A stretch of 64,000 nt of DNA from NCBI RefSeq assembly GCF_016811105.1, contig NZ_JAFBGM010000001.1, forward strand, positions 2,967,409 to 3,031,408, read 5' to 3'. Below, in pieces: positions 1 through 64,000 of this stretch. Origin of the DNA: Aurantibacter crassamenti. Its GTDB lineage: Bacteria > Bacteroidota > Bacteroidia > Flavobacteriales > Flavobacteriaceae. Both the position numbers and the translations under genes were made by a program. The notes beneath the pieces are model-generated. The model saw only the letters and a program-made list of their open reading frames with translations, did not search any database and was not told the DNA's origin. How positions within the stretch are numbered: the first letter of the stretch is position 1; every line of letters begins with the position of its first letter.

Positions 1-268
1 TACTACCACTATATACAGTACTTGCAGTTAAATTTCCTGAAACTTCTACCACAGGGTCATTAGGGCCATCACCATCTAAATCTTGCGATTGTAATGTAAT
101 TGTAGGTACACCACTTGCAGATAAAGTAACGTTCATGGTAGTTATAATTTCCTCCTCATTTACAACTTCTGGATTTTCATCATCATCTGAGCAAGAAGTA
201 AGACTTGTGAAAACAATTAAGAATGTAGTCGATAAAATTGTGCTGTTAAATATGTTCTTTTTTCTCAT
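1..268 (-). CDS. Lipoprotein next to a TonB receptor (3' end outside window)
   Basis: The first 89 codons are visible and the gene runs off the left edge. The N-terminus MRKKNIF is followed by a hydrophobic stretch and a lipobox ending SLTSC at about residue 29, then an acidic DDDENPE linker, so it is probably an outer-membrane or periplasm-facing lipoprotein. A Asp/Gly-rich segment (DLDGDGPND) follows. The start is the ATG at 266-268, 15 bp before the TonB receptor's stop in reading order, but this gene is downstream of the receptor, so the two probably form an operon. Similar Cys-Ser-Asp-rich lipoproteins accompany ZnuD-like receptors in Flavobacteria. Function is not known; a metal-binding role is inference from position only. 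Confidence 0.75.
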   Translation of the reverse strand, partial: MRKKNIFNSTILSTTFLIVFTSLTSCSDDDENPEVVNEEEIITTMNVTLSASGVPTITLQSQDLDGDGPNDPVVEVSGNLTASTVYSGS

Positions 269-283
269 TTTAGTTATTTGTAT

Positions 284-2683
284 TTAGTATTTAAAATTAA
301 ATTGTACTATAAAATTGCGACCCAAATCGTCGGCGAAATATCGCTGACGATTTAAATAATCACGGTACGCTGTATTTAATAAATTATTGACCGTTAAACT
401 TACTTGCAATTGATTTTTTTGTCCAATAGGAAATTGCATTTTTGAGTAAGCGGACAACAGGTGATAGGCTGGGGGTGTAGTATTTATTTGCAATAAAACA
501 TCTTGTTGTTGTTCTGGTGAAAAAACGATAATGTCTTCGGGAAATTCATTTTGACGAAATACATAATTACTCTCCAGTGAAATTTCAAAATCAGACCATT
601 TTGGTCGATTAAAAGAAACTTTATTCCGAAAATTAGCTGCAGGAATATTTATCAAGGCCTTGTCAAAATCTAAATCTTTGCCTTTCACCAATGAAAATTT
701 ATGACTTGTACTCCAGTTCTTCCAAAAATTAGAATAGATGGAGGCGTCAAAGCCTACAATTCTAGCCGTTGTTTGCCTGTATGACCAAACTGGAAATGCC
801 CCTCGAAGCGTAAATTCAACCCCTGTTGGTTCCAACAAAATGAAATCACTTAAAAAATTTACATAGGGTTCAAACGAATAAGCCCATAAATCATAATCAG
901 CTTCTTTGGAAACTGAAAACTTGTGTGAGGTTTCACTTTTTATTCGCAAATCACCCAATTCAATTCGAGCCGCTGAGTGATGCAAACCGTCGCTAAAAAG
1001 TTCAGACGGGTTTGGCGCACGTTGGCCAAGAGCATAATTAAATCGAAGAGTTGATGAATTATCAACCTGATATTCCATTCCCAAGGTGCCAGATAAGTTA
1101 TGATAATCAAATATTGGGTTTGTAAGCAACTGTGTACCCAAATCATCAATTACAATATCCTGAAATTGTTCATCATATCCACGTTCTTCCCACCGCGATG
1201 TACGGTAGAATTTCTTGGCATCAATACGATTATAATCATAGCGTAAACCGCCATCTACAGTTAAATTATCGCTAAAACGATACTCTCCAATAAGAAATAG
1301 TCCAACGTCATATTTCTTATAATCAGGTATCAATCTTCGCACACCGGTATCTGGATTTGCAAAATTATCTTGATACCGCCCCATTACACCAGTATGTAGC
1401 TTATACTTATATTCTGAATCCCATTTAAAGTCACTTGAAAATGTATGTGTGGTTAAATCAAGGTCAATAGATGCTTTGTTTGCATCATCACCAACACGAA
1501 TGTCATACTCAAACCTTCTGTTTTTTTGAAAATCATATTGCACATTCAACTTGCCTAAACCTTGAAATCTTTTATAGAAATTAAGACTTCCGATATGATG
1601 TGCCACTTCTTGTCGTGGACTTTCAATATCATAAGTGAAGGATTCGATAATTGCAGGTTCTTGGCTGTTAATACTTTGAATTAAGTCATCAACATTACCA
1701 ATATGCGAAGCTCTTAAAATTGCTAAATCACTTTCAAAATAAGAGTACTTTACATTAAACCCCCAATTGAACAATAGTTTTCCAAAATTAATTTTACCGG
1801 CCTTTTCTTGACTAGATGTATTAGAGAGAATGTAATTTGGAGCTTCTCGATCTCCTAGACGCTTTAACGAACCTTGCCCTTTAATAAAAAAGCCATTTTC
1901 AAAAACCTTTGTAAGTTCAGAACTAATATTACCACCCCTGCCATTGGTAACACCATTAATTACGGTTTTACCAAATAAAGTATCTTGTTCTTTAAATTTG
2001 GGTTGCTCAATGACAATAACACCCCCAATTGCATCGCCACCATATTGTAGCGCTGCTGCTCCTTTTATCACAGCAATTGAGCCAGAACCATTGATATCAA
2101 TATTTGGTGCATGTTCTTCGCCCCATTCCATATCTTGCATTCGAACACCATCATTTAGAACAAGAACTCTACTACCATTTAGACCATGAATTGATGGTTT
2201 AACAATATTAGCACCGGTATTCAATGATGAAACTCCATTGATTTCTTTAAGTGCATCACCAATACTTTGGCTACTATATTGTTCAATAGTTTCGAGTTTT
2301 AATGTTTGCTCTAATGCTGAATTAGTTTTATTCTGAATACTAGAACCAACAATCTTTACTTCTTCAAGTTCTTCTAAATGATGTTCTAAACTTATTTCTT
2401 GATAAGTATCACCATCAATTAAAACGGTAATTAATTTCGTTTTACATTCTTCATGATAGACCTCAAGTTCAATATAGCCATCACATAGGTTTTCAATTCG
2501 AAATTTACCATTCAAACCCGTAACAACAGATTTCGTTGTTCCTGTAAGTAACACGGTGGCATTATGCAACGGTGTATTATCGTGAAAGTCGATAATTTCA
2601 CCTAATAAAATGGAGTTGCAGTCTTGCGCATTAATGTTGCACGCAGCAATAATTGCGAACAACGCGATAGCGTACGTTCTCAT
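284..2683 (-). CDS. TonB-dependent outer membrane receptor, ZnuD-like
   Basis: 799 aa, full length for the family. A signal peptide covers about residues 1-20. A carboxypeptidase-regulatory-like domain (about 24-110) comes next, then the plug (about 115-230) with VLNDGVRMQD and YGGDAIGGVIVIEQP, and a 22-strand-type barrel ending in an aromatic residue (NFKY). The plug segment EWGEEHAPNID resembles receptors of the ZnuD/zinc or metal-chelate group. It imports a substrate across the outer membrane using ExbBD-TonB energy. The downstream lipoprotein and upstream 110-aa Cys/His protein are co-oriented, suggesting one operon. Substrate is inferred, not shown. Confidence 0.85.
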   Translation of the reverse strand: MRTYAIALFAIIAACNINAQDCNSILLGEIIDFHDNTPLHNATVLLTGTTKSVVTGLNGKFRIENLCDGYIELEVYHEECKTKLITVLIDGDTYQEISLEHHLEELEEVKIVGSSIQNKTNSALEQTLKLETIEQYSSQSIGDALKEINGVSSLNTGANIVKPSIHGLNGSRVLVLNDGVRMQDMEWGEEHAPNIDINGSGSIAVIKGAAALQYGGDAIGGVIVIEQPKFKEQDTLFGKTVINGVTNGRGGNISSELTKVFENGFFIKGQGSLKRLGDREAPNYILSNTSSQEKAGKINFGKLLFNWGFNVKYSYFESDLAILRASHIGNVDDLIQSINSQEPAIIESFTYDIESPRQEVAHHIGSLNFYKRFQGLGKLNVQYDFQKNRRFEYDIRVGDDANKASIDLDLTTHTFSSDFKWDSEYKYKLHTGVMGRYQDNFANPDTGVRRLIPDYKKYDVGLFLIGEYRFSDNLTVDGGLRYDYNRIDAKKFYRTSRWEERGYDEQFQDIVIDDLGTQLLTNPIFDYHNLSGTLGMEYQVDNSSTLRFNYALGQRAPNPSELFSDGLHHSAARIELGDLRIKSETSHKFSVSKEADYDLWAYSFEPYVNFLSDFILLEPTGVEFTLRGAFPVWSYRQTTARIVGFDASIYSNFWKNWSTSHKFSLVKGKDLDFDKALINIPAANFRNKVSFNRPKWSDFEISLESNYVFRQNEFPEDIIVFSPEQQQDVLLQINTTPPAYHLLSAYSKMQFPIGQKNQLQVSLTVNNLLNTAYRDYLNRQRYFADDLGRNFIVQFNFKY

Positions 2684-2750
2684 AATTAATAAGTATAAAT
2701 GAAATAGAAATTATGCGCCAAATTAAAGGCTCATAAATAGGGGGTAGGAA

Positions 2751-3083
2751 CTAGGAGTCAGTTGGCGGACCTCTTAAAGAGAAATGAAGTTTTTGATATT
2801 TACTTAGGAAAAAATAGTTTGAAAATTGCTTTTCTTCTATTGGTGTAATTATACTGTAAGGGGTATTGTATTCAGTAATTACAAATTTTGTAGTGAAATG
2901 AAATTTTTGGTATTCGCAATTGAATTCTGCTTCATGAAGGTGAACAGTTTTCAAATCATCACAATCGATATCAACATGTTCATATAAAGCATGCGATAAT
3001 TTTACAGCAACAGGCAATTGTAGCGCGGCAACCAAAATAAGTGCAACAATACTTTTAATAAAATTAGTGCTGGAACTATCCAT
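2751..3083 (-). CDS. Small exported protein with Cys/His motifs, TonB-receptor-linked
   Basis: 110 aa. A hydrophobic N-terminal segment (about 10-30) looks like a signal anchor. The mature part has the motif HVDIDCDD and a second cluster HLHEAEFNCEYQKFHF, giving two Cys and several His in a short stretch. It sits 67 bp upstream of the ZnuD-like receptor on the same strand, so co-transcription is likely. Proteins of this kind commonly precede such receptors in Flavobacteriaceae. The Cys/His content is seen in the sequence; a role in metal sensing or handling is inference. No named domain recognised. Confidence 0.65.
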   Translation of the reverse strand: MDSSSTNFIKSIVALILVAALQLPVAVKLSHALYEHVDIDCDDLKTVHLHEAEFNCEYQKFHFTTKFVITEYNTPYSIITPIEEKQFSNYFFLSKYQKLHFSLRGPPTDS

Positions 3084-3100
3084 AGCGCAAAAGTAACCAA

Positions 3101-3418
3101 TTATTTGAATAGAAACCCAAGTCCCATACGACTTAACATTTTCTTCTCAAATTCCCAGAAAAATTTAAACTGACCTAAAAGCCATCCGTATATTACTAAT
3201 AGTATTTGATAAAAGGGAAATATCAGAAGTATTCGTAGCAGCCAGTAAAGAGCTCCACCAAACCAGGCATTTGCAAATGATTCCCTATTCAAACCAATCC
3301 ATTCTAAAAAGGGCTTAGCTACAAAAACAGCAGAAGACCCAGTAATTGAGAATACGATAAAAATGATGATGAGTTGAAAATTTGAGGATACACCCCAACG
3401 TTCTTTTAGTTTTTCCAT
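3101..3418 (-). CDS. Small membrane protein, DUF6787-like
   Basis: 105 aa with two to three hydrophobic helices (about 17-38, 55-72, 75-92) and the conserved-looking pattern KERWGVSS at the start and LGQFKFFWEFEKKML near the end. It resembles the DUF6787 family that is widespread in Flavobacteriia. Start is the ATG at 3416-3418. Its stop lies only 17 bp from the start of the 110-aa gene, and it is followed on the same strand by the receptor cluster. Function unknown. Confidence 0.65.
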   Translation of the reverse strand: MEKLKERWGVSSNFQLIIIFIVFSITGSSAVFVAKPFLEWIGLNRESFANAWFGGALYWLLRILLIFPFYQILLVIYGWLLGQFKFFWEFEKKMLSRMGLGFLFK

Positions 3419-3443
3419 AGTTTTTACTGCGCTGCAAATATAT

Positions 3444-3905
3444 CTAAATACGTGGTAAAAATGGACCTAAACGCTGTCTGTATTTTCTTTGAAAGTAAAT
3501 AAAGTAATTATATAGTTTATAATTTACTTCATACCCATAATCAATATGTGGACTATAATCAATTTGCAATTCATATAATCTTGAGTTGTATTGTTGCGGC
3601 TGCAATACTCTTTGATTCCAATTGGTAACATAGATTTGATTTCTATTCTCTAGATATGATTGTGAATAATAGCCTTCTGGTTTTGCTATGCTTAGAAGCC
3701 AAGAATTAAATCCGGGTTCAATAATTATTATTTCATATTCTGTTTCTTCATTTGCTATTTGAATAGTATCGCCGACTGTTTGGCTAAAAACAGCTTTTTC
3801 TTCATCTGAAATATCAGGAAGGTTTTCTGCTTTTTTTGTGGTGCCACAGCTAATTACAAAAATTACTAGTGCGGTTGTCATTAAGAGTTTTATAGTCTTT
3901 TCCAT
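3444..3905 (-). CDS. Lipoprotein, DUF6146-like
   Basis: 153 aa. The N-terminus MEKTIKLLMTTALVIFVISC is a clean lipoprotein signal with the lipidated Cys at residue 20. The C-terminal half is basic and aromatic (YFQRKYRQRLGPFLPRI), a pattern seen in the flavobacterial DUF6146 family. An in-frame TTG 15 nt upstream could extend it, but the ATG at 3903-3905 starts exactly at the signal peptide and is preferred. Function unknown. Only 25 bp separate it from the DUF6787-like gene. Confidence 0.65.
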   Translation of the reverse strand: MEKTIKLLMTTALVIFVISCGTTKKAENLPDISDEEKAVFSQTVGDTIQIANEETEYEIIIIEPGFNSWLLSIAKPEGYYSQSYLENRNQIYVTNWNQRVLQPQQYNSRLYELQIDYSPHIDYGYEVNYKLYNYFIYFQRKYRQRLGPFLPRI

Positions 3906-3918
3906 AGTTTTAAGATAC

Positions 3919-3955
3919 AAAAAAACCGTCCACCAAAAAAGGAAGACGGTTTTGT
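3919..3955 (-). terminator. Terminator after the DUF937 gene
   Basis: Hairpin with arms AAACCGTC and GACGGTTT, followed on the minus strand by an A/T tract. It sits immediately downstream of the DUF937 gene and upstream of the next minus-strand gene, so it separates two transcription units. Confidence 0.7.
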
Positions 3956-3975
3956 ATTATATATGAGTTGGAGAT

Positions 3976-4611
3976 TTATTTTCCGAAAAGTCCACCTAAA
4001 AGGCCACCAATTCCTCCACTTTTTCCACCTAGAGCCATAGACGCTACGTCATCTAAGATACTACCATCACCATCTGAATCAAGAAAAGATTCGATAAGTG
4101 ATTGTTGTTTATTAGCCGATTGTCCGCCACCCATTACGCTTCCTAATAAGTCACCAATACCATTAGCATCGCTTACATTACTTTGCTTAGTTTGTTTACC
4201 TAAATAACCCATTAATAATGGAGCAGCTACTTTAAGAATTGTTCCAATAGTGCCAGCGTCCATACCTGACTTTGAACTTAATGCATTTTCAACCTGTGGT
4301 TGTTTACCACCTAAAATATGACCTAAAATTCCAGCGCCATCATCCATAACAGATTGATCTACACCGCCGCCAAAAAGGCCACTTAAATTATCTAAAATTC
4401 CGCCGTCATGTTTTCCAGAAGAAAGTGCACTCATTAATCCTTGAGCACCTTCTGGTGTTGCTGCATTTTTTTTCATTGCTCCAAGCAATACAGGTAATGC
4501 CATACTAAGCACGCTTCCTGTTTGATCGGTTGACTGGCCTGTTTGACCTGCCACACCGCTTATTAATTGTTTACCCATTGGGCTACTCAATAAATCTAAT
4601 AATCCTGACAT
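3976..4611 (-). CDS. DUF937 domain protein
   Basis: 211 aa, Gly/Ser/Met-rich, beginning MSGLLDLLSSPMGKQLI. It is built from repeated amphipathic segments such as GLMSALSSG, ILGHILGGKQ and LLMGYLGK, matching the DUF937 family (YidB-like). The C-terminus is a glycine-rich tail (GGIGGLLGGLFGK), also common in that family. A DSDGDGS stretch around residue 180 resembles a calcium-loop-like sequence, but this is speculative. It ends the minus-strand block that includes serC-serA upstream and is followed by a terminator. Function unknown. Confidence 0.8.
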   Translation of the reverse strand: MSGLLDLLSSPMGKQLISGVAGQTGQSTDQTGSVLSMALPVLLGAMKKNAATPEGAQGLMSALSSGKHDGGILDNLSGLFGGGVDQSVMDDGAGILGHILGGKQPQVENALSSKSGMDAGTIGTILKVAAPLLMGYLGKQTKQSNVSDANGIGDLLGSVMGGGQSANKQQSLIESFLDSDGDGSILDDVASMALGGKSGGIGGLLGGLFGK

Positions 4612-4685
4612 TATAATTAGTGTTTAAAATTGTATGCGTAATGTACAAAAAAAAATAAATAACATTCTTTGAGTACCAGCTAAAG

Positions 4686-5636
4686 TTACTTTAACAACGC
4701 AGTAATTTGATTAGCAAGTTCTGTGCCAATTCGATCTTGTGCTTCACCTGTTGCTGCACCTATATGTGGTGTTAATGAAATATTTGGGTGCATTAAAATT
4801 TTCATCTCAGGTGTTGGCTCAGATTCAAATACATCTAAACACGCAAATGATAATTTATTACTTTCTAAGGCATTGATAAGTGCAACTTCATCAAGAACGC
4901 CACCACGAGCAGCATTTACAATTGCAGCCCCTGATTTCATTAAATCAAATTCTGATTTACCAATTACATATTCTTTTTGAGCAGGTACATGAAGAGTTAT
5001 AAAATCTGCAGTTTTCAAAACATCCTCTTTTGAAAGACTTTTAAAGTTGAAGTCAATTGATTGTCCATTATAAAATGACAATGCTAGTGAAGCCTCATCC
5101 ATAAAAGGATCATGATATATAACCTTCATACCAACACCAAGAGCTACTTTAGCAGTGGCCTGACCAATACGACCAAAACCAATTACACCAAGTATTTTAC
5201 CTCTTAGCTCACTACCTTTTGCATAATTCTTTTTGAGCTGCTTAAATTTAGTGTCACCATCTAAAGGCATGTTTCGGTTTGCATCGTATAGAAAGCGAAC
5301 ACCGCCAAATAAATGTGCAAAAACCAACTCAGCAACAGACTCAGAAGATGCGGCTGGCGTATTTATAACATGTAGGCCCTTTTCTCGAGCATAGGTTACA
5401 TCAATATTATCCATACCAACACCACCACGACCAATCAACTTTAGCGAAGGGCAACTATCAATTAAGTCTTTACGAACAGTAGTTGCACTTCTAACCAATA
5501 AACCAACAATTTGGTTTTCATTGATAAAATTTACAAGCTGTTCTTGAGCTACATTGGTAGTTAATACTTCAAAACCTTCATTTTGCATTGCATCTACACC
5601 TGTTTGTGAGATGCCGTCGTTGGCTAATATTTTCAT
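4686..5636 (-). CDS. serA: D-3-phosphoglycerate dehydrogenase (short form)
   Basis: 316 aa D-2-hydroxyacid dehydrogenase. The NAD-binding motif GVIGFGRIGQ (about 148-157) is followed by the catalytic Arg in NAARGG, Glu in VFESEP and His in PHIGAAT. It has no C-terminal ACT domain, so it is the short SerA form without the usual serine-binding regulatory domain. It oxidises 3-phosphoglycerate to 3-phosphohydroxypyruvate, the first step of serine synthesis. The preceding gene in the transcript is serC, the next enzyme of the pathway, which strongly supports this assignment over other hydroxyacid dehydrogenases. Confidence 0.9.
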   Translation of the reverse strand: MKILANDGISQTGVDAMQNEGFEVLTTNVAQEQLVNFINENQIVGLLVRSATTVRKDLIDSCPSLKLIGRGGVGMDNIDVTYAREKGLHVINTPAASSESVAELVFAHLFGGVRFLYDANRNMPLDGDTKFKQLKKNYAKGSELRGKILGVIGFGRIGQATAKVALGVGMKVIYHDPFMDEASLALSFYNGQSIDFNFKSLSKEDVLKTADFITLHVPAQKEYVIGKSEFDLMKSGAAIVNAARGGVLDEVALINALESNKLSFACLDVFESEPTPEMKILMHPNISLTPHIGAATGEAQDRIGTELANQITALLK

Positions 5637-5706
5637 TTTATTTTGATTGACGGTTATTTGCTGCTACTATCAGTTCTAAAAACTAATAGTTGACAACATT
5701 GAACAA

Positions 5707-6771
5707 TTATCCTTTTCTTTCCATTTCACTCATTACATCAACTAATACGCCTACACTTTCTAATGAGAGCGCGTTGTACATTGATGCACGGTATCCACCA
5801 ACAGAACGGTGTCCGTTTAAACCATTGATGCCAGCTTCTTTGCACAGCTTATCAAATTCCTCTTTCAATCGTTCATCAGTTAAAGTGAAAGTAGCATTCA
5901 TATTAGAACGGTCTTCTTTTTTTGCATATCCTTCAAAAACCGGATTCAATTCAATCTCAGAATAGAGCAATTGTGCTTTTTTGTTATTGATTTCTTCAAT
6001 AGCACTAATACCGCCAAGATTTTTAAGCCATTCTAATGTTAACATAGAAACATATACAGGAAAAACAGGAGGCGTATTAAACATACTGTCTTTGCTAATA
6101 TGTACTTTATAATCTAACATAGAAGGTATTTGGCGCGAAACTTTACCTAAAATATCTTCTTTAATTACAACCAAAGTGGTTCCTGCAGGGCCCATATTTT
6201 TTTGAGCTCCAGCATAAATTAAATCGAATTGTGAAAAATCTAAAACTCTAGAAAATATATCAGAGCTCATATCACAAACTAAGGGCATGTTTACGGTAGG
6301 AAACTTTTTAATCTGTGTTCCAAAAATGGTATTATTTGAAGTTAGATGTAAATAATCTAAATCATTAGGTACAACATAACCTTTTGGTATATAGTTGTAA
6401 TTTTCATCTTTTGAAGAGCCAACTTCAACAACTTCACCAAACAATTTGGCTTCTTTTATTGATTTATCAGCCCAAGTACCTGTATTTATATAGCCCGCTT
6501 TTTTCTCAAGAAGATTATAGGCAACCATTAAAAATTCAGTACTAGCACCGCCTTGTAAAAATAAGGCTTGGTACCCTTTACCTTCAAGACCCAATAATTC
6601 TAGGGCTAATGCACGGGCATTGTCCATAACCTCTACAAAGTCTTTGCTACGGTGTGAAATCTCAATTAGGGATAATCCCAATCCATTAAATTCGATTACA
6701 GCTTCAGAAGCTTTCTTCATTACTTCTTTTGGAAGGACACATGGGCCGGCACTAAAATTATGTTTTTGCAT
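5707..6771 (-). CDS. serC: Phosphoserine aminotransferase
   Basis: 354 aa, usual length for SerC. It begins MQKHNFSAGPCVLP, the typical SerC start, and carries the PLP-lysine motif YAGAQKNMGPAG (about 187-198) and a C-terminal GHRSVGGYRASMYNA that binds the substrate phosphate. It converts 3-phosphohydroxypyruvate and glutamate to phosphoserine in the cytoplasm. It lies upstream of serA on the same strand with a 70 bp gap. An acyl-CoA reductase gene precedes it, an arrangement widely conserved in Flavobacteriaceae. Confidence 0.95.
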   Translation of the reverse strand: MQKHNFSAGPCVLPKEVMKKASEAVIEFNGLGLSLIEISHRSKDFVEVMDNARALALELLGLEGKGYQALFLQGGASTEFLMVAYNLLEKKAGYINTGTWADKSIKEAKLFGEVVEVGSSKDENYNYIPKGYVVPNDLDYLHLTSNNTIFGTQIKKFPTVNMPLVCDMSSDIFSRVLDFSQFDLIYAGAQKNMGPAGTTLVVIKEDILGKVSRQIPSMLDYKVHISKDSMFNTPPVFPVYVSMLTLEWLKNLGGISAIEEINNKKAQLLYSEIELNPVFEGYAKKEDRSNMNATFTLTDERLKEEFDKLCKEAGINGLNGHRSVGGYRASMYNALSLESVGVLVDVMSEMERKG

Positions 6772-6868
6772 TTTATGCTAAATTAAGTTCAGTTACTTGA
6801 TTTTTTTTAAGAACCCTAAAGGTCTTAAATTTCTAAGGAATTTGCGGTAGCTTAAACCAAGAATTATG

Positions 6869-7921
6869 TTATGTTTTTAACAGGAAGGCAATAGTATCGA
6901 CTCCGTCTGCATAATCATTAAGTTTTGGCGTCTGTGTTTCACCAAAAATTATCTCATTGTCTAAGAAATTTGATGCTACAACACATTGCAAATGTTCTTC
7001 ATCGTCTATCAACCGTTTTTTTAATGATTCTTCAGAAGAATAATACTCATAATTTAATGATGCAATAGGGGAACCATAACTTTTATCTTCCTTAAGAATT
7101 AAAAAGCCATTATCTAAAATAGCGAAATTACTCATTAAATATACCGCCTTGTTATAATCGTAATTATTAGCGTATTTATTCTGATTTACAATATCGCCAA
7201 AAGGAAAAATTGCCTTGAACAGAATATCAAAATCATAGTTCTTAGGCACAAATAATTTAGATACAGAACGGCAACCTAATCCGTAATAATGAAAAATATC
7301 TTTTCCTAAGGCTTCTAATTGCGAAGTAGTTTCATCACCCTTTATAACGGCAACAGAATTTCTATTTTTCCGAATTATATTGGGTTTTTTGCTAAAATAA
7401 TATTCAAAATAACGAGAGGTGTTATTGCTTCCTGTGGCAATAACAACATCGAAATTCTCTAGTTTACCATCGCTAAATTCAATTTTATCCTTTAAAGTAG
7501 GTTCTTTTTCAATTAAAAAGCTTGCCAAAAAGGGTACTAATACTTTATCACTATCTGATAATTTTACAAGTGCTTTATTACCTGTAATTAGTACAGAAAG
7601 AAAATCATGAAACCCTACCAGCGGAATATTTCCGGCCATGATAATAGCTACAGTTTTCTGTTTGGGTGTTACATCTACTTCTGAATTATTGTATGTTGAG
7701 AGCCAAGCTGTTAACTCTTGTTCTGTTAATAAATCTGCCCAACTTTCAATAGCTAATACTACATTTTCTTTAGTAAACCATCCGTTTTTATGCCCAGCGA
7801 GTATGATAGTTTCTTCAAGTTTTTGCGACCAATCATCTTCATTGGCGGTTGACTCGAGAAATGCTCTTAGAAAACTTCCAAGAGACGCGAAAGCAATAAT
7901 TGTTTTATTAAGGTCGTTCAT
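6869..7921 (-). CDS. Acyl-CoA reductase, LuxC family
   Basis: 350 aa from the ATG at 7919-7921 (MNDLNKTIIAFASLG); an upstream in-frame TTG would add 17 basic residues and is less likely. The sequence fits the LuxC-type acyl-CoA reductase family of the aldehyde dehydrogenase fold: IIMAGNIPLVGFHDFL, ATGSNNTSRYFEYYF, RKNRNSVAVI and the probable catalytic cysteine in YYGLGCRSVSK. The expected reaction is NADPH-dependent reduction of acyl-CoA or a related thioester to aldehyde. It precedes serC and is divergent from a ferredoxin gene; the physiological link is not established. Confidence 0.8.
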   Translation of the reverse strand: MNDLNKTIIAFASLGSFLRAFLESTANEDDWSQKLEETIILAGHKNGWFTKENVVLAIESWADLLTEQELTAWLSTYNNSEVDVTPKQKTVAIIMAGNIPLVGFHDFLSVLITGNKALVKLSDSDKVLVPFLASFLIEKEPTLKDKIEFSDGKLENFDVVIATGSNNTSRYFEYYFSKKPNIIRKNRNSVAVIKGDETTSQLEALGKDIFHYYGLGCRSVSKLFVPKNYDFDILFKAIFPFGDIVNQNKYANNYDYNKAVYLMSNFAILDNGFLILKEDKSYGSPIASLNYEYYSSEESLKKRLIDDEEHLQCVVASNFLDNEIIFGETQTPKLNDYADGVDTIAFLLKT

Positions 7922-7969
7922 ATATTTGCGATAGATCTTTCTAGACTTTATCTTTGTAATTGCAAAATG

Positions 7970-7977
7970 CAAAAGTA
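7970..7977 (-). promoter_or_regulatory. Putative -7 element for the acyl-CoA reductase/serC/serA unit
   Basis: On the minus strand the sequence reads TACTTTTG, a match to the Bacteroidetes -7 consensus TAnnTTTG, about 50 bp before the ATG. No good -33 TTTG was found at the right distance. Confidence 0.4.
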
Positions 7978-8052
7978 AGAAGGTGAAATCGATTTTACCT
8001 ACTTTTTAAGATTCTGCTGAAAAGCGAATTTCAGCACATAGAAATAGAAATT

Positions 8053-8406
8053 ATGGCTATAATAATAACAGATGAATGTATCAATTGCGGGGCCTGTGAA
8101 CCAGAATGCCCTAATACAGCAATATATGAAGGAGCAGATGAGTGGCGTTATTCAGATGGAACTTCATTAAAAGGAGACGTTGTACTTACTGATGGAAAGG
8201 CTGTAAACGCTGATGATGTTCAAGAACCTATAAGTGACGAGGTCTACTATATTGCACCTGACAAATGTACTGAGTGTATGGGCTTTCATGAAGAACCACA
8301 ATGTGCGGCAGTTTGCCCAGTTGATTGTTGTATTCCTGATGAAGACCATGTAGAAAGCGAAGAAGTTTTACTTGGAAAGCAGGCATTTATGCATCCTGAG
8401 GGATAA
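8053..8406 (+). CDS. Ferredoxin, 2[4Fe-4S]
   Basis: 117 aa. The first cluster motif is [12 protein letters not shown] (residues about 10-21). The second is split by an insertion: [13 protein letters not shown] followed by AAVCPVDCC. This matches dicluster ferredoxins of the Bacteroidetes type. It is a cytoplasmic electron carrier. It is transcribed divergently from the acyl-CoA reductase gene, the usual neighbour in this family, and convergent with the large TonB receptor gene, from which it is separated by a strong terminator. Confidence 0.9.
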
Positions 8407-8485
8407 AATAGTTTATAGACTAAAAATGTATAGTTGTACTTAAGAATTTAAGTTGTAACATACTTTTTTTTTAAACTCTAAAAAT

Positions 8486-8524
8486 AAAAAGGGGAATTTC
8501 TACTTAGTAGAAATTCCCCTTTTT
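8486..8524. terminator. Bidirectional terminator
   Basis: A perfect 14-bp stem (GGGGAATTTCTACT and its complement, one base apart) is flanked by A5 on the left and T5 on the right. It lies between the convergent ferredoxin and TonB-receptor genes and can serve both strands. Confidence 0.9.
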
Positions 8525-8540
8525 AAGTAAGTATTACTTT

Positions 8541-11500
8541 CTATTTCAGTGTAAAGTTCACACGTGCAAATAAGAATCGACCACCAATTCCGAATTGCTG
8601 TGCTCTTCTAGACCAATCAAAACGACCATCACTTCTATTACCGAAAGCAGCGTCAGCCATATCTGGATAAACATCAAGTAAGTTATTTGCACCAACGGTA
8701 AACGTAAGGGCAGGAAACACTTTATATCCTAATGAAAGATCAGTAACTACTTTAGTGCCAAAGACTTGTTGGTTTGCAACTGTAGTTGTTGCTTCAGTAA
8801 CTTCACCAAAATAAACGTTACGTAAAAAGACAACAAATTTCTCTGAAGTAAGGCTATTTGAAAGATTAATCTTTGTTCTTGGTACAGCCTCTTCTAAATA
8901 AACACGGCTATCTTCAGGAAAGTATGTATCTATCAAACCTGCATTTCTTAAAACGTCTGAAGCTTTAATATCACCAACTTTTCTTGTTTTTGAGAAAGTA
9001 CCTGCTAAATCTGATTTTAACCTCCATTTATCACTAAGCGTAGCTTTATGTGTTAAAACCACATCGACTCCAGATGATTCTGTATCAATTGCATTTGCAA
9101 AAAACGCAGCTGCTGTCGCATTAGCTTGACTTAATAAATTATCAAGCTCTGTTCCTGTCCCAGGACCACTAAATTGACCTGTATAAACAACTCTATCATT
9201 AATACGAACATAATAGCCATCAACAGTAAGAGTTAAGTTTGCATCAGGCATCTTAGCTGTAATACCAGCACTAACACTACTCGATGTTTCTTGCTTTAAT
9301 TGAGGAATACCTAATAAATTTGCAGCTCTACTATCATTAGAGAATGTACCAACTTCTTGTGGATTACCATTTTGATCAAAAATAGTTGCCGTAGCATTAA
9401 AGTTAATTTGATGTAATGAAGGCGCTCTAAAACCAGTATTAAAAGCTGCACGTACATTTACATTATCACTTATCTTATATCTTGAAGCTAATTTAAAATT
9501 AATGGTAGAACCAAAATCACTATAATTTTCAAAACGAGTTGCGAAACTAGTTAAGAAGCGTTCAGAGAAATCAGCTTCTACATCAATATAACCAGCAACA
9601 CTACTGCGACCTCTAGACAATTCATTTTTAGGTCCGAAACCAGGAAAAACTTGCGATCCACCAGGTCTTGAGTTTCCAAAGAAATCAACTGAAGCACTTT
9701 GCGCAGCAGAAGTGATAGCAGTACCATCAGCAGTATATTGTTGATATGACGCAGGTTCACCAGCAACTATTTCATAATTCTCAACTCTATATTCACCACC
9801 AAAAGCTACATTCAGACCATCCATGATATCATCATAGAATTGATTGATATCTAGATTAGTAGTATTCTGAGCAAAAGAGAATCCACCTGCATCAAAAGTA
9901 GTAGGCGAAGAACTTTGTAATGAAGCATTGAATGTATTACCTATAGTAAAATCAAAAGCATTCTTTCCGTACGTATTACTGAAATCTACATTCCATTCAC
10001 CAATTTTACCTTTAATACCTGCAGAGAAAGATTTATCTTGAATTGCTGAATTAATTTCAGGTAAAAAACCATTTATATAAGCAGGAGTAAAAGTTCTACT
10101 TTGGTTTGGCAATCGATAAAAACCTGCTGAATTTCCAGTTCTAGAGCTGATACCTGCAAATGAGTATATTTCGGTACCATTGTCATCAAGTGGCAAAGCA
10201 AAGTTTGCAAAAAATCGACCACCACGTACTGCTGATTGCCCAACACGCATGTTGTAATCACTTCTTTGTTGTCCTCTAGCTGATAGCTCCGAATCAGTCG
10301 CATCTGCACCTAATACAGTTCTTAAATCTTCTTTGGTAGTTGCACCATTTAGATTTATACCAGCACTTTGCGAATATTGAATAACATCAGCAACATCATC
10401 ATCAAGTAAATTAACAGTATTGTATCCGTCAGCATTCGCAACACGCTCAACTACATTATAATTGTTAAATATAGAACCTTCCCATTCTTTCATTCGACTA
10501 TAATCTTGACGAACATCAAAATCACCAGAAAAGTTAATAAAACCACCGCGTTCACCTATACCTAAACCATAACTTGCAGCGAAGTTTGTAGTTGCACCAT
10601 CAACACCACCAGTTTGATTGTTTGCATGTTTTGCAAAATTAGCACCTGTAGTAATTGTTGTTGTTAGTTCATTAATACTCTTGTTAAGTACAATATTTAT
10701 AACACCAGCTATGGCATCTGAACCATATTGTGCTGCTGCACCATCACGAAGTACTTCTATACGTTGAATGGCAGAAGCAGGAATCGCATTTAAATCAGTA
10801 CCAACACTACCACGACCAAAAGTTCCATTTACGTTCACCAATGATGAAGTATGTCTTCTTTTACCATTGATTAAAACTAAAACTTGATCCGGTCCTAATC
10901 CTCTTAAAGAAGCAGGGTCAACGTGATCCGTACCATCAGAAATTGTTTGTGTATTTGATGTAAAAGAAGGTGCCACGTAATTTAATATCTGATTTAAGTT
11001 AACTTGTGGCGCAATATTATTTAACTCTTTGATGTCAATAACATCAACAGGTACGGTACTTTCAGTAGCAGTTCTATTTGGGTTTCTAGAACCTATAACA
11101 ACAGCTTCTGCTAATTGAACACCTTCTGATAATACTGCATTAACCGTAGAGCGACCACCAATACTTTCTTCAACAGTGCTAAACCCGATATAACTAAATA
11201 CCAATGTAGCATCATCGCCTACAGTAATTTCATAGTTACCATCAAAATCCGTAGAGGTACCATTTGACGTACCTTTTTCTACAATATTTACACCTGCTAA
11301 AGGTTCGCCATTTTGGTCAGAAACTAATCCGGTTACTGTATTTTGAAGAACAGATAAATCATTATTGGTTGAAAAGTTAATAGCCTTAATCGTTTTTACT
11401 TTTGCAACTTTAGTCCTCTTAACCTTCTTTTTATTGACCACGTAATATTTATTTCCTAAATATTCAAAGTCAAAATTAGTATGTGACTCCAGACGATTTA

Positions 11501-11735
11501 TAATTTTACCTAGTGAATTAAATCGATATTCTTCTGGATTTAAATTAGCGCCAGAGATAACTACTGGATTGTACGTGAAAAACACTTTATGAGTTTCACT
11601 GATATCATCAAGAAAATCAGCAAGTGCCACTGAATTCTCAGATTTTAATACGTTTTTATCGGAGGCTGCATTGGTTGATATTCCTGTAAACAGGAATGCC
11701 ATAAGCAGCACATTTAATATTCGTTTTACATTCAT
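8541..11735 (-). CDS. TonB-dependent receptor with STN signalling domain
   Basis: 1064 aa. A signal peptide (about 1-24) is followed by a secretin/TonB short N-terminal (STN) domain (about 30-100), a carboxypeptidase-regulatory-like domain (about 132-215), a plug (about 220-350, with LRGLGPDQVLVLINGKRRHT and YGSDAIAGVINIVL) and a large barrel ending ARVNFTLK. The STN domain is the part that contacts a FecR anti-sigma factor, and FecR and ECF sigma genes lie directly upstream in the same direction. It is therefore a transducing outer membrane transporter. Substrate unknown; there is no SusD partner, so a siderophore or similar small ligand is as likely as a glycan. Confidence 0.88.
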   Translation of the reverse strand: MNVKRILNVLLMAFLFTGISTNAASDKNVLKSENSVALADFLDDISETHKVFFTYNPVVISGANLNPEEYRFNSLGKIINRLESHTNFDFEYLGNKYYVVNKKKVKRTKVAKVKTIKAINFSTNNDLSVLQNTVTGLVSDQNGEPLAGVNIVEKGTSNGTSTDFDGNYEITVGDDATLVFSYIGFSTVEESIGGRSTVNAVLSEGVQLAEAVVIGSRNPNRTATESTVPVDVIDIKELNNIAPQVNLNQILNYVAPSFTSNTQTISDGTDHVDPASLRGLGPDQVLVLINGKRRHTSSLVNVNGTFGRGSVGTDLNAIPASAIQRIEVLRDGAAAQYGSDAIAGVINIVLNKSINELTTTITTGANFAKHANNQTGGVDGATTNFAASYGLGIGERGGFINFSGDFDVRQDYSRMKEWEGSIFNNYNVVERVANADGYNTVNLLDDDVADVIQYSQSAGINLNGATTKEDLRTVLGADATDSELSARGQQRSDYNMRVGQSAVRGGRFFANFALPLDDNGTEIYSFAGISSRTGNSAGFYRLPNQSRTFTPAYINGFLPEINSAIQDKSFSAGIKGKIGEWNVDFSNTYGKNAFDFTIGNTFNASLQSSSPTTFDAGGFSFAQNTTNLDINQFYDDIMDGLNVAFGGEYRVENYEIVAGEPASYQQYTADGTAITSAAQSASVDFFGNSRPGGSQVFPGFGPKNELSRGRSSVAGYIDVEADFSERFLTSFATRFENYSDFGSTINFKLASRYKISDNVNVRAAFNTGFRAPSLHQINFNATATIFDQNGNPQEVGTFSNDSRAANLLGIPQLKQETSSSVSAGITAKMPDANLTLTVDGYYVRINDRVVYTGQFSGPGTGTELDNLLSQANATAAAFFANAIDTESSGVDVVLTHKATLSDKWRLKSDLAGTFSKTRKVGDIKASDVLRNAGLIDTYFPEDSRVYLEEAVPRTKINLSNSLTSEKFVVFLRNVYFGEVTEATTTVANQQVFGTKVVTDLSLGYKVFPALTFTVGANNLLDVYPDMADAAFGNRSDGRFDWSRRAQQFGIGGRFLFARVNFTLK

Positions 11736-11746
11736 AACGTTCAGTT

Positions 11747-12772
11747 TTAATTATTTGAGTTTTTAAAGAGTATGAGTTTATTGTCTTTATTGACAATTTG
11801 GGTTCCTGTCGATTTTTCTATTGCTGACAAGCAAATTTTAAGATTTTGATTGGGTATTCCCCCAGTTAATAATTGATGTTTAAGTTCTTCATCATTAAAT
11901 TCAATAACAACACCGTAGGCATGCTTAACGTTTTTCATCACTTCTTCTAAAGTGATATTATTAAAAACATAAGTGTCTTCACGCCACAAAGCATAAGGCA
12001 ATTCTGTTGTTAATTTTTGTTGTGATATCCTATTATTTTCTTTAGAGAAAGAAACGAGCTCCCCTGGTACCATCTCTGTTGTATCACCATTATCTAATAC
12101 AAGGTGAATAGAGCCTTCATCTAACAAAACATCAGTCTTTTTCTCGCGCGTATTCACATGAAATTGCGTACCATAAACCTCTACTTTTAAATCTTTAGTA
12201 TTGACCCAAAATTTAGCTTTGGTAGCTGGTATAGACTTAACCTTAAAATAAGCTTCTCCCTTAAGCGCTATATTTCTTGTATCTTCTTTGCTGTATTTGA
12301 TTTCTGAATTTCCGTTTAAAACAACAGAAGTTCCATCAGGTAGTTTTAAATTGATAATCTCACCGAAGCCAGTTTTATGAGTTACTTCAGAAGAACTATT
12401 TAAGGCAATATTCCCAAAAACGATGACAAGTAATCCAATAGCAGCAACAGCTGAATATTTGATAAACTTAGCACGGGGGTTTCTGTTAATGGGAATCACC
12501 TTCTTAGCATCTTCAATTTCTTTTTTCAATGATATTTGCGCAAGAACAGCATTAAGTTCTTTATTAATTTTTTCTTCGGGAAGTATATCCTTCTTAAAGG
12601 CAATACCAATAATAATATCTCTGGCGGTGTACACAGTTTCTATTGTATCAGGATGCTCACGAATCCATTTCTCCCAAAATGCCATATCGTTTTGATTAGA
12701 CTTTTTGGCCCAATTGTTAAAGGAAGAATCTTTTAGTAAAATCTCTAGAAGAGATTGGTTGCATTTGCCCAT
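11747..12772 (-). CDS. FecR-type anti-sigma factor
   Basis: 341 aa. The cytoplasmic N-terminal part (about 1-105) is followed by one membrane helix (about 108-128, AVAAIGLLVIVFGNIAL), a periplasmic FecR domain (about 135-235, with LPDGTSVVLNGNSEI) and a C-terminal DUF4974-type domain (about 265-338, TLEEVMKNVKHAYGVVIEF). It holds the ECF sigma factor until the STN domain of the receptor signals. It ends 11 bp before the receptor start, so the two are translated from one message. Confidence 0.92.
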   Translation of the reverse strand: MGKCNQSLLEILLKDSSFNNWAKKSNQNDMAFWEKWIREHPDTIETVYTARDIIIGIAFKKDILPEEKINKELNAVLAQISLKKEIEDAKKVIPINRNPRAKFIKYSAVAAIGLLVIVFGNIALNSSSEVTHKTGFGEIINLKLPDGTSVVLNGNSEIKYSKEDTRNIALKGEAYFKVKSIPATKAKFWVNTKDLKVEVYGTQFHVNTREKKTDVLLDEGSIHLVLDNGDTTEMVPGELVSFSKENNRISQQKLTTELPYALWREDTYVFNNITLEEVMKNVKHAYGVVIEFNDEELKHQLLTGGIPNQNLKICLSAIEKSTGTQIVNKDNKLILFKNSNN

Positions 12773-12839
12773 AATATAAGTGCTTCATTAGTAAAGAGAA
12801 CTACCAAATGAATTTATACCCTATTTTTTTGAAGAAATT

Positions 12840-13418
12840 TTAATTCAGGTTGAAAACCTGCTTTATTTCATGCTTTTCTAAGTGATGTCTCAGTTTAGTA
12901 AAAGCTTTTTGTAATGTATTAAGAACACTCTGATATGATATATCCATTACCTCTGAGATTCTATTGGTAGGCAATTCACTATAGTATTTGAGATAAATGG
13001 CTTCTCGTTCTCTAGTTGACAAACTATTTAATAATATAGCTACGGCTTCCTTTCTGATTTTGGTTAATTCTTGCTTAACCATTAACTCTTCAGAAGAAAA
13101 CTCAAATGCGGTTGAATTCTCTTGGGCCAAATTTAAGTCGGTATATTTTCTTTCCTTTTTTAGGCTCTTTAAGAGTGCCCTTCTAAATGAAACAAAAAGA
13201 TATGATTTTACATGTTTTACAGTACCAAAGGTGGTTCGATTATCATATAAATAGATAAAGAAGTTTTGAAGACAATCTTCTGTAATTTCAGAATTGCTAG
13301 AAATTTTTAAACCATAATTATGAAGTGGATCATAAAACAATTTAAAAAGTGTTGAAAAAGCGTTTAAATCGCCTTCAACAAATAATAACCATATTGCCTT
13401 TTCTGATGATTCGTTCAT
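12840..13418 (-). CDS. ECF RNA polymerase sigma factor
   Basis: 192 aa. Region 2 (about 25-90, NFFIYLYDNRTTFG and SYLFVSFRRALLKSLKKE) and region 4 (about 125-180, LLNSLSTREREAIYLKYYSELPTNRISEVMDISYQSV) are both clear. It belongs to the FecI-like, Bacteroidetes-type ECF group and is the first gene of the sigma / FecR / TonB receptor operon. It is expected to activate this operon's receptor when the ligand is bound. Confidence 0.92.
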   Translation of the reverse strand: MNESSEKAIWLLFVEGDLNAFSTLFKLFYDPLHNYGLKISSNSEITEDCLQNFFIYLYDNRTTFGTVKHVKSYLFVSFRRALLKSLKKERKYTDLNLAQENSTAFEFSSEELMVKQELTKIRKEAVAILLNSLSTREREAIYLKYYSELPTNRISEVMDISYQSVLNTLQKAFTKLRHHLEKHEIKQVFNLN

Positions 13419-13576
13419 GTAAGAATTTTCTCAGTATTTACAATATAGCATAATTTGTCATAACATAATTAATTAATAATCAATTACTTTCATCGTTAAC
13501 GTTAACAGAGTAAAATAAAGGTCAATCAATCATAATATTATGCATTTTTATAATAAAACAATTTAATACAAACGGC

Positions 13577-13584
13577 TATCTTTG
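13577..13584 (+). promoter_or_regulatory. Putative -7 element of ychF
   Basis: TATCTTTG matches the Bacteroidetes -7 consensus TAnnTTTG and lies 19 bp upstream of the ychF ATG. The -33 region is AT-rich without an obvious TTTG. Confidence 0.55.
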
Positions 13585-13603
13585 CGCTCAAATTAGAAAT
13601 CAA

Positions 13604-14698
13604 ATGAAAGCAGGTATCGTAGGATTACCCAACGTTGGAAAATCTACTCTTTTTAATTGTCTCTCAAATGCGAAAGCTCAGAGTGCAAATTTCCCGTTTT
13701 GTACTATTGAACCAAATATTGGTGTTGTTAATGTACCAGATTCAAGATTAGAGAAGTTAGAAGAATTGGTAAATCCAGAACGTGTATTACCAGCAACAGT
13801 TGAGATTGTTGATATTGCAGGTTTGGTAAAAGGAGCCAGTAAAGGCGAAGGACTTGGTAATCAGTTCTTAGGCAACATTAGAGAAACCGATGCAATCTTA
13901 CACGTACTACGTTGCTTTGATAATGATAATATTGTTCATGTTGATGGTTCAGTAGACCCTATTAGAGATAAGGAAACCATTGATATGGAGCTGCAGCTAA
14001 AAGATCTTGAAACGGTAGATAAAAAGTTAGAGAAAGTTAAGCGCGCCGCTAGAACTGGAAATAAAGAAGCTCAGAAAGAAGAAGCTATTTTACAAAAAAT
14101 AAAGGAAGGCTTAGAAGCCGGAACATCAGTTCGTGCTATTGAAATAGCTGAAGATGATCGTCTTGAATTTGTATTACCCTTGCAGTTTATTACCGATAAG
14201 CCAGTAATGTATGTATGCAATGTAGATGAAGATGCAGCTGTTTCTGGTAACGCTTATGTTGATAAAGTAAAAGCTACAGTTGCCAATGAAAATGCAGAAG
14301 TAGTAGTTTTAGCCGTTGGTACAGAAGCAGATATTACTGAATTAGAGACCTATGAAGAGCGGCAAATGTTTCTTGAAGATTTAGGTCTTTCTGAACCAGG
14401 ATCTGCAAAACTAATACGAGGTGCTTATTCATTACTTAATCTTGAAACATATTTCACAGCAGGTGTAAAAGAAGTTCGCGCATGGACAATTCCTGTGGGA
14501 GCAACAGCACCTCAAGCTGCCGGTGTAATTCATACCGATTTTGAGAAAGGATTTATTAGAGCGGAAGTAATAGCTTATTCTGATTATGTGACTTTTGGTA
14601 GCGAAGCAAAGGTTAAAGAAGCAGGTAAAATGCGCGTAGAAGGCAAAGAATATGTTGTAAAAGACGGTGATGTCATGCATTTTAGATTTAATGTATAA
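13604..14698 (+). CDS. ychF: Redox-regulated ATPase YchF
   Basis: 364 aa, typical length. The P-loop GLPNVGKST (8-16) and switch region DIAGLVKGAS are followed by a nucleotide-specificity motif NVDE instead of NKxD, the change that makes YchF/Ola1 prefer ATP over GTP. The C-terminal TGS domain carries GVKEVRAWTIPVGATAPQAA and the family ending VMHFRFNV. It is a ribosome-associated OBG-family ATPase. It is a single-gene unit followed by its own terminator. Confidence 0.96.
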   Translation: MKAGIVGLPNVGKSTLFNCLSNAKAQSANFPFCTIEPNIGVVNVPDSRLEKLEELVNPERVLPATVEIVDIAGLVKGASKGEGLGNQFLGNIRETDAILHVLRCFDNDNIVHVDGSVDPIRDKETIDMELQLKDLETVDKKLEKVKRAARTGNKEAQKEEAILQKIKEGLEAGTSVRAIEIAEDDRLEFVLPLQFITDKPVMYVCNVDEDAAVSGNAYVDKVKATVANENAEVVVLAVGTEADITELETYEERQMFLEDLGLSEPGSAKLIRGAYSLLNLETYFTAGVKEVRAWTIPVGATAPQAAGVIHTDFEKGFIRAEVIAYSDYVTFGSEAKVKEAGKMRVEGKEYVVKDGDVMHFRFNV

Positions 14699-14740
14699 TT
14701 GATAAGTGCGGGTTTTGAACCTCGTATTTATAAAATAAAG

Positions 14741-14774
14741 TAGCCTTTCAATTTTCTTTGGAAGGCTATTTTTG
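14741..14774 (+). terminator. Terminator of ychF overlapping the next gene's leader
   Basis: Arms TAGCCTTTC and GGAAGGCTA (one G-T pair) are followed by T5. The T tract also contains TATTTTTG (14767-14774), a TAnnTTTG promoter match only 4 bp before the transporter ATG, so that gene may be leaderless. Confidence 0.7.
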
Positions 14775-14778
14775 TTTC

Positions 14779-15693
14779 ATGATTATACAATCATCTAAAA
14801 CAAGTATTGGAATTTTATTTGCAATTCTAGGCGTTGTACTATTTTCAGCTAAGGCCGTGATGGTTAAACTGGCCTATATATATAATGTTGACCATTTGAC
14901 TTTGTTATTATTTCGGGTGGTTTTCGCACTACCTTTTTATGTGCTTATTGCCTTAAATTTAAAAACACCACAACGCGCACAAGAAATAAAATCTAAAGAT
15001 TATTTGTGGCTAATAATTTTCGGTATTTTGGGTTATTATTTGGCAAGCCTTTTTGATTTTATGGGATTGCAATTTATAAAAGCTGGCTTAGAACGAATTA
15101 TACTTTTTATTTATCCAACAATAGTAGTTTTGCTCTCTTGGGTGTTCTTTAAAAAGAAGCTATCTAGAAATCAGTTCATAGCTATAATAATCACTTACAT
15201 TGGTGTATTGGTAACCTTTTGGGATGAAATAGGTATATCAAGTGATAGCATTTACTGGGGTGGATTTTTAATTTTCTTAAGTGCATTTACCTATGCAGCC
15301 TATCTTGTTGGTAGCGGTTGGTTGATTCCTAAATTTGGCGTTTTGCGTTTCACTTCGTATGCAATGATTGTTTCAACACTCTGCATTATAATTCATTATG
15401 CTGTTGTTTCTGATTTCGATTTATTTAACTATCCAAATGAAGTATATTATTTAGGATTAGCAATGGCAGTTTTTTCAACACTACTTCCTTCGTTTTTAGT
15501 TTCTGAAGCCATTAAGCGTTTGGGAGCCTCTACATTTTCAATTTTCGGAAGTTTGGGTCCTATTTCTACCATAATTTTGGCATTCTTCTTTTTAGACGAA
15601 CGTATTACCTATCTACAAATTTTCGGAATGATGATTGTCATAGCGGGCGTTACATTGGTTTCTTTAAATAAAAAGAATAGGTTAACGAAGTGA
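14779..15693 (+). CDS. EamA/DMT family transporter
   Basis: 304 aa from the ATG at 14779 (MIIQSSKTSIG); a TTG further upstream lies in the ychF terminator. Ten hydrophobic helices are arranged as two EamA repeats (about 8-140 and 155-300), with FRVVFALPFYVLIAL in the first half and FSIFGSLGPISTIILAFFFLDE in the second. It is an inner-membrane drug/metabolite-type permease; substrate cannot be told from sequence. It stands alone between ychF and parE. Confidence 0.85.
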   Translation: MIIQSSKTSIGILFAILGVVLFSAKAVMVKLAYIYNVDHLTLLLFRVVFALPFYVLIALNLKTPQRAQEIKSKDYLWLIIFGILGYYLASLFDFMGLQFIKAGLERIILFIYPTIVVLLSWVFFKKKLSRNQFIAIIITYIGVLVTFWDEIGISSDSIYWGGFLIFLSAFTYAAYLVGSGWLIPKFGVLRFTSYAMIVSTLCIIIHYAVVSDFDLFNYPNEVYYLGLAMAVFSTLLPSFLVSEAIKRLGASTFSIFGSLGPISTIILAFFFLDERITYLQIFGMMIVIAGVTLVSLNKKNRLTK

Positions 15694-15814
15694 TTGTTGG
15701 CTTGTAACTATCAACAATCCCCGCATTTTCTTTGTTAATTACTTTATAACATAGGGGTTTTATTTTTTTTGAAGTAATCTTATCTTAGCCACTCTTTCAA
15801 AGGAAATCCCACAA

Positions 15815-17674
15815 ATGGCTGAAAACACTCAATATACTGAAGATAACATTCGTTCGCTCGACTGGAAAGAGCATATTCGTATGCGTCCAGGTATGTATAT
15901 CGGCAAGTTAGGCGATGGTTCGTCTGCTGATGATGGGGTATATATTTTGCTTAAAGAAGTCATTGATAACTGTATTGATGAGTTCGTAATGGGCTCTGGT
16001 AAAACCATTGAAATTCGAATAAAAGACGGACTTGTTAAGGTTCGTGATTACGGTCGTGGTATTCCATTAGGAAAAGTAGTTGATGTTGTTTCAAAAATGA
16101 ACACTGGTGGTAAGTATGATTCTCGTGCTTTTAAGAAATCAGTTGGACTGAACGGAGTAGGTACAAAAGCCGTAAATGCTTTATCTAGCTTTTTTGAAGT
16201 ACAATCTTCTCGTGAGAACAAAATTAAAACCGCTGAGTTTAGTCAAGGAAATCTTATTTCTGAAGTTGGCCCAGAAGATTCTTCGCAACGAAAAGGTACA
16301 AAGGTAACTTTTAGGCCAGATGAGGCTATCTTTAAAAAGTACAAATACCGTAATGAGTATGTAGAACGTATGTTGAAAAACTACGTATATCTCAATCCGG
16401 GTTTGACCATAGACTTTAACGGAGAAAAGTTTTATTCAGAAAATGGATTAAAAGATTTACTGGAGGATAATAACAATGTTGAAGATTTTCTATATCCAGT
16501 CATTCATTTAAAGGGTGATGATATTGAAATAGCAATTACACATAGCAAAACACAATATAGTGAAGAGTATCATTCGTTTGTAAACGGACAAAACACAACA
16601 CAGGGTGGTACCCACCAAACTGCTTTTCGTGAAGCCCTAGTAAAAACAATTCGCGAGCACTATGGTAAAAATTACGATCCATCTGATATTCGAAAATCTA
16701 TTATTTCTGCGATTGCGATAAAAGTAATGGAACCTGTTTTTGAAAGTCAGACAAAAACAAAACTCGGTTCTACTGATATGGGTGGTAATTTACCAACAGT
16801 TCGTACCTATATCAACGACTTTGTTGGCAAATATCTCGATAATTATTTACACAAAAATCCGGAGGTAAAAGATGCTTTGCAACGCAAGATTATGCAGGCA
16901 GAGCGTGAGCGAAAAGAATTATCGGGTATTCGGAAACTGGCAAAAGACAGAGCTAAAAAAGCGAACCTTCACAATAAAAAATTACGCGATTGTCGTATCC
17001 ATTTAGGTGATACCAAAAAAGATAGAAATCTAGAAAGCACCCTTTTCATTACTGAGGGAGATTCTGCTTCAGGTTCTATCACAAAGTCACGTGATGTAAA
17101 CACTCAGGCTGTATTTAGTTTAAAAGGGAAACCTTTGAATTCTTACGGATTGTCTAAAAAGATAGTTTATGAGAATGAAGAATTCAATTTATTGCAAGCA
17201 GCTTTAAACATTGAAGAATCAATGGAAGACTTGCGATACAATAACATTGTAATCGCCACTGATGCTGATGTTGATGGTATGCACATTCGACTATTGCTGA
17301 TTACCTTCTTTTTGCAATTCTTTCCTGAATTGATAAAAGACAATCATTTGTATATTTTACAAACACCTTTATTTAGAGTTCGGAATAAAAAAGAAACGAT
17401 TTATTGTTATAGTGAAGAAGAACGTAGAAGTGCTATTGAAAAGCTAACCGGTAAACCCGAGATTACCCGATTTAAAGGTTTGGGTGAAATTTCACCGGAT
17501 GAATTTGTACATTTTATAGGTACTGATATTCGCTTAGAACCTGTTATGTTAGACAAGGCTATGTCTATAGAAGAGCTATTGAGTTTCTATATGGGTAAAA
17601 ATACACCCGACCGTCAAAAATTTATTATTGAAAATCTAAAAGTAGAGATTGATTTAGTTGAAGAAATTCAATAA
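15815..17674 (+). CDS. parE: DNA topoisomerase IV subunit B
   Basis: 619 aa. The GHKL ATPase carries [10 protein letters not shown] and GRGIPLG (about 48-90) and [12 protein letters not shown]. The transducer region is followed by the TOPRIM domain with [10 protein letters not shown] (about 413-422) and [10 protein letters not shown] (about 486-495). It lacks the long insert of GyrB, and the next gene is parC, so this is topoisomerase IV rather than gyrase. It decatenates and relaxes DNA as a ParC2ParE2 complex. Confidence 0.93.
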
Positions 17675-17701
17675 ACACAACAAAACACGTAGTTATCCTT
17701 T

Positions 17702-20443
17702 ATGGAAGAAAATGAAGAAGAAGATTTGAACCTACCTAATGAAGATGAAGGTTCTTCTAATGCTGATGAAAGTTCACCAGTAGAACAGCGACAACCTTCT
17801 GATGCCATAAATGAACTTTCAGATGAAGAAGACGATGCCTTAACTAAGGTTACGGGCATGTACAAAGAATGGTTTTTAGATTATGCTTCGTACGTAATCT
17901 TAGAGCGTGCCGTACCTGCAATTGAAGATGGATTCAAACCGGTGCAGCGTAGAATCATGCATGCTTTAAAAGAACTTGATGACGGGCGTTATAATAAAGT
18001 AGCGAATGTTGTTGGGCATACCATGCAGTATCACCCCCATGGTGATGCGAGTATAGCTGATGCCATGGTACAAATGGGTCAGAAAGATCTTTTGATTGAT
18101 ACTCAGGGTAACTGGGGTAATATTCTTACTGGGGATAGAGCAGCAGCATCAAGATATATTGAAGCTCGACTTTCAAAATTTGCATTAGACGTTGTTTTTA
18201 GTCCTAAAATTACGGAATGGCAACAATCGTATGATGGGCGTAAAAAAGAACCGGTAAATCTACCGGTAATGTTTCCGTTATTGTTAGCACAAGGTGCAGA
18301 GGGTATTGCAGTTGGACTTTCAACCAAAGTACTTCCTCATAATTTTATTGAACTTATAGATGCCTCAATCAAGCATTTAAAAGGACAACGTTTTAAAATT
18401 TATCCAGATTTTCTAACCTCAGGTATTATTGATGTTAGCAATTATAATGATGGTCTTAGAGGTGGTAAAATTAGAGTGCGTGCTAAAATCTCACAACATG
18501 ATAAAAACACCTTGGTCATTAATGAGATTCCCTATGGTACCAACACATCTTCCTTAATTGATTCCATCTTAAAAGCGAATGAAAAAGGGAAGATAAAAGT
18601 TAAGAAAATAGAAGATAATACAGCAGCAGATGTTGAAATATTAATTCATCTACCTTCTGGTTTATCCCCAGATAAAACAATTGATGCCCTGTATGCTTTT
18701 ACGGCCTGTGAATCGTCTATTTCTCCATTAGGTTGTATTATTGAAGACAATAAACCACTATTTATTGGCGTAACCGAAATGTTGAAACGATCTACAGATG
18801 CAACAGTAGATTTATTGCGTCAACAATTAGAAATTCAACTAGGTGAATTGGAAGCCCAATGGCATGCAGCATCACTAGAACGAATTTTTATTGAAAATAG
18901 AATTTATCGTGATATTGAAGAAGAAGAAACGTGGGAGGGTGTAATACAGGCAATTGATAAAGGATTAAAACCACATACAAAACATTTAAAAAGAGCGGTT
19001 ACTGAAGAAGATATTTTACGATTGACAGAAATCAAAATCAAAAAAATATCCAAATTTGATATTGACAAAGCCCAAGAATTCCTTGATAATTTAGAAGAGC
19101 GAATTGCCGAAGTAAAACATCATTTAGCCAATATAATAGATTATTCAATTGCTTATTTCAAACGTTTAAAAGATACCTACGGAAAAGGACGCGAGCGCAA
19201 ATCTGAAATAAGAATTTTTGATGATATAGAAGCTACAAAAGTAGTAATGCGAAATACCAAACTTTATGTAAATAGAGAAGAAGGTTTTGTGGGTACATCT
19301 TTAAAAAGAGATGAATACGTTACTGATTGTAGTGATATTGATGACATTATTGCTTTTACTCAAGAAGGGCAAATGATGGTTACAAGGGTTGATTCAAAAA
19401 CCTTTATTGGCAAGAATATTATTCATGTTGCCGTATTCAAGAAAAAAGATAAACGTACCATCTATAATTTGATTTATAGAGATGGAAAAGGTGGTGCCAC
19501 ATATATCAAGCGTTTTAACGTTACCAGCATAACGCGTGATAAATTATATGATGTTTCAACAGGTAAGCCAGGTTCAGTGGTATACCATTTTTCAGCAAAC
19601 CCCAATGGTGAAGGTGAAGTTGTCACTATTAATTTACGACAAGTAGGTAGTGTTAAAAAACTAAAATGGGATTTAGATTTTGCTGATGTACTTATCAAGG
19701 GTAGGGGTACTAAAGGAAATCTAGTTACAAAATATACTGTTAAGCGCGTAGAACTTAAAGAGAAAGGACTTTCAACTTTAAAGCCAAGAAAACTTTGGTT
19801 TGATGACGCGGTTCAGCGTTTGAATATTGATGAAAGAGGGGAGTACCTAGGCGAATTTACTAGTGAGAATCGCTTATTGATTGTCAAACAAACAGGTGCC
19901 GTTAAAACGGTTATTCCTGAGTTGACACTTCGCTTTGATGATGATATGATTATTTTGGAAAAATGGAATCCGAAAAAACCGTTGTCAGCAATTTACTGGG
20001 AAGGTGAAAAAGAAATCTATTATGTGAAGCGATTCTTAGTGGATCATCCTGATAGAGAAGACAATATTTTAACAGATCATCCCAAATCATATCTAGAAAA
20101 AATCTTCACAGATTATCGTCCGCAGGCTGAAATAACTTTTGCTAAAAAACGTGGTCAAGATCGCGTAGAGAATTTGATTGTGAATTTAGAAGAATTTATT
20201 TCTGTTAAGGGTATTACCGCAATGGGTAATCAGTTGACAAAAGATAAAGTTTTAGAGATAAACGAGTTAGATCCTTTGCCCTATGAGCCCCCCGTTGAAC
20301 CTAAAGCGGAAGAAATTGAAGTTGTTGATGAAGAAAAAGTTGATGATGGTACCTCTAAAACAGCTGAATCTAAAAAGTCAGATACTCCAAAAAAAGATAA
20401 TAATGAAGGTGATGATGGAGAAGGCCAAATAACCTTATTTTAA
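17702..20443 (+). CDS. parC: DNA topoisomerase IV subunit A
   Basis: 913 aa. After an acidic N-terminal extension (about 1-45), the breakage-reunion domain shows AVPAIEDGFKPVQRRIMHAL and the catalytic Tyr in AAASRYIEARLSKF (around residue 155). The C-terminal beta-pinwheel is degenerate, and the protein ends in a long acidic/lysine-rich tail (KKDNNEGDDGEGQITLF). It starts 27 bp after parE. The acidic ends are longer than in proteobacterial ParC, as is usual in Bacteroidetes. Confidence 0.93.
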   Translation: MEENEEEDLNLPNEDEGSSNADESSPVEQRQPSDAINELSDEEDDALTKVTGMYKEWFLDYASYVILERAVPAIEDGFKPVQRRIMHALKELDDGRYNKVANVVGHTMQYHPHGDASIADAMVQMGQKDLLIDTQGNWGNILTGDRAAASRYIEARLSKFALDVVFSPKITEWQQSYDGRKKEPVNLPVMFPLLLAQGAEGIAVGLSTKVLPHNFIELIDASIKHLKGQRFKIYPDFLTSGIIDVSNYNDGLRGGKIRVRAKISQHDKNTLVINEIPYGTNTSSLIDSILKANEKGKIKVKKIEDNTAADVEILIHLPSGLSPDKTIDALYAFTACESSISPLGCIIEDNKPLFIGVTEMLKRSTDATVDLLRQQLEIQLGELEAQWHAASLERIFIENRIYRDIEEEETWEGVIQAIDKGLKPHTKHLKRAVTEEDILRLTEIKIKKISKFDIDKAQEFLDNLEERIAEVKHHLANIIDYSIAYFKRLKDTYGKGRERKSEIRIFDDIEATKVVMRNTKLYVNREEGFVGTSLKRDEYVTDCSDIDDIIAFTQEGQMMVTRVDSKTFIGKNIIHVAVFKKKDKRTIYNLIYRDGKGGATYIKRFNVTSITRDKLYDVSTGKPGSVVYHFSANPNGEGEVVTINLRQVGSVKKLKWDLDFADVLIKGRGTKGNLVTKYTVKRVELKEKGLSTLKPRKLWFDDAVQRLNIDERGEYLGEFTSENRLLIVKQTGAVKTVIPELTLRFDDDMIILEKWNPKKPLSAIYWEGEKEIYYVKRFLVDHPDREDNILTDHPKSYLEKIFTDYRPQAEITFAKKRGQDRVENLIVNLEEFISVKGITAMGNQLTKDKVLEINELDPLPYEPPVEPKAEEIEVVDEEKVDDGTSKTAESKKSDTPKKDNNEGDDGEGQITLF

Positions 20444-20452
20444 ACGACCTCA

Positions 20453-20887
20453 ATGATAAAAGGTTTTATACAAGAATTTAAAAATTTTGCTGTAAAAGGT
20501 AATATGATTGACATGGCCATAGGTATCATTATTGGTGCCTCTTTCAATGCAGTGGTCAATGTTTTGGTAAAAAAAATTCTGATGCCACCATTATCATTAG
20601 TAACAGATGGTGTTCAATTTGCGAACAAAAAGTGGGTTTTACGAGAAGGAACAGAATTGGTTGAGGAAGTAGCTATTGGCTATGGTGAACTTATAGAAGT
20701 ATTTATTGATTTTACCATTGTGGCGTTAACTATTTTTGTTTTACTGAAAGGAATAAACAAATTTAAAAGTAAAGCAGAAAACCCAGAAAACACTGAAGTA
20801 GAAACTCCTAAAAATATTGCCTTATTATCAAATATTGAAAAGTTACTAATTGAGCAAAACGAACTGCTTAGAAGTGAAAATAAATAA
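20453..20887 (+). CDS. mscL: Large-conductance mechanosensitive channel
   Basis: 144 aa. The MscL signature NFAVKGNMIDMAIGIIIGASFNAVV covers the N-terminal amphipathic helix and TM1 (about 8-40), and TM2 is IDFTIVALTIFVLLKGINKF (about 84-103). The C-terminal cytoplasmic helix is present. It is an inner-membrane tension-gated pore that relieves hypo-osmotic shock. It begins 9 bp after parC, so it may be co-transcribed with parE-parC. Confidence 0.95.
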   Translation: MIKGFIQEFKNFAVKGNMIDMAIGIIIGASFNAVVNVLVKKILMPPLSLVTDGVQFANKKWVLREGTELVEEVAIGYGELIEVFIDFTIVALTIFVLLKGINKFKSKAENPENTEVETPKNIALLSNIEKLLIEQNELLRSENK

Positions 20888-20912
20888 AAGAGACCTAATT
20901 AGTTTTAATAAT

Positions 20913-20920
20913 TACCTTTG
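20913..20920 (+). promoter_or_regulatory. Putative -7 element of the hydroxylase gene
   Basis: TACCTTTG fits TAnnTTTG and is 15 bp upstream of the ATG at 20936. No -33 TTTG at the usual spacing. Confidence 0.5.
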
Positions 20921-20935
20921 CAGAAATTTGTTTAA

Positions 20936-21892
20936 ATGGATTTAACAAACCCCCTTATTTACGGTGCCCCATGTTTCATTGCTTTTATATTAATGGAAAT
21001 TGCCTACAGCCATACACACGATAATAAAGAACTTTATGTGTGGAAAGATTTTATGGCCAGTGGCGCCATGGGTATTGGTTCTGCTATAATTGGTCCACTA
21101 TTAAAAGTTACCTTACTAATTGTTGTATTCAATTTTGCCTACGAATTATTTAATCCAATGGTAGATGGGGTGCGTACAAACATCATGGGATACAAATCAT
21201 TTGGATTTGAATGGTACATATTTTTACTATGTCAACTAGCTGATGATTTTACATACTATTGGTTTCACAGAGCCAATCATGAAATTAGAGTATTGTGGGC
21301 TGCGCACATTGTACACCACTCGTCAGATCACTTTAATTTAGGGACTGCCATACGTAATGGCTGGTTTACTTTATTATACAAGCCATTCTTTTATATGTGG
21401 ATGCCCGCCGTAGGCTTTCCTGTTGAAGTTGTAATTTTTTGTTTGGCTATTGAGTCTTTTTGGCAATTTCAATTACACACGCAATATGTGCCCAAAATGG
21501 GATGGATTGAAAAAATATTCAATACTCATACCATGCACCAAGTACATCATGCACAGAATGTAGAATATTTAGATAAAAACCATGGTGGGTTCTTAAACTT
21601 TTTCGATAAGATATTTGGTACTTGGAAAGAGCTTGATGATGATGTTGAAGTAAAATTTGGTGTTATTCATGCTCCAGATTCGCACAATCCACTAGTCATA
21701 CTTACACATGAGTATAAAGATATTTGGAACGACTTAAAGAAGTCTCCAAATTGGTGGCACAAGTTTATGTACATTTTTGGCCCTCCAGGTTGGAGTCATG
21801 ACGGAAGTACTATGACGGTTAAACAACAACAACGTTTGTTTAAAAAACAAAAAACTCAGAATCCTGCAGTAGCCTTTGAGCGTCCGAATTAA
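20936..21892 (+). CDS. Sterol desaturase / fatty acid hydroxylase superfamily protein
   Basis: 318 aa membrane protein. The di-iron histidine motifs are in order: HRANHE, HIVHHSSDHFN and HTMHQVHHAQN (about residues 117-205). Several membrane helices surround them. Members introduce hydroxyl groups or double bonds into lipids, carotenoids or sterol-like substrates; the substrate here is not apparent. It has its own -7 promoter element and is followed by a long gene-free stretch, so it is likely monocistronic. Confidence 0.85.
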   Translation: MDLTNPLIYGAPCFIAFILMEIAYSHTHDNKELYVWKDFMASGAMGIGSAIIGPLLKVTLLIVVFNFAYELFNPMVDGVRTNIMGYKSFGFEWYIFLLCQLADDFTYYWFHRANHEIRVLWAAHIVHHSSDHFNLGTAIRNGWFTLLYKPFFYMWMPAVGFPVEVVIFCLAIESFWQFQLHTQYVPKMGWIEKIFNTHTMHQVHHAQNVEYLDKNHGGFLNFFDKIFGTWKELDDDVEVKFGVIHAPDSHNPLVILTHEYKDIWNDLKKSPNWWHKFMYIFGPPGWSHDGSTMTVKQQQRLFKKQKTQNPAVAFERPN

Positions 21893-22265
21893 TGATATTT
21901 TAAGACCTTCTTCGAATTATTTAAAAATTTGAACGGACTTAATAAAAGTACATAACATCTTATTTTTCTCATCGCATTATTTTAAAGGTAAATTATGAAA
22001 GATATTTATTCGTAATTTATATCTTTAGCGTCTGTTCTACTAAAACTACATAGTCATCCGAGTCTTTCTTAAAAGACTTCTCGTTATAACGAGAGTGCAT
22101 CGCATTTGAATTATATAATTCTAAAAGAGCGGATGCTCTATTTCCAATCTTATATTTTTTTAAAAAATCAAATCTTTATTCAATTGATTTAAGCATCAAT
22201 TGCCTTTGGAGTACTGCGTGCATTTAAAACTTGCTATGTGGTTGTCTAAAGAAAATTATATTCTA
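21893..22265. other. Gene-free stretch with a perfect palindrome
   Basis: No supported gene. It holds a perfect 16-bp palindrome TCTCGTTATAACGAGA at 22079-22094 and a near -7 element TATCTTTA at 22020-22027. Either could regulate the methyltransferase gene downstream; neither is confirmed. Confidence 0.5.
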
Positions 22266-23087
22266 ATGCGCAGTAAACAGTTAATAAGTAGAGAAATAGA
22301 ACTATTCTACACCAATGCATCAGAGGAAACCAGGCTAAATAAAGGAATGGGACTCTATGAATTTGAAAGGATAAAAAAATTAATAGATAAATACATAACC
22401 TCACCAAACCTTACCCTAATTGATGTTGGCGGTGGTACAGGTAAATATTCTGAATGGTTGGCAAAAAAAGGTCATAATGTTCATATGGTTGAGCCAGTAG
22501 AGAAACATGTTTTGATAGCTCAAAACAGAGCGAATACACTGAGAAATAAATTTACAGTCCATTTAGGTGAAGCTAAAACATTGAACTTTCCAGATAATTT
22601 TGCTGATGTAGTTATACTTCATGGACCTTTGTATCATCTTCAAAAAAAAGAGGATAGAGCAGCCGCTATTGGTGAAGCAAAACGAGTTTTAAAAAAGGAT
22701 GGTATCATTCTAGGTTTTGCAATAAATTATTCCGCAACAACTTTAGTAGGCCTTTTAAATGGACTTATTCATAAACCGTCTTTCTTTGAAATGTGTAAAG
22801 AAGAATTAAATACAGGCATTCATAATCCACCACATAATTTTCCATGGCTTTTGGCCGAAGCCTATTATCATAGGCCCGATGAATTAAAGACAGAATTTGT
22901 AGAACAAAACTTAACCTTTATAAATACCTATGCAGTTGAAGGAATGGCTTGGTTAGATAAAAATTATTTCACAAATATGTTAAATGATAAAAAGAAGAAA
23001 ACATTACTTGAACTTGTTCAAATTACTGAGAACGATAGTAGCCTTTTGTCATTCAGTCCACATATGATGATAGCAGCAAAAAAATAA
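22266..23087 (+). CDS. Class I SAM-dependent methyltransferase
   Basis: 273 aa from the ATG at 22266 (MRSKQLISREIELFY); an ATG at 22236 is an alternative start. Motif I is LIDVGGGTGKYSEWLA, followed by an acidic post-motif (MVEPVEKH) and motif IV-like ADVVILHGPLYHL, all typical of the Methyltransf_11/25 group. It is cytosolic; the acceptor is unknown. A small winged-helix-like gene follows 3 bp downstream, so the two are coupled. Confidence 0.82.
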   Translation: MRSKQLISREIELFYTNASEETRLNKGMGLYEFERIKKLIDKYITSPNLTLIDVGGGTGKYSEWLAKKGHNVHMVEPVEKHVLIAQNRANTLRNKFTVHLGEAKTLNFPDNFADVVILHGPLYHLQKKEDRAAAIGEAKRVLKKDGIILGFAINYSATTLVGLLNGLIHKPSFFEMCKEELNTGIHNPPHNFPWLLAEAYYHRPDELKTEFVEQNLTFINTYAVEGMAWLDKNYFTNMLNDKKKKTLLELVQITENDSSLLSFSPHMMIAAKK

Positions 23088-23090
23088 ATT

Positions 23091-23309
23091 ATGAATAACA
23101 AAGAGAAATACTACTTGGCATTGAAACAAAATAATGGTCGTTTAAATGAAATGGACCTTGGTGAATCACTCGGATTTGAAGATGAACGTACAAGACAAAT
23201 TATTGTAGAACTTATGGAGGAGTATAGAATTGCCTACCTACAAAATGGAAATTGTAATTATAGTCTTATGAAAGGAGTTAGGGGAAAGAATAGGAAGAAC
23301 CTCTTCTGA
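23091..23309 (+). CDS. Small winged-helix-like protein
   Basis: 72 aa. The pattern KYYLALKQNNGRLNEMDLGESLGFEDERTRQIIVELMEEYRI looks like a helix-turn-helix with a following helix, as in small winged-helix proteins. It starts 3 bp after the methyltransferase and so is translationally linked to it. It could be a regulator of that gene, but this is inference. No named family recognised with certainty. Confidence 0.6.
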   Translation: MNNKEKYYLALKQNNGRLNEMDLGESLGFEDERTRQIIVELMEEYRIAYLQNGNCNYSLMKGVRGKNRKNLF

Positions 23310-23366
23310 TTAAATTGGTAAAGGAATTAGATGTCTCATATCTAATGAGTACCAACGCATCTGGTT

Positions 23367-23768
23367 TTAATTTTGATTTTCAGATAGCTCATTCAAAACC
23401 TTAATTGCTTTGCTTGAGTCTTTTTTATCGATGAAAATATGGTCATGATAGTATCCGGCTATTACATTACAGCTAATATTGTTTTTTGCCAATTCCGTTG
23501 AAAATATTGCTGTTAGACCAACCGCATCAAGAGAAGAATGAATATTTAAGGTAATCCATGAAGCTATATATTCGTAACTTAAGTTTAGTTTATCTGCTTT
23601 CTCTTTCTCAATAACAATGGTAGTCCCTTCTTTTTCTTTGAATTCACAAATAGTATCTTTTCGGTCAATTGTACGTACATCTTTTATTGTAGAAAAGATA
23701 TAATCTCCATCATTAAGCTTTGGCGTCATTCCTTTTAATAACTCAGACAAATTTGTTTCTCCAGACAT
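23367..23768 (-). CDS. ACT domain protein
   Basis: 133 aa. Two ACT-like halves are visible: [16 protein letters not shown] near the start, and [43 protein letters not shown], which is a classical ACT beta-alpha-beta-beta-alpha-beta unit with the ligand-site Gly (AVGL). Stand-alone proteins of this kind bind amino acids; the ligand is unknown. It is convergent with the methyltransferase pair and probably monocistronic. Confidence 0.8.
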
Positions 23769-23972
23769 TTTCTATTTTTTTATACGTTAAAATCGCAATA
23801 TAGAATACAAATCTCCATACTGTTTCAACGTTATTAAATTATATGTAATTTATAAGTATTGAAGGAAAATATGCAATGTTCATACAAATAGTTTTTGAAG
23901 AACTTTGATAAATTAATCCTTTCTAGTTTTACTCATTTTTGTGAAACAACTTGAGGTGAAGGGTTTAGCCAA

Positions 23973-25151
23973 TTATTGATTTTTAAGTGTAGGGATAATT
24001 CTGTCTTGTAAAACTCGCCAAGTCGACTTATCAGGCATCGCATTAATATTCCAGCCATTAAAGACGATTATTAAATTGTATTCAGGTGCCATCATTACAT
24101 ACTGACCGCCATAACCGTTGCCCCCATAAATATTAGATTCACCTTTATTATTATATTCCGGAATCCACCATTGATAGCCATACCCAGTATGATTACCCCA
24201 GTTAGGTTTTACGCCTTTTACTATAGGGCTCGTTGATGTTGTAACCCAACTTTCAGATACAATTTGGTTGCCATTCCATTTTCCTTTATTCAGAAACAAC
24301 GAACCTATTTTTGCCAAATCTTCTGCACTTAAATATAAACCGCCCTCGGTATCAATTTCTCCATCTGGAGTTTCTTTCCAATAGTAATCAGTAATGCCAA
24401 GTGGCCCAAATAATTTTTCTTCAGCCCATTTTTCAATTCGTTTCCCAGTTATAGTTCTAACAATTTTTCCTAACAGAACTGTGCCACCTCCGTTGTATAC
24501 AAATTTTGAACCTGGTAACGTATCCATAGGCCTGCTTAAAACATAATCTATCCAGTTGTCACTAGATTCTAGCCTAAAACAGTCATTTGTGGTATCGTTA
24601 TGGTCGGTTTCTTCATTCCACTTTAAACCACTCCGCATGGTCAGTAAATCTTCAATAGTTATATTTTCTTTTCGTTTATCTTGAACTTTATTTTCATCTT
24701 TATTCAACAATGGCATTGCCTTATCAGCAACCGAATAATCTGGATTAAAATCTAATGCAATGCCAAATAGGATAGCCGTAATGCTTTTGGTGACGGACTG
24801 TAGCGTGTGTAATTCGGTTTTTTTGTAGTAGGGATGCCAATCTAGATTGTTGAAATTGTATTGATGATTGGTAGTATCATATTGTTGAACAATGGTTTCA
24901 TAGTCTTGCTCATACTTAAAATCGGCTAATACTTTTTCATTTTGAATGATCATAAAACGGTCAATTAATCCGTAATCTCCATTTTGTATCTCTGAATTAA
25001 TCGAATCGATTACTATGGAAAGAATATTTTGGGATGTTGCGTTTTGTGTGTCTTCAGCAGATTTTTTATTTTTTGTGTTACAACCTATTACCAATATGAT
25101 TAACAAAATTGAATAGGGAAGTGTTTTAATCTTATTAATAAATGAACTCAT
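23973..25151 (-). CDS. Serine hydrolase, beta-lactamase (class C/esterase) family lipoprotein
   Basis: 392 aa. Lipobox LVIGCNTK (Cys at about 24). The catalytic SxxK is SVTKS (about 120), the YxN-type motif is YNGGG (about 220), and a C-terminal GGNGYGGQ stands in for the KTG region. This is the penicillin-binding-like serine hydrolase fold shared by class C beta-lactamases, esterases and D-Ala-D-Ala peptidases. True beta-lactamase activity is not implied. It faces the periplasm, anchored by a lipid. Independent unit. Confidence 0.85.
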   Translation of the reverse strand: MSSFINKIKTLPYSILLIILVIGCNTKNKKSAEDTQNATSQNILSIVIDSINSEIQNGDYGLIDRFMIIQNEKVLADFKYEQDYETIVQQYDTTNHQYNFNNLDWHPYYKKTELHTLQSVTKSITAILFGIALDFNPDYSVADKAMPLLNKDENKVQDKRKENITIEDLLTMRSGLKWNEETDHNDTTNDCFRLESSDNWIDYVLSRPMDTLPGSKFVYNGGGTVLLGKIVRTITGKRIEKWAEEKLFGPLGITDYYWKETPDGEIDTEGGLYLSAEDLAKIGSLFLNKGKWNGNQIVSESWVTTSTSPIVKGVKPNWGNHTGYGYQWWIPEYNNKGESNIYGGNGYGGQYVMMAPEYNLIIVFNGWNINAMPDKSTWRVLQDRIIPTLKNQ

Positions 25152-25289
25152 ACTTTTTAGTTTTAGTTGGATGTAACGTTTTTGTGCTTGACAAATAGGG
25201 GGGAAGGCTCAAAAGTTATAATAGTCTACGGCAAATTTTAGATCTACGTAAACCAAAAATTCTCATATACCCTTATAAATTATAGTTTC

Positions 25290-26429
25290 TTATTCTTGTT
25301 TCAATTGCAGCAACATTTTTTTTCCATTTTCATTTGCTGGATTCATTTCAATTGATTTCTCATACATTTTAATGGCTTCTGCGTTTTGATTTGAGATCAT
25401 TAGCGCTTCACCATAACTATCATAGGTATTAAAACTTTCTGGAAATAGAATTGTATTTAATTTAAAAACTTCTAAAGCCTTATTTAATTCTTCATTTCGT
25501 AAAAAGGAATACCCTAATTCATTTAAATCATGTTCTGAACGATTATTAACCTTAGCTTCAATAGCTAATTCAATAGCATTATCTAAAGCCTTTTGCAATA
25601 GTCCATTTTGTTGGTTTGTATCAAGTGTTTGCGCGTATGCTTTAATGATGGCATTTATCACTAGCGAAGGATTATCATCATGTATATTATGACCACTACC
25701 TTCGGCGATAAGTTCAACTCGATTGAGTTCTGCAGCAACAAAATCTTTATGAGCTTTTTTAACCAATGCCCAATACCAGTCAGGATAACCTGTGTTAATG
25801 GGCGAAGTAATATCTATAACAGAAATGTTCGAAGGAAAATCAATTGTACGCATTAGGTTAACAACTTGCGGATAGGTTTTTACAAGATAATAGATACCTA
25901 ATGTTTCAGGAGTTTTAGGAGGGGCTTGCTCTGCAGTCATCATTTTCAGAACATCATCAGTATAATGATCTACCAAATTAGCATCAATATGTACAACATA
26001 TTTTACTTTGTCAGGATGACGTGATGCATAAAGCGTGGTATAAAATCCGCCGTATGAATGTGGTACCAGAATAATTTCATTAGTATAACCCAGCTTTGAA
26101 AGGCCCGTTTCCAGTTCTTTAATTCCATTTAAAATACCAAAATCTGAATCTTTTGTCAAATTTGGATTTACTTCACTTTTTCCAAATCCAGATCGGTCAT
26201 AGGTAATTAATGTTGTACCCGTAACCTTATGAATTCTTTCTAAAATGTTATCCCAAACAGAACCATCACTACCTGCGCCCGATTCAAAAAGAATTGGAGT
26301 TCCTTCTCCTTTCATTATTTTGAAATGCATTTTGTGCCCCCCAAGGTCAACTAGGGTATCTAAGGTCTGAGAATACATTGAGAATGATAAAAAGAAGATG
26401 ACTAAAAATTTAAAGTCGAAATGTTTCAT
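25290..26429 (-). CDS. Secreted alpha/beta hydrolase with C-terminal TPR repeats
   Basis: 379 aa. Signal peptide about 1-20. The hydrolase core (about 30-275) shows DRSGFGKS, the nucleophile elbow PHSYGGFY with serine in an unusual P-H-S-Y-G context, and a late histidine in EGSGHNIH. The C-terminal 100 residues form two or three TPRs (ALEVFKLNTILFPESFNTYDS, AIKMYEKSIEMNPANENGKK). Such hydrolase-TPR fusions are common in Flavobacteria. Substrate unknown. Same strand as RidA but separated by a terminator. Confidence 0.82.
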   Translation of the reverse strand: MKHFDFKFLVIFFLSFSMYSQTLDTLVDLGGHKMHFKIMKGEGTPILFESGAGSDGSVWDNILERIHKVTGTTLITYDRSGFGKSEVNPNLTKDSDFGILNGIKELETGLSKLGYTNEIILVPHSYGGFYTTLYASRHPDKVKYVVHIDANLVDHYTDDVLKMMTAEQAPPKTPETLGIYYLVKTYPQVVNLMRTIDFPSNISVIDITSPINTGYPDWYWALVKKAHKDFVAAELNRVELIAEGSGHNIHDDNPSLVINAIIKAYAQTLDTNQQNGLLQKALDNAIELAIEAKVNNRSEHDLNELGYSFLRNEELNKALEVFKLNTILFPESFNTYDSYGEALMISNQNAEAIKMYEKSIEMNPANENGKKMLLQLKQE

Positions 26430-26484
26430 ATGGTCCGTAGTTTAAAAGCTAAATAATGTTCAACCTATTTAAGTATACTAATAT

Positions 26485-26525
26485 AAAAGAAAATAGCGGC
26501 TCGAGTTAGAACTTCATCCGCTATA
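26485..26525 (-). terminator. Terminator downstream of ridA
   Basis: On the minus strand, arms ATAGCGG and CCGCTAT are followed by TTTCTTTT. A second hairpin, GTGTTCG-TTTT-CGAACAC (26542-26559), lies between it and the ridA stop. Confidence 0.7.
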
Positions 26526-26571
26526 TTTTATAAATGGTTGAGTGTTCGTTTTCGAACACCTTTATTTAATG

Positions 26572-26961
26572 CTATTTTACAACAGTAGCCTCTAATTCTA
26601 TTTTTAATGTTTCAAAAAGATTTTTTACTTCTAATACAGTACTAGCTTGTTTTATTTCATGTTTAGCTATCCAATTTTGGAAAATATCAAAACAAGAAAA
26701 TAATTCGGCTGTTGAAGTGGTAAATATGTTTAATCTGACAATATTTTTACATTCATACCCGGCTTCATTTATTACTTTCTCTACGTTTTGTATCGTCTTC
26801 ACTAATTGGGTTTTCATATCATCTGTACTTGACTTTCCATCTGAATCAATTGCTGTTTGACCAGAAACATAAAGTGTTCCCTCAACTTTTGTTACTTCAA
26901 CAGCTTGTACATAACTTCTTTCATTCTGCCATTGCCAAGGGTTGATTATTCTTTTTTCCAT
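26572..26961 (-). CDS. RidA/YjgF family protein
   Basis: 129 aa with the family's trimer-barrel pattern: VEGTLYVSGQTAIDSDGKSS, then MKTQLVKTIQNVEKVINEAGYECKNIVRLNIFTT. RidA proteins hydrolyse reactive enamine/imine intermediates. The usual catalytic Arg near residue 105 is not evident (KQASTVLEV), so this may be one of the Rid subfamilies without deaminase activity. It lies downstream of a Crp/Fnr-type gene, with a perfect Crp-type operator between them. Confidence 0.8.
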   Translation of the reverse strand: MEKRIINPWQWQNERSYVQAVEVTKVEGTLYVSGQTAIDSDGKSSTDDMKTQLVKTIQNVEKVINEAGYECKNIVRLNIFTTSTAELFSCFDIFQNWIAKHEIKQASTVLEVKNLFETLKIELEATVVK

Positions 26962-27021
26962 CTATTCTATTTTTTAATTTGTAATACCACTACAAATATT
27001 TGAAAAGGAATATTATTTTAA

Positions 27022-27037
27022 TGTGACAAACATCACA
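27022..27037. promoter_or_regulatory. Crp-type operator between the crp-like gene and ridA
   Basis: TGTGACAAACATCACA is a perfect TGTGA-N6-TCACA dyad, 61 bp upstream of the ridA ATG. The regulator encoded just upstream has a recognition helix SRETLSRL that keeps the Arg-Glu...Arg residues by which E. coli CRP reads TGTGA. Confidence 0.7.
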
Positions 27038-27057
27038 ATAACAAAAAGCAAAAAAGA

Positions 27058-27621
27058 TTAATGAGAAAGTCGACTAAGAGTCTCTCGTGAAACACCTAGA
27101 TAAGAAGCTAAAAGTGTTTTAGGTACACGTTGAACTAATAATGGATACTGTTTGATTAGTTGATCATACCTTTCTCTAGCATTTGATGTTAGAAAAGATA
27201 GAATTCTATGTTGTGAAGCAATATGACCTGTGTTCGATTTGTTTAGAAAGAAACGCTGCATTTTAGGAAATTCAGCTGATAGCTTGTGGTAATTTTTAAG
27301 GCTTAATGAAAAGGTGATGCTGTCTTCAATACTTTGTAATGACATTTTAGTATTAGCTTCTGAAAAATAAGCTGAAAAATCACTTTCCCACCAATCTTCC
27401 AATGCAAATGAAACAATATGCTGTTTCCCATCTTTATCATCATAAACCAACTTTAAAAGTCCGGAAATTATAAAATAGCAATTCTTTACTTTTTCTCCTT
27501 TTCGAAAAATGAAATCATTTTTATCATATTGCTCAGCTGAAAAATGTGATAAAACAAATGAAAACTCATCATCTGTAAGCGGTATTAATTTTTCAATATG
27601 TTCTCTTAATATTTTTTTCAT
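27058..27621 (-). CDS. Crp/Fnr family transcription regulator
   Basis: 187 aa. The cyclic-nucleotide-binding-type beta-roll covers about 25-120 (FRKGEKVKNCYFIISGLLKLVY). The C-terminal helix-turn-helix is LLASYLGVSRETLSRLSH, ending abruptly after the recognition helix, as is usual in the short flavobacterial members. No cysteine cluster for an Fe-S centre is seen. It follows the cupin gene by 38 bp and precedes ridA, with a TGTGA-N6-TCACA site immediately after its stop, so ridA is its probable target. Confidence 0.88.
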   Translation of the reverse strand: MKKILREHIEKLIPLTDDEFSFVLSHFSAEQYDKNDFIFRKGEKVKNCYFIISGLLKLVYDDKDGKQHIVSFALEDWWESDFSAYFSEANTKMSLQSIEDSITFSLSLKNYHKLSAEFPKMQRFFLNKSNTGHIASQHRILSFLTSNARERYDQLIKQYPLLVQRVPKTLLASYLGVSRETLSRLSH

Positions 27622-27659
27622 AGCGTGAAGCGCTTGTTATAGACATAGTTTTCATTTAT

Positions 27660-28010
27660 TCACTTTTGTTTTAAGAAATCTCCATCTATAATTAACAATT
27701 TCAGGCCTTCTTTAGTAATTGAACGATGAGAGCTCAATCCATCAGTGACAACATACGTCATGCCTTTTGTTAATGTTACTTTTTCTCCATTTTTTAATTC
27801 ACTTATAAAAGTACCTTCTAAACATTGTACGATATGTCCTTTTTCACACCAATGGTCAGCAAAATAATTCTTAGAATACTCTACAATACGAATTCGTAAT
27901 CCGTTATATTGTGTTGTTTGCCAATGGGCCATTCCAGTTTCTCCTTTATGTTCGGTTTTGGGAACATTAGACCAGTCAATTGATTGGAAGGGAATATTTT
28001 TATTAACCAT
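27660..28010 (-). CDS. DHCW-motif cupin fold protein
   Basis: 116 aa. The motif DHWCEKGHIVQCLEG gives the family name and includes candidate metal ligands. GMTYVVTDGLSSHRS forms the second cupin half. The protein starts NKNIPFQSIDWSNVP. It is the first gene of the cupin / Crp-like / RidA block on the minus strand. Cytosolic, function unknown; probably a small-molecule-binding or isomerising cupin. Confidence 0.8.
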   Translation of the reverse strand: MVNKNIPFQSIDWSNVPKTEHKGETGMAHWQTTQYNGLRIRIVEYSKNYFADHWCEKGHIVQCLEGTFISELKNGEKVTLTKGMTYVVTDGLSSHRSITKEGLKLLIIDGDFLKQK

Positions 28011-28024
28011 GTTTGTATTTATTT

Positions 28025-28038
28025 TAATTCTCGAATTA
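28025..28038. promoter_or_regulatory. Dyad upstream of the cupin gene
   Basis: TAATTC-TC-GAATTA is a perfect 6-2-6 dyad 14 bp upstream of the cupin ATG. Possible operator; the cognate protein is unknown. Confidence 0.3.
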
Positions 28039-28097
28039 TATACTTTGTTATAAGCTGCCTTTTTATTTAATTATTTTATTGCATATACTGTATAGGC

Positions 28098-28289
28098 AAC
28101 TCCACCTTCTATACGTCTTCCTATTCCATCTGCGCACGAAGCTAAAACTTATTGTTTTGCTTTTTCTTTCTTTGTCCAAAGCTAAATAAGAATATTTCGC
28201 TAACGTGTAATTTTCAAATTAGCGACTTTATAAATATACACAGACCTTTTTATTTAACACTAAAGCCCGCATTTTGTTTAGGTTTTGTT
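28098..28289. repeat. attC-like site, class B, outlying (site 0)
   Basis: It contains the class B core: GCGCACGAAGCTAA, TCCAAAGCTAAAT, a TTTCGCTAACGTG block, TATACACAGACC, then GTTTAGG and a final GTT. It lies about 1.7 kb left of the main array, next to plus-strand genes, and its flanking units do not show matching ends. It may be the distal remnant of the array. Confidence 0.6.
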
Positions 28290-28560
28290 GTGTGCAGTGC
28301 TTTTCCCATTGTATTGTTTTGGCGGTTTTATTTTTCACAGTTAATCTGAAGTTTTTAATAAAAAGTCCAAATGTAAATATGTCATTTTATTGTGAGTGAA
28401 TATGACAATTATTCAGAATTATGACAAAATTTCATAGAATATTAGAAAAAAATTTTGAAGAAAATCCTTTACTCAATTTTGGTACTCTATTTGTTTAACA
28501 AATAACGAAGTCGTGTACAGATTTCAAATTTGAAATAATGTTTAATTTAAATTTTTAATT
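28290..28560. promoter_or_regulatory. hsp20 upstream region with repeated TGTCAT/ATGACA
   Basis: ATGTCAT (28379-28385), TATGACA (28401-28407) and ATGACA (28421-28426) form one inverted and one direct copy about 130-180 bp before the hsp20 ATG. No clear TAnnTTTG promoter. Possible regulator binding cluster. Confidence 0.3.
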
Positions 28561-29037
28561 ATGAACAATTTAGCAACTGTTCCTAAAAATGGAAGTTTAG
28601 CGAACAGAAATTCAAATCAAAACTTCCCAACTGTATCAAACTGGTTAGAAGATATCTTTAACAGAGACCTACCATCAGTATTTACCTCAAATTTTAATAC
28701 TGGCATTACTTTACCGAAAGTAAATATAAAGGAAACTGCCGATGCCTTTATGGTGGAAATGGCGGTTCCAGGTCTTAAAAAATCAGATTTCCAACTTGAC
28801 CTCGATAATCAAGTGTTATCAATTTCTACGGAAACGAAGGAAGAAAGTGAACACAAGGAAGAAAATTATACTCGTAGAGAGTTTGGTTATTCCTCGTTCA
28901 AAAGAACCTTTAATTTACCTGAAAGTGTAAATGATGAAAAGATTAATGCGAGCTATGAAAATGGTATTTTGAATATACTTTTACCAAAAAAAGAAGAGGC
29001 TAAACAAAAGCCTGCCAGAAGTATTAAGATTTCATAA
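28561..29037 (+). CDS. Hsp20/alpha-crystallin small heat shock protein
   Basis: 158 aa. The alpha-crystallin domain spans about 48-140: LPKVNIKETADAFMVEMAVPGLKKSDF, DNQVLSIS, FGYSSFKRTFNLPE and the hallmark ASYENGILNILLPK. The C-terminal anchoring motif is ARSIKIS. It is a cytosolic ATP-independent chaperone that holds unfolding proteins. It stands alone on the plus strand with a long regulatory leader and a hairpin terminator behind it. Confidence 0.94.
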   Translation: MNNLATVPKNGSLANRNSNQNFPTVSNWLEDIFNRDLPSVFTSNFNTGITLPKVNIKETADAFMVEMAVPGLKKSDFQLDLDNQVLSISTETKEESEHKEENYTRREFGYSSFKRTFNLPESVNDEKINASYENGILNILLPKKEEAKQKPARSIKIS

Positions 29038-29070
29038 TTGTTTCACTAAATTTTAGAGTAAAATATTGAG

Positions 29071-29100
29071 AAGGATGCTGATTTATTCAGCATCCTCTTA
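29071..29100 (+). terminator. Hairpin terminator of hsp20
   Basis: AGGATGCTGA / TCAGCATCCT (10-bp stem, 5-nt loop) followed by CTTAATAATTTG. The T tract is weak. Confidence 0.6.
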
Positions 29101-29133
29101 ATAATTTGTTTAATTCTTTAATACTATATAGTT

Positions 29134-29393
29134 ATGCCAAGAATTTTCAAATCTGGAGATTGGGTAAAATTAAAGGAAAACTAACTGCTCCAAAAATGCA
29201 AGTTTTCAAATATGATCCAAAAAAGGATTCAATACTTGGATTAGTAGATAATGATACTTTTTTGAAATGTGTTTGGTATAAAAGTGATGAAAGAAATTGT
29301 AAAGTGTTCCACCAAAACAAATTGATTAAAACCATAGAAACTGGTGGGCTGTTCAGAACATTTCTACCAACACCTAAATTAAGTTTAACTTAA
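29134..29393 (+). pseudogene. YodC/DUF2158-like small protein, frameshifted
   Basis: From the ATG at 29134 the sequence encodes MPRIFKSGDWVKLKEN and then stops (29182-29184). In the -1 frame the expected continuation runs APKMQVFKYDPKKDS to the stop at 29391. Together they rebuild a DUF2158 (YodC) protein, in which VGDxVxLKSGGPKM is the conserved start. One extra base in the AAAGGAAAAC run would restore the frame, so this is a one-base deletion, a sequencing error or, less likely, programmed frameshifting. If translated intact it would be about 86 aa. It sits between hsp20 and a lipoprotein gene. Confidence 0.6.
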
Positions 29394-29404
29394 AATCTAA
29401 AGTG

Positions 29405-29899
29405 ATGAAAAATTTTATTTTATTATTTATGGTGGGCTTGTTAAGTATTAGTTGTAAAGGACAAGAAAATGAAACTAAAAAAGTTGAAAAAGAAGAAAAT
29501 AAAACTAAAATAGTTGAAGAGCCTAAAGGCACTTGGAAAGTTGATAAGGAATTTGATGAAAACGGAAATTTGATTAGATATGATAGTATTTATTCTTGGT
29601 CATCCAATGATAAGCTCGATAATCTCTCATTGTCAGATAAAGATAGTTTGATGCAATCGTTTAAATCACGATTTTTCTCAAACTATTCAGGATTCCAAAA
29701 TCAAGGATTTGAAGATGTTTTTTCTAAAGATTCACTTTTCAGCGAACATTTCTTTAATGATGATTTTTTTGGAAGTAATTTTGGTAATGATTTTATGGAC
29801 ATTGATAAATTAAGGCAACAAATGATTGCAAGACAGAAGAAATTTTTAGAAAAATATCAGGCAGAGTTTATCAAACCTGAAATAAAAGACGAAAACTAA
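29405..29899 (+). CDS. Hypothetical lipoprotein
   Basis: 164 aa from the ATG at 29405. The signal ends in LLSISCKGQ (Cys at about 17). A Lys/Glu-rich linker (about 22-45) and then Phe/Asp/Ser-rich segments (SFKSRFFSNYSGFQNQGFEDVF, FFNDDFFGSNFGNDFMD) follow, with a charged C-terminal helix (RQQMIARQKKFLEKYQ). No domain recognised. It may be co-transcribed with the YodC-like gene 11 bp upstream. Its stop codon is inside the terminator stem. Confidence 0.65.
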   Translation: MKNFILLFMVGLLSISCKGQENETKKVEKEENKTKIVEEPKGTWKVDKEFDENGNLIRYDSIYSWSSNDKLDNLSLSDKDSLMQSFKSRFFSNYSGFQNQGFEDVFSKDSLFSEHFFNDDFFGSNFGNDFMDIDKLRQQMIARQKKFLEKYQAEFIKPEIKDEN

Positions 29900-29915
29900 A
29901 TAGTTTTCGTCTTTT
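29884..29915 (+). terminator. Strong terminator overlapping the lipoprotein stop
   Basis: A perfect 15-bp stem (AAAAGACGAAAACTA and complement, 2-nt loop) ends in T4. Its left arm is the last five codons of the lipoprotein gene. Confidence 0.85.
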
Positions 29916-29966
29916 ATTCTTTTTAGTTCCGGTGTTTTTTGCATTACACAAAATGGTCTTGCGCTT

Positions 29967-30027
29967 AACGCTGTGGTGACCGCGGTCTCTGACCGCATTT
30001 AGGTCAACATGGCGTTTAGCGCGTGTT
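29967..30027. repeat. Palindromic element, possible left end of the array (site 1)
   Basis: GCGCTTAACGC and GCGTTTAGCGC flank an inner TGACCGC repeat in inverted orientation. It ends GTGTTGGC, like the right ends of the other sites. It is unusually GC-rich, and its left core is imperfect. Confidence 0.45.
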
Positions 30028-30065
30028 GGCAGTAGTGATATTTACTTTTCTCTTTGGTATGTAAA

Positions 30066-30962
30066 TTATTCATTTGCATAAAGTACTGTTAGCGTCCTGC
30101 TCATGCTTGAGGGCATGACTGTCATATGTGATTCATGCTCAAAAATTTGCCAGCTCAATTCAATGTTTTCATAATTGATGTCTTGCAAATGCTGACTAAA
30201 TCTTACCATAGTCGGTATCTCCATGGCACTTTCTTTTTCACCAACTGAAATAAAAATCACACTAGGCGGTATTTCCCATGTTTTATTTGTTTTAAATTTT
30301 TGTACGGCCTCTTTCAAAAAATTCTCATTATCCCACCATAATGAAGGACTATTTAATCCAAAACGGTTAAAATATCCATCGGAGTTAACAAGGCAAAAGC
30401 TTGCGAATAATCCACCAAAGGAATGTCCGGCAATTCCTCTATTCTGGTTGATTTTATAGTGTTTTTCAATAAGTGGAGTGATTTCATTTTTAATGCACTG
30501 AAGAAATTTTTCTGCGCCTCCCGAAATCAATTTTCCCTCTGGGATACCAAATTCTTTTTCCGCTTGTCTATCATCCAATACATCTGAATTGGGTGTATAG
30601 TCCAGGTGCCTGTTAGTGTACCAACTTTTCCTGTCATTTCCAGAATGAATTCCGACAATTACGACATCTTGAATCATCCCCATTGCGCTCAACCTGCGGT
30701 TGATTTGATTAAAGGTCGGGAAAAAATAAGCTCCGTCTAAAACATATAATACGGGATACGAAAGTGTGTCTTTTGTGGAATAACTTGCAGGAAAGGAAAT
30801 GTACAGTTGATATTCGTTACCCGTTATGTTAGAGTGTAGTACATGGTCGGGTTCTAGTAACCTTTTTTTAGGTTCTAACTTTTGCCCAAACAAGAAATTG
30901 CTGAAAACCATAAACAGTATAGTATATAGCAGATAAATTTTAGTTTTTGAAATCATGTTCAT
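30066..30962 (-). CDS. Secreted esterase, alpha/beta hydrolase fold (IroE/Fes-like)
   Basis: 298 aa from the ATG at 30960-30962; an ATG two codons in is equally possible. A longer reading frame to the right is only read-through of the neighbouring palindromic site. A signal peptide (about 1-25) is followed by YPVLYVLDGAYFFPT, the oxyanion/strand pattern of the 'putative esterase' family, the nucleophile GHSFGGLF and a late histidine in FEHESHM. Related proteins hydrolyse siderophore or acyl esters. It is the leftmost gene of the cassette region and on the minus strand like all the rest. Confidence 0.8.
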   Translation of the reverse strand: MNMISKTKIYLLYTILFMVFSNFLFGQKLEPKKRLLEPDHVLHSNITGNEYQLYISFPASYSTKDTLSYPVLYVLDGAYFFPTFNQINRRLSAMGMIQDVVIVGIHSGNDRKSWYTNRHLDYTPNSDVLDDRQAEKEFGIPEGKLISGGAEKFLQCIKNEITPLIEKHYKINQNRGIAGHSFGGLFASFCLVNSDGYFNRFGLNSPSLWWDNENFLKEAVQKFKTNKTWEIPPSVIFISVGEKESAMEIPTMVRFSQHLQDINYENIELSWQIFEHESHMTVMPSSMSRTLTVLYANE

Positions 30963-30964
30963 TA

Positions 30965-31189
30965 TGTGTTTATAGTTTCCCTCATTACTACCTACGGGTT
31001 TCGGGCTTATTCGTAAGGTTTGTGTATTTTTATAAAGTCTGCAAAATCTTTTGCCCCGAAGCGTCGGGGTTGCTCTGGACAAGAAAAATAAATCAAAACA
31101 ATAAGCTTTAGCTTCGTGCTAAGACAGAAACAAAAAGTTTCCTTGTACTCGTTACTTCCATAGCTTAGACGTATTGTTTATAGGTTGTT
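30965..31189. repeat. attC-like site, class B with inverted middle (site 2)
   Basis: The ends keep the usual orientation (right end GTATTGTTTATAGGTTGTTAG). The middle reads backwards relative to all other class B sites: the CCCCGAAGCGTCGGGG hairpin and AATAAGCTTTAGCTTCGTGC appear as reverse complements. Confidence 0.7.
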
Positions 31190-31206
31190 AGTGAGTAGTT
31201 TTTTAT

Positions 31207-31848
31207 TTATACAATCTCAGCTAGATTTTTAAAACTATTGATTATATAATTTGGTTTTTGTTTTTCTAATTTTTCCCTCGTGTTGTTTCCATAAGTAACT
31301 CCGCACGTATCGACATAAGCCCTTTGTCCCATTTCAATGTCAAAAATTGTATCGCCAACAACTAAGCATTCATTCAATTGATAGTTATACTTATCGATTA
31401 TGAGATTTACGATGTCAGGTGATGGTTTTTTGTTTTTTGCATCCTCTTCTCCACCTACAAATAAAAAAATATCATAGATGTTTTGCTTTTTTAGAATCTT
31501 AATTAATGCAGCTTTTCCTTTACTTGATGCAACAGTTAAATTTATTCCTTTATAATGAAAATCTAACAAGGTTTCTTTTACTCCATCAAAAAGAGAAATT
31601 GTGTCGATTACAATTTCATTATATTGTTCACGATAAATCAAAGTCGCTTCCTCAATCAATTTTTCGTCAAGTGAAAAGGCTTTTTCAAAGGTAGTTTTCA
31701 GAGGTAACCCTATCAAACTTTCTATTAGATTTTCATCAACGTTTTGGATATTAAAACTATGGCCAACAAATTTCATAGTCTGTATAATGCTTTCTTTTGT
31801 GTCGGCTAAAGTGCCATCAAAATCTAGAATTAGAGTTTTATATTTCAT
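31207..31848 (-). CDS. HAD-superfamily hydrolase, phosphoglycolate-phosphatase-like
   Basis: 213 aa. Motif I LDFDGTLADT has both catalytic aspartates (residues 9 and 11), motif II is TVASSKGKAAL, motif III Lys is in AKNKKPSPD and motif IV is CLVVGDTIFDIEMG. The cap is of the alpha-helical C1 type. It dephosphorylates a small phosphorylated metabolite in the cytoplasm; the substrate is unknown. Single gene between two attC-like sites; left and right unit ends do not match each other. Confidence 0.87.
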   Translation of the reverse strand: MKYKTLILDFDGTLADTKESIIQTMKFVGHSFNIQNVDENLIESLIGLPLKTTFEKAFSLDEKLIEEATLIYREQYNEIVIDTISLFDGVKETLLDFHYKGINLTVASSKGKAALIKILKKQNIYDIFLFVGGEEDAKNKKPSPDIVNLIIDKYNYQLNECLVVGDTIFDIEMGQRAYVDTCGVTYGNNTREKLEKQKPNYIINSFKNLAEIV

Positions 31849-31878
31849 TCTGATTTACATTCTTGTCAAATGTGCTAC

Positions 31879-32022
31879 AACGTGTTTGTTTATGATTTCG
31901 TTGCGTGTTTCAGCAACTAATTTAGCAAATACAAACCGAACCTGCCAGCCGGCAGGCTGGTAGAAAATCTGAGCAGATTTTCGTAAGTAGCCTAGAACTA
32001 GCAATAAATTATATACGTTGTT
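31879..32022. repeat. attC-like site, class A (site 3)
   Basis: AACGTGTTTGT start, CTAATTTAGCAAATA motif, GC-rich insert CCTGCCAGCCGGCAGGCTGG (31941-31960), a GAAAATC/GATTTTC hairpin, AACTAGCAATAAATTATATAC and a GTT end. 144 bp. It follows the 3' end of the DUF6090 gene to its right. Confidence 0.85.
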
Positions 32023-32044
32023 AGCCTTTCGTTATTAATTTCTT

Positions 32045-33121
32045 CTAATTCGTTTCAAGTTTATTTAAGTGAGCTACCATTCCATTTTTCATAACAATCA
32101 AAGATGTAATTTCATTCAAACTATCTCTTATAAACTCTCCTTTAAGGTAAATATCAGTCTGACCAAATATCTTATCTTTTTTTTCAAAATAGAAATAATC
32201 CATATCTTCAAGATCTCCATTCATAATGCCCACTAGACCATTGTCTTGTATCTGAATTTTATAGTTTAAATCTGGAATTGGACCATCGTACCCATCATAC
32301 TTTACAACCTTAAAAGTACCTACATATTCATTTAGTTGTGCCCTTGTTAGATGAACTAAATTATGTGGTATAAAATCGGGAAGCGGTTCATTACTTTCAA
32401 TAAGTGTGTTAATTTGTTTGTATGCGTTAATTGCATTTTTTCTAAATATAGTAACATCATTTGTCAAGTTTATCCAGCCAGCATTTTGGTATAGATATAC
32501 ATCATTTTTATAGTAAGGGTCATTTAGGAAAAAATCAATCATCTCATCTTCTAATTGAGGCTGACCTAATCTGTAATACCAATCTTTACTTTTGGCTAAC
32601 TCGTCCATCACTCTATCTGTAATCAAATCCAATCGATTATCGAACTTGTCTATTTCGTATTTGTTATAAATATATATTTCGTGTAATGGCTCAATAATTG
32701 CTTTTAGCTTTTTCGGAACATTATCAACATTTTCTATGAGGTTGATATATCCATTTGTATGAATTTTCATGTGGAAAGCGTCCATAATAACAAATCTTAA
32801 AGCATTTCTATTATCATTTTTATAATCATCATAGGTTAGTTTATCTGCTTTTACTAAGTTGATGATTGAATCTTGTGTTTTATAATAGGCAATTAGTTCG
32901 TCCGATTTTTGAATATCTAGTCCTAAATCATGTTGTACTTCTTTTAAAATAGAAACAATCTTATTTTCGGTTTTCCGCTGTTCGTTTTTATTATTTATTT
33001 GAAGCGCTATAAGAATACCAATAATAACAAGCACAATCTCGCCTATAGCGTACAGTATGTATTTGCTGAATTTATTTTCTGACAGTAGTTGTTGTCTTAT
33101 ACGTCTGAAGAATTTAATCAT
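32045..33121 (-). CDS. DUF6090 family protein (copy 1)
   Basis: 358 aa. The conserved N-terminus MIKFFRRIRQQLLSENKFSK is followed by one membrane helix (about 24-42, YAIGEIVLVIIGILIALQI) and the NNKNE motif that define DUF6090. The remainder (about 50-355) is a mostly helical extracytoplasmic domain. Function unknown; three copies lie in this array. Left and right unit ends match (GTTAGCCTT). A 109-bp structured insertion separates the gene from its unit's right end and has duplicated the first codons. Confidence 0.8.
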   Translation of the reverse strand: MIKFFRRIRQQLLSENKFSKYILYAIGEIVLVIIGILIALQINNKNEQRKTENKIVSILKEVQHDLGLDIQKSDELIAYYKTQDSIINLVKADKLTYDDYKNDNRNALRFVIMDAFHMKIHTNGYINLIENVDNVPKKLKAIIEPLHEIYIYNKYEIDKFDNRLDLITDRVMDELAKSKDWYYRLGQPQLEDEMIDFFLNDPYYKNDVYLYQNAGWINLTNDVTIFRKNAINAYKQINTLIESNEPLPDFIPHNLVHLTRAQLNEYVGTFKVVKYDGYDGPIPDLNYKIQIQDNGLVGIMNGDLEDMDYFYFEKKDKIFGQTDIYLKGEFIRDSLNEITSLIVMKNGMVAHLNKLETN

Positions 33122-33230
33122 GTTTAAGGATTTTAAATCTTCCGCAAGCGGCTATCTCCACCAAATGTCTGCAGGACATTCGATTTTGCATTGCAAAATT
33201 TTGTTTCGATACGCTAAAGAATTTTATCAT
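33122..33230. repeat. 109-bp palindromic insertion with direct duplication
   Basis: The segment is bounded by CTGAAGAATTTAATCAT (33105-33121) and CTAAAGAATTTTATCAT (33214-33230), two copies of the DUF6090 start region. It holds three small hairpins: CCGC-AA-GCGG, AATGTC-TGCAG-GACATT and ATTTTGCATTGCAAAAT. It resembles a small non-autonomous insertion. Confidence 0.6.
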
Positions 33231-33259
33231 TTGGTTAATGGTTGATCGTAATGAAGGCT

Positions 33260-33383
33260 AACGTGTTTGTATATGGTTCGTTACGTGGTTTAAGCACCTA
33301 ATTTAGCAAATAAAAACCGATTAGAAAGTCCGTGAGGATTTTCGTAAGTAGGCTAAAACTAGCAATAAATAATATACGGTGTT
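33260..33383. repeat. attC-like site, class A (site 4)
   Basis: AACGTGTTTGTATATGG start, CTAATTTAGCAAATA, hairpin GAAAGTCC/GGATTTTC, AACTAGCAATAAATAATATAC and a GTT end. 124 bp, without the GC insert. Confidence 0.85.
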
Positions 33384-33460
33384 GGCAACTGGCTTTTATT
33401 TAAATAGCTTATTTAGTTCTGTAAATATTATCTAAAGGTTTGTGATGAAGAAGTCTTTAT

Positions 33461-33883
33461 TCATTGCAACTTTTTTCCAAATAATACCACACCTAATAGA
33501 CCAGCGACTCCTAGAATAGTATACATTTTCCAAGGAAAGTAACCTTCTAATTTTGCAGACCTAGGATTTTTTTTAGGATAATAAACTTTCACTTTATCAC
33601 CTATAGCATATTTTTTTACTTTGTTAGCTGAGCCAGCATAAAGTGTGATATTCTTTCCTTCTGAAGTAGTAAAAGTATAAATTGGAGAGTGAGTTAAGCT
33701 ACTACCAGTACTACTTTGCTGATTATATGTTGCTGAATTATAGTCTATTATAGTTGCTTCAGTAGTTTCTCCGTTTATATAAATTAAATAGGTTGCTACA
33801 GATTTCCATATTGCAAAAATTAACATTATGCAGCATGTAATAAATAGAAAAATATTTAAGTAAGAAGCGTTTGTTTTGAGCAT
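33461..33883 (-). CDS. DUF3592 membrane protein
   Basis: 140 aa. TM1 is about 8-30 and TM2 about 115-135. The domain between them shows the DUF3592 pattern: EATIIDYNSATY, HSPIYTFTTSEGKNITL, KKYAIGDKVKVYYPKKNPRSAKLEG. A small inner-membrane protein of unknown role, common in Bacteroidetes. Single-gene unit; its ends match over nine bases (GTTGGCAAC). Confidence 0.85.
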   Translation of the reverse strand: MLKTNASYLNIFLFITCCIMLIFAIWKSVATYLIYINGETTEATIIDYNSATYNQQSSTGSSLTHSPIYTFTTSEGKNITLYAGSANKVKKYAIGDKVKVYYPKKNPRSAKLEGYFPWKMYTILGVAGLLGVVLFGKKLQ

Positions 33884-33969
33884 ATTAACTTAATTTTTAA
33901 AATATCGTTTCATCATTACAATTGTTCTGTTAAATTCTTGAATAGTAGGTTTTTCTTTAGTTTGTTGCC

Positions 33970-34095
33970 AACGTTTATGTATATGGAAAGTTGCGTGTTT
34001 GTATGCGAGGATTTTCCGAAGTCAAATCAGAAGCTAGCAAACAAAGCAACTAACATTGGTTAAGCACAAAACAGCAATTTTTTATATACTGTGTT
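33970..34095. repeat. attC-like site, class A variant (site 5)
   Basis: Starts AACGTTTATGTATATGG and ends TTTATATACTGTGTT. The middle shows GCGTGTTTGTATGCGAGGATTTTC, partly rearranged relative to other class A sites. Confidence 0.75.
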
Positions 34096-34106
34096 ATGGG
34101 CTGGTT

Positions 34107-34706
34107 TTATTTTGTCCAACCAACAGTTTTTTTCCATTCCTCAATTTCCTGTTTTCTTTTTTCAAAGTCTTTCGGTGGCGATTGTTTATTATTTTTAGCT
34201 TGTTTTCTTATAATTTTAGTTTTTTCTTCAATTGAATTAAGTCCAATAGATTTTCGCCTTTGATTCACTTTTTTCAAGTCATCAAAAGTATTAGGGCTCA
34301 ATTCTCCGCTTACATCCCAATCAAATTGAGTTCCATAAAGTTGTGGTTTATTCTCAAAAACTGCTATACGGTCAGTCAAGTACGCTAAATTTTTTGAATT
34401 GGCTTTATTTTGATGAACAGCAATTTCTAATAATTTCACACATTTTTTCATAAAATTAGGTTGTCCGATAGAATGTTGTATTATTAACCAAGTTGCTTCA
34501 TTTGCTTCTTAGCCAACTTTGTCAAGCGTTGGATAACCTATTTTGTTTATTATTTCATTTAGAGTTTTGGCATTTTTGTTGTGAATTTCAGCCATTTCTT
34601 TATTGTAGCCTTCACCAAGTTTTCCACTTTCAATTAGCTTTTCACGAAATTCCAAATCAGCATTTTTCAGTTCGATTATTTTTTTTGCAATTTCGTTGTA
34701 ATTCAT
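34107..34706 (-). pseudogene. DUF6624 protein split by an in-frame stop codon
   Basis: Reading from the ATG at 34706, the first 65 codons (MNYNEIAKKIIELKN ... TLDKVG) end at a TAA (34509-34511). The same frame continues without further stops (EANEATWLIIQHSIGQPNF, then KKCVKLLEIAVHQ) to 34107. The joined 199-residue product has the DUF6624 layout, including NLAYLTDRIAVFENKPQLYGTQF near residue 120. So one nonsense change splits a normal-length gene; re-initiation at the ATG at 34451 is possible. Unit ends match over nine bases (GTTATGGGC). Confidence 0.8.
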
Positions 34707-34738
34707 TCTGCTAATTGTGTTGTGTTCAACTTGCCCAT

Positions 34739-34938
34739 AACGTCTGAGCTAAGCGTAGTGCGGGGGTAAGGAAACTTTTCGTTTCCGTCTGCGCACGAAG
34801 CTAAAGCTTATTGTTTTGATTTATTTTTTTCTGTCCAGAGCAACCCCGACACTTCGGGGCCAAAGATTTTGCGGACTTCATAAAAATACACAAACCTTTC
34901 GATTAAGTCCGAAGCCCGTATTGTTTATAGGTTGTGTT
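34739..34938. repeat. attC-like site, class B (site 6)
   Basis: Starts AACGTCTGAGCTAAGCGTAGTGCGGG. It contains the GGAAACTTTTCGTTTCC hairpin, GCACGAAGCTAAAGCTTATTG, the CCCCGACACTTCGGGG hairpin and GCCCGTATTGTTTATAG, and ends GTT. Confidence 0.85.
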
Positions 34939-34952
34939 GTACCACGTTATTT

Positions 34953-35618
34953 TTAGAACGTTAAGGGTAACGCAAATCCGCCACCAAAAAGACCAACTGA
35001 TTTATTCACATAAGTCGCAGGTTTGTATTCCGTTAAATTTTCTAATAGTTGACTTATTAATTCTCTTTTATCCTCAGGAACTTCTCCACGTATTTTGGTT
35101 TCTAATTTTCCGTTTATGTCAACATTTAATAGAATGCTTGCTCGTCCTTTAATTCGTTTTAGTTCCCTAGAATTTTTTATTTCCGCTCTAATTAATTTCA
35201 TGTAATTAGGATTCAGTTCCTTTTTGTTGATTATGAGGGGAATAAATTTGTCTTTGTACAGAAATTTTGGAAGTTCATCGACATGGAATAAAAACATTTT
35301 TTCAGAGTACTTAAGTCCTCCGCATTGCTCTTTAATCAAGTCATACGCTCCAAAGTCGCCCAGCGAGTATGATTTTTGGAGTAGTTCACATGCCTTAGAT
35401 TTATTCCCTAAATTCAATTCAGTTCCAGCTAAATTGTAAATAGCGTCTTTATTCGTTGAGTCAATTTTAATTATGGATTCGTAGTTGATTTTTGCATTTT
35501 GAAAATCAGAATTTTCAAAGGCATCGTTACCTTTAATTAAGAGTCTTTCAATTTCAGATTCCTGTCCGAATAAAGGGCAGATTGAAAATAGAATAATTAA
35601 GATTAGCAATTTTTTCAT
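34953..35618 (-). CDS. Secreted TPR protein with TonB-C-like end
   Basis: 221 aa from the ATG at 35616-35618. Signal peptide 1-19. TPR-like helices cover about 22-95 (GNDAFENSDFQNAKINYESI, LNLGNKSKACELLQKSYSLG). The C-terminal about 90 residues (GRASILLNVDINGKLETKI ... TEYKPATYVNKSVGLFGGG) resemble the TonB C-terminal domain found in many flavobacterial periplasmic proteins. The start codon lies 14 nt from the unit boundary. Unit ends match over ten bases (GTTGTACCAC). Confidence 0.75.
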   Translation of the reverse strand: MKKLLILIILFSICPLFGQESEIERLLIKGNDAFENSDFQNAKINYESIIKIDSTNKDAIYNLAGTELNLGNKSKACELLQKSYSLGDFGAYDLIKEQCGGLKYSEKMFLFHVDELPKFLYKDKFIPLIINKKELNPNYMKLIRAEIKNSRELKRIKGRASILLNVDINGKLETKIRGEVPEDKRELISQLLENLTEYKPATYVNKSVGLFGGGFALPLTF

Positions 35619-35628
35619 AATGTGGTAC

Positions 35629-35790
35629 AACGGTTTAGCTATGAACAGTACGGGAGCAAACTAGCGTTTACTTTCCACCTCGTACATAGCAAAATCTTTT
35701 TGTTTTATTTTTCTTTTCCTGTCTAAAGCAACCCCGATGCTTCGGGGCCAAAGATTTTGCGGACTTTAAAACAAGCTTAAGTCAATGGAG
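35629..35790. repeat. attC-like site, class B, right arm lost (site 7)
   Basis: The left arm AACGGTTTAGCTATGAACAGTACGGG and the CCCCGATGCTTCGGGG hairpin are present. After GCGGACTTTA the sequence departs from class B, and no GCCCGTATTG arm or clear GTT end is seen. Confidence 0.65.
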
Positions 35791-35838
35791 CATCATAGGA
35801 CTTGCCACACTATTTGCAATAGTTGATATAAGTCACAA

Positions 35839-36570
35839 TTATTTCTTGGTTATATAGTGTAAATCTTTGGAAGAATATTCGTCCCAAAGAACCTCCAGTC
35901 TTTGTGAAGTTTTCTCGTCTACTACGTTTGTTGTCGCCCCGTTAATTTTATTTCTACTAATTATTGTTGGAGAAATAACGCTTTGTCCATTCCAAGTTTC
36001 TATGAAATCAAAGCCGAATATATACTTTTGGTATTTTTTTCCTATGTTTGGAAGTATCATTATAGCTTCTCTTTCTTCACTATTTTTTCCCTTTGTAAAA
36101 ATAATCAATGGGCCTTTGGATTCGCGTCTTAAACCTTGCATTAAATATTTGTGAATTATTCCGTCATTATCATCTACTTTAATTTCTGTACTTAAAATTC
36201 CTGGTGCTAAAGAGGATGAAAAATTCATATTATAATAATTCCAAAATTTTTCTCCATTTTCATTTATTGTCAGATAATAAACATGCCAATCAGTTTTAAA
36301 TTCTCTAATCAAATTTTCATCTGAATGAATTTTTGATAATTGATTTTGATTCAAAATATTCAACACCGAATCAAAGAAATCTTTATTTTTGAAGTGCGAA
36401 ATCACTCCACTTACGGCTGTACCAAATAATGTACCCCCTAGTGCTATTAAAAATTCTCCAAAAAAACCATTATCAGGGGTCATATAAATGCCCAATCCAA
36501 TTGTCGTTAATGAAAGTAGAATTAGAATTGAATTGACGACAGTATAAATACTAATTTTTCGTTGTTTCAT
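35839..36570 (-). CDS. Hypothetical two-helix membrane protein
   Basis: 243 aa. Two N-terminal membrane helices (about 8-28 and 37-58) form a hairpin anchor. The remaining about 180 residues are soluble, beginning FKNKDFFDSVLNILNQNQL, with WHVYYLTINENGEKFWNYYNM and a basic segment KYLMQGLRRESKGPL. No family recognised. The layout (short membrane hairpin plus cytoplasmic domain) recalls effector-type membrane proteins, but no function is claimed. Its unit is bounded by degenerate sites. Confidence 0.6.
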   Translation of the reverse strand: MKQRKISIYTVVNSILILLSLTTIGLGIYMTPDNGFFGEFLIALGGTLFGTAVSGVISHFKNKDFFDSVLNILNQNQLSKIHSDENLIREFKTDWHVYYLTINENGEKFWNYYNMNFSSSLAPGILSTEIKVDDNDGIIHKYLMQGLRRESKGPLIIFTKGKNSEEREAIMILPNIGKKYQKYIFGFDFIETWNGQSVISPTIISRNKINGATTNVVDEKTSQRLEVLWDEYSSKDLHYITKK

Positions 36571-36580
36571 AATATTGAAT

Positions 36581-36815
36581 AACGGCTATTTTAACTTTAA
36601 TATTCCACAAAAATAACTCGTTAGCTCAAAAAACTAAAAAGTCTCGTGGTGTGTTAAGTATTGTACCTACCTTATTTAAATAAGATTAATTATCTGGATT
36701 AATCACCTAATTTAGCAAATACAAACCGAACCTGCCAGCCGGCAGGCTGGTAGAATATCTGGAAGAATTTTCGTAAGTAGGTGAGAAAAGACAATTACTA
36801 ATACATAATTTAAGT
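36581..36815. repeat. attC-like site, class A, degenerate (site 8)
   Basis: The core CACCTAATTTAGCAAATACAAACCGAA plus the CCTGCCAGCCGGCAGGCTGG insert (36731-36750) and TTTTCGTAAGTAGGTGAG are clear. The outer arms have decayed, with no matching GTT end. Confidence 0.6.
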
Positions 36816-36854
36816 TTAATTCTTAAAACAACAAAAGTCAACTAAAAATTTATA

Positions 36855-38129
36855 TTACATATGACGACAGGTTAAAAAGGCATTAATATACAAACTACCC
36901 TTTCTTTTAAATTCCACCTCTGAACCCAGAAAATTCGTATAAGTTCTAGGTTTTAAGAATGGGCGATGTTCTGTTAGATAGGCCTCAAAGCGTAAATAGT
37001 GCTTCGCTCTAAAAGGATCATGATATGGTTTTGGATCCAATATAAATTCCTCTGCTGACTCCCATGTAAATTCACCTACCCAATCATTTTGATTTTCTCC
37101 ATATAATAGCCACCAATTTGAACCTGGCGGCTTGTCTAGTTCATATAGCATAACGGTCGTACCCTTTATTAATGATCCAACTGATGTCCCTGCACTAGTA
37201 AGTTCGTAATCTTCTTCATTACCCAGATAATTGTTGTGATTTAGACTTCCAATTTGGGCGTAAAATAGTACCAAGACATTACCTTTCTTAATTCTTATAA
37301 CGTGATAATCGCTCTGTTCGTAACATTGGATACTATTGAAATTATTAATTTCAGATATTTCCGTTCCTGGATATATCTGAAATTTTGGCATTCCTATAGC
37401 TTGCCAATCAATATATTCTATTGATTGACTTGTTAAAAATTCTTGTTGACCAGAGATAGCAAAACTCAATAACTCATTAACACCACCATATTCCAACTGG
37501 TCATAAAAAAAATTTCCCCATGCTGTGGATTTATATGCAAAGGGGCATTCGGTACAGCTAAATTTAATGTGGTCAGTAAAACTTACCGAAACAGTTCCAT
37601 CAGCTTTAATTGCAAAAAATCGTATTGGAATTATATCGCAAAGATCTCTTATAAATTCGCAATTGTCCAGTCCAAGTTCCAGATCTATTGATAACGTATT
37701 AAGTGGGTCTCCTACTTCAAGAGTAGGAAATAATACATACGCATTTTGCTCATCACCAATACTAAAACCGATACCATTAACCTGACTTCCGTTATTTACA
37801 TAACCCAAACCTAAATTTAAAATACCATTTTCATCAATTATAGGATCTCTATCCGGGAATGCAATTAAATCATGATCTGTTTCGAAAGAAGAAACGTCTC
37901 GTACCTCTAAATTACTATTGTTATTTAGTGAAACTAATATACTTTCTATATACTCATCTTTTGTAAGAGCCATTGAGTCTTCAGTCTCATCTCCTTCATT
38001 CTCATTTCCTACATTCTCATTTCCTTCAATTTCATTTCTATTAGTCTCATTTTTTTCAATTTCATTATCATCACAACTACTAGTGATGAAAAAAGTAAAT
38101 ACACACAACACATATACTATAAATCTCAT
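36855..38129 (-). CDS. Hypothetical lipoprotein with Asn/Glu repeat linker
   Basis: 424 aa. Lipobox ITSSCDD (Cys at 19), followed by a low-complexity linker of Asn-Glu units (NETNRNEIEGNENVGNENEGD, about 24-48) encoded by tandem imperfect DNA repeats. The mature part has an Asp-rich start, four Cys near residues 150-195 (LDNCEFIRDLCDI, KFSCTECPF) and a long beta-rich C-terminal half. No known domain recognised. Surface or periplasmic lipoprotein is the safest description. Confidence 0.6.
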   Translation of the reverse strand: MRFIVYVLCVFTFFITSSCDDNEIEKNETNRNEIEGNENVGNENEGDETEDSMALTKDEYIESILVSLNNNSNLEVRDVSSFETDHDLIAFPDRDPIIDENGILNLGLGYVNNGSQVNGIGFSIGDEQNAYVLFPTLEVGDPLNTLSIDLELGLDNCEFIRDLCDIIPIRFFAIKADGTVSVSFTDHIKFSCTECPFAYKSTAWGNFFYDQLEYGGVNELLSFAISGQQEFLTSQSIEYIDWQAIGMPKFQIYPGTEISEINNFNSIQCYEQSDYHVIRIKKGNVLVLFYAQIGSLNHNNYLGNEEDYELTSAGTSVGSLIKGTTVMLYELDKPPGSNWWLLYGENQNDWVGEFTWESAEEFILDPKPYHDPFRAKHYLRFEAYLTEHRPFLKPRTYTNFLGSEVEFKRKGSLYINAFLTCRHM

Positions 38130-38204
38130 TATTTTGAAATTAAATTAGAAAACTAGAATGAATAATATTTTAATATCAACAAGTATAATTAAATGTAATG
38201 ACTT

Positions 38205-38231
38205 AAAAAATACCCATTAATAGGTATTTTT
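38205..38231 (-). terminator. Hairpin terminator between units
   Basis: AAAAATACC / GGTATTTTT with an 8-nt loop. On the minus strand it follows the four-helix protein gene (38411-38848) and ends in T's. Confidence 0.6.
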
Positions 38232-38260
38232 ACTTCGATATTATTATTTGTTTTCCTTTC

Positions 38261-38321
38261 GTTGGCAATCGTCAAATTTTGAAATTTGGCGACTTTTCAA
38301 AAATGCCCAAACCCTTGTGTT
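38261..38321. repeat. attC-like site fragment (site 9)
   Basis: Only the right part is present: CAAATTTTGAAATTTGGCGACTT, a CCCAAACCC block and a GTGTTAGCAGAG end. The first 11 bases from GTT match the reverse complement of the unit's right end at 8 of 11 positions. Confidence 0.5.
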
Positions 38322-38410
38322 AGCAGAGACTTTCGCTATCTTTTTATATACATCTTAAGTTTGCTTCTTATTATATTGAGAGGAATATTAACGAAATAAT
38401 TAAAAAAAAA

Positions 38411-38848
38411 TCACAGATAATTAAAGAATAATTCGACGGCTATACCAAGAATAAAACTAGCAGTTACACCTATTAACGATATGCGTCCTAATTTAAATGT
38501 ATTAGAAAAAGCAAGCCATAGTGCTATTAATGAACAAATTGCAAAAAGAACCATCGCATAGGTAGGTACAATACTAGTAAAAAGTCCGATGGTGTTAAAA
38601 ATTGGATCTAACAATGCAGTAAATCCAAATAATGCTAAGGCAAAATTGGATTTAGGATGTTTATTAAAAAGATAAATGCCCGCAATTAATAGTTCAATAC
38701 AAATGGCAAAAGGACCAAATTGGCCATAAAATGCCTTTTTAAAATAAGGTTCTAACCCAATTGGAAAGTCAATTTTTGTGTAAAATATGACTCCAAGCAC
38801 AATTGCTATGATTATGAATATTGTTGCAATAATCTTTCTTGTTTTCAT
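38411..38848 (-). CDS. Hypothetical four-helix membrane protein
   Basis: 145 aa, almost entirely hydrophobic, with helices at about 6-25, 45-62, 70-92 and 97-140 (the last long enough for two). Short loops carry FPIGLEPYFKKAFYG. No motif recognised. Start ATG at 38846-38848. Small integral membrane proteins of unknown role are a frequent cargo in this region. Confidence 0.65.
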   Translation of the reverse strand: MKTRKIIATIFIIIAIVLGVIFYTKIDFPIGLEPYFKKAFYGQFGPFAICIELLIAGIYLFNKHPKSNFALALFGFTALLDPIFNTIGLFTSIVPTYAMVLFAICSLIALWLAFSNTFKLGRISLIGVTASFILGIAVELFFNYL

Positions 38849-38889
38849 AAGAATTTATTAATGTTTTTTCTTCTCTTAGAATGTTTGCC

Positions 38890-38978
38890 AACGATTTAGC
38901 TATGCGTAGCGCGGAGGTACACTGGTCAATTTCAGTCTGCACACGAAGCTAAAGCTTATTGCTTTTATCCATTTTGTT
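38890..38978. repeat. attC-like site, class B, shortened (site 10)
   Basis: AACGATTTAGCTATGCGTAGCGCGG start, CACACGAAGCTAAAGCTTATTGC middle, then directly a GTT end. The second half of class B is missing. The final GTTAA supplies the stop codon of the cupin gene. Confidence 0.65.
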
Positions 38979-39444
38979 AAAGCTTTTCGGCTACTTTATC
39001 ATAGTATTTTTGTGTAACAACCTCAGTCCAAGTTGTTGGTTGTCCACCACCATATAAGGCCAAATAGGTTACATCACTTAGCTTTGTGGAGGAATGCCAA
39101 TGTTCAATGTCTTTCTCACATTTAATGATATCTCCTTTTTTCAAAATTACTGGCTCATTTCCTCTCTCCTGATAATAGGCTTCACCAGAAACAATTATTA
39201 AAACTTGTGCAGAACCATGCTTATGCCAATCTAAGGTTGAATTGGCTTTAAAAGTTGCTTTTGTAATATTATAACCTAATTCATCGTCATTGTGAATTAT
39301 AGCATTCAACCAAGCTTCTCCTATATAATGAGTATTTGGTGCTTTTGTTCCCTCAGCTAAATAGGAAGATACCTTGTAATCTGAGTTTTGGGAAAATACA
39401 GATGCCGAGGCCAAAATGAATAGGAATAAAATTGATTTTTTCAT
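38977..39444 (-). CDS. Secreted cupin protein
   Basis: 155 aa. Signal peptide 1-18 (ASASVFSQ). Cupin motif 1 is STLDWHKHGSAQVLIIVSGE with two His and a Glu ligand pattern, motif 2 is KKGDIIKCEKDIEHWHSS. It is a periplasmic or secreted single-domain cupin of the quercetinase-like superfamily; substrate unknown. The stop codon lies in the recombination core of the adjacent site. Confidence 0.82.
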   Translation of the reverse strand: MKKSILFLFILASASVFSQNSDYKVSSYLAEGTKAPNTHYIGEAWLNAIIHNDDELGYNITKATFKANSTLDWHKHGSAQVLIIVSGEAYYQERGNEPVILKKGDIIKCEKDIEHWHSSTKLSDVTYLALYGGGQPTTWTEVVTQKYYDKVAEKL

Positions 39445-39491
39445 TTTCTTAAAGTTTATATTTCTTGTTTATTCAGAGTTTTATGCTTGCG

Positions 39492-39640
39492 CATTACGGT
39501 TCGTATTTGACAAGAAGGGGAGGTAAAGAAACTTTTCGTTTCGGTATATTACTTAGCTAAATATAAATATTTTGCTTTTATCTTTTCTTTTACAAACACC
39601 ATATTTTATATTTAGCGACTTCATAAATATTCTAAAATTG
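39492..39640. repeat. attC-like site, class B fragment (site 11a)
   Basis: GTAAAGAAACTTTTCGTTTCGG hairpin, ACTTAGCTAAATATAAATATT and ATATTTAGCGACTTCATAAATAT are clear class B pieces; both ends are eroded (ATTACGG instead of AACGG). Confidence 0.55.
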
Positions 39641-39677
39641 AAATAAAAAAGAGTAAAGTTCACTTTTTAATGGTGCT

Positions 39678-39738
39678 ACAATGGTCTGTGTATGGTGACG
39701 TAGCATCACGCAAGGTGCTATGCTCTAAACATATTGTT
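39678..39738. repeat. Short attC-like site (site 11b)
   Basis: ACAATGGTCTGTGTATGGTGAC start, inner arms GTAGCATCACG / GGTGCTATGC, end AACATATTGTTAGC. 61 bp. It lies directly after fragment 11a, and its GTTAG gives the stop codon of the cyclase gene. Confidence 0.6.
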
Positions 39739-40969
39739 AGCTATATTTTATAAAATACATTTCCAATTCTCCTTTTCCTTTAGCTTGAATTTTCTCCCTG
39801 GTATAGCAACTGATATCATTTTTGACAAGCTGGTAGGTTGTTTCTGATATATTTATTTTGCCAGGCTCTCCTAACGATTCCATCCGACTTGCCGTATTAA
39901 CTGTATCTCCAAAGAGATCATAGTTAAATTTCTTCTTTCCAACTACGCCAGCCACTATTGGTCCCGAATGTATCCCAACTCTCATCCTCCATTTTATTTC
40001 ATGTTTCTTATTTCTCTCCTCCAGATAGGATAGCATCTGTTGTGCAGCTTTAATACAATTAAGGGCATGATTTTTAACCGTATCTTCAAGACCACATGCA
40101 GCCATATATGCATCCCCAATTGTTTCAATTTTTTCAACTCCTGCCTCCTCAACAATCTCATCAAATCGGCCAAAAATATCATTGAGTTCATTGACCAAAG
40201 TGATTGCCGGAATGCTAGCTACTAACTCAGTAAAGCCTTTGAAGTCAGTAAACAGAATAGTTACATTTTTGTGCCTTTTGGGCACTGTTTTACCAGTTTC
40301 CTTTAGATCCCTTGCCACATTTACAGGAAGAATATTATGCAGAAGATCATCTGATCTTTTTTGCTCAACCCTCAATGACTCTTCTGATCTATCAATCAGC
40401 ACAGACAAAGTCCAAGCCATTGTAAGGCAAATCAGTCCCGTTGTGCTGATGTTAAATATTTGCAGAAAATACGGGTCAAGTACATCATAGTGAGGATTAA
40501 AATTGGATTGAAACGTAACCGAAAAAATCAGAGTCAAGACCCCCAGCATACTGAAACCGATAGCTAATTTCCGCGCACTTTTTGGGAAAGTCATGTATGG
40601 AGTAATTATTATGATGAAACAAATGACCCAAACCCCTGACGAGTAGCCTAACAAATAAAGAAATAGAATAATTCCAATATATGACGTAACAGTAAACCAA
40701 GTTGATGCCAATACCCGCCAACCTTTGCCATTGAATATTAGAACGAATGAAAACATCAATGCTAACAATCCATTGCTTCCGTAAAGTATTGGGGAATCTG
40801 TAATGCAAAAAGCAGTAATCATCCATATTACCATGAACAAGATCCCAAGGATAGAAGCGATATTTGTTATACGCAGATACCTATTCTCGGTTATAGAAAA
40901 CTCCTTATTAGCACCAATATCAACTATGCTTTGGAAAATTGGAGTTTTGCTTTTATCACTATTGGGCAT
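39737..40969 (-). CDS. Class III nucleotide cyclase, membrane-bound
   Basis: 410 aa. The N-terminal half has about six membrane helices (about 38-195). A signalling helix with LLHNILPVNVARDLKETGK leads to the catalytic domain (about 225-410). Metal-binding aspartates are in LFTDFKGFT and ETIGDAYMA, and the transition-state Asn/Arg are in GDTVNTASRME. Base-selecting positions are Glu (KIETIGD, as in guanylyl cyclases) and Asp (YDLFGD, as in adenylyl cyclases), so the product nucleotide is uncertain. Single-gene unit with matching ends (9 of 10). Crp-family regulators occur in nearby units. Confidence 0.88.
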   Translation of the reverse strand: MPNSDKSKTPIFQSIVDIGANKEFSITENRYLRITNIASILGILFMVIWMITAFCITDSPILYGSNGLLALMFSFVLIFNGKGWRVLASTWFTVTSYIGIILFLYLLGYSSGVWVICFIIIITPYMTFPKSARKLAIGFSMLGVLTLIFSVTFQSNFNPHYDVLDPYFLQIFNISTTGLICLTMAWTLSVLIDRSEESLRVEQKRSDDLLHNILPVNVARDLKETGKTVPKRHKNVTILFTDFKGFTELVASIPAITLVNELNDIFGRFDEIVEEAGVEKIETIGDAYMAACGLEDTVKNHALNCIKAAQQMLSYLEERNKKHEIKWRMRVGIHSGPIVAGVVGKKKFNYDLFGDTVNTASRMESLGEPGKINISETTYQLVKNDISCYTREKIQAKGKGELEMYFIKYS

Positions 40970-41006
40970 TATGTTCTAATTAGTTGACTATTTTCAAATT
41001 ATAGTT

Positions 41007-41184
41007 AACGTCCGAGTTAAGAGTGGGGCGGAAGTAAGGAAACTTTTCGTTTCGGTTTAATACTTAGCTAAATATAAATATTTAACTTTTAGTATAAACG
41101 TCAAATTTTATATTTGGCGACTTCATAAATATACACAGACCATTTGATTCAGCACTTTTTGCCCTATGTTTTTTATACTATGTT
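41007..41184. repeat. attC-like site, class B variant (site 12)
   Basis: AACGTCCGAGTTAAGAGTGGGGCGG start, GGAAACTTTTCGTTTCGG, ATATTTGGCGACTTCATAAATAT, GCCCTATGTTTTTTATAC and a GTT end. The epimerase gene reads 12 nt into it to find its stop. Confidence 0.78.
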
Positions 41185-42198
41185 ATCTTCCTTTTTCTTT
41201 TCTTTCCAATCGGTTTTTAAATATTTCAAAGCGTCTTCTAAAGCCTTTTTTGAAGGTTTAGGATTAAAACCTAATTCTACTCTTGATTTACTGATATCAT
41301 AATCTTGCTTTAAATCATAAAACATGTCTAAGTAATGTCTTTGTAAGAGCGGTTCTTTTCCTGTAAGCTTACTACTAAACTCCATTAGACCAGCAACGGA
41401 GTACAATAAACATTTTGGCACTTTTTTAGGCGTTTTTAATTTTAGTTCAGGATATAGTTCTGATGCTATTTTTACAGTTTCTTGTAATGTTGTATGCTGC
41501 TCATTAGATAAAATATAGCGTTCTAAATTTCTGCCTTTTTTCATTGCATTATACATACCATAAGCTACATCTTTTACATCAACCCAATTTAAAGTTACAT
41601 TGGTATCTACAGGTATTTCTCCATTTAAAACTTGTAATACAAGGTTGTTAGAATAGCTTAATTTATAAGCTTTAGAACCAATCATAGCAGAGGGTAAAAC
41701 AAGAATAGTTCTGATGCCATATTTTTTTCCTAATTCTAATGCTAGTTTATCAGAATCATTTTTAGAATTGTAATACCAATTTCTTCGGTCTTTGTTATAT
41801 CCATTATCCACATTGGCGGGTAATTTTGTAAAATCTAAACTAGCTACTGAACTTACATAAACGATATTTTTAATGCCACATTCTTTCGCAATGTCAAACA
41901 CATTTTGAGTGCCTTGCATATTATTATCATAAATTTCAGTTTTGGGGTTTTTGGCCCACATACTAAAATTAGCAGCCACTGCATATAAGTTTGTAACGCC
42001 TTGAAATGCTTTTTTTAGAGATTCTCTGTCGGTAATATCAGCTTGAACAACTTCGCAGTCTAGTGCTTTAAAAGGTTCAGTGTTATTAATGTTTCTTACA
42101 GTTGTTCTTACTTTTTGCTTATCAGAAAGTAAAAGTCTAATTAGGTTGTTTCCTAAATGTCCATTTCCACCAGTTACTAATGAAATTTCATTGCTCAT
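41173..42198 (-). CDS. NAD(P)-dependent epimerase/reductase (extended SDR)
   Basis: 341 aa from the ATG at 42196-42198 (MSNEISLVTGG). The Rossmann motif is TGGNGHLGNNL (about 9-19), the active-site Tyr/Lys YYNSK at about 153-157 and the Ser in YVSSVAS. It resembles dihydroflavonol-4-reductase-like enzymes. The last codons and the stop (AAC ATA GTA TAA) come from the neighbouring attC-like site. It is the second gene of a unit whose first gene is a Crp-family regulator. Confidence 0.85.
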   Translation of the reverse strand: MSNEISLVTGGNGHLGNNLIRLLLSDKQKVRTTVRNINNTEPFKALDCEVVQADITDRESLKKAFQGVTNLYAVAANFSMWAKNPKTEIYDNNMQGTQNVFDIAKECGIKNIVYVSSVASLDFTKLPANVDNGYNKDRRNWYYNSKNDSDKLALELGKKYGIRTILVLPSAMIGSKAYKLSYSNNLVLQVLNGEIPVDTNVTLNWVDVKDVAYGMYNAMKKGRNLERYILSNEQHTTLQETVKIASELYPELKLKTPKKVPKCLLYSVAGLMEFSSKLTGKEPLLQRHYLDMFYDLKQDYDISKSRVELGFNPKPSKKALEDALKYLKTDWKEKKKEDNIV

Positions 42199-42259
42199 AA
42201 TTCTTAAATTTTGTTTGAGCAAATTTCAATACCTTTTAAGAGGTTAGAAATAACATTTG

Positions 42260-42829
42260 TTAGAAAGCGATTTGCTTTCTGATACGACTTAAAGATTGCG
42301 GTTCCATTCCTAGAAAAGAAGCGATATTGTCGACAGACACATTTAAAGCTAGATTTGGGTGCTGATTCACAAATTTAAGATAGCGTTCTTTTGCAGTTAA
42401 AATTTGAAAATCTTTAACACGTTCTAGTTTACAACTTAAATGTTCGTTGGTTACTTCTTTAACAAATATTGACCAGAATTTTGTTTCTTTTTGTAAAATG
42501 TCAAAATCAGGTTTTGAAATTTTTATAAGATTACAATCTGTGATAGTTTCATAATAATCTACGGATGGTGTTTTTGTCATAAAGCTATCTAAAGATGTAA
42601 AAAAATCTTGATCACTTACAAGATGCTGTACGACAATCTTTCCGTCAACATTTTGATATCCTTTTACAATTCCAGAAGCTAAAAAATAAATATATCGCTC
42701 AACTTTTCCTGCTTCTAAAAGATTAGTTTGAGCTGGAACTTCTTCTGTAACGAAATGATTTTTGATTAATTCAATTTCGTTTTGTGTTAAGGTAATTTTT
42801 GATTGTATGTAATTAATTAGATTTTGCAT
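42260..42829 (-). CDS. Crp/Fnr family regulator (epimerase unit)
   Basis: 189 aa. The N-terminus MQNLINYIQSKITLTQNEI matches other short flavobacterial members. The beta-roll (about 28-120) includes RYIYFLASGIVKGYQ, and the helix-turn-helix is NIASFLGMEPQSLSRIRKQI (about 165-185). The recognition helix (EPQSLSRIR) lacks the Arg-Glu-Thr start of CRP, so a different operator is expected. It sits 61 bp upstream of the epimerase gene, its likely target. No obvious shared dyad was found. Confidence 0.87.
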   Translation of the reverse strand: MQNLINYIQSKITLTQNEIELIKNHFVTEEVPAQTNLLEAGKVERYIYFLASGIVKGYQNVDGKIVVQHLVSDQDFFTSLDSFMTKTPSVDYYETITDCNLIKISKPDFDILQKETKFWSIFVKEVTNEHLSCKLERVKDFQILTAKERYLKFVNQHPNLALNVSVDNIASFLGMEPQSLSRIRKQIAF

Positions 42830-42840
42830 AGTTGATTGGT

Positions 42841-43017
42841 AATGGTATATACGGTTTAGGTAAAGCTTATTGCCTGCCTGCCGACAGGCAGGTTTGGTTT
42901 AATTTTTTCTTGCCCAAAGCTAAATCTATTCCCGATACCTATCGGGATTAGCAACATCATAAAAATACACAAACCCTGGTATTAAGCCTGAAGCCCTTAT
43001 TGTTTATGGGTTGTGTT
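42841..43017. repeat. attC-like site, class B with GC insert (site 13)
   Basis: Left arm eroded (AATGGTATATACGG). Insert CCTGCCTGCCGACAGGCAGG at 42873-42892 forms an 8-bp stem. Then GCCCAAAGCTAAAT, AAATACACAAACCC, GCCCTTATTGTTTATGGG and a GTT end. Confidence 0.72.
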
Positions 43018-43031
43018 GCAGTATTAATTAC

Positions 43032-43532
43032 TTATTTGATGCTTATACGAGTTTCTTTTAGGCCTTTTTCTTTAAGGTAATCACTTAATTCTTTAGCATC
43101 TCCAATATTGGCATGATGAAGTAATGTAAAACCATGCGGACCTTTAGCAAATAATAATTCAGGATATACCTCCAATGTAGCTTTTACTAAGTCAATTTTC
43201 CCTAACATGGTAAGTGTAAATAAATTGACTCTAGCTCCTTTAGAAATAAGGTAATTGGCAATTTCTTTATTTCCTAAATGCGCGGCTCCTTCAATTGCCT
43301 CTTCATAATCTGAATTACCCCAGTCATAACTAGCATATATTAAGTTTGGATATTCATCTAGCATTTCCTTAACTAAAGGCAAATTTTTATGTCCGGCAAC
43401 TACAAATTCTTTAACCAATTTTATATCTAAAGGTTGGGGTTCTTGAGGGTTCTGAGCAAATGAAAAGGTTGGCGCAACGCCTGCTAAAACAATTCCTCCT
43501 AATGAATTTTTAATAAATGTTTTTCTATTCAT
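43032..43532 (-). CDS. Ankyrin-repeat protein, exported
   Basis: 166 aa. An N-terminal signal (MNRKTFIKNSLGGIVLAGVA) of the kind found on exported flavobacterial proteins is followed by degenerate ankyrin repeats: NSDYEEAIEGAAHLGNKEIANYLISKGARVN and GPHGFTLLHHANIGDAKELSDYLKEKG. The repeats form a protein-binding stack in the periplasm. No enzymatic motif. Single-gene unit; its ends do not match. Confidence 0.8.
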   Translation of the reverse strand: MNRKTFIKNSLGGIVLAGVAPTFSFAQNPQEPQPLDIKLVKEFVVAGHKNLPLVKEMLDEYPNLIYASYDWGNSDYEEAIEGAAHLGNKEIANYLISKGARVNLFTLTMLGKIDLVKATLEVYPELLFAKGPHGFTLLHHANIGDAKELSDYLKEKGLKETRISIK

Positions 43533-43632
43533 GGTTTAGATTTTAATTATATATGCTAAAATCAGTACTTTAAGCTTAATACGCTTTAAGAAACATATTT
43601 CTTAAGATGAAAAGCTATTTATTAAATATGTT

Positions 43633-43721
43633 ACCACGGTTTGTGTATGATTTCGTTGCGTGTTTCAGCAACCAATTTAATAAACAAATACCTGCCAAAG
43701 CAATTAAGTATTCAAGGTGTT
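43633..43721. repeat. attC-like site, class A, shortened (site 14)
   Basis: CACGGTTTGTGTATGATTTCG start, GCGTGTTTCAGCAACCAATTT, then AGCAATTAAGTATTCAAGGTGTT. 89 bp; the inner GAAAATCC hairpin is missing. Confidence 0.65.
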
Positions 43722-43737
43722 GGCATTTCGTTATTTT

Positions 43738-44217
43738 TTAGGGACCAAATACTTTTAGCCATTTCGTTTTATTTTTTCTAAAAAGAATTGCCCCAATAAG
43801 TAATATTAATATAGTAGCTAGACCGACCATTCCAAAAAAAGGAGCTTTAGGAATTCTTGTTAAAATTTCAGCACCAAATGCTGAATAAAGCCCAATTACA
43901 GACCAATACATAAATGAAAAATGCCGAAGTTTCCATGTGTTTGTTGGCTTTTTGGTCCAAATAGGAATCATACCAAGTAATATTGTCAATAAACTGAAAA
44001 GAGTCGCATAATGAAAAATCCCCCATGCATTGAATAATCTATAAATCATGAGGGCGGTTAAAATCAGAACCCCCATACTAATTAAATATAGATACCCCAT
44101 TTTCACGTGCAGTTTTGTTCCTTTTTTTAGCATTAAAACAAGAGTTCCGAATAAAAGAGCACTGCAAGATGAAATTAAATGAATTAATCCTGTAGAATCG
44201 CCAACTAAATTTTCCAT
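43738..44217 (-). CDS. DUF2306 membrane protein
   Basis: 159 aa with four membrane helices. GLIHLISSCSALLFGTLVLMLKKGTKLHVKMGYLYL at the start and the His-rich FHYATLF and WKLRHFSFMYW segments fit DUF2306, whose conserved His residues lie at helix ends. An inner-membrane protein of unknown function. Unit ends match over nine bases (GTTGGCATT). Confidence 0.8.
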   Translation of the reverse strand: MENLVGDSTGLIHLISSCSALLFGTLVLMLKKGTKLHVKMGYLYLISMGVLILTALMIYRLFNAWGIFHYATLFSLLTILLGMIPIWTKKPTNTWKLRHFSFMYWSVIGLYSAFGAEILTRIPKAPFFGMVGLATILILLIGAILFRKNKTKWLKVFGP

Positions 44218-44331
44218 CTATTGATTACGTTAACTATTTGAAATTCAAAAATCCAATTATTTTTGAGAATCAAATATTTTTTAAATCTGAAATGTAGTTT
44301 ATTAAGGATGAACGGTTTTTTAATGAATGCC

Positions 44332-44452
44332 AACTGTTGGTGTTAGAATAGAAACGGATTAAAACGCATACCTTTTGGTGTATGAACGATTGTGAATATA
44401 AAAAAGCGCGTTGTTTAAGCACCAAAGCTGCTATTATTTTTTATACATTGTT
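44332..44452. repeat. attC-like site, divergent (site 15)
   Basis: AACTGTTGGTGTTAGAATAG start; inner CATACC-TTTTGGTGTATG hairpin; end AGCTGCTATTATTTTTTATACATTGTT. It has T instead of G after AAC. Confidence 0.65.
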
Positions 44453-44480
44453 ACCTACTGCGATTTTTTCAGAAGTTTCT

Positions 44481-45404
44481 TTATGTTATTTTGTTAAATG
44501 TGGTTTTTGTAAGTTCGAGACTACCATTCCACAGGTCTTTTTGAAAAATCTTGTTATAAGAATCAACAGATGTTTTGACTACTTTCCCATCCGAGAAATA
44601 TATTCCCTTCAAGTCTTTGTACTTTTCAGAATACGCAAGTTTTGCTAAATTTTTTCCTGCTTGAGCTGGTGTATGTATGTTGCTTTTAAATAGGGTCAAA
44701 ACTGGGAATACGTTTTTCCATAAAAATCGCATAACAGGTGAATAAGTTTTGGCAAGTCCTGTTCCTGGTGTCATTCCTGGGTCATAGGCATTTACCCTAA
44801 TGTTTGTTTTTTTTAAGCGCTCTTGCAATTCATATGTGGTCATTATGTTACACAATTTTGAAGTAGAATATCTTCTTTGTCCAACAATATTTTGTTTTTC
44901 GGAAGTTTCTTTTGAGAAAGCAAGCTCTTGAACACTGGTATAAATTGGTGGTTCTATTGGTGTTTTAAGTGCTGGGTCGTGTGTTTCGCTAGATGTGAAT
45001 GTTATGTGTCCATTATTTTTCATAAAAGGAAGTAATTGCATAGTCAAAGCAAATGCTCCGAGGTGATTTACACCAAATGTCTGCTCAAATCCATCTGCCG
45101 TATATTGTGTTTTGCCAATATTCTGTACTCCTGCATTATTTATCAAGATAGAAATTGAATTGTTTTTTTCTTTGGCAAATGATATAGAGAACTTTCTTAT
45201 AGATGCTAAAGAAGCCAAATCTAATTCCAAGCATTTTAGGTTTTTATGACCAGTCTTGTCTTTTATTTTTTCTATTATGTCTTTTCCTGCTCTAATATTT
45301 CTGGCAGAAATGATAATTTGTTCGTTTTTGGCAATTTGAGCCATTTGTAAGGCACATTCAAATCCAATTCCACTGGTTGCTCCTGTAATAATAATTGAAT
45401 CCAT
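44481..45404 (-). CDS. Short-chain dehydrogenase/reductase
   Basis: 307 aa from the ATG at 45402-45404 (MDSIIITGATSGIG). Cofactor motif TGATSGIG, structural NNAGVQN and active-site YSTSKLCN are all present, with catalytic Ser in TFTSSETHD. It belongs to the retinol-dehydrogenase/protochlorophyllide-reductase-like SDR group. It is the second gene of a unit led by a Crp-family regulator, and a dyad shared with that regulator's own upstream region lies 60 bp before the start. Confidence 0.88.
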   Translation of the reverse strand: MDSIIITGATSGIGFECALQMAQIAKNEQIIISARNIRAGKDIIEKIKDKTGHKNLKCLELDLASLASIRKFSISFAKEKNNSISILINNAGVQNIGKTQYTADGFEQTFGVNHLGAFALTMQLLPFMKNNGHITFTSSETHDPALKTPIEPPIYTSVQELAFSKETSEKQNIVGQRRYSTSKLCNIMTTYELQERLKKTNIRVNAYDPGMTPGTGLAKTYSPVMRFLWKNVFPVLTLFKSNIHTPAQAGKNLAKLAYSEKYKDLKGIYFSDGKVVKTSVDSYNKIFQKDLWNGSLELTKTTFNKIT

Positions 45405-45463
45405 AATTTTTTGATTTCTATTAAAATGATGAAGCAAAGTTCAGCACTTCGAAAGCAAAAACT

Positions 45464-45479
45464 TTTGCCATTTGGCAAA
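45464..45479. promoter_or_regulatory. Shared operator upstream of the SDR gene
   Basis: TTTGCCATTTGGCAAA is a perfect 7-2-7 dyad. A near-identical copy precedes the adjacent Crp-family gene (46154-46169). Confidence 0.7.
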
Positions 45480-45529
45480 TAATGAATTCATGTATATTTA
45501 ATTCATTTTAAAGGTTACATGGAATTCGT

Positions 45530-45545
45530 ACCGAAAGCCTTCGGT
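45530..45545 (-). terminator. Hairpin after the Crp-family gene
   Basis: ACCGAA-AGCC-TTCGGT (6-bp stem) lies 8 bp beyond the regulator stop; no strong T tract, so termination may be partial. Confidence 0.4.
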
Positions 45546-45552
45546 GCTCATT

Positions 45553-46119
45553 TCAGATGCTTTTTCGAATCCTGCTTAATGATGATTGCGTGATTCCTAA
45601 ATAAGAAGCGAGATAGGATAGCGGAATTCTGTTGGCTAAATTCGGAAACTTTTCAAGAAAATTTAGATACCTTGTTTTGGCATCTTCGGCTAACATAGGA
45701 CTTAGTTTATTTACCTTTTCAACCAATGCTTTTTCTGTTATTTTGTAGATAATTCCGTCCCACTGAATGATAGTAGCTGACAAATCGTTGAGTGATTCTG
45801 TAGAAAATACAAGTAGTGTACAATCTGTTACAGCCTGTACATATTCTGAAGAGGGAATTTTTTGATTGAAGCTGTTTATGTCTACTGCAAAATTGTTTTC
45901 ATCAATAAAGTATTTGGTTATTTCATCCCCATTGCTGTTGTAGTAACATACACGTAAAATACCTTTTTCAATAAAAGCTACTTGTTTTGGTATTTTTCCT
46001 GCTTCGGAAAAGTAATCGCCTTTGTTTAACTCTAATACCTGTGCTTTTCTCTTTATCAAGTCAATTTGCTGTTGATTTAGCTGCCCAAATTCCAATAGAT
46101 AGTTTATTAATTTGTCCAT
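45553..46119 (-). CDS. Crp/Fnr family regulator (SDR unit)
   Basis: 188 aa from the ATG at 46117-46119 (MDKLINYLLEFGQLNQQQ), which aligns with the start of the other short Crp proteins here; an ATG at 46137 would add six residues. Beta-roll about 25-120, helix-turn-helix LASYLGITQSSLSRIRKSI at the very C-terminus. It precedes the SDR gene. Both genes have the same 16-bp dyad upstream, so autoregulation and control of the SDR gene are likely. Confidence 0.87.
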   Translation of the reverse strand: MDKLINYLLEFGQLNQQQIDLIKRKAQVLELNKGDYFSEAGKIPKQVAFIEKGILRVCYYNSNGDEITKYFIDENNFAVDINSFNQKIPSSEYVQAVTDCTLLVFSTESLNDLSATIIQWDGIIYKITEKALVEKVNKLSPMLAEDAKTRYLNFLEKFPNLANRIPLSYLASYLGITQSSLSRIRKSI

Positions 46120-46153
46120 AGTCACAAAGATTGTCATTACATTTTATTCGGAA

Positions 46154-46169
46154 TTTGTCAAATGGCAAA
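46154..46169. promoter_or_regulatory. Shared operator upstream of the Crp-family gene
   Basis: TTTGTCAAATGGCAAA, a 7-2-7 dyad with one mismatch, same arms as the site at 45464-45479. Confidence 0.7.
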
Positions 46170-46222
46170 AAGCTTGATTGGTTTTTGTAATATGTTATTG
46201 TACGGTTTTTCTGGTTGCTGGT

Positions 46223-46345
46223 AACGTGTTTGTATATGGCTTGTTGCGGGTTTACGTACCTAATTTAGCAAATAAAAACCGAACAGAAAATCCGAAAGGA
46301 TTTTCGTAAGTAGGCTCGAACTAGCAATGAACTATATACTCTGTT
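46223..46345. repeat. attC-like site, class A (site 16)
   Basis: AACGTGTTTGTATATGGC start, CCTAATTTAGCAAATA, hairpin GAAAATCC/GGATTTTC, AACTAGCAATGAACTATATAC and a GTT end. 123 bp. Confidence 0.85.
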
Positions 46346-46359
46346 AGCAACAGTTTTTT

Positions 46360-46818
46360 CTATTTGTTCGTTAAAGTTTCTATAATAACTTCTAATCTGT
46401 CCAAGGCAGAGCCCCAACCATTGTAGAATCCCATTTCTTCTTGTTGCTTGCAATATTCAGGTGTAGCGTGAATAACGCTAAAAGTAAATTTTGTTTTATC
46501 TCCATCTGCTTCAAAGTAGGTTTGAAGCTCAACATTTTCTGTCATAGGTTTAAAATCGGCAGAAGTAATTATTTTCTTCAATTCTTCAATTTCCTTATAT
46601 GTTCCTTCTGATATAAATTCGTTACCATCTGGCATAGGCATTGAGTATTTCCATTTTCCTCCAACTTCAAAATTATGTTCTATAACTTTAATATTCATGC
46701 CATTTGGTGCCCACCATTTTAATATGTGTTCAGATTGTGTCCAAGCATCCCAAACTAATTTTATAGGTGCGTTAAATATTTTCTCAATTGTTAGGGTTCT
46801 GTTTGCTAAATCCCTCAT
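46360..46818 (-). CDS. SRPBCC/AHSA1 domain protein
   Basis: 152 aa. The domain start LTIEKIFNAPIKLVWDAWTQSEHILKWWAPNG and the closing GFYNGWGSALDRLEVIIETL are the classical AHSA1-type signatures. It binds a small hydrophobic ligand in a helix-grip pocket. It overlaps the ArsR-type gene upstream by four bases, so they are translated together. The pair occurs again in another unit (52289-53580). Confidence 0.88.
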   Translation of the reverse strand: MRDLANRTLTIEKIFNAPIKLVWDAWTQSEHILKWWAPNGMNIKVIEHNFEVGGKWKYSMPMPDGNEFISEGTYKEIEELKKIITSADFKPMTENVELQTYFEADGDKTKFTFSVIHATPEYCKQQEEMGFYNGWGSALDRLEVIIETLTNK

Positions 46819-47141
46819 TTTTTTTCGTTTTTTGTTTGTATTTGATTTATATAGTTTTCAAAAGAATCTATTCTGTCTTCCCATAACTTATTGTACTGTT
46901 TTATCCATAAAAAAGCTGGAATCAATTTTTGAGGCTGTATTATACATAATCGCTCTCTTCCAATTTGGTTGAAATCGATTATTCCACATTCGCTTAGTAT
47001 TTTTAAATGTTTAGAAATAGCAGGTCTGCTGATTTCAAACTTTTCTGCTACTTCGTTTACACTTAAAGTTTTAGTTGCAAGTAATTCAATAATATCTCTT
47101 CTAACAGGGTCTGCAATTGCTTGGAAAACATCTCTTCTCAT
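46815..47141 (-). CDS. ArsR-family winged-helix regulator
   Basis: 108 aa. Winged helix: QAIADPVRRDIIELLATKTLSVNEVAEKFEISRPAISKHLKILSECGII. No metal-binding cysteine pair (ELCVC) is seen, so this is the ligand-independent or ligand-unknown subgroup commonly paired with SRPBCC proteins. It has its own consensus promoter overlapped by two dyads, which it probably binds itself. Unit ends match over ten bases (GTTAGCAACA). Confidence 0.9.
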   Translation of the reverse strand: MRRDVFQAIADPVRRDIIELLATKTLSVNEVAEKFEISRPAISKHLKILSECGIIDFNQIGRERLCIIQPQKLIPAFLWIKQYNKLWEDRIDSFENYINQIQTKNEKK

Positions 47142-47163
47142 AAATAGCGTAACTGTTCGGTTA

Positions 47164-47195
47164 CAAATATATATGTAATCATTCGGTTACGCAAA
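47164..47195 (-). promoter_or_regulatory. Consensus promoter and operators of the ArsR-SRPBCC unit
   Basis: On the minus strand TTTG - 20 nt - TATATTTG, the complete Bacteroidetes -33/-7 promoter, 22 bp before the ArsR ATG. Two similar dyads (GTAACCGAATGATTAC and GTAACCGAACAGTTAC) overlap it. Confidence 0.75.
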
Positions 47196-47254
47196 TAAAT
47201 AACTGAAAAATAATTTAGTTATTGATTTCGGATGTTTGAGTGATAATTGTTGCT

Positions 47255-47376
47255 AACGTTTTGTGTATGGTTAGTTGTGTTGGCAAGAATAAAATAATAA
47301 AAGAAAACGAACCACAGGAGAATCGGTTTGAATTGCCGAATAGGGGAGAACCCAACAATTAATTATACAGGCAGTT
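47255..47376. repeat. attC-like site, divergent (site 17)
   Basis: AACGTTTTGTGTATGG start, end ATTATACAGGCAGTT. The middle is unlike classes A-C. The terminal GTTA gives the stop codon of the metallopeptidase-like gene. Confidence 0.6.
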
Positions 47377-48295
47377 ATCTATCGTTTTTCAATTCTAAGA
47401 TTTTAACCACTTTATTTCCAAAATTCTTAATCAATAATTCATTCAGTTCTTTATCGTTAATACGACCAACTTTGTCAGGATTGATGTCAATGAGAAAATC
47501 GCGGAATTTGTTGAGAAAATCATCTCCGAATTTTATATAGAGTTCTTTAGCTTTAAGATAGAATTGAGTTTGATACCAACCATAGTTCTGTCCTTGTTTT
47601 AACACTTCAAAGTAATCTTCTTCAAATTGTTCTAAAGATTTGAATCTTAATTCTCCCCATTTGTTTGCATTAATTAGAAATTGTTGATACACATCCATAC
47701 GATTGAATACATCTTGTGTTTCCAAATTTTTGGCAGCTGCTACTTGGCATAAGTTTCCAAATATTTCATTCAACCAATGTCTTTGAGTACCATTTTCAGT
47801 TCTGAAAAATTGATATAAATGACCTAGTTCGTGGAGTGATAATGCATCTCGATAAAATAAATCTAGATTTAATTCTTTGCCAAAATGTTGTTTTAATGTT
47901 CCTAATATCGAATCTGGTAATTGTTTTAATCCTTGTTCGGCTCGCATTGCCATTACAGAATTATCTAAACCCAAAACAATATTTCCTTGATAATGGGCTT
48001 GTGGCATTCCAGGAGGAGGAGAAAAAGCATATTTGTTCCAGTTAGGGTTGTCAACAAATAATACTGCAAATTTTAAATCTTCATCAAATATTTCATCAAA
48101 AAAAATCTTTGCTTCCTCAAGATTATTTATGGTACTCTTAATATTCTCTGGGTTTTCAGCAGTACATAATATTTTAAATGAATTTGAAAAGTCAATTTTA
48201 TATAACCCTTCATGTTTTGTTCTATCTATCCATTCAGAACTGACTTGTTTACACGAAGTAACTAGGATTATTAAAACAAGTATATAGATTTTCAT
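47375..48295 (-). CDS. Lipoprotein with HExxH metallopeptidase motif
   Basis: 306 aa from the ATG at 48293-48295; an ATG three codons upstream is an alternative. Lipobox LVTSCKQ (Cys at about 15). A zinc-type motif SLHELGHLYQF (HExxH) is followed about 24 residues later by WLNEIFGN with a Glu that could be the third ligand, as in gluzincins. The rest is helical. Cell-envelope peptidase activity is inferred. The stop codon TAA is formed by the recombination core at 47374-47377. Confidence 0.72.
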   Translation of the reverse strand: MKIYILVLIILVTSCKQVSSEWIDRTKHEGLYKIDFSNSFKILCTAENPENIKSTINNLEEAKIFFDEIFDEDLKFAVLFVDNPNWNKYAFSPPPGMPQAHYQGNIVLGLDNSVMAMRAEQGLKQLPDSILGTLKQHFGKELNLDLFYRDALSLHELGHLYQFFRTENGTQRHWLNEIFGNLCQVAAAKNLETQDVFNRMDVYQQFLINANKWGELRFKSLEQFEEDYFEVLKQGQNYGWYQTQFYLKAKELYIKFGDDFLNKFRDFLIDINPDKVGRINDKELNELLIKNFGNKVVKILELKNDR

Positions 48296-48317
48296 AATGT
48301 TCATTCAAATGAATGCC

Positions 48318-48507
48318 AACGTTCTTGTATATGTATCGTAGCGCATAAAAAGATACTAACTTTTCGGATAAACACAGAGCCGAATATTTATATTTTGTTT
48401 TTAATTTATCTATTCTAAAAAACAAATCCAAAAGATTTGGCGACCTTATGAATATATACAGACCTTTGCGTAAAAACCTAAACACCACATTAATTATAGG
48501 CATTGTT
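48318..48507. repeat. attC-like site, class C-like (site 18)
   Basis: AACGTTCTTGTATATG start, AACAAATCCAAAAGATTTGGCGACC hairpin, ATATATACAGACC, AATTATAGGCATTGTT end. 190 bp. Confidence 0.75.
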
Positions 48508-48521
48508 GGCAAAAGTTATTT

Positions 48522-48938
48522 TCAGTCCAAGAAGATTTCCAACAACTTTTCATCTACTACAAATGTATTGTCTACCACATCAACACCACTTAAGTTACCC
48601 CAGTCACAACAACCATTTCCTTCTTTTAAAAATTCATAAGAGTATTCAATAAGTGAACTCTTAAAACTTAATTTATGGTTACCATTTATTTCATTTTCTG
48701 GATAAACAATTAATATTCCGTCTCTAACGAATAAGTCAATTTGCTCATTTTCATTACTTGTAATAGAAAAGTCGTCTTCTGTAAGCTGTTCTGTTAAAAC
48801 AATATTTTCCCCATCATTTTTTGAAGTTAATTTTACTTGATAATTAACCGCTTCGCATATAACAGTGGAGCAATCTTCATTTTTGTTCTCACAATTAATT
48901 AGCACAAGACCAACGAAAAATATCAATAACCTATTCAT
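48522..48938 (-). CDS. Hypothetical lipoprotein
   Basis: 138 aa. Lipobox LVLINCEN (Cys at about 16), then CSTVICEAVNYQVKLTSKNDGENIV and a beta-rich region, with a second Cys pair GNGCCDWGN near residue 108. The four Cys outside the lipobox may form disulfides. A short immunoglobulin-like beta domain is plausible but not recognised as a named family. Left and right unit ends agree at 8 of 10 positions. Confidence 0.6.
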   Translation of the reverse strand: MNRLLIFFVGLVLINCENKNEDCSTVICEAVNYQVKLTSKNDGENIVLTEQLTEDDFSITSNENEQIDLFVRDGILIVYPENEINGNHKLSFKSSLIEYSYEFLKEGNGCCDWGNLSGVDVVDNTFVVDEKLLEIFLD

Positions 48939-49005
48939 AGAAATTAATAATTAGTGTTTTTGTATAAGATGGTTATTGCCAAAATGGTTGCTTTTAATTT
49001 TTGTT

Positions 49006-49188
49006 AACGGTTTGCGTATGAAACGTAGCGGGTAAAACGACGCTTACTTTTTGGATAACAAAGAGCCAAATTTTTTATTTTATCTTTTCTATTTTAAAAG
49101 CCAAATAAGAATTTCGCGGTCTTTGTAAATAAGCTCAGACTTTTCAATTTAGTACTTAATAGCTATGTTTTTTACACAGCGTGCAGTT
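49006..49188. repeat. attC-like site, class B/C mixed (site 19)
   Basis: AACGGTTTGCGTATGAAACGTAGCGGG start, AAAGCCAAATAAGAATTTCGCGG, AGCTATGTTTTTTACACAGCGTGCAGTT end. Confidence 0.68.
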
Positions 49189-49191
49189 GGT

Positions 49192-49572
49192 TTAATCTTT
49201 ATCATATTCTGTTAATGAAATTAAGTTTCCATCAGGGTCTTTAAACCAAGCAATTTTTGCTTTACTCGGAGCAATCCAAATACCCAATTCATCTTGGTCG
49301 AAATAATTATATCTTTCAAATTTCACTCCTTTTTTATTTAAAGATTTTACTTGAGACTCTATCTCTTTAATTTTAAACCCTAAAACTGTAAATGGGTGTG
49401 GATTAAATTTTTCAACAACTGTAATCCTTAAAAATGCTCCTTTTCCTTCGAACTCTAATGCGTAAATATTTTCAGATACTAATTTTAGTCCTAGCGTATT
49501 TATGTAGAATTGTTTTGACTGTTCTGTTTTACTGGTTGGTAAGAAGGCTGTTATTGTTGGTTCTTTTAACAT
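49192..49572 (-). CDS. VOC family (glyoxalase-like) protein
   Basis: 126 aa. The VOC beta-alpha-beta-beta-beta halves are LPTSKTEQSKQFYINTLGLKLVSEN and IAWFKDPDGNLISLTEY. Related proteins include glyoxalase I and bleomycin/fosfomycin-binding proteins; the conserved C-terminal Glu of the metal site is present (LTEYD). Substrate unknown. Single gene; its stop is just inside the unit from the site. Confidence 0.83.
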   Translation of the reverse strand: MLKEPTITAFLPTSKTEQSKQFYINTLGLKLVSENIYALEFEGKGAFLRITVVEKFNPHPFTVLGFKIKEIESQVKSLNKKGVKFERYNYFDQDELGIWIAPSKAKIAWFKDPDGNLISLTEYDKD

Positions 49573-49637
49573 ATGGTTTTATAATCTGCTATTTGTTGAG
49601 CTATCGAATACAAGTTCGATTTGACTCACTTGCTTCT

Positions 49638-49877
49638 AACGTTTTGGTTATGGCAAGTAGGGCAGGTACGCCGTCTGCGATGGCAGCGGGCGAGTTTATG
49701 CGCTGGCATAGTTTCCGTCTGCGCACGAAGCTAAAGCTAATTGTTTAGTTTTATTTTTTCTTGTCCAAAGCTAAATTTGAATATTTCGCTAACGTATAAT
49801 TTTCAATTTTGCGACCTCATAAAAATACACAAACCTTTCGATTAAGCCCGAAGCCCGTATTGTTTATAGGTTGTGTT
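49638..49877. repeat. attC-like site, class B, longest (site 20)
   Basis: 240 bp. AACGTTTTGGTTATGGCAAGTAGGGCAGG start, an extra GATGGCAGCGGGCGAG block, GCGCACGAAGCTAAAGC, TTTCGCTAACGTATAATTT, GCCCGTATTGTTTATAG and a GTT end. Its left arm is class C, its right arm class B. Confidence 0.8.
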
Positions 49878-49924
49878 ACCCATTGTAGTTTTCCGTCTAA
49901 TTATTCCAGACTGCTTTAGTTCTA

Positions 49925-50335
49925 TTAAGGCGAAGTGGATAAAGGAATTTTAAATTTCTCTTTTACCAACAATAAAACTCCAACCGTAACTTCAATAGAT
50001 TCAAATACTAAAAAATTAATTTGAGTTGGGCTCAAGAATCCAACCATTATACTTCCCACAATGCGAAATACAATAAATGACCCAATAATGATAGTTGCTA
50101 GAAGAGCTGAATAAATCCAAGTCCCACTAAGGTATTGCAACAATAAAATGGCAACACCTATTCCTGTCATTAACCCAGTATATATGAGAATAAACGCGAT
50201 TTCTCCATCTGAATTAATTGCGTTTAAGTCAATTCGTTTCAGTTTAGCAGGAACATCAAACAAAATGGAAAGACCCGAAACTAAAAAATAAAGAGCCATT
50301 AAGTTTGTAAATAAATATCCTAGTTTCTTTTTCAT
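49925..50335 (-). CDS. DUF4345-like membrane protein
   Basis: 136 aa with four membrane helices. DLNAINSDGEIAFILIYTGLMTGIGVAILL matches the conserved first part of DUF4345-type proteins. Inner membrane, unknown function. Single-gene unit with left and right ends matching at 13 of 14 positions, among the best in the array. Confidence 0.75.
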   Translation of the reverse strand: MKKKLGYLFTNLMALYFLVSGLSILFDVPAKLKRIDLNAINSDGEIAFILIYTGLMTGIGVAILLLQYLSGTWIYSALLATIIIGSFIVFRIVGSIMVGFLSPTQINFLVFESIEVTVGVLLLVKEKFKIPLSTSP

Positions 50336-50358
50336 GTTCTATTTTCACTATAATGGGT

Positions 50359-50515
50359 AACGCTTGAGCTAAAGCTTATTGTTTAGTTTATTTTTTCTTG
50401 TCCAAAGCTAAAATTGAATATTTCGCTAACGCGTAATTTTCAATTTTGCGGACTTCATAAAAATACACAAACCCAGTGACTAAGCTCGAAGCCCGTATTG
50501 TTTATAGGTTGTGTT
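50359..50515. repeat. attC-like site, class B, compact (site 21)
   Basis: AACGCTTGAGCTAAAGCTTATTG start, TCCAAAGCTAAAATTG, TTTCGCTAACGCGTAATTTTC, AAATACACAAACCC, GCCCGTATTGTTTATAG and a GTT end. The outer TAGTGCGG arm is missing. Confidence 0.8.
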
Positions 50516-50523
50516 GTAAAACG

Positions 50524-51204
50524 TTATTTCCCTTTGAAGAACTCAACTTGAAATTCGTGTTCGCCCCAAAATACTTTTAATACAATAGATTTTTCACGAT
50601 TTGCAAGAATTTCATATTTATACTTATCTCCAGCAGTACTCAATTCCTTTTTTAAAGGGTCGTTACTTTCTTTAAATTCTAATTCAAAGTTGCAATCATC
50701 TTGCCAATTTATGACCAATAATGAGTAAGTCCGTCCGTTATCCATCCTTTCTAGAAACATATTCTTAGAAATTGTTACATGAGTTGTGTCAGGAACGATA
50801 TTTGTCTTATTAGTGAGATAATAAAAATCTCCAGATTTTAAATCATCACAAGTCAAATTAGCCTGTTTTACTATTTTCTCTTGTTCTTCTTTTTCTTGAT
50901 TAGAAAATATTCCAATGGCGTAATCGCAATTCTTTAACATTCTGACTCCAACCTTATTTCCAAGGTCTTCGGTATCGATATCCGAAAATGCTTCAACTTT
51001 ATAGACTTCTTTTAATTCCTTCATATTTTTTACAAGGAGTTCCTCAAAACAGGGTTTCATTCCAGAAGGGCTTTGTACTTTTTCCCTTTCTAAACATTTA
51101 CATAGTTTCCGTGAAAATTTATCGTAAACATCTTGTGATGAAGAGGATATAGGAATTAGATAGATTATAACAATTATTAGGACGTGTTTGAAAGTATGGT
51201 TCAT
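50524..51204 (-). CDS. Hypothetical secreted protein
   Basis: 226 aa. Signal peptide about 1-23. The mature N-terminus has a three-Cys pattern (KLCKCLEREKVQSPSGMKPC), a motif shared by several flavobacterial secreted proteins, then helical and beta segments (TYSLLVINWQDDCNFELEF). No catalytic motif recognised. The start codon is 17 nt inside the unit boundary and the unit ends match at 13 of 14 positions. Confidence 0.65.
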   Translation of the reverse strand: MNHTFKHVLIIVIIYLIPISSSSQDVYDKFSRKLCKCLEREKVQSPSGMKPCFEELLVKNMKELKEVYKVEAFSDIDTEDLGNKVGVRMLKNCDYAIGIFSNQEKEEQEKIVKQANLTCDDLKSGDFYYLTNKTNIVPDTTHVTISKNMFLERMDNGRTYSLLVINWQDDCNFELEFKESNDPLKKELSTAGDKYKYEILANREKSIVLKVFWGEHEFQVEFFKGK

Positions 51205-51217
51205 TATAATGTTTTAC

Positions 51218-51361
51218 AACGTGTTTGTGTATGATTTCGTTGCGTGTTTCAGCAACTAATTTAGCAAATATGAACCGAACCTGCCAGCCGGCAGGCTGGT
51301 AGAAAATCCGCGAGGATTTTCGCAAGTAGGCGAGTACTAGCAATGAATTTTATACGTTGTT
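51218..51361. repeat. attC-like site, class A with GC insert (site 22)
   Basis: AACGTGTTTGTGTATG start, CTAATTTAGCAAATA, CCTGCCAGCCGGCAGGCTGG (51280-51299), hairpin GAAAATCC/GGATTTTC, TAGCAATGAATTTTATAC and a GTT end. Nearly identical to site 3. Confidence 0.87.
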
Positions 51362-51370
51362 GTGCTTACG

Positions 51371-52114
51371 TTATTTGTTTAGTTTTTTTTGAATGAATTC
51401 TATATTATGGTCTGCATTCAAAATCAAATTATTTAATCTCTCAATTGTACCGTTATATCCACTAATCTTAAAAGCAAAATAAGCTTCTGTCATAATAAAT
51501 ATATCTGGAACCCTATTTACTATTTCTAAATCCTGCTTTAATTGTTGTTGATTTTCTAGCCTTAACAGTAATTCAGCAATACCTCCTTGCATGGTTACAT
51601 TCTCTAAAATATTTCTGGCACTATTACTTAAATTATTAAAGTTCTTTAGTGTTAGATTTTTGCTTGAATTGTACAATTCAAGATTGTCACGTAGAGTAGG
51701 GTCTATTAAGTTTAAATCTTCAGTGCTCAATAAAGATTTAATGGTGCTTGTTTTAAATTCTAATACTATGACTCCCCAGTCATTTTTTTTCATCGCCTCA
51801 AAAGCCTCCATTAGGTTTAAATCGGGTTTGTTATAGTACAATACGTAATTCTCAAATTCTGCTATGGAAGAGTTCATTTCTCGGATTTGATTCTCAGCAT
51901 AAGCCTTATCTGCTTGAAAGTCTTCAATAAGTTTATGGTAATAACTTTGCCTAATTTTATCCAATTTCCTGTTTTCATTCCAATTGTTAACTCCTAACGC
52001 AATCAAAATTCCAATTACTACGAGAATGATTTCTCCTATTGCATAAATCAGATACTTACTGAATTTATTTTCAGAAAGCATTTTTTGTCTAATTTTTCTA
52101 AAGAATTTTATCAT
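51371..52114 (-). CDS. DUF6090 family protein (copy 2)
   Basis: 247 aa. The N-terminus MIKFFRKIRQKMLSENKFSK and helix YAIGEIILVVIGILIALGV, followed by NNWNENRK, are the DUF6090 hallmark. The C-terminal domain (about 50-245) is helical and differs strongly from copy 1. Probably anchored in the inner membrane with the domain outside. Like the other two copies, it is followed at its 3' side by a class A site. Unit ends match over nine bases (GTTGTGCTT), the same bases as copy 3. Confidence 0.83.
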   Translation of the reverse strand: MIKFFRKIRQKMLSENKFSKYLIYAIGEIILVVIGILIALGVNNWNENRKLDKIRQSYYHKLIEDFQADKAYAENQIREMNSSIAEFENYVLYYNKPDLNLMEAFEAMKKNDWGVIVLEFKTSTIKSLLSTEDLNLIDPTLRDNLELYNSSKNLTLKNFNNLSNSARNILENVTMQGGIAELLLRLENQQQLKQDLEIVNRVPDIFIMTEAYFAFKISGYNGTIERLNNLILNADHNIEFIQKKLNK

Positions 52115-52142
52115 TGGTTATTGGTTTCTGATGATGAAGCAC

Positions 52143-52265
52143 AACTGTTAGGCTATGGCAAGTAGGCGATTTCGAAGCACTTTATTTTCAGTTAAGCACA
52201 AAATTTGATACGAGCCACAAATCTTGAATTTACTACTATTTCGCCTATTTTTTATATACATTGTT
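52143..52265. repeat. attC-like site, class C-like (site 23)
   Basis: AACTGTTAGGCTATGGCAAGTAGGCGA start; right arm TTTCGCCTATTTTTTATATACATTGTT. The arms pair over GGCTAT..AGTAGGCG with wobble. 123 bp. Confidence 0.72.
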
Positions 52266-52288
52266 GGCGGTACTTTGTTTTTTATTGA

Positions 52289-53263
52289 CTACTTCTCTTG
52301 ATAATTAATCATCCAATTGATTCCAAATTTGTCTGTAAAGCTTCCGTAATACGCACCCCAAAACATATCTTGAATAGGCATTTCTATTTTGCCACCAATA
52401 GAAAGTTCATCAAACAGTCGTTGGGCTTCTTCTTTTGAATCGGGTTCGAGTTGGATATGCATATTATTTCCTTGTGTTAGCGTGAATCCCATTTCTTTAG
52501 GTGCGTCAGTCCCCATTAAAATGTGTCCGCCAAGTAATGGTAGTTCAATATGTAAGACCATCTTTTTTACGGGTTCTGCAATGGGCGGGTGGTTGGGGTC
52601 GGCAGGAAGGTCTCCAAAACGTTTGATACCGTTGATAAAATCTGTTTTAAAAACTGATTTGTAGAAGTTGAATGCTTCTTCAGTGTTCCCCTGAAAATTT
52701 ACATAACTAGATACTCTTGCCTTATTGTTTGATTTGTTTTGTTTGCGAAGTTTGAATTGTGCCTCAATGTATTGGTCTAGGTTTTCCATAGCCATGGTAA
52801 AGCCTTCTTTAAAACCCATTTCAATAATCTTTTCTAAGTCCGCAAGACTATCGTATTTGGCCCTAATGGTTACAAGGGTCTTTTCTCCATTTTCATTGAA
52901 CTCATTTGTCCATTGGGTTCTGGGCATATCTGGATTCGCTATTCCGTTTTCATCACAGAATGCGTCCAAACCTGAAAACATTGACTGATTTACAATTTTG
53001 ATGTAATCATTTTTGCACCAATGACATTCTTGCGGATTTTTACCTTCGGTGTTGTACATTTCATAAAGCCACATTCCGCCTTCACGAAAATCCATTGATT
53101 TCGTTCTTGTTTTATAGGGTTTAGGTGCCCACCATAGGTCAAGAATTTCAGGGTTTGTCCAAGCTTCCCATACCAATTCCAAGTTTGCTGCAAATTCTCG
53201 ATTTACATTGACTGTGTTATTTTCTTTGTTGACTATGAAGTCAAATTTTAAGTTTGGGTTCAT
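52289..53263 (-). CDS. SRPBCC-VOC (PhnB-like) fusion protein
   Basis: 324 aa. The first about 165 residues are an AHSA1/SRPBCC domain ([28 protein letters not shown]). The last about 140 form a PhnB-like VOC domain ([41 protein letters not shown]). Both occur separately elsewhere; here a Lys/Asn-rich linker joins them ([12 protein letters not shown]). Ligand unknown. It overlaps the ArsR gene by four bases, in the same order as the unit at 46360-47141, and is the third gene of a three-gene operon. Confidence 0.86.
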
Positions 53264-53580
53264 TTTCCTTTTGATTTTAATTGTTCTAAAACGGTGTCCA
53301 ATTGTTCAAAGCGTTTAGCCATTAGCTGTTTAAATTGCTCCAGCCATTTTTCTAAGTCTTTCATCTTGTCTGCATTTAAGTGATAGTGAATTTCCCTGCC
53401 TTGTTGTTCCTGTCTGAGAATTTCACACTCCGTAAGAACTCTCAAATGTTTTGAGACTGCTTGTCTGCTCGAATCAAAATGATTGGCTATGGCATTGGGC
53501 GTCAAAGCACCAACTGCCAAAAGCATAATAATGGCTCGTCTTGTTGGGTCTGCAATTGCTTGAAAAACATCTCTACGCAT
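53260..53580 (-). CDS. ArsR-family winged-helix regulator
   Basis: 106 aa. [49 protein letters not shown] gives a clean ArsR-type winged helix. Its first ten residues are identical to those of the regulator at 46815-47141, so the two units share ancestry. No metal ligands. It lies between a dihydrofolate-reductase-like gene (2 bp gap) and the SRPBCC-VOC gene (overlap), and a large dyad overlaps the operon promoter. Confidence 0.9.
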
Positions 53581-53582
53581 AA

Positions 53583-54149
53583 TTATAGGGGTTTATAAAC
53601 CATTGTAACAATGTCGCAATCAAACTTTTGTACATCATCAAGATTAAATTTTTGCATTTCCGTCAATTCTTTAAAAATGGGCATTCCGCTACCGATGGCA
53701 GCAGGGTTTACAAATAAATGTAACTCATCAATAAGTTTGTTTTTAATGAGTGCAGAAACAAACTCACCACCACCATAAGCAATAATGTCTTTGCCTTGCA
53801 TTTGCTTTAAATTATTAATTTCTTCGACCAAGTCGCCTTTAGCAATTTCAGTGTTTTCCCAAATTATTTTGTCAAGTGTTTTAGTAAATACAATTTTTTG
53901 TGTTGAGGCATACTTAATACCTCCTTCATATTCAGGATTGTTGGGGTCTTTTGCAACATTTGCCCAATGTGGAATAAAACCTTCTGCCAATTTTCTTCCC
54001 AAAACTATTGTATCTACAGGTTCGGTTATCTCTCGAACATAATTTGTAATGTCATCAGTCCAAGGAAACTTCATCCAATCCATTTCTCCATTTTGTCCTG
54101 AAATAAAACCGTCTATGGTCATTTGGACTTGTAATTTTAATTTTCTCAT
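53583..54149 (-). CDS. Dihydrofolate reductase family protein (RibD C-terminal type)
   Basis: 188 aa. [33 protein letters not shown] and [37 protein letters not shown] fit the DHFR-like family related to the RibD reductase domain. It is an NADPH-dependent reductase of unknown substrate, not the housekeeping folA. First gene of the three-gene operon with ArsR and SRPBCC-VOC. Confidence 0.86.
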
Positions 54150-54170
54150 TTGTTTGAATATTTTTAATTA

Positions 54171-54214
54171 CGAAACCAATCGGTTGCAAATGTATATGCA
54201 ACTTTTCGGTTTCG
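54171..54214. promoter_or_regulatory. Nested dyad operator overlapping the DHFR/ArsR operon promoter
   Basis: Outer arms CGAAACC (54171-54177) and GGTTTCG (54208-54214) enclose inner arms GTTGCA (54183-54188) and TGCAAC (54197-54202). It covers the -7 box; likely the binding site of the ArsR regulator in the same unit. Confidence 0.7.
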
Positions 54215-54218
54215 CAAA
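54187..54218 (-). promoter_or_regulatory. Consensus promoter of the DHFR/ArsR/SRPBCC operon
   Basis: On the minus strand TTTG (54215-54218), 20 nt, TACATTTG (54187-54194): full match to the Bacteroidetes -33/-7 promoter, 38 bp before the first ATG. Confidence 0.8.
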
Positions 54219-54289
54219 TTATTTCTAAGAAATTTTATTGTTTATATTTAATTTGTATCGGTGTAGAGGTGTCTTTTTCAATGACTGCC

Positions 54290-54412
54290 AACGTGTTTGT
54301 ATATGGTTTGTTGCGTGGTTAAGCACGTAATTTAGTAAATAAAAATCGAATAGAAAATCCGCGAGGATTTTTGTAAGTAGGCTAGAACTAGCAATAAATT
54401 ATATACAGTGTT
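54290..54412. repeat. attC-like site, class A (site 24)
   Basis: AACGTGTTTGTATATGG start, GTAATTTAGTAAATA, hairpin GAAAATCC/GGATTTTT, AACTAGCAATAAATTATATAC and a GTT end. 123 bp. Confidence 0.86.
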
Positions 54413-54421
54413 GTGCTTTCG

Positions 54422-55153
54422 TTATTTATTTAATTCTTCGTTGATTAATTCAGATAATTCTTTTGTGGATTCTAATAAATATTGCAGATCCTTTAATAAG
54501 TTCTTATCTGTAAAATCCCTTAATTGAAAAGTTCCATTTATGATATTAATAGCTGAAATAATATCTTCCTCCCTAATTAATTGATTCAATAGTTTGGGAT
54601 TTATATTTAAAATATAATTTATAGGTCCAAGACCAATTGCTTTTTGCCCATCCTTTAAGTGAACGTCATTATTCCCAGATATAGTTTTAATAATTCCGTT
54701 TTGAGTAGTTCTCAAATTTAGTAGAGCATTCCTAATTTGATCTGGCATTAATTTAATGTCTCCCGTAGATATTAAAGATTCTATTGTGTTTGTATTGAAA
54801 GTATAATAACCAAATTGCCAATCAAGTGTACCAATAAGAGGTATCACATCATTGATACTTTCAGCTTCAGGTAATTTTTCTAAATACTTTTGATATTTCG
54901 AAAGACTCGAATCAAGATATATAATATTTCTGTTAATATAAATAGTGTCCTTCGCTAAATCTTGTACAACCTGCTTATAGTAATTATTGCGAATTTTTGA
55001 GCTTTTTCTATTTTCATTCCAATTATTAATCTGTAACGCAATTAAAATTCCAATAACAACAAGTATAATTTCACCAAGAGCATATTTCAAATATTTTCCA
55101 GTTTTACCTTCTGAAAGCAAATTTTGCCGAATTTTTCTAAATAATTTTATCAT
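54422..55153 (-). CDS. DUF6090 family protein (copy 3)
   Basis: 243 aa. MIKLFRKIRQNLLSEGKTGK, a membrane helix LGEIILVVIGILIALQI and NNWNENRKSS. The C-terminal domain is helical and related in size to copy 2. Start ATG at 55151-55153. The unit's end bases (GTTGTGCTT) are the same as copy 2, which suggests that copies 2 and 3 come from one ancestral unit. Confidence 0.83.
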   Translation of the reverse strand: MIKLFRKIRQNLLSEGKTGKYLKYALGEIILVVIGILIALQINNWNENRKSSKIRNNYYKQVVQDLAKDTIYINRNIIYLDSSLSKYQKYLEKLPEAESINDVIPLIGTLDWQFGYYTFNTNTIESLISTGDIKLMPDQIRNALLNLRTTQNGIIKTISGNNDVHLKDGQKAIGLGPINYILNINPKLLNQLIREEDIISAINIINGTFQLRDFTDKNLLKDLQYLLESTKELSELINEELNK

Positions 55154-55181
55154 TGGTTACTTGTTTGTCATAATGAAGCAC

Positions 55182-55305
55182 AACGGTTAGGCTAAGGTTC
55201 GTTGCTGTGATTCGTCCGAAGGACAATCCAGCCGAACCTAAAGATAGCCTTTTGCGCGTGATTTCCGTTTAGGAAATCCGCAAGCAATGAATTTTAGCCA
55301 TTGTT
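55182..55305. repeat. attC-like site, divergent (site 25)
   Basis: AACGGTTAGGCTAAGGTTCGTTGC start; inner hairpins CGTCCGAAGGAC and GATTTCC-GTTTA-GGAAATC; end AAGCAATGAATTTTAGCCATTGTT. The terminal GTTA supplies the stop of the next gene. Confidence 0.72.
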
Positions 55306-55753
55306 AGCTGCTGTATTTTTTTATTCCAGTCCTGATTCTGTAACTAATTAAAAGTCCGATTGTAAATGTGGTGAGTAGAGTGCATATTACAAATGCGATT
55401 ACTGCAATCAGCCCCACTTTCCATTCGTTTTCCGGACTTAGAGCAGCAATTATGCCGAAAACAATCCAAATTATTAGGTTGATCGAAGCCGAGTATTTGA
55501 ATGAAGTTAAAAGCAATTTATCTTCATTGTTGATACTTTTTTTTGCTACAATGGCCCCTACCCATAATGAGAGAACGAATGATATGACAAGTCCGGCAAT
55601 GGCTCTGGCAAAGGTGGTTAACATTATTAAAGTTAACAGCCCCTCTCCCGAAAACATTGAAGGAAAAAATATTGTGAATGCGATGATGCCAAGTCCGAAT
55701 GGCAAACCAATTAGATAAGAATTAAGCAAACTCAATTTCAATCCCTTATCCAT
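55304..55753 (-). CDS. Hypothetical four-helix membrane protein
   Basis: 149 aa, four membrane helices (about 10-32, 38-65, 88-105, 112-138). LNSYLIGLPFGLGIIAFTIFF and FKYSASINLIIWIVFGIIAAL are the clearest segments. No family recognised. The stop codon TAA overlaps the GTTA core of the adjacent site. Unit ends match over nine bases (GTTAGCTGC). Confidence 0.65.
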   Translation of the reverse strand: MDKGLKLSLLNSYLIGLPFGLGIIAFTIFFPSMFSGEGLLTLIMLTTFARAIAGLVISFVLSLWVGAIVAKKSINNEDKLLLTSFKYSASINLIIWIVFGIIAALSPENEWKVGLIAVIAFVICTLLTTFTIGLLISYRIRTGIKKYSS

Positions 55754-55774
55754 GTGTTTTTACATATTGCAGCT

Positions 55775-55963
55775 AACGCTCGAGCTAAGAGTAGTGCGGT
55801 TTTAGAGAAACGATTCCCATTGCGCCACTACGCTTAGCAGAAGCTTTTTGTTTTGTTTTACTTTTTTCTTTTCCAAAGCAAAATCCTAAAGATTTTGCGA
55901 CCATCTAAAAATACATAAACCATTCATTTAAACCCGAAGCCCGTATTGTTTATAGGTTTTGTT
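55775..55963. repeat. attC-like site, class B (site 26)
   Basis: AACGCTCGAGCTAAGAGTAGTGCGG start, inner TAGTGCGG/CCACTACGCTTAGC pairing, AAAATCCTAAAGATTTTGCGACC hairpin, GCCCGTATTGTTTATAG and a GTT end. Confidence 0.82.
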
Positions 55964-55976
55964 ACCTGTAGTTTTT

Positions 55977-56510
55977 TTAGTGTATTACTATCGTTTCGTG
56001 ATATGAATTACACCAATCGATGACTTTTCCTTTGTCATCTAACTCAATATGATAGTTATTCGCACGCCTTTCGTAATTTTCGTAAACGTTAATAAAGAAC
56101 CTTTTTGGATTTTTAACAGAAACCATTGGATAGCTTATAAATAATTTAGGGTAACTACCTCGTCCATTTTTCCTGATTTTAAATTGTTTTTTGTCCATCT
56201 TGCTAAAGTCCAATTCAAATTTGTCCGAATCTATATTGTTCTGTCCATATGCAGTCTCATCAACTTTTTTTATTTGATTTTTAAAAACGGGATTTTCAAG
56301 ACATTCTCCTTCCGCAAAATAGCGATTGGAGTCTTGAAAATCCATATAATATCGATAAACACTAATTCTTTTTTTTACCGGGTTTATTTTTAGAATTTCC
56401 ATTCGATAAAAGTCAAACGCACTTTGTTCAAAAAAAGGCAATTCCGATTGTGCGAATCCAATTCCGATTCCCAAAATCCATAAGGTCAATATTTGTAGAG
56501 TGTTTTTCAA
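55977..56510 (-). CDS. Hypothetical secreted protein, non-ATG start
   Basis: 177 aa. There is no ATG near the signal peptide (LKNTLQILTLWILGIGIGFAQ). The best start is the TTG at 56508-56510, which lies 14 nt from the unit boundary, exactly where other units place their ATG. The mature protein is mixed alpha/beta with FYRMEILKINPVKKRISVYRYYMDF. No family recognised. Reading further upstream would run into the 44-bp site. Unit ends match over ten bases (GTTACCTGTA). Confidence 0.6.
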   Translation of the reverse strand: MKNTLQILTLWILGIGIGFAQSELPFFEQSAFDFYRMEILKINPVKKRISVYRYYMDFQDSNRYFAEGECLENPVFKNQIKKVDETAYGQNNIDSDKFELDFSKMDKKQFKIRKNGRGSYPKLFISYPMVSVKNPKRFFINVYENYERRANNYHIELDDKGKVIDWCNSYHETIVIH

Positions 56511-56520
56511 AATTACAGGT

Positions 56521-56564
56521 AACGGTGAGTATATGGCGCGTTTCAATGCGCTATATACATTGTT
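56521..56564. repeat. Minimal attC-like site, 44 bp (site 27)
   Basis: AAC-GGTGA-GTATATGGCGC-GTTTCAAT-GCGCTATATAC-ATT-GTT. An 11-bp stem with one G-T pair and an 8-nt loop, with a 5-nt spacer on the left and 3-nt on the right. Shortest site in the array; it keeps only the outer cores and the stem. Confidence 0.8.
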
Positions 56565-56575
56565 GTAACACGTTT

Positions 56576-57595
56576 TTATTTCAAATATTTAAGTAGAAAT
56601 TCTATTTGCGCCTTACTCGATTTATCAAATAGTTCACTAGGATAATATAGTAATCCAAAATGTCCTCCATCAATGTCTAACCATTCTTTTGGTTGATTGA
56701 TATGATCAAATACATATTTAGTCACTTGAGGATTAGCACCATTCATTTCATCATCGGTCGCAACAACCATTAATATTGGAGCCTTTAATTTATCTGTAAG
56801 TTGACCAAGGTTGAAGTTATCTGGAACTTCAATGTTTGAAAATGAAACTATATTCTTCCAATTAGTACCAAACCGACCACCATATTCTATAAACCAATTA
56901 TATGCTGTTAAATCGGTCAATACTGAAGGTGTTCCTAATTGGTCAATTGAGACAATTGGCATTTGCTCTGTAGTTGTATGCGGTAAACTCTTAATGTCGT
57001 CAAGTAGTAGCGTTTCTTTCGCAAAAGAATATGAACTACGGTCTTTATCTTCTATTGGTATTTCTTCACCAAGTGCAGGAATCATCATAATTACAGCTTT
57101 AACTCTTTCGTCCATTGTACCTGCTAAAAAAGCCTCTCTAGAGCTCATACTTGCTCCCCAAACGGCAATTTTATTGGCATTGATCTCAGGTTGAGAAGAA
57201 ATAAAATCAATTGCATCAATATAGCCTCTGGATTGTACCCAAAAATTAATTTCTTGACGTGGTTCTCCATCGCTTATTCCTAGATTTCTGTGGTCATATA
57301 ATGCAACAGCGAAACCTGCTTTGCTAAATTTCTCCGCATACTTATCGGCTGTCATCCCATTAATAGTAGTTGTAAATCCATGAGCCATTATGACAACAGG
57401 GCTTTTATCCGACTTAATCTCTGGTAGATATAATCTCCCTCTTAACATTGCTCCCTGTGACTTGAATTCAATGTTTCTATACATAATTTTGTCAGCTGTA
57501 TTTGGTTCAGATGCTTCCACAGGTTTCTGATTATGGGTGCAGGATAAAAATGTCCATATCAAGATTCCTAATAGATTTTTAGATATTCTTATCAT
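56576..57595 (-). CDS. Lipoprotein alpha/beta hydrolase
   Basis: 339 aa. Lipobox TFLSCTHN (Cys at about 19). Hydrolase core about 50-335: VIMAHGFTTTINGM (oxyanion region), nucleophile VWGASMSSREAF, acid region VVATDDEMNGAN and the catalytic His in DGGHFGLLYY. Related to the X-prolyl-peptidase-like/acyl hydrolases acting outside the cytoplasm. First cassette gene after the minimal site; it shares its unit with a small ABM-like gene 12 bp upstream. Confidence 0.85.
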   Translation of the reverse strand: MIRISKNLLGILIWTFLSCTHNQKPVEASEPNTADKIMYRNIEFKSQGAMLRGRLYLPEIKSDKSPVVIMAHGFTTTINGMTADKYAEKFSKAGFAVALYDHRNLGISDGEPRQEINFWVQSRGYIDAIDFISSQPEINANKIAVWGASMSSREAFLAGTMDERVKAVIMMIPALGEEIPIEDKDRSSYSFAKETLLLDDIKSLPHTTTEQMPIVSIDQLGTPSVLTDLTAYNWFIEYGGRFGTNWKNIVSFSNIEVPDNFNLGQLTDKLKAPILMVVATDDEMNGANPQVTKYVFDHINQPKEWLDIDGGHFGLLYYPSELFDKSSKAQIEFLLKYLK

Positions 57596-57607
57596 TAATG
57601 TGATTGT

Positions 57608-57940
57608 TTATAAAAATAACTCTCCTTTTAATTGATAGTGTTCTGCTTTGCTGTCATATCTTTTTAATACTCGTTTTGCATTATCAGGTATATATGCTTT
57701 TTCATAATTTTCACCAGAAAATATTTTTACTGAATCTATTGAGTCAAATTGAAGAACGAGGAAAAATTCTACTTCATCGTTCATTTTCTTTGTGGAAATG
57801 CTCACTTTTTCCAATCCGTCAACACCATTCCTTTTCACTGTAGGAAAGACCTCATTGATAAGCATATCTTCATAAATAGGTCCATTTTCTATTGTGGTCC
57901 AGCCTTTCCAAGTTCTTATAATTTTTATACCATTACTCAT
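57608..57940 (-). CDS. Antibiotic biosynthesis monooxygenase (ABM)-like protein
   Basis: 110 aa. The ferredoxin-like half-barrel shows IKIIRTWKGWTTIENGPIYEDMLINEVFPTV and VEFFLVLQFDSIDSVKIFSGENYEKAYIP, the usual layout of dimeric ABM proteins. Real monooxygenase activity is uncertain; many members are structural homologues. It is the first gene of the two-gene unit with the lipoprotein hydrolase. Unit ends match over ten bases (GTTGTAACAC). Confidence 0.75.
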   Translation of the reverse strand: MSNGIKIIRTWKGWTTIENGPIYEDMLINEVFPTVKRNGVDGLEKVSISTKKMNDEVEFFLVLQFDSIDSVKIFSGENYEKAYIPDNAKRVLKRYDSKAEHYQLKGELFL

Positions 57941-57991
57941 TAATCATCAGTTTTAAAAAGTTATTAAGTTATATCTCCTTTAATGTGTTAC

Positions 57992-58190
57992 AACGGTTGA
58001 GCTATGAACAGTACGGGAGCAAGTTAGCACTTGCTTTCCGCCACGCACATAGCGAAATCTTTTTGTTTTGTTTTTTCTTTTCCTGTCCAAAGCAACCCCG
58101 ATTCTTCGGGGCCAAAGATTTTGCGGACTTCATAAAAATACACAAACCTTTCGATTAAGCCCTAAGCCCGTATTGTTTATAGGTTTTGTT
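57992..58190. repeat. attC-like site, class B (site 28)
   Basis: AACGGTTGAGCTATGAACAGTACGGG start, CTTTCCGCCACGCACATAGCG, CCCCGATTCTTCGGGG hairpin, AAATACACAAACC, GCCCGTATTGTTTATAG and a GTT end. Outer arms pair over 16 positions with G-T wobble. Confidence 0.87.
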
Positions 58191-58201
58191 GTAAACAGTA
58201 T

Positions 58202-58780
58202 TTATTTTTTTACTTTCAATAGATAGCTAATAATACCGCCAATAACAATCAATAGCCAAATATTGAAAGGTCCTTTTATAATTTGCAGAAATAGATTTTG
58301 ATTGATTATAGTTTTCTTTGGATTTAGACGAACTAGTTCATGGAATATTGTTCCTTTGATTTCATACTGAACATTTTCCTTTGTGGTAAATGTTCGCCAG
58401 TCTCTTTTAGACTCCTCGTAGGTTCCGTTACCAATTTTTTTTTGAGACAGAATCCTCCCATTTTTATTGAACCAAATCTGTTCATTCCCTCTTGCAGTAG
58501 TAATAAGAATTTCTTCATGCTCGGTCAGGTTCATTGTAAATGTTCCGCCATATGCCTCTAAATCCCAGTTCTTAAGAAAATTTCCATCCTCGTCATAGAC
58601 CTGAACTTTCTCATAAAAACCGCTACCAACATATATATTATTTTCTTTATCTACTACGAATCCTTTAATATCTCCCAAAGGGATTTCTGTATTTTCATTA
58701 TAAAAATAAGAGCCGCTCCAAAACCCTATAACTCCGACAATTGCCAAAATATTAGAAAAAACACTTATAATTTTCTTCAT
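58202..58780 (-). CDS. Hypothetical membrane protein with NHL-like strands
   Basis: 192 aa. A N-terminal helix (about 8-26) and a C-terminal helix (about 168-188) flank an extracytoplasmic beta segment (IKGFVVDKENNIYVGSGFYEKVQVYDEDGNFLKNW), which resembles one or two NHL/beta-propeller blades. Too short for a full propeller. The ATG lies 13 nt from the unit boundary, the shortest leader in the array. Unit ends match at 12 of 13 positions. Confidence 0.65.
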   Translation of the reverse strand: MKKIISVFSNILAIVGVIGFWSGSYFYNENTEIPLGDIKGFVVDKENNIYVGSGFYEKVQVYDEDGNFLKNWDLEAYGGTFTMNLTEHEEILITTARGNEQIWFNKNGRILSQKKIGNGTYEESKRDWRTFTTKENVQYEIKGTIFHELVRLNPKKTIINQNLFLQIIKGPFNIWLLIVIGGIISYLLKVKK

Positions 58781-58789
58781 ATTGTTTAC

Positions 58790-58913
58790 AACGGTATCGT
58801 ATAAGAATAGTAGCGGATATTATTGCACTAACTTTTCAGTTAAACACAGACATTTTTTATATTTACTTACTTTAGTTTTAGCGATTAAACCGCTATTATT
58901 TTTATACTATGTT
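58790..58913. repeat. attC-like site, class C-like (site 29)
   Basis: AACGGTATCGTATAAGAATAGTAGCGG start; right arm AACCGCTATTATTTTTATACTATGTT pairs with it. Inner ACTAACTTTTCAGTTAAACACAG. 124 bp. Confidence 0.78.
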
Positions 58914-58921
58914 AGCCACAG

Positions 58922-60214
58922 TTATTCTTTGTCCCTAATTTTTTTCAAATTCTTGTAGTACTCTGGTATTCTCCAATCATTGTTCTTATTTCCTATTTCA
59001 GCCGCCTTTTCATAATGCTTTTTAGCAGCCTTATAGTCGCCATTTGCTGCATAGAGGTCACCAAGTGCATTTTGAAGCTGTGCATTAGCCGGATATTTAT
59101 CAATTGCGAATGACAATATTTCCTTTGCTTGTTCCGAGTTTTCATGTTTGAGGTAGAATTGCGCATAATCAACTAAATGTGGCGCGAATGATTTTTCCAA
59201 AAGACCATCATTTTCGAAAATTGTAAATAAAGAATCAAACCATAGATAATCATTTTCGGAAATGGCCACAAAAGTTAGATTTCTCCTTGTGGCATGTTTG
59301 GAATCGTCATCATTTGTTATATTCAGTTGTGCCTGTCTTTTCTCATAAAATGTTTTAATATAATTTATGCCGCCGAGTTGTTCAAATTCCGCTTTACTCT
59401 TAAAAGTTAAGTAATGATAAAACTTATAGTATTCCTTGAGTCCATCTTGAAGAGTTCGGTAGGCACACATTTCATGAGTTGATTCATTTATAACTTTGTG
59501 ATGCCATTTTAGGCCTTTGGGTCCTTCCTTTTTTAAGAGCGTTTTTAAAGTTTTGGTGCCATAAAAAACAGGATAGTCTAACTCTCCCTCACCTATATAC
59601 AGAAATGTATTTAATTTTTTGTTTTCGTTCAAGAACCTTTTTAGTGATAAATATTCACTTTCAAGGTTTTCAAAATATTCACCATATAATGGAGCGGGAC
59701 TTGCAGCTATATGGGCCGAAAACAATTCAGGTTTTTGAGATAAAGTTTGAATAACAAATCCCCCAGTAGTTTCCCAGCCAAACAAGATTCGTTCATCAGA
59801 AGTCCTATATTTTTTGTCGATAAATGTAATTAGGTCCGATTCAATAGATTTCAAGAAAGAAGAGGCATTTTCTCTTCCCCAATCCCATCTGTTGTCATTA
59901 TCTGTTGTGATTCCAACTATAATGAACTCTGGAGTATGCCTAGGACCATTACGATGTGTGAGCTCAGCCCGAATACTCAAAGCATGAGGAAAAAACCATT
60001 GTCCATCAAGGATGTAAAGGACTGGATACAAATCCTCCGAATTATTATAATTCGTAGGAGTAGAAACTTGTATGTGTAAACGCTGCTTTTCTAAGAAATT
60101 TGATTGTATTTCATAGGCTTTCCCAATTATAATGTCAGTAGGAGCGGTTTGGGCAAATAGTTCTCCCAAACCTATAAATAACAGTAAAAGGCAAAATTTT
60201 AGGTAAATTTTCAT
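58922..60214 (-). CDS. Secreted esterase with C-terminal TPR repeats
   Basis: 430 aa from the ATG at 60212-60214 (MKIYLKFCLLLLFIG). Signal peptide 1-21. The esterase-fold domain (about 25-280) has LYPVLYILDGQWFF, and the elbow GWETTGGF replaces the usual G-x-S-x-G serine with Thr, so catalysis is uncertain. A His follows in NESTHEMCAY. TPRs occupy about 335-425 (ALGDLYAANGDYKAAKKHYEKAAEIG). Paralogue of the enzyme at 30066-30962, but longer. Unit ends match over ten bases (GTTAGCCACA). Confidence 0.8.
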   Translation of the reverse strand: MKIYLKFCLLLLFIGLGELFAQTAPTDIIIGKAYEIQSNFLEKQRLHIQVSTPTNYNNSEDLYPVLYILDGQWFFPHALSIRAELTHRNGPRHTPEFIIVGITTDNDNRWDWGRENASSFLKSIESDLITFIDKKYRTSDERILFGWETTGGFVIQTLSQKPELFSAHIAASPAPLYGEYFENLESEYLSLKRFLNENKKLNTFLYIGEGELDYPVFYGTKTLKTLLKKEGPKGLKWHHKVINESTHEMCAYRTLQDGLKEYYKFYHYLTFKSKAEFEQLGGINYIKTFYEKRQAQLNITNDDDSKHATRRNLTFVAISENDYLWFDSLFTIFENDGLLEKSFAPHLVDYAQFYLKHENSEQAKEILSFAIDKYPANAQLQNALGDLYAANGDYKAAKKHYEKAAEIGNKNNDWRIPEYYKNLKKIRDKE

Positions 60215-60232
60215 TTTATTTTGATTGTGGCT

Positions 60233-60422
60233 AACGGTTGAGCTATGAACAGTACGGTAGCAAACTAGCGTTTGCTTTCCGCCACGCACATAGCGAAATC
60301 TTTTGGTTTTCTTTTTTTCTTTGTCCCGCTAAAAAGCAAAATCCATAAGATTTTGCGGACATCATAAAAATACACAAACCCAGCGATTAAGCCCTAAGCC
60401 CGTATTGTTTATAGGTTGTGTT
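60233..60422. repeat. attC-like site, class B (site 30)
   Basis: AACGGTTGAGCTATGAACAGTACGG start, CTTTCCGCCACGCACATAGCG, AAAATCCATAAGATTTTGCGG hairpin, GCCCGTATTGTTTATAG and a GTT end. 190 bp. Confidence 0.87.
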
Positions 60423-60426
60423 GGCA

Positions 60427-61095
60427 TTAGTTTTTTCCTGTCTTGTTCCACCAAAATATTAAATAAATCAAAGTTGATTGTAAAATAGCATTTAATATAT
60501 AATTCAAATATGGATGATTTGAAGATATGAGAGGAATTTTATACCCAACCCAAGTTAAAAATCCGATTACACCAATCAGTATTATGATTCCAGCAATAGA
60601 GCCTAATACGTTTTTCAATTCATTATGAGGGTAACCTCTAAATGGCAAAATTATAAGCATAATTATTAGAATAATGAAAAAATAACCAGATGTCAAAGTC
60701 ATCCAAAATAATGAGCGAATGGGTTTGTTTATAGTATTATCGTTTTTAATAACTGGACTTTTAATTTCGGTTGTGTCCGATTTTTTGAAAATATTGATTT
60801 GGTTCAAATCTAAATTCCGTAATCGGTCAGAATAGTGCTTTCTTTTAAAAATGCGATTTTCTAACTCAATCAGTTCGGCTAATTTTAGAGAATCTGTTTT
60901 ATATATTTTCTTTAGGTTGTCAATTGATTCTAATTTTTCAATTTTATTATCCAGATGATAGTCGTAAGAGAAATTAAAATAGTAATCAGAAGTAGTTAAA
61001 ACAAAAATAGAAATGATAAATATAGAAGTCCTTAAACCAAAATGGATAGATTTATTTTCAAAAAATTTAAGTATTCTTTCTAAAATTTTATCCAT
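60427..61095 (-). CDS. Hypothetical membrane protein with coiled-coil
   Basis: 222 aa. TM1 at about 18-36, then a charged helical region (about 50-110: LDNKIEKLESIDNLKKIY) likely to be a coiled coil, then three C-terminal helices (about 130-150, 165-185, 197-217). No domain recognised. Inner-membrane protein of unknown role. Start ATG lies 20 nt from the boundary; unit ends match at 12 of 13 positions (GTTGGCATTA). Confidence 0.65.
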   Translation of the reverse strand: MDKILERILKFFENKSIHFGLRTSIFIISIFVLTTSDYYFNFSYDYHLDNKIEKLESIDNLKKIYKTDSLKLAELIELENRIFKRKHYSDRLRNLDLNQINIFKKSDTTEIKSPVIKNDNTINKPIRSLFWMTLTSGYFFIILIIMLIILPFRGYPHNELKNVLGSIAGIIILIGVIGFLTWVGYKIPLISSNHPYLNYILNAILQSTLIYLIFWWNKTGKN

Positions 61096-61111
61096 TTCTC
61101 AAATTAATGCC

Positions 61112-61303
61112 AACGTTTAAGCTATGGCAAGTAGGGCAGGCAAGGAAACTTTTTGTTTCCGTCTGGTCTGCGAGCCAGAGCTTTTTGTTTTGTAATTATT
61201 TTTTCTTTTTTAATTGCCAAATCCAAAAGATTTGGCGGACTTAGTAAACACGCCCAAGCCATTAAAAATAGCACTTTATGCCCTATTTGCTATAGGTATT
61301 GTT
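61112..61303. repeat. attC-like site, class C (site 31)
   Basis: AACGTTTAAGCTATGGCAAGTAGGGCAGG start, GGTCTGCGAGCCAGAGC hairpin, CCAAATCCAAAAGATTTGGCGG hairpin, GCCCTATTTGCTATAGG and a GTT end. 192 bp, nearly identical to site 32. Confidence 0.86.
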
Positions 61304-61311
61304 GGCAAACG

Positions 61312-61749
61312 TTATTCTTGTTTCCATCCTTTATAGGCAATGACTATTCCGAATAAACATAGACCTATTCCAGCTATCCAGTTGTTTTCTTTTTCGTATT
61401 CGTTTAAAAATATTATTTTGCTTTTTTCTGCATTTGTTAGCATTGTTATTTTCTTTTTTCCTTCTACCAAACTGCAAAATTTATGTCCTGTTTTTTTATT
61501 AAAAACCTTACCATTGAATTTAAGTTTTGCAAATCCACCTCTACGTCCAATTCGCTCGCAGTCCGGAGGAGATTCTATAACTTCAACCATAACTTTTCTT
61601 CCCTCAGTGGTTATGTCCATTTGAGTTTTAGCTTTGTTCATTGCTAACAGTCCAAATAACAGAATAAAAAGTCCGCCAATTATCAATCCATAATTGGCGA
61701 TAAACTTGATTATTGGATAGTAAAAATCGGAATTCAGTCCTGATTTCAT
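61312..61749 (-). CDS. Hypothetical membrane protein, DUF3592-like layout
   Basis: 145 aa from the ATG at 61747-61749 (MKSGLNSDFYYP), 14 nt from the unit boundary. TM1 about 18-35, a short soluble domain (about 45-120: GRKVMVEVIESPPDCERIGRRGGFAKLKFNGKVFNKKTG) and TM2 about 125-142. The helix-domain-helix plan resembles DUF3592-type proteins, but the domain is not clearly that family. Unit ends match at 12 of 13 positions (GTTGGCAAAC). Confidence 0.65.
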   Translation of the reverse strand: MKSGLNSDFYYPIIKFIANYGLIIGGLFILLFGLLAMNKAKTQMDITTEGRKVMVEVIESPPDCERIGRRGGFAKLKFNGKVFNKKTGHKFCSLVEGKKKITMLTNAEKSKIIFLNEYEKENNWIAGIGLCLFGIVIAYKGWKQE

Positions 61750-61759
61750 AATGTTTGCC

Positions 61760-61951
61760 AACGTCTCGGCTATGGCAAGTAGGGCAGGCAAGGAAACTTT
61801 TCGTTTCCATCTGGTCTGCGAGCCAGAGCTTTTTGTTTTGTAATTGTTTTTTCTTTTTTAATTGCCAAATCCAAAAGATTTGGCGGACTTAACAAACACG
61901 TCAAAGCCTTTAAACATAGCGCTTTATGCCCTATTTGCTATAGGCATTGTT
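61760..61951. repeat. attC-like site, class C (site 32)
   Basis: AACGTCTCGGCTATGGCAAGTAGGGCAGG start, GGTCTGCGAGCCAGAGC and CCAAATCCAAAAGATTTGGCGG hairpins, GCCCTATTTGCTATAGG and a GTT end. 192 bp, same length as its neighbour site 31. A 148-aa gene reads 21 nt into it. Confidence 0.86.
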
Positions 61952-62377
61952 GTCATTAGTTTTTTCCACGTTCTTATAATAATCTCCCGATTCCCATTCT
62001 CTTTTTCCAATATATTTTCCACAATAATCATAGCGTTCAATATATTCGTTTTCTCCTTTCCGGTTATATCTGAATACCCAAATTTCGCCATTCTTTAGCC
62101 TTACCCTCCGAAATCGAATGTCCTCTCCAGAGTCCATCGTTTTCATAAAAGCAGATTTTCTTACTAAGACTACCTCTTCGTTTTCATCAAAAACTCGGTC
62201 GATTAAAATAACTTTTTTGTGTCCCAAGTCCCAGAAAAGAAACTTACGTTTTTTCTCAATGTGTTCCGTTTTTAATGTCACGTTTTCGATTCCACAATTC
62301 CCGTTTCCAATTGCGTTTTCCACTTCATATTCAGATGCGATTTTTTCATCTGTCGGATTTACGAAAGAGCATAGCAA
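61931..62377 (-). CDS. Hypothetical exported protein, no ATG start
   Basis: About 148 aa if begun at the TTG at 62375-62377, but the hydrophobic signal (FKILARFILLCSFVNP) starts further upstream. The frame is open back to the unit boundary without any ATG, so an ATT, ATA or TTG start is needed. The body is mixed charged/aromatic (FLFWDLGHKKVILIDRVFDEN, IRFRRVRLKNGEIWVFRYNRKG). The last seven codons, ending in TAG, come from site 32. Unit ends match at 13 of 14 positions (GTTGTCATTA). Confidence 0.55.
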   Translation of the reverse strand: MLCSFVNPTDEKIASEYEVENAIGNGNCGIENVTLKTEHIEKKRKFLFWDLGHKKVILIDRVFDENEEVVLVRKSAFMKTMDSGEDIRFRRVRLKNGEIWVFRYNRKGENEYIERYDYCGKYIGKREWESGDYYKNVEKTNDNNAYSK

Positions 62378-62431
62378 AATAAATCTGGCTAAAATTTTGA
62401 AGTTAATTTCTATTGCTTTAAAATTAATGAC

Positions 62432-62619
62432 AACGATTTAGCTAAGCGTAGTGCGGAAGCAAGGAAACTTTTCGTTTCCGTCTGAGCACGAAGCTAAAGC
62501 TTATTGTTTAGTTTTATTTTTTCTTGTCCAAAGCTAAATCCATAAGATTTAGCGACTTCATAAATATACACAGACCTTTCGATTTTGCCTTAAATTCAGC
62601 ATTACGTTTAGGTTTTGTT
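62432..62619. repeat. attC-like site, class B (site 33)
   Basis: AACGATTTAGCTAAGCGTAGTGCGG start, GGAAACTTTTCGTTTCC hairpin, GCACGAAGCTAAAGCTTATTG, AAATCCATAAGATTTAGCG hairpin, ATACACAGACC, ACGTTTAGG and a GTT end. 188 bp. Confidence 0.85.
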
Positions 62620-62629
62620 AGGCATAGTT

Positions 62630-63451
62630 TTATTCCCGTTCTACTGACGTTTCCCATCCGTCATATTCTCCGCCATACTTCTGTGCTACGATTCTCAAAT
62701 TAGAGGTAATTGGATAAATAGAATCAATATCAACATTGTCTATTCTCCAAACTTGTAATTCATAAGGTAGAGTAGTTTCTTTATTGATTCCAGCATTTTG
62801 GACTTTGAAGTTAGATTTAGTTAATTCTTCTTGACATTTATTCATTTCTAATTCTTCAGAAAAATATAACCAATGGTCAACCCGCCTTGCCTTTGTTAGT
62901 TTGTCTCCGGCCTCCTCCAAATTCCGCAATACAGATTGGTCAGCCATATAATTTTTAATTTCCTCATTTGGATATAAAAAATCTCGATAATAAGTCCATT
63001 CTTTATCTTCTTTAACATTCAGATAAAATTTATAATCGGGATAATTGTCTTTGTAGAATTTTTCAATTTTTGAAATAATATTTTTTGGCTCCTTAATGTA
63101 GAAATACTCCAGTCTCTCATAGTTAAACATAAATGAACCGACTAATATAAATTCCGTTTCCCCTTCTACAATTTCGATTAAATCATCGGCGACTTTATGT
63201 AAAACACTAAAAGTTTCATTTTCAGGGAAACCGTTTTCTTTAGAGGTTTCATATGTAAGTCCAGTAACCAAGACATAATCATAATGTTCAATTGGCGTAT
63301 AATCGATTAAGTCCATTCTCAAAGTTGTAGAACCTGATTTTCCATCTTCATATGTAGCCATATAAGTGTCCCAACGTTCTTCTGAATTTTGTGCATTCAT
63401 TATTGTAGTAGAAAATATAAATATCAGTAATATTTTAAGTAGTATTCTCAT
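62630..63451 (-). CDS. DUF695 / RraB-like domain protein, exported
   Basis: 273 aa. Signal peptide about 1-20. The first half (WDTYMATYEDGKSGSTTLRMDL, about 27-130) matches DUF695. The second half (VDHWLYFSEELEMNKCQEELTKSNFKV, about 190-270) looks like the RraB fold (regulator of ribonuclease activity B). In the cytoplasm RraB modulates RNase E; here a signal peptide argues against that role. The combination DUF695-RraB is known in Bacteroidetes. Unit ends match over ten bases (GTTAGGCATA). Confidence 0.78.
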   Translation of the reverse strand: MRILLKILLIFIFSTTIMNAQNSEERWDTYMATYEDGKSGSTTLRMDLIDYTPIEHYDYVLVTGLTYETSKENGFPENETFSVLHKVADDLIEIVEGETEFILVGSFMFNYERLEYFYIKEPKNIISKIEKFYKDNYPDYKFYLNVKEDKEWTYYRDFLYPNEEIKNYMADQSVLRNLEEAGDKLTKARRVDHWLYFSEELEMNKCQEELTKSNFKVQNAGINKETTLPYELQVWRIDNVDIDSIYPITSNLRIVAQKYGGEYDGWETSVERE

Positions 63452-63467
63452 TTTTTAAATTATGCCT

Positions 63468-63487
63468 AACGGTTGGGCTCGTATGTT
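63468..63487. repeat. attC-like site, left core only, cut by IS110 element (site 34)
   Basis: Only AACGGTTGGGCT is recognisable before the sequence changes into the IS110-family left end. The rest of the site should lie to the right of the element, outside the window. Confidence 0.6.
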
Positions 63488-63537
63488 TGTTTCTTAAGTT
63501 GAAGATAAGATATTTAGAATAATGAATTAGTTTAAAA

Positions 63538-63728
63538 AGGAAGAGTGATTTCGTGGTTGGGCTAGATACTAAAAAGAGATATCGTCGCTTAGGTTTTATA
63601 CTCTTCCTAAGCTAAAGCTTTTAAATTTATTAGCTTGGATAATTAATAATAGGCTTAAATAGGAGGGACAGCGAAGTCTCGGCTAGATACATTGATATGA
63701 TATCGTTTCATAGGTTTTCCGCCCTTCT
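63538..63728 (+). ncRNA. Candidate IS110 bridge RNA
   Basis: Two stem-loops. Loop 1: stem AGGAAGAGT/ACTCTTCCT (63538-63546, 63600-63608). Loop 2: stem AGGAGGG/CCCTTCT (63661-63667, 63722-63728). Each loop contains GGCTAGATAC, GATATCGT and TAGGTTTT at identical spacing (18 and 12 nt start to start), offset by 121 bp. A connecting hairpin AAGCTAA/TTAGCTT lies between them. This is the plan of the bridge RNA's target- and donor-binding loops, placed upstream of the recombinase as in the IS110 group. Confidence 0.7.
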
Positions 63729-63832
63729 ATAATTTTCTTAGAATCTGAACAGTACCTAGATCCTAAAAATGCAGAGATCGAATCAAATGCGAGCAAAGAT
63801 GATAAAGAAAGTTCAAGCTTTAAATAGATGAT

Positions 63833-64000
63833 ATGGCAAAGCGTTTAAAACAAAGTTTAGGTATTGATGTTTCTAAGTTGAATTTATCATTGTCTCTAGG
63901 TTTTCTAACAGATAAGTTAGATAAGGAATTCATATCCCATTCAGATGTGTCTAATGATATCTCCGGTTACAAAGAGCTTTTAAAATGGTTAAGAAAATCA
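63833..64000 (+). CDS. IS110-family transposase/recombinase (N-terminal 56 codons)
   Basis: From the ATG at 63833 the frame is open to the window edge. SLGIDVSKLNLSLSLG carries the first catalytic Asp of the RuvC-like DEDD domain (GIDVSK), the hallmark of IS110 recombinases. The following SHSDVSNDISGYKELLKWL fits the family. The protein cuts and joins DNA guided by a bridge RNA, which appears to be encoded just upstream. On the plus strand, opposite to the cassette genes. Confidence 0.85.
   Translation, partial: MAKRLKQSLGIDVSKLNLSLSLGFLTDKLDKEFISHSDVSNDISGYKELLKWLRKS

Follow-up and report, generated by a model that had tools for sequence, protein, structure and literature searches.

The host recombinases XerC and XerD move dif modules and Xer-using phages. 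Integrons are defined by a tyrosine recombinase of the IntI type with an IntI-specific domain near patch III (PMC9668308), and the self-pairing of their attC sites is described as spanning 9–11 nt (PMC2727003). For Bacteroidetes, the IntegronFinder 2.0 survey lists Salinibacter ruber alone as having a complete integron, apart from those of Chlorobi and Ignavibacteriae (PMC9024848). The IS1111/IS110 elements ISPst6 and ISKpn4 are described as inserting in attC sites (PMC11187229).

The window analysed here, a 64,000-nt stretch of the Aurantibacter crassamenti genome, resembles sedentary chromosomal integrons (IntI, attI and attC) in many respects. Its cassettes stand in tandem and point one way, its sites are bounded by AAC and GTT, about 10 nt at the two ends of a unit pair with each other, and a site comprises an R stem, an unpaired spacer, an L stem and a variable top. 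Integron-like, too, are the unit boundary at GTT, the better-pairing bottom strand and the fact that many such arrays have an integrase gene at one end. In contrast to IntI, however, this enzyme lacks the IntI-specific insert and mostly carries an extra N-terminal domain; its gene is usually co-oriented, with the 3′ end at the array; and the sites carry G.T wobbles in fixed places and seldom a bulge, whereas IntI-linked sites have extrahelical bases. A CALIN is a cluster of attC sites without an integron integrase, defined by at least two hits of the attC covariance model within 4 kb and no IntI. The array in the window is like a CALIN in being a cluster of sites with no integrase found, but relatives link sites of this kind to another recombinase. 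With XerC/XerD-dif and XerA the enzyme shares its closest curated model and its best structure match; it differs in splitting from XerC/XerD, in its tie to cassette arrays and in its extra N-terminal domain. We put at roughly 80% the probability that most of an orphan cassette array lies in the window, likely made by a non-IntI, integron-type tyrosine recombinase that would act on folded single strands.

Results

The window's 32 units are separated by palindromic sites 44–244 nt long (Table 1). The cassettes are read on the minus strand; between 63470 and 29967 we located the starts of all 32 units and, for 29 of them, the end as well. We placed 29 sites (GTT is lost in E20, E21, E23 and E31), in addition to which decayed remnants of the array lie at about 39.5–35.8 kb. 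This agrees with the sequence-only reading, which had counted about 33 sites of 44–240 bp. A cassette consists of one gene, or two to three, and one palindromic site. The sites matched no Rfam family up to an E-value of 1.

An intact unit opens with ten bases, GTT+N7, that are complementary to the ten at its close, N7+AAC, a trait of attC cassettes too. At least five of the seven free positions match in 23 of 29 units, compared with 73 of 812 swapped pairs and 2 of 28 neighbouring ends, a comparison that is partly circular because the ends were placed partly by eye and partly by this same match. A chain of own-end-complementary units scored 90.9 on the sense strand versus 8.3 on the reversed sequence, and no such chain was found on the complement strand or in the first 29.9 kb of the window. 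Own-end pairing and chain score confirm the cassette array that had been proposed from the sequence alone. In the sense orientation, sites start with AAC and finish with (C)GTT. Of 171 sites taken from several genomes, 152 have a spacer of 2–3 nt following AAC and of 5–6 nt preceding GTT. This bears out the inner-stem asymmetry reported earlier, which is the same asymmetry viewed from the other strand.

Table 1. Positions of the array, its units and its sites in the window.
Feature	Position	Strand	Remarks
Cassette array, window part	29967..63470	-	genes and unit sense minus; predicted folded strand plus
GTT-side site remnant, GTT plus 7 nt	63468..63477	+	site between unit 1 and cassette C2:876-232, split by IS110-type element
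Left part of IS110-type element, cut by contig end	63478..64000	+	transposase start 63833; other end C2:1-~120
Unit 1, RraB/DUF695 protein	62617..63470	-	ends GTTAGGCATA / TATGCCTAAC
Site E1	62432..62619	+	
Unit 2	61949..62434	-	
Site E2	61760..61951	+	
Unit 3	61301..61762	-	
Site E3	61112..61303	+	
Unit 4	60420..61114	-	
Site E4	60233..60422	+	
Unit 5, esterase + TPR	58911..60235	-	
Site E5	58790..58913	+	
Unit 6	58188..58792	-	
Site E6	57992..58190	+	
Unit 7, two genes, one alpha/beta hydrolase	56562..57994	-	sole unit with gene bodies matching congener G184
Site E7, minimal 44-nt hairpin	56521..56564	+	folded alone: plus 13 pairs incl. 2 G.T, minus 10 pairs
Unit 8	55961..56523	-	
Site E8	55775..55963	+	
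Unit 9	55303..55777	-	
Site E9	55182..55305	+	
Unit 10, DUF6090	54410..55184	-	
Site E10, class B	54290..54412	+	in model R1
Unit 11, three genes: RibD_C, ArsR-type HTH, AHSA1/glyoxalase	52263..54292	-	
Site E11	52143..52265	+	
Unit 12, DUF6090	51359..52145	-	
Site E12, class B	51218..51361	+	in model R1
Unit 13	50513..51220	-	
Site E13	50359..50515	+	
Unit 14	49875..50361	-	
Site E14	49638..49877	+	
Unit 15, glyoxalase	49186..49640	-	own ends not complementary, 2/7
Site E15	49006..49188	+	
Unit 16	48505..49008	-	own-end match 5/7
Site E16	48318..48507	+	
Unit 17	47374..48320	-	own ends not complementary, 3/7
Site E17	47255..47376	+	
Unit 18, ArsR-type HTH + AHSA1	46343..47257	-	
Site E18, class B	46223..46345	+	in model R1
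Unit 19, cNMP-binding protein + short-chain dehydrogenase	44450..46225	-	own-end match 4/7
Site E19	44332..44452	+	
Unit 20, DUF2306	43719..44334	-	
Site E20	43635..43721	+	GTT lost
Unit 21	43015..43637	-	decayed ends; own-end match 4/7
Site E21	42850..43017	+	GTT lost
Unit 22, cNMP-binding protein + epimerase	41182..42852	-	decayed ends, 1/7
Site E22	41007..41184	+	
Unit 23, adenylate/guanylate cyclase domain	39736..41009	-	
Site E23	39495..39738	+	GTT lost
Units 24-26, decayed stretch	35839..39497	-	starts 39497, 38892, 36617; ends unplaced
Unit 27	34936..35631	-	
Site E27	34739..34938	+	
Unit 28, partial DUF6624 match	34093..34741	-	
Site E28	33970..34095	+	in model R1
Unit 29, DUF3592	33381..33972	-	
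Site E29	33260..33383	+	in model R1
Unit 30, DUF6090	32020..33262	-	
Site E30	31879..32022	+	in model R1
Unit 31, HAD hydrolase	31187..31881	-	own ends not complementary, 1/7
Site E31	30993..31189	+	GTT lost, inner part inverted (by eye)
Unit 32, esterase	30025..30995	-	start GTA instead of GTT; own-end match 6/7
Terminal palindrome E32	29967..30027	+	array's last site

The unit boundary at GTT was examined in duplicated cassettes of a relative, G014. There, 10 cassette kinds yielded 31 pairs of copies, 18 of them from a single kind. Copies are 98.3% identical in the body, 98.7% in their own site (29 pairs) and 34% over the next 100 nt. All 31 pairs diverge at the next GTT, with identity persisting for 3 nt in 17 pairs and for 4–6 nt in 14. 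Comparison with a congener, with 19.5 kb of array searched, gave shared stretches that are mostly site-sized, rather than the identical order and content in distant relatives that had been named as counter-evidence to a cassette array. On a further item of that counter-evidence, an absence of unit-by-unit gain or loss between strains, the exact-boundary duplicates of G014 bear.

The window ends with contig C1, inside an IS110-type element. Past the contig gap the array continues at the start of contig C2, where the first cassette begins at position 876, beside a gene that we take to be TerC (named from its sequence, without a family search). No integrase was found at either array end, the frames at the start of C2 being judged by eye. 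The prediction of an integrase to the right of position 64000 therefore fails, the start of C2 showing array and the presumed TerC gene and no recombinase. Genome-wide, PF00589 exceeded its cut-off at four places, two Xer-type and two longer tyrosine recombinases, none of them at the array; no IntI (TIGR02249) exceeded its cut-off, and the array integrase of relatives gave Xer-like matches only. The array of A. crassamenti is an orphan: its integrase was not found, and an attI-like leader and the array remain.

In relatives, arrays are often adjoined by a tyrosine recombinase of one diverse family that has its catalytic residues, lacks the IntI-specific insert and usually carries an extra N-terminal domain. 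The integrase match ends 42–145 bp before the first cassette, in the same orientation, in 10 of the 20 fetched loci. G014 has two arrays with together about 100 cassettes, both preceded by a near-identical leader, and the integrase lies 115 bp from array 2. Directly ahead of the first cassette, 4 of 14 inspected loci have an AAAC..GTTT palindrome, a fifth (G032) has it with one change, and A. crassamenti has it as well. Among named genomes, 20 of 67 testable loci have a strong first cassette 35–303 bp 3′ of the integrase and 47 have none; for the best-matching testable loci the count is 18 of 24. A reversed control gave 0 and the 5′ side 3. The enzyme has the opposite orientation in G001 and G184 and is divergent in G029, the array of G034 is 7.9 kb away from it, and in G641 and G007 it is present with no array detected within the fetched stretch.

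A site model run over relatives, as the sequence-only reading had proposed, found sites of one class in 35 of the 37 Flavobacteriaceae sampled. In 32 of the 37 there are homologues of the array recombinase, of which some are partial or contain a stop. Sites with no integrase found are those of A. crassamenti, G019 (32 matches to model R1), G018 and G640. Across 60 genomes, 34 have both enzyme and sites, 2 the enzyme only, 4 sites only and 20 neither (p = 4.8e-10, uncorrected for kinship); the lack of a co-occurring recombinase, likewise named as counter-evidence, is thus not what these 34 genomes show.

Box I Arg and box II His are 89–90 aa apart in the array enzymes versus 131 in IntI, and the IntI insert is absent from 36 of 36 homologues and present in 18 of 18 IntI rows. 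The G014 enzyme scored 197 bits against TIGR02249 (cut-off 265). The curated model closest to the array enzyme is NF040815, XerA/integron integrase, with 214.1 bits against a cut-off of 220; TIGR02224 and TIGR02225 gave 185.9 and 183.1 bits, below their cut-offs of 335.15 and 329.6. Among solved structures the best match is XerA and the next Vibrio IntI. In the tree, the array enzymes lie outside the XerC and XerD clades and separate from the group's own XerC/XerD with 100/99 support; as a single clade they receive just 53/68.

IntI (TIGR02249) exceeded its cut-off in none of 249 family genomes, in a search whose controls gave no match, and in 105 of 395 phylum genomes in the same search. IntI arrays in other Bacteroidota classes also show own-end pairing. 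In G253, an IntI-bearing genome from another class, a short array of sites of the kind described here lies 3.8 kb from the IntI gene, with A.C at base 11 in 2 of 5 units; G253 also has an array-enzyme homologue at a distance of 145 kb, which lacks the N-terminal part and has a stop flagged inside the match.

Base 11 was surveyed in 187 distinct of 216 cassettes, selected on bases 1–10 and the flanking A and C, with bases 11–14 not used for placing. Read on the top strand, it is A.C in 152 of these (T.G on the bottom strand), a Watson-Crick pair in 9 and G.T in 1. Base 12 is paired in 156 of the 187 and base 13 in 166. In five IntI loci the base-11 wobble occurs in 0 of 44 cases, or in 2 of 49 with a sixth locus, L143. 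The inner stem holds 369 A.C versus 27 G.T on the top strand (164 of 173 sites), compared with 82 versus 74 after shuffling. The bottom strand pairs better than the top in 160 of 167 sites, with the reverse in 3; by DNA energy it is more stable in just 20 of the window's 29 sites. It is also the better strand in 16 versus 2 of 39 IntI-linked sites, and the strand bias is therefore stronger here, not exclusive. When single bulges were allowed within the first 14 pairs (L143 left out), a one-base left-arm bulge gained at least two pairs in 6 of 167 sites here versus 27 of 39 IntI-linked ones, and a right-arm bulge brought a gain in 28 of 167 versus 18 of 39. The G.T wobbles are conserved mainly on one strand and would designate the bottom strand for folding, a role that extrahelical bases have in attC.

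Discussion

The sequence-only reading had left a choice between a divergent attC family and a parallel cassette system. The latter fits best, because the sites are attC-like while the recombinase adjoining them in relatives is not IntI. As recombinase genes lie right beside similar arrays in many relatives, a second, probably overlooked, integron-type system is indicated. We lean slightly towards a wider proposal, in which a recombinase lineage without the IntI domain would build arrays of 50 or more units across Flavobacteriaceae and other Bacteroidota, use a HARP/XPB-like N-terminal domain to read single-stranded hairpins, and pick the strand by conserved G.T wobbles, not extrahelical bases; integron tools based on the IntI domain would miss such a system.

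In the mechanism we propose, the bottom strand of a circular cassette would fold into a stem of about 13–14 bp. This stem, the R part, would comprise GTT+N7, the G.T wobble at base 11 and 2–3 further pairs; an unpaired spacer of 3 versus 5–6 nt would follow, and then the inner stem as the L part, whose bases 7, 8 and 12 would form G.T wobbles. The R and L stems would be bound by recombinase protomers, which would cut at GTT and insert the cassette at a double-stranded attI-like site located behind the integrase gene. With less weight, we suggest that the wobbles may replace the extrahelical bases of the attC L″ arm in strand choice and that the N-terminal domain, a candidate HARP/XPB-DRD-like fold, may aid the reading of folded DNA. 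Should the system be active, a large bacterial family would possess a means of gene capture absent from standard surveys; the IntI insert and extrahelical bases, held essential for integron recombination, would be replaceable; and the origin of structure-read recombination could be tested by comparing the two solutions.

The array could instead be what is left of an ordinary integron (CALIN), its cassettes produced and mobilised by a true IntI that the family later lost, with the adjacent non-IntI recombinases incidental. AAC/GTT ends, self-pairing and spacer geometry are common to attC and the sites here, IntI arrays of other Bacteroidota classes have the same own-end pairing, IntI is present elsewhere in the phylum, and in G253 sites of this kind lie close to an IntI gene. 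G253 holds an array-type enzyme too, however, and the IntI search of the family found none over the cut-off (its controls being without a match). Base-11 wobbles and left-arm bulge gains also set these sites apart from IntI-linked ones, and the array enzyme adjoins the first cassette, so that we regard a remnant as unlikely, if the most credible of the alternatives. Very unlikely, in our view, is that the arrays arise through another enzyme or through replication slippage while recombinase genes merely collect at their edges. Arrays with no nearby integrase, e.g. in A. crassamenti and G019, and integrases with no array in reach would suit it, but in 10 of 20 loci the gene stands at one fixed end, at the short distance and in the one orientation given above, among very diverged sequences, and unit ends are base-exact in the G014 duplicates.

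Slightly less probable again is movement by the host XerC/XerD pair, as with dif modules and Xer-using phages. The few tyrosine recombinases of the A. crassamenti genome and the short palindromes that form some leaders before the first cassette speak for it; yet Xer-like matches occur in 59 of 60 genomes, with arrays or without, and it is a separate family, split from Xer at 100/99, that adjoins the first cassette. We give least credence to static repeats, terminators or RNA structures of ordinary operons. The palindromes do fold and sit between co-directed genes, but the better pairing is on the strand opposite the mRNA, Rfam gave no match, own-end complementarity spans the gene, and unit duplication with boundaries at GTT contradicts this idea in G014.

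The IS110-type element is inserted near one site end, about 7 nt before GTT, in both A. crassamenti and the congener G184. In this it resembles ISPst6 and ISKpn4, whereas its targets are non-IntI sites. The contig cut left a 56-aa piece of the A. crassamenti copy that alone matched no family, and the family assignment rests on the 357-aa copy of G184, which has DEDD_Tnp_IS110 and Transposase_20 domains.

The array in the window

The A. crassamenti genome comprises contigs C1 (3,031,408 bases) and C2 (1,488,220 bases) and is 99.69% complete; the window covers the final 64 kb of C1. As the cassette genes lie on the minus strand, minus is called here the top or sense strand and plus the bottom strand. 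The cassette-like array proposed by the sequence-only reading holds: each intact unit runs from GTT and seven free bases (N7) to their own reverse complement and AAC, and is followed by a palindrome, the site, that reaches up to the next GTT. We placed 32 unit starts and 29 ends in the window, with 29 sites of 44-244 nt. A search for chains of such units scored 90.9 on the sense strand and 8.3 on the reversed sequence, and it returned no chain on the complement strand or in the first 29.9 kb of the window. At least five of the seven free bases matched the unit's own end in 23 of 29 units, compared with 73 of 812 swapped pairs and 2 of 28 cases in which an end was set against the next start. 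The match failed in six units, two of which have lost the GTT.

By Pfam the cargo is mixed and includes esterases, alpha/beta hydrolase, HAD hydrolase, dehydrogenases, a cyclase domain, ArsR-type regulators with AHSA1 proteins and three DUF6090 proteins; 13 of 39 proteins had no Pfam match. A search of viral contigs with one cassette protein as query found nothing. The free seven-base words recur, with 9 of 19 words from this genome present among the 60 of G014, a complete relative chromosome with two arrays, and the same word is found on different cassettes. The word set of cassette starts in these two genomes looks restricted. A covariance model built from six class-B sites of the window (R1) had 15 matches in the A. 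crassamenti genome, seven of them outside the window in smaller groups (loci L073, L009 and L074; L073 holds a five-unit chain). A perfect, terminator-like 18-bp inverted repeat stands beside the far border of the array.

The contig break and the missing integrase

The array extends past the window. The end of C1 and the start of C2 both lie inside one IS110-type element, and beyond it C2 carries the remaining half of the site that the element splits and a further cassette, whose ends also match (GTTGCCATTA/TAATGGCAAC). Upstream of this cassette is a palindromic leader, aataaacgtaatagtacgtttagcctatt, followed by GTT, and the frames upstream of the leader look ordinary. The IS110-type element resembles IS1111/IS110 elements that target attC, and it is a parasite of the recombination sites. 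Its position is the same in A. crassamenti and its congener G184, some 7 nt ahead of a site's GTT.

An integrase had been expected to the right of position 64000 and was not found there: C1 ends in the IS element, and no recombinase was seen by eye among the frames of the C2 flank. A classical IntI beyond the right end of the window was therefore rejected. Four PF00589 proteins are encoded in the genome and none exceeds the IntI cut-off; only two match the array integrase of relatives, and both are Xer-like (best match 1.4e-27). The array copy in this genome is thus an orphan, since no integrase was found with it.

Coordinates of features in and beyond the window
Feature	Genome	Position
Inverted repeat, 18 bp	A. 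crassamenti	window 29881-29918
IS110-type element	A. crassamenti	window 63478-64000 and L007 1-120
IS110-type element	G184	L075 around 15080-16550
Cassette beyond the IS110-type element	A. crassamenti	C2:876-232
Smaller site group L073	A. crassamenti	C1:2885000-2904999
Recombinase frame inside array 2	G014	C1:2765957-2766718
IntI gene with nearby short array, and array-enzyme homologue	G253	L143; C1:1064301-1065182

A recombinase adjoins the arrays of relatives

R1 found sites in 35 of 37 genomes of the family and in 3 of 23 from elsewhere in the order. In G014, the first cassette of array 2 is immediately preceded by a 390-aa tyrosine recombinase in the same orientation, and the leaders from which the two arrays start, each of about 110 bp, are nearly identical. 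Together these arrays hold about 100 units with matching ends, a figure rounded down from chains of 51 and 58 units because chain ends hold chance units. The reversed arrays gave chains of 20 and 26 units, with scores of 21.1 and 14.7 against 284 and 331 for the true arrays; the chain scoring had been tightened, as a looser version scored reversed or complement sequence nearly as high. A further tyrosine-recombinase frame inside array 2 is perhaps itself a cassette.

Homologues of the array enzyme at E < 1e-45, a limit set post hoc in the gap between 5.6e-50 and 8.6e-41, were present in 32 of 37 family genomes and 4 of 23 others, some of them partial or with a stop. Enzyme and sites occurred together in 34 of the 60 genomes, with the enzyme only in 2, sites only in 4 and neither in 20 (p = 4.8e-10; 0.015 within the family and 0.067 outside it; these statistics ignore kinship). 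G646, scored as enzyme only, does carry a five-unit chain. Among 20 fetched enzyme loci, the first cassette lay 42-145 bp after the enzyme match in 10; in 4 more (G025, G012, G003 and G646) it was co-oriented with the enzyme at a distance of 0.7-2.9 kb. The exceptions were G034, with its array 7.9 kb off, G029, divergent at 115 bp, and G001 and G184, with opposite orientation; in G007 and G641 no array was detected in the fetched stretch.

From at least 589 relatives with named genomes we took 80 loci, 67 of which had enough sequence. A strong first cassette was detected 35-303 bp after the gene in 20 of these 67, and 18 of the 20 fall among the 24 best-matching of the 67; the controls gave 0 for reversed sequence and 3 for the 5' side. 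Positive loci include those of Algoriphagus ornithinivorans, Aquiflexum, Cyclobacterium (MAG), Rufibacter, Winogradskyella ursingii, Seonamhaeicola aphaedonensis, Zunongwangia mangrovi and Algibacter onchidii. Array integrase and strong first cassette were also seen at L203 and L204, from MAGs named Spirochaetota and Firmicutes, both non-Bacteroidota bins; this may reflect either misbinning or spread of the system.

The array enzyme

Judged by its sequence, the array enzyme is not IntI. Six catalytic columns are conserved in 36 aligned homologues, with a gap in place of the tyrosine in one. All 36 have a distance of 89-90 aa from the box I Arg to the box II His, compared with 131 in 18 of 18 IntI and 92-96 in 16 Xer proteins, and the G014 enzyme reached 197 bits on the IntI model against a cut-off of 265. 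A tree of 65 rows, with a midpoint root only, separated IntI (100/100) and Xer (100/99) and split the new enzymes plus IntI from Xer at 100/99. The new enzymes' own branch had only 53/68, so that IntI might have originated close to this group or within it. Automatic frame picking omitted L027, L030, L081, L168, L163, L003 and L004, and the tree also excludes five IntI rows.

An N-terminal domain of about 85 residues is found in 30 of 36 homologues and, by length, is absent from the 272-305-aa forms. Its confidently predicted fold (pLDDT 88) appears most like the SMARCAL1 HARP and XPB damage-recognition domains, at scores too low to prove kinship, and Pfam gave only sub-threshold, conflicting names. 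A short form of 272-281 aa without this domain occurs at L102, L105, L094, L098 and L164 (G029, G016, G030, G001 and G010, respectively); the G029 copy is the one divergent from its array, the distance to the first cassette being counted from its 5' end.

A putative strand mark in the sites

We collected 187 distinct cassettes from A. crassamenti, G014 and 17 further loci, using bases 1-10 together with the A and C that flank them as the selection criterion. At base 11, A stands opposite C in 152 of them (a T.G wobble on the bottom strand), the bases pair in 9, and a top-strand G.T occurs in 1. Pairing is seen at base 12 in 156 cassettes and at base 13 in 166, partly because these bases are near constant. 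The inner stems, scored in 164 of 173 sites, held 369 top-strand A.C against 27 top-strand G.T, compared with 82 against 74 in shuffled sites. The bottom strand out-pairs the top in 160 of 167 sites; the bias is less marked when the window's sites alone are compared by folding energy (20 of 29). A section of the attC literature describes one extrahelical G as settling the strand (PMC2727003). Our reading of these sequences is that G.T wobbles would set strand choice here, as the extrahelical G does in attC.

As control we used 5 of 14 fetched IntI loci; eight had no chain, and L143, which has one, was excluded from the counts that follow. Base-11 A.C was absent from all 44 units of the five loci. 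A left-arm bulge, at the position of the extrahelical bases of attC, gained pairs in 27 of 39 IntI-linked sites versus 6 of 167 here; the bottom strand beat the top in 16 of the 39, and the top beat the bottom in 2. Own-end pairing is common to IntI arrays of the same phylum, and self-pairing over 9-11 nt with AAC/GTT limits is known for attC from the same source (PMC2727003); the sites are therefore attC-like, and own-end pairing does not by itself set the new system apart. GTTRRRY, found in 11 of 187 cassettes here and 10 of 44 in the phylum's IntI arrays, is of little use as a test. An RNA element or terminator was rejected, as Rfam gave no match and the mRNA has the sequence of the strand that pairs less well.

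On sequence grounds, then, the system works like an integron by the cassette tests but fails two defining ones, the IntI domain and the extrahelical bases. IntegronFinder requires the IntI-specific domain, according to the part of its description consulted (PMC9668308), and the portion seen of a survey made with it places complete Bacteroidetes integrons only in Salinibacter, beyond Chlorobi and Ignavibacteriae (PMC9024848). In an excerpt of a tyrosine-recombinase classification, the insert is not fully conserved in the integron-like group (PMC8138268), which may cover these enzymes. We found no paper recognisable as describing this system in the open-licence PMC literature. A true IntI over the cut-off was present in 105 of 395 sampled phylum genomes, more than that portion of the survey of complete genomes suggests.

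Both kinds of element occur in G253, a genome of another class. The short array at L143 is 3.8 kb from an IntI gene, and two of its five units show base-11 A.C; an array-enzyme homologue lies 145 kb away, and R1 had no match in this genome. Sites of the new look thus also occur in a genome that has IntI, and G253 is a possible meeting point of both systems.

Cassettes appear to move as units

In a comparison of 19.5 kb of the A. crassamenti array with the congener G184, most matches were no longer than a site; the others were the IS element and the unit 7 genes. For 20 kb of G014 array 1, matches to congeners and other genera were likewise mostly of site size, with a few longer ones of 440-850 bp. 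In an empty-site comparison with the congener, the left flank mapped to scattered places.

Duplicates were analyzed in the 103 G014 cassettes that have a further start after them, pairs being of equal length and >90% identity. This yielded 31 copy pairs from 10 kinds, 18 of them from one kind, and the next cassette differed in all 31. Identity was 98.3% for the bodies and 98.7% for the units' own sites (29 pairs, equal site length), compared with 34% over the following 100 nt. Counted from the next GTT, identity extended 3 nt in 17 pairs and 4-6 nt in 14; on the 5' side it mostly ended within 0-11 nt, with a mean of 46% over 100 nt. In one pair the preceding unit is shared as well, and one unit of 437-440 bp occurs 13 times in G014.
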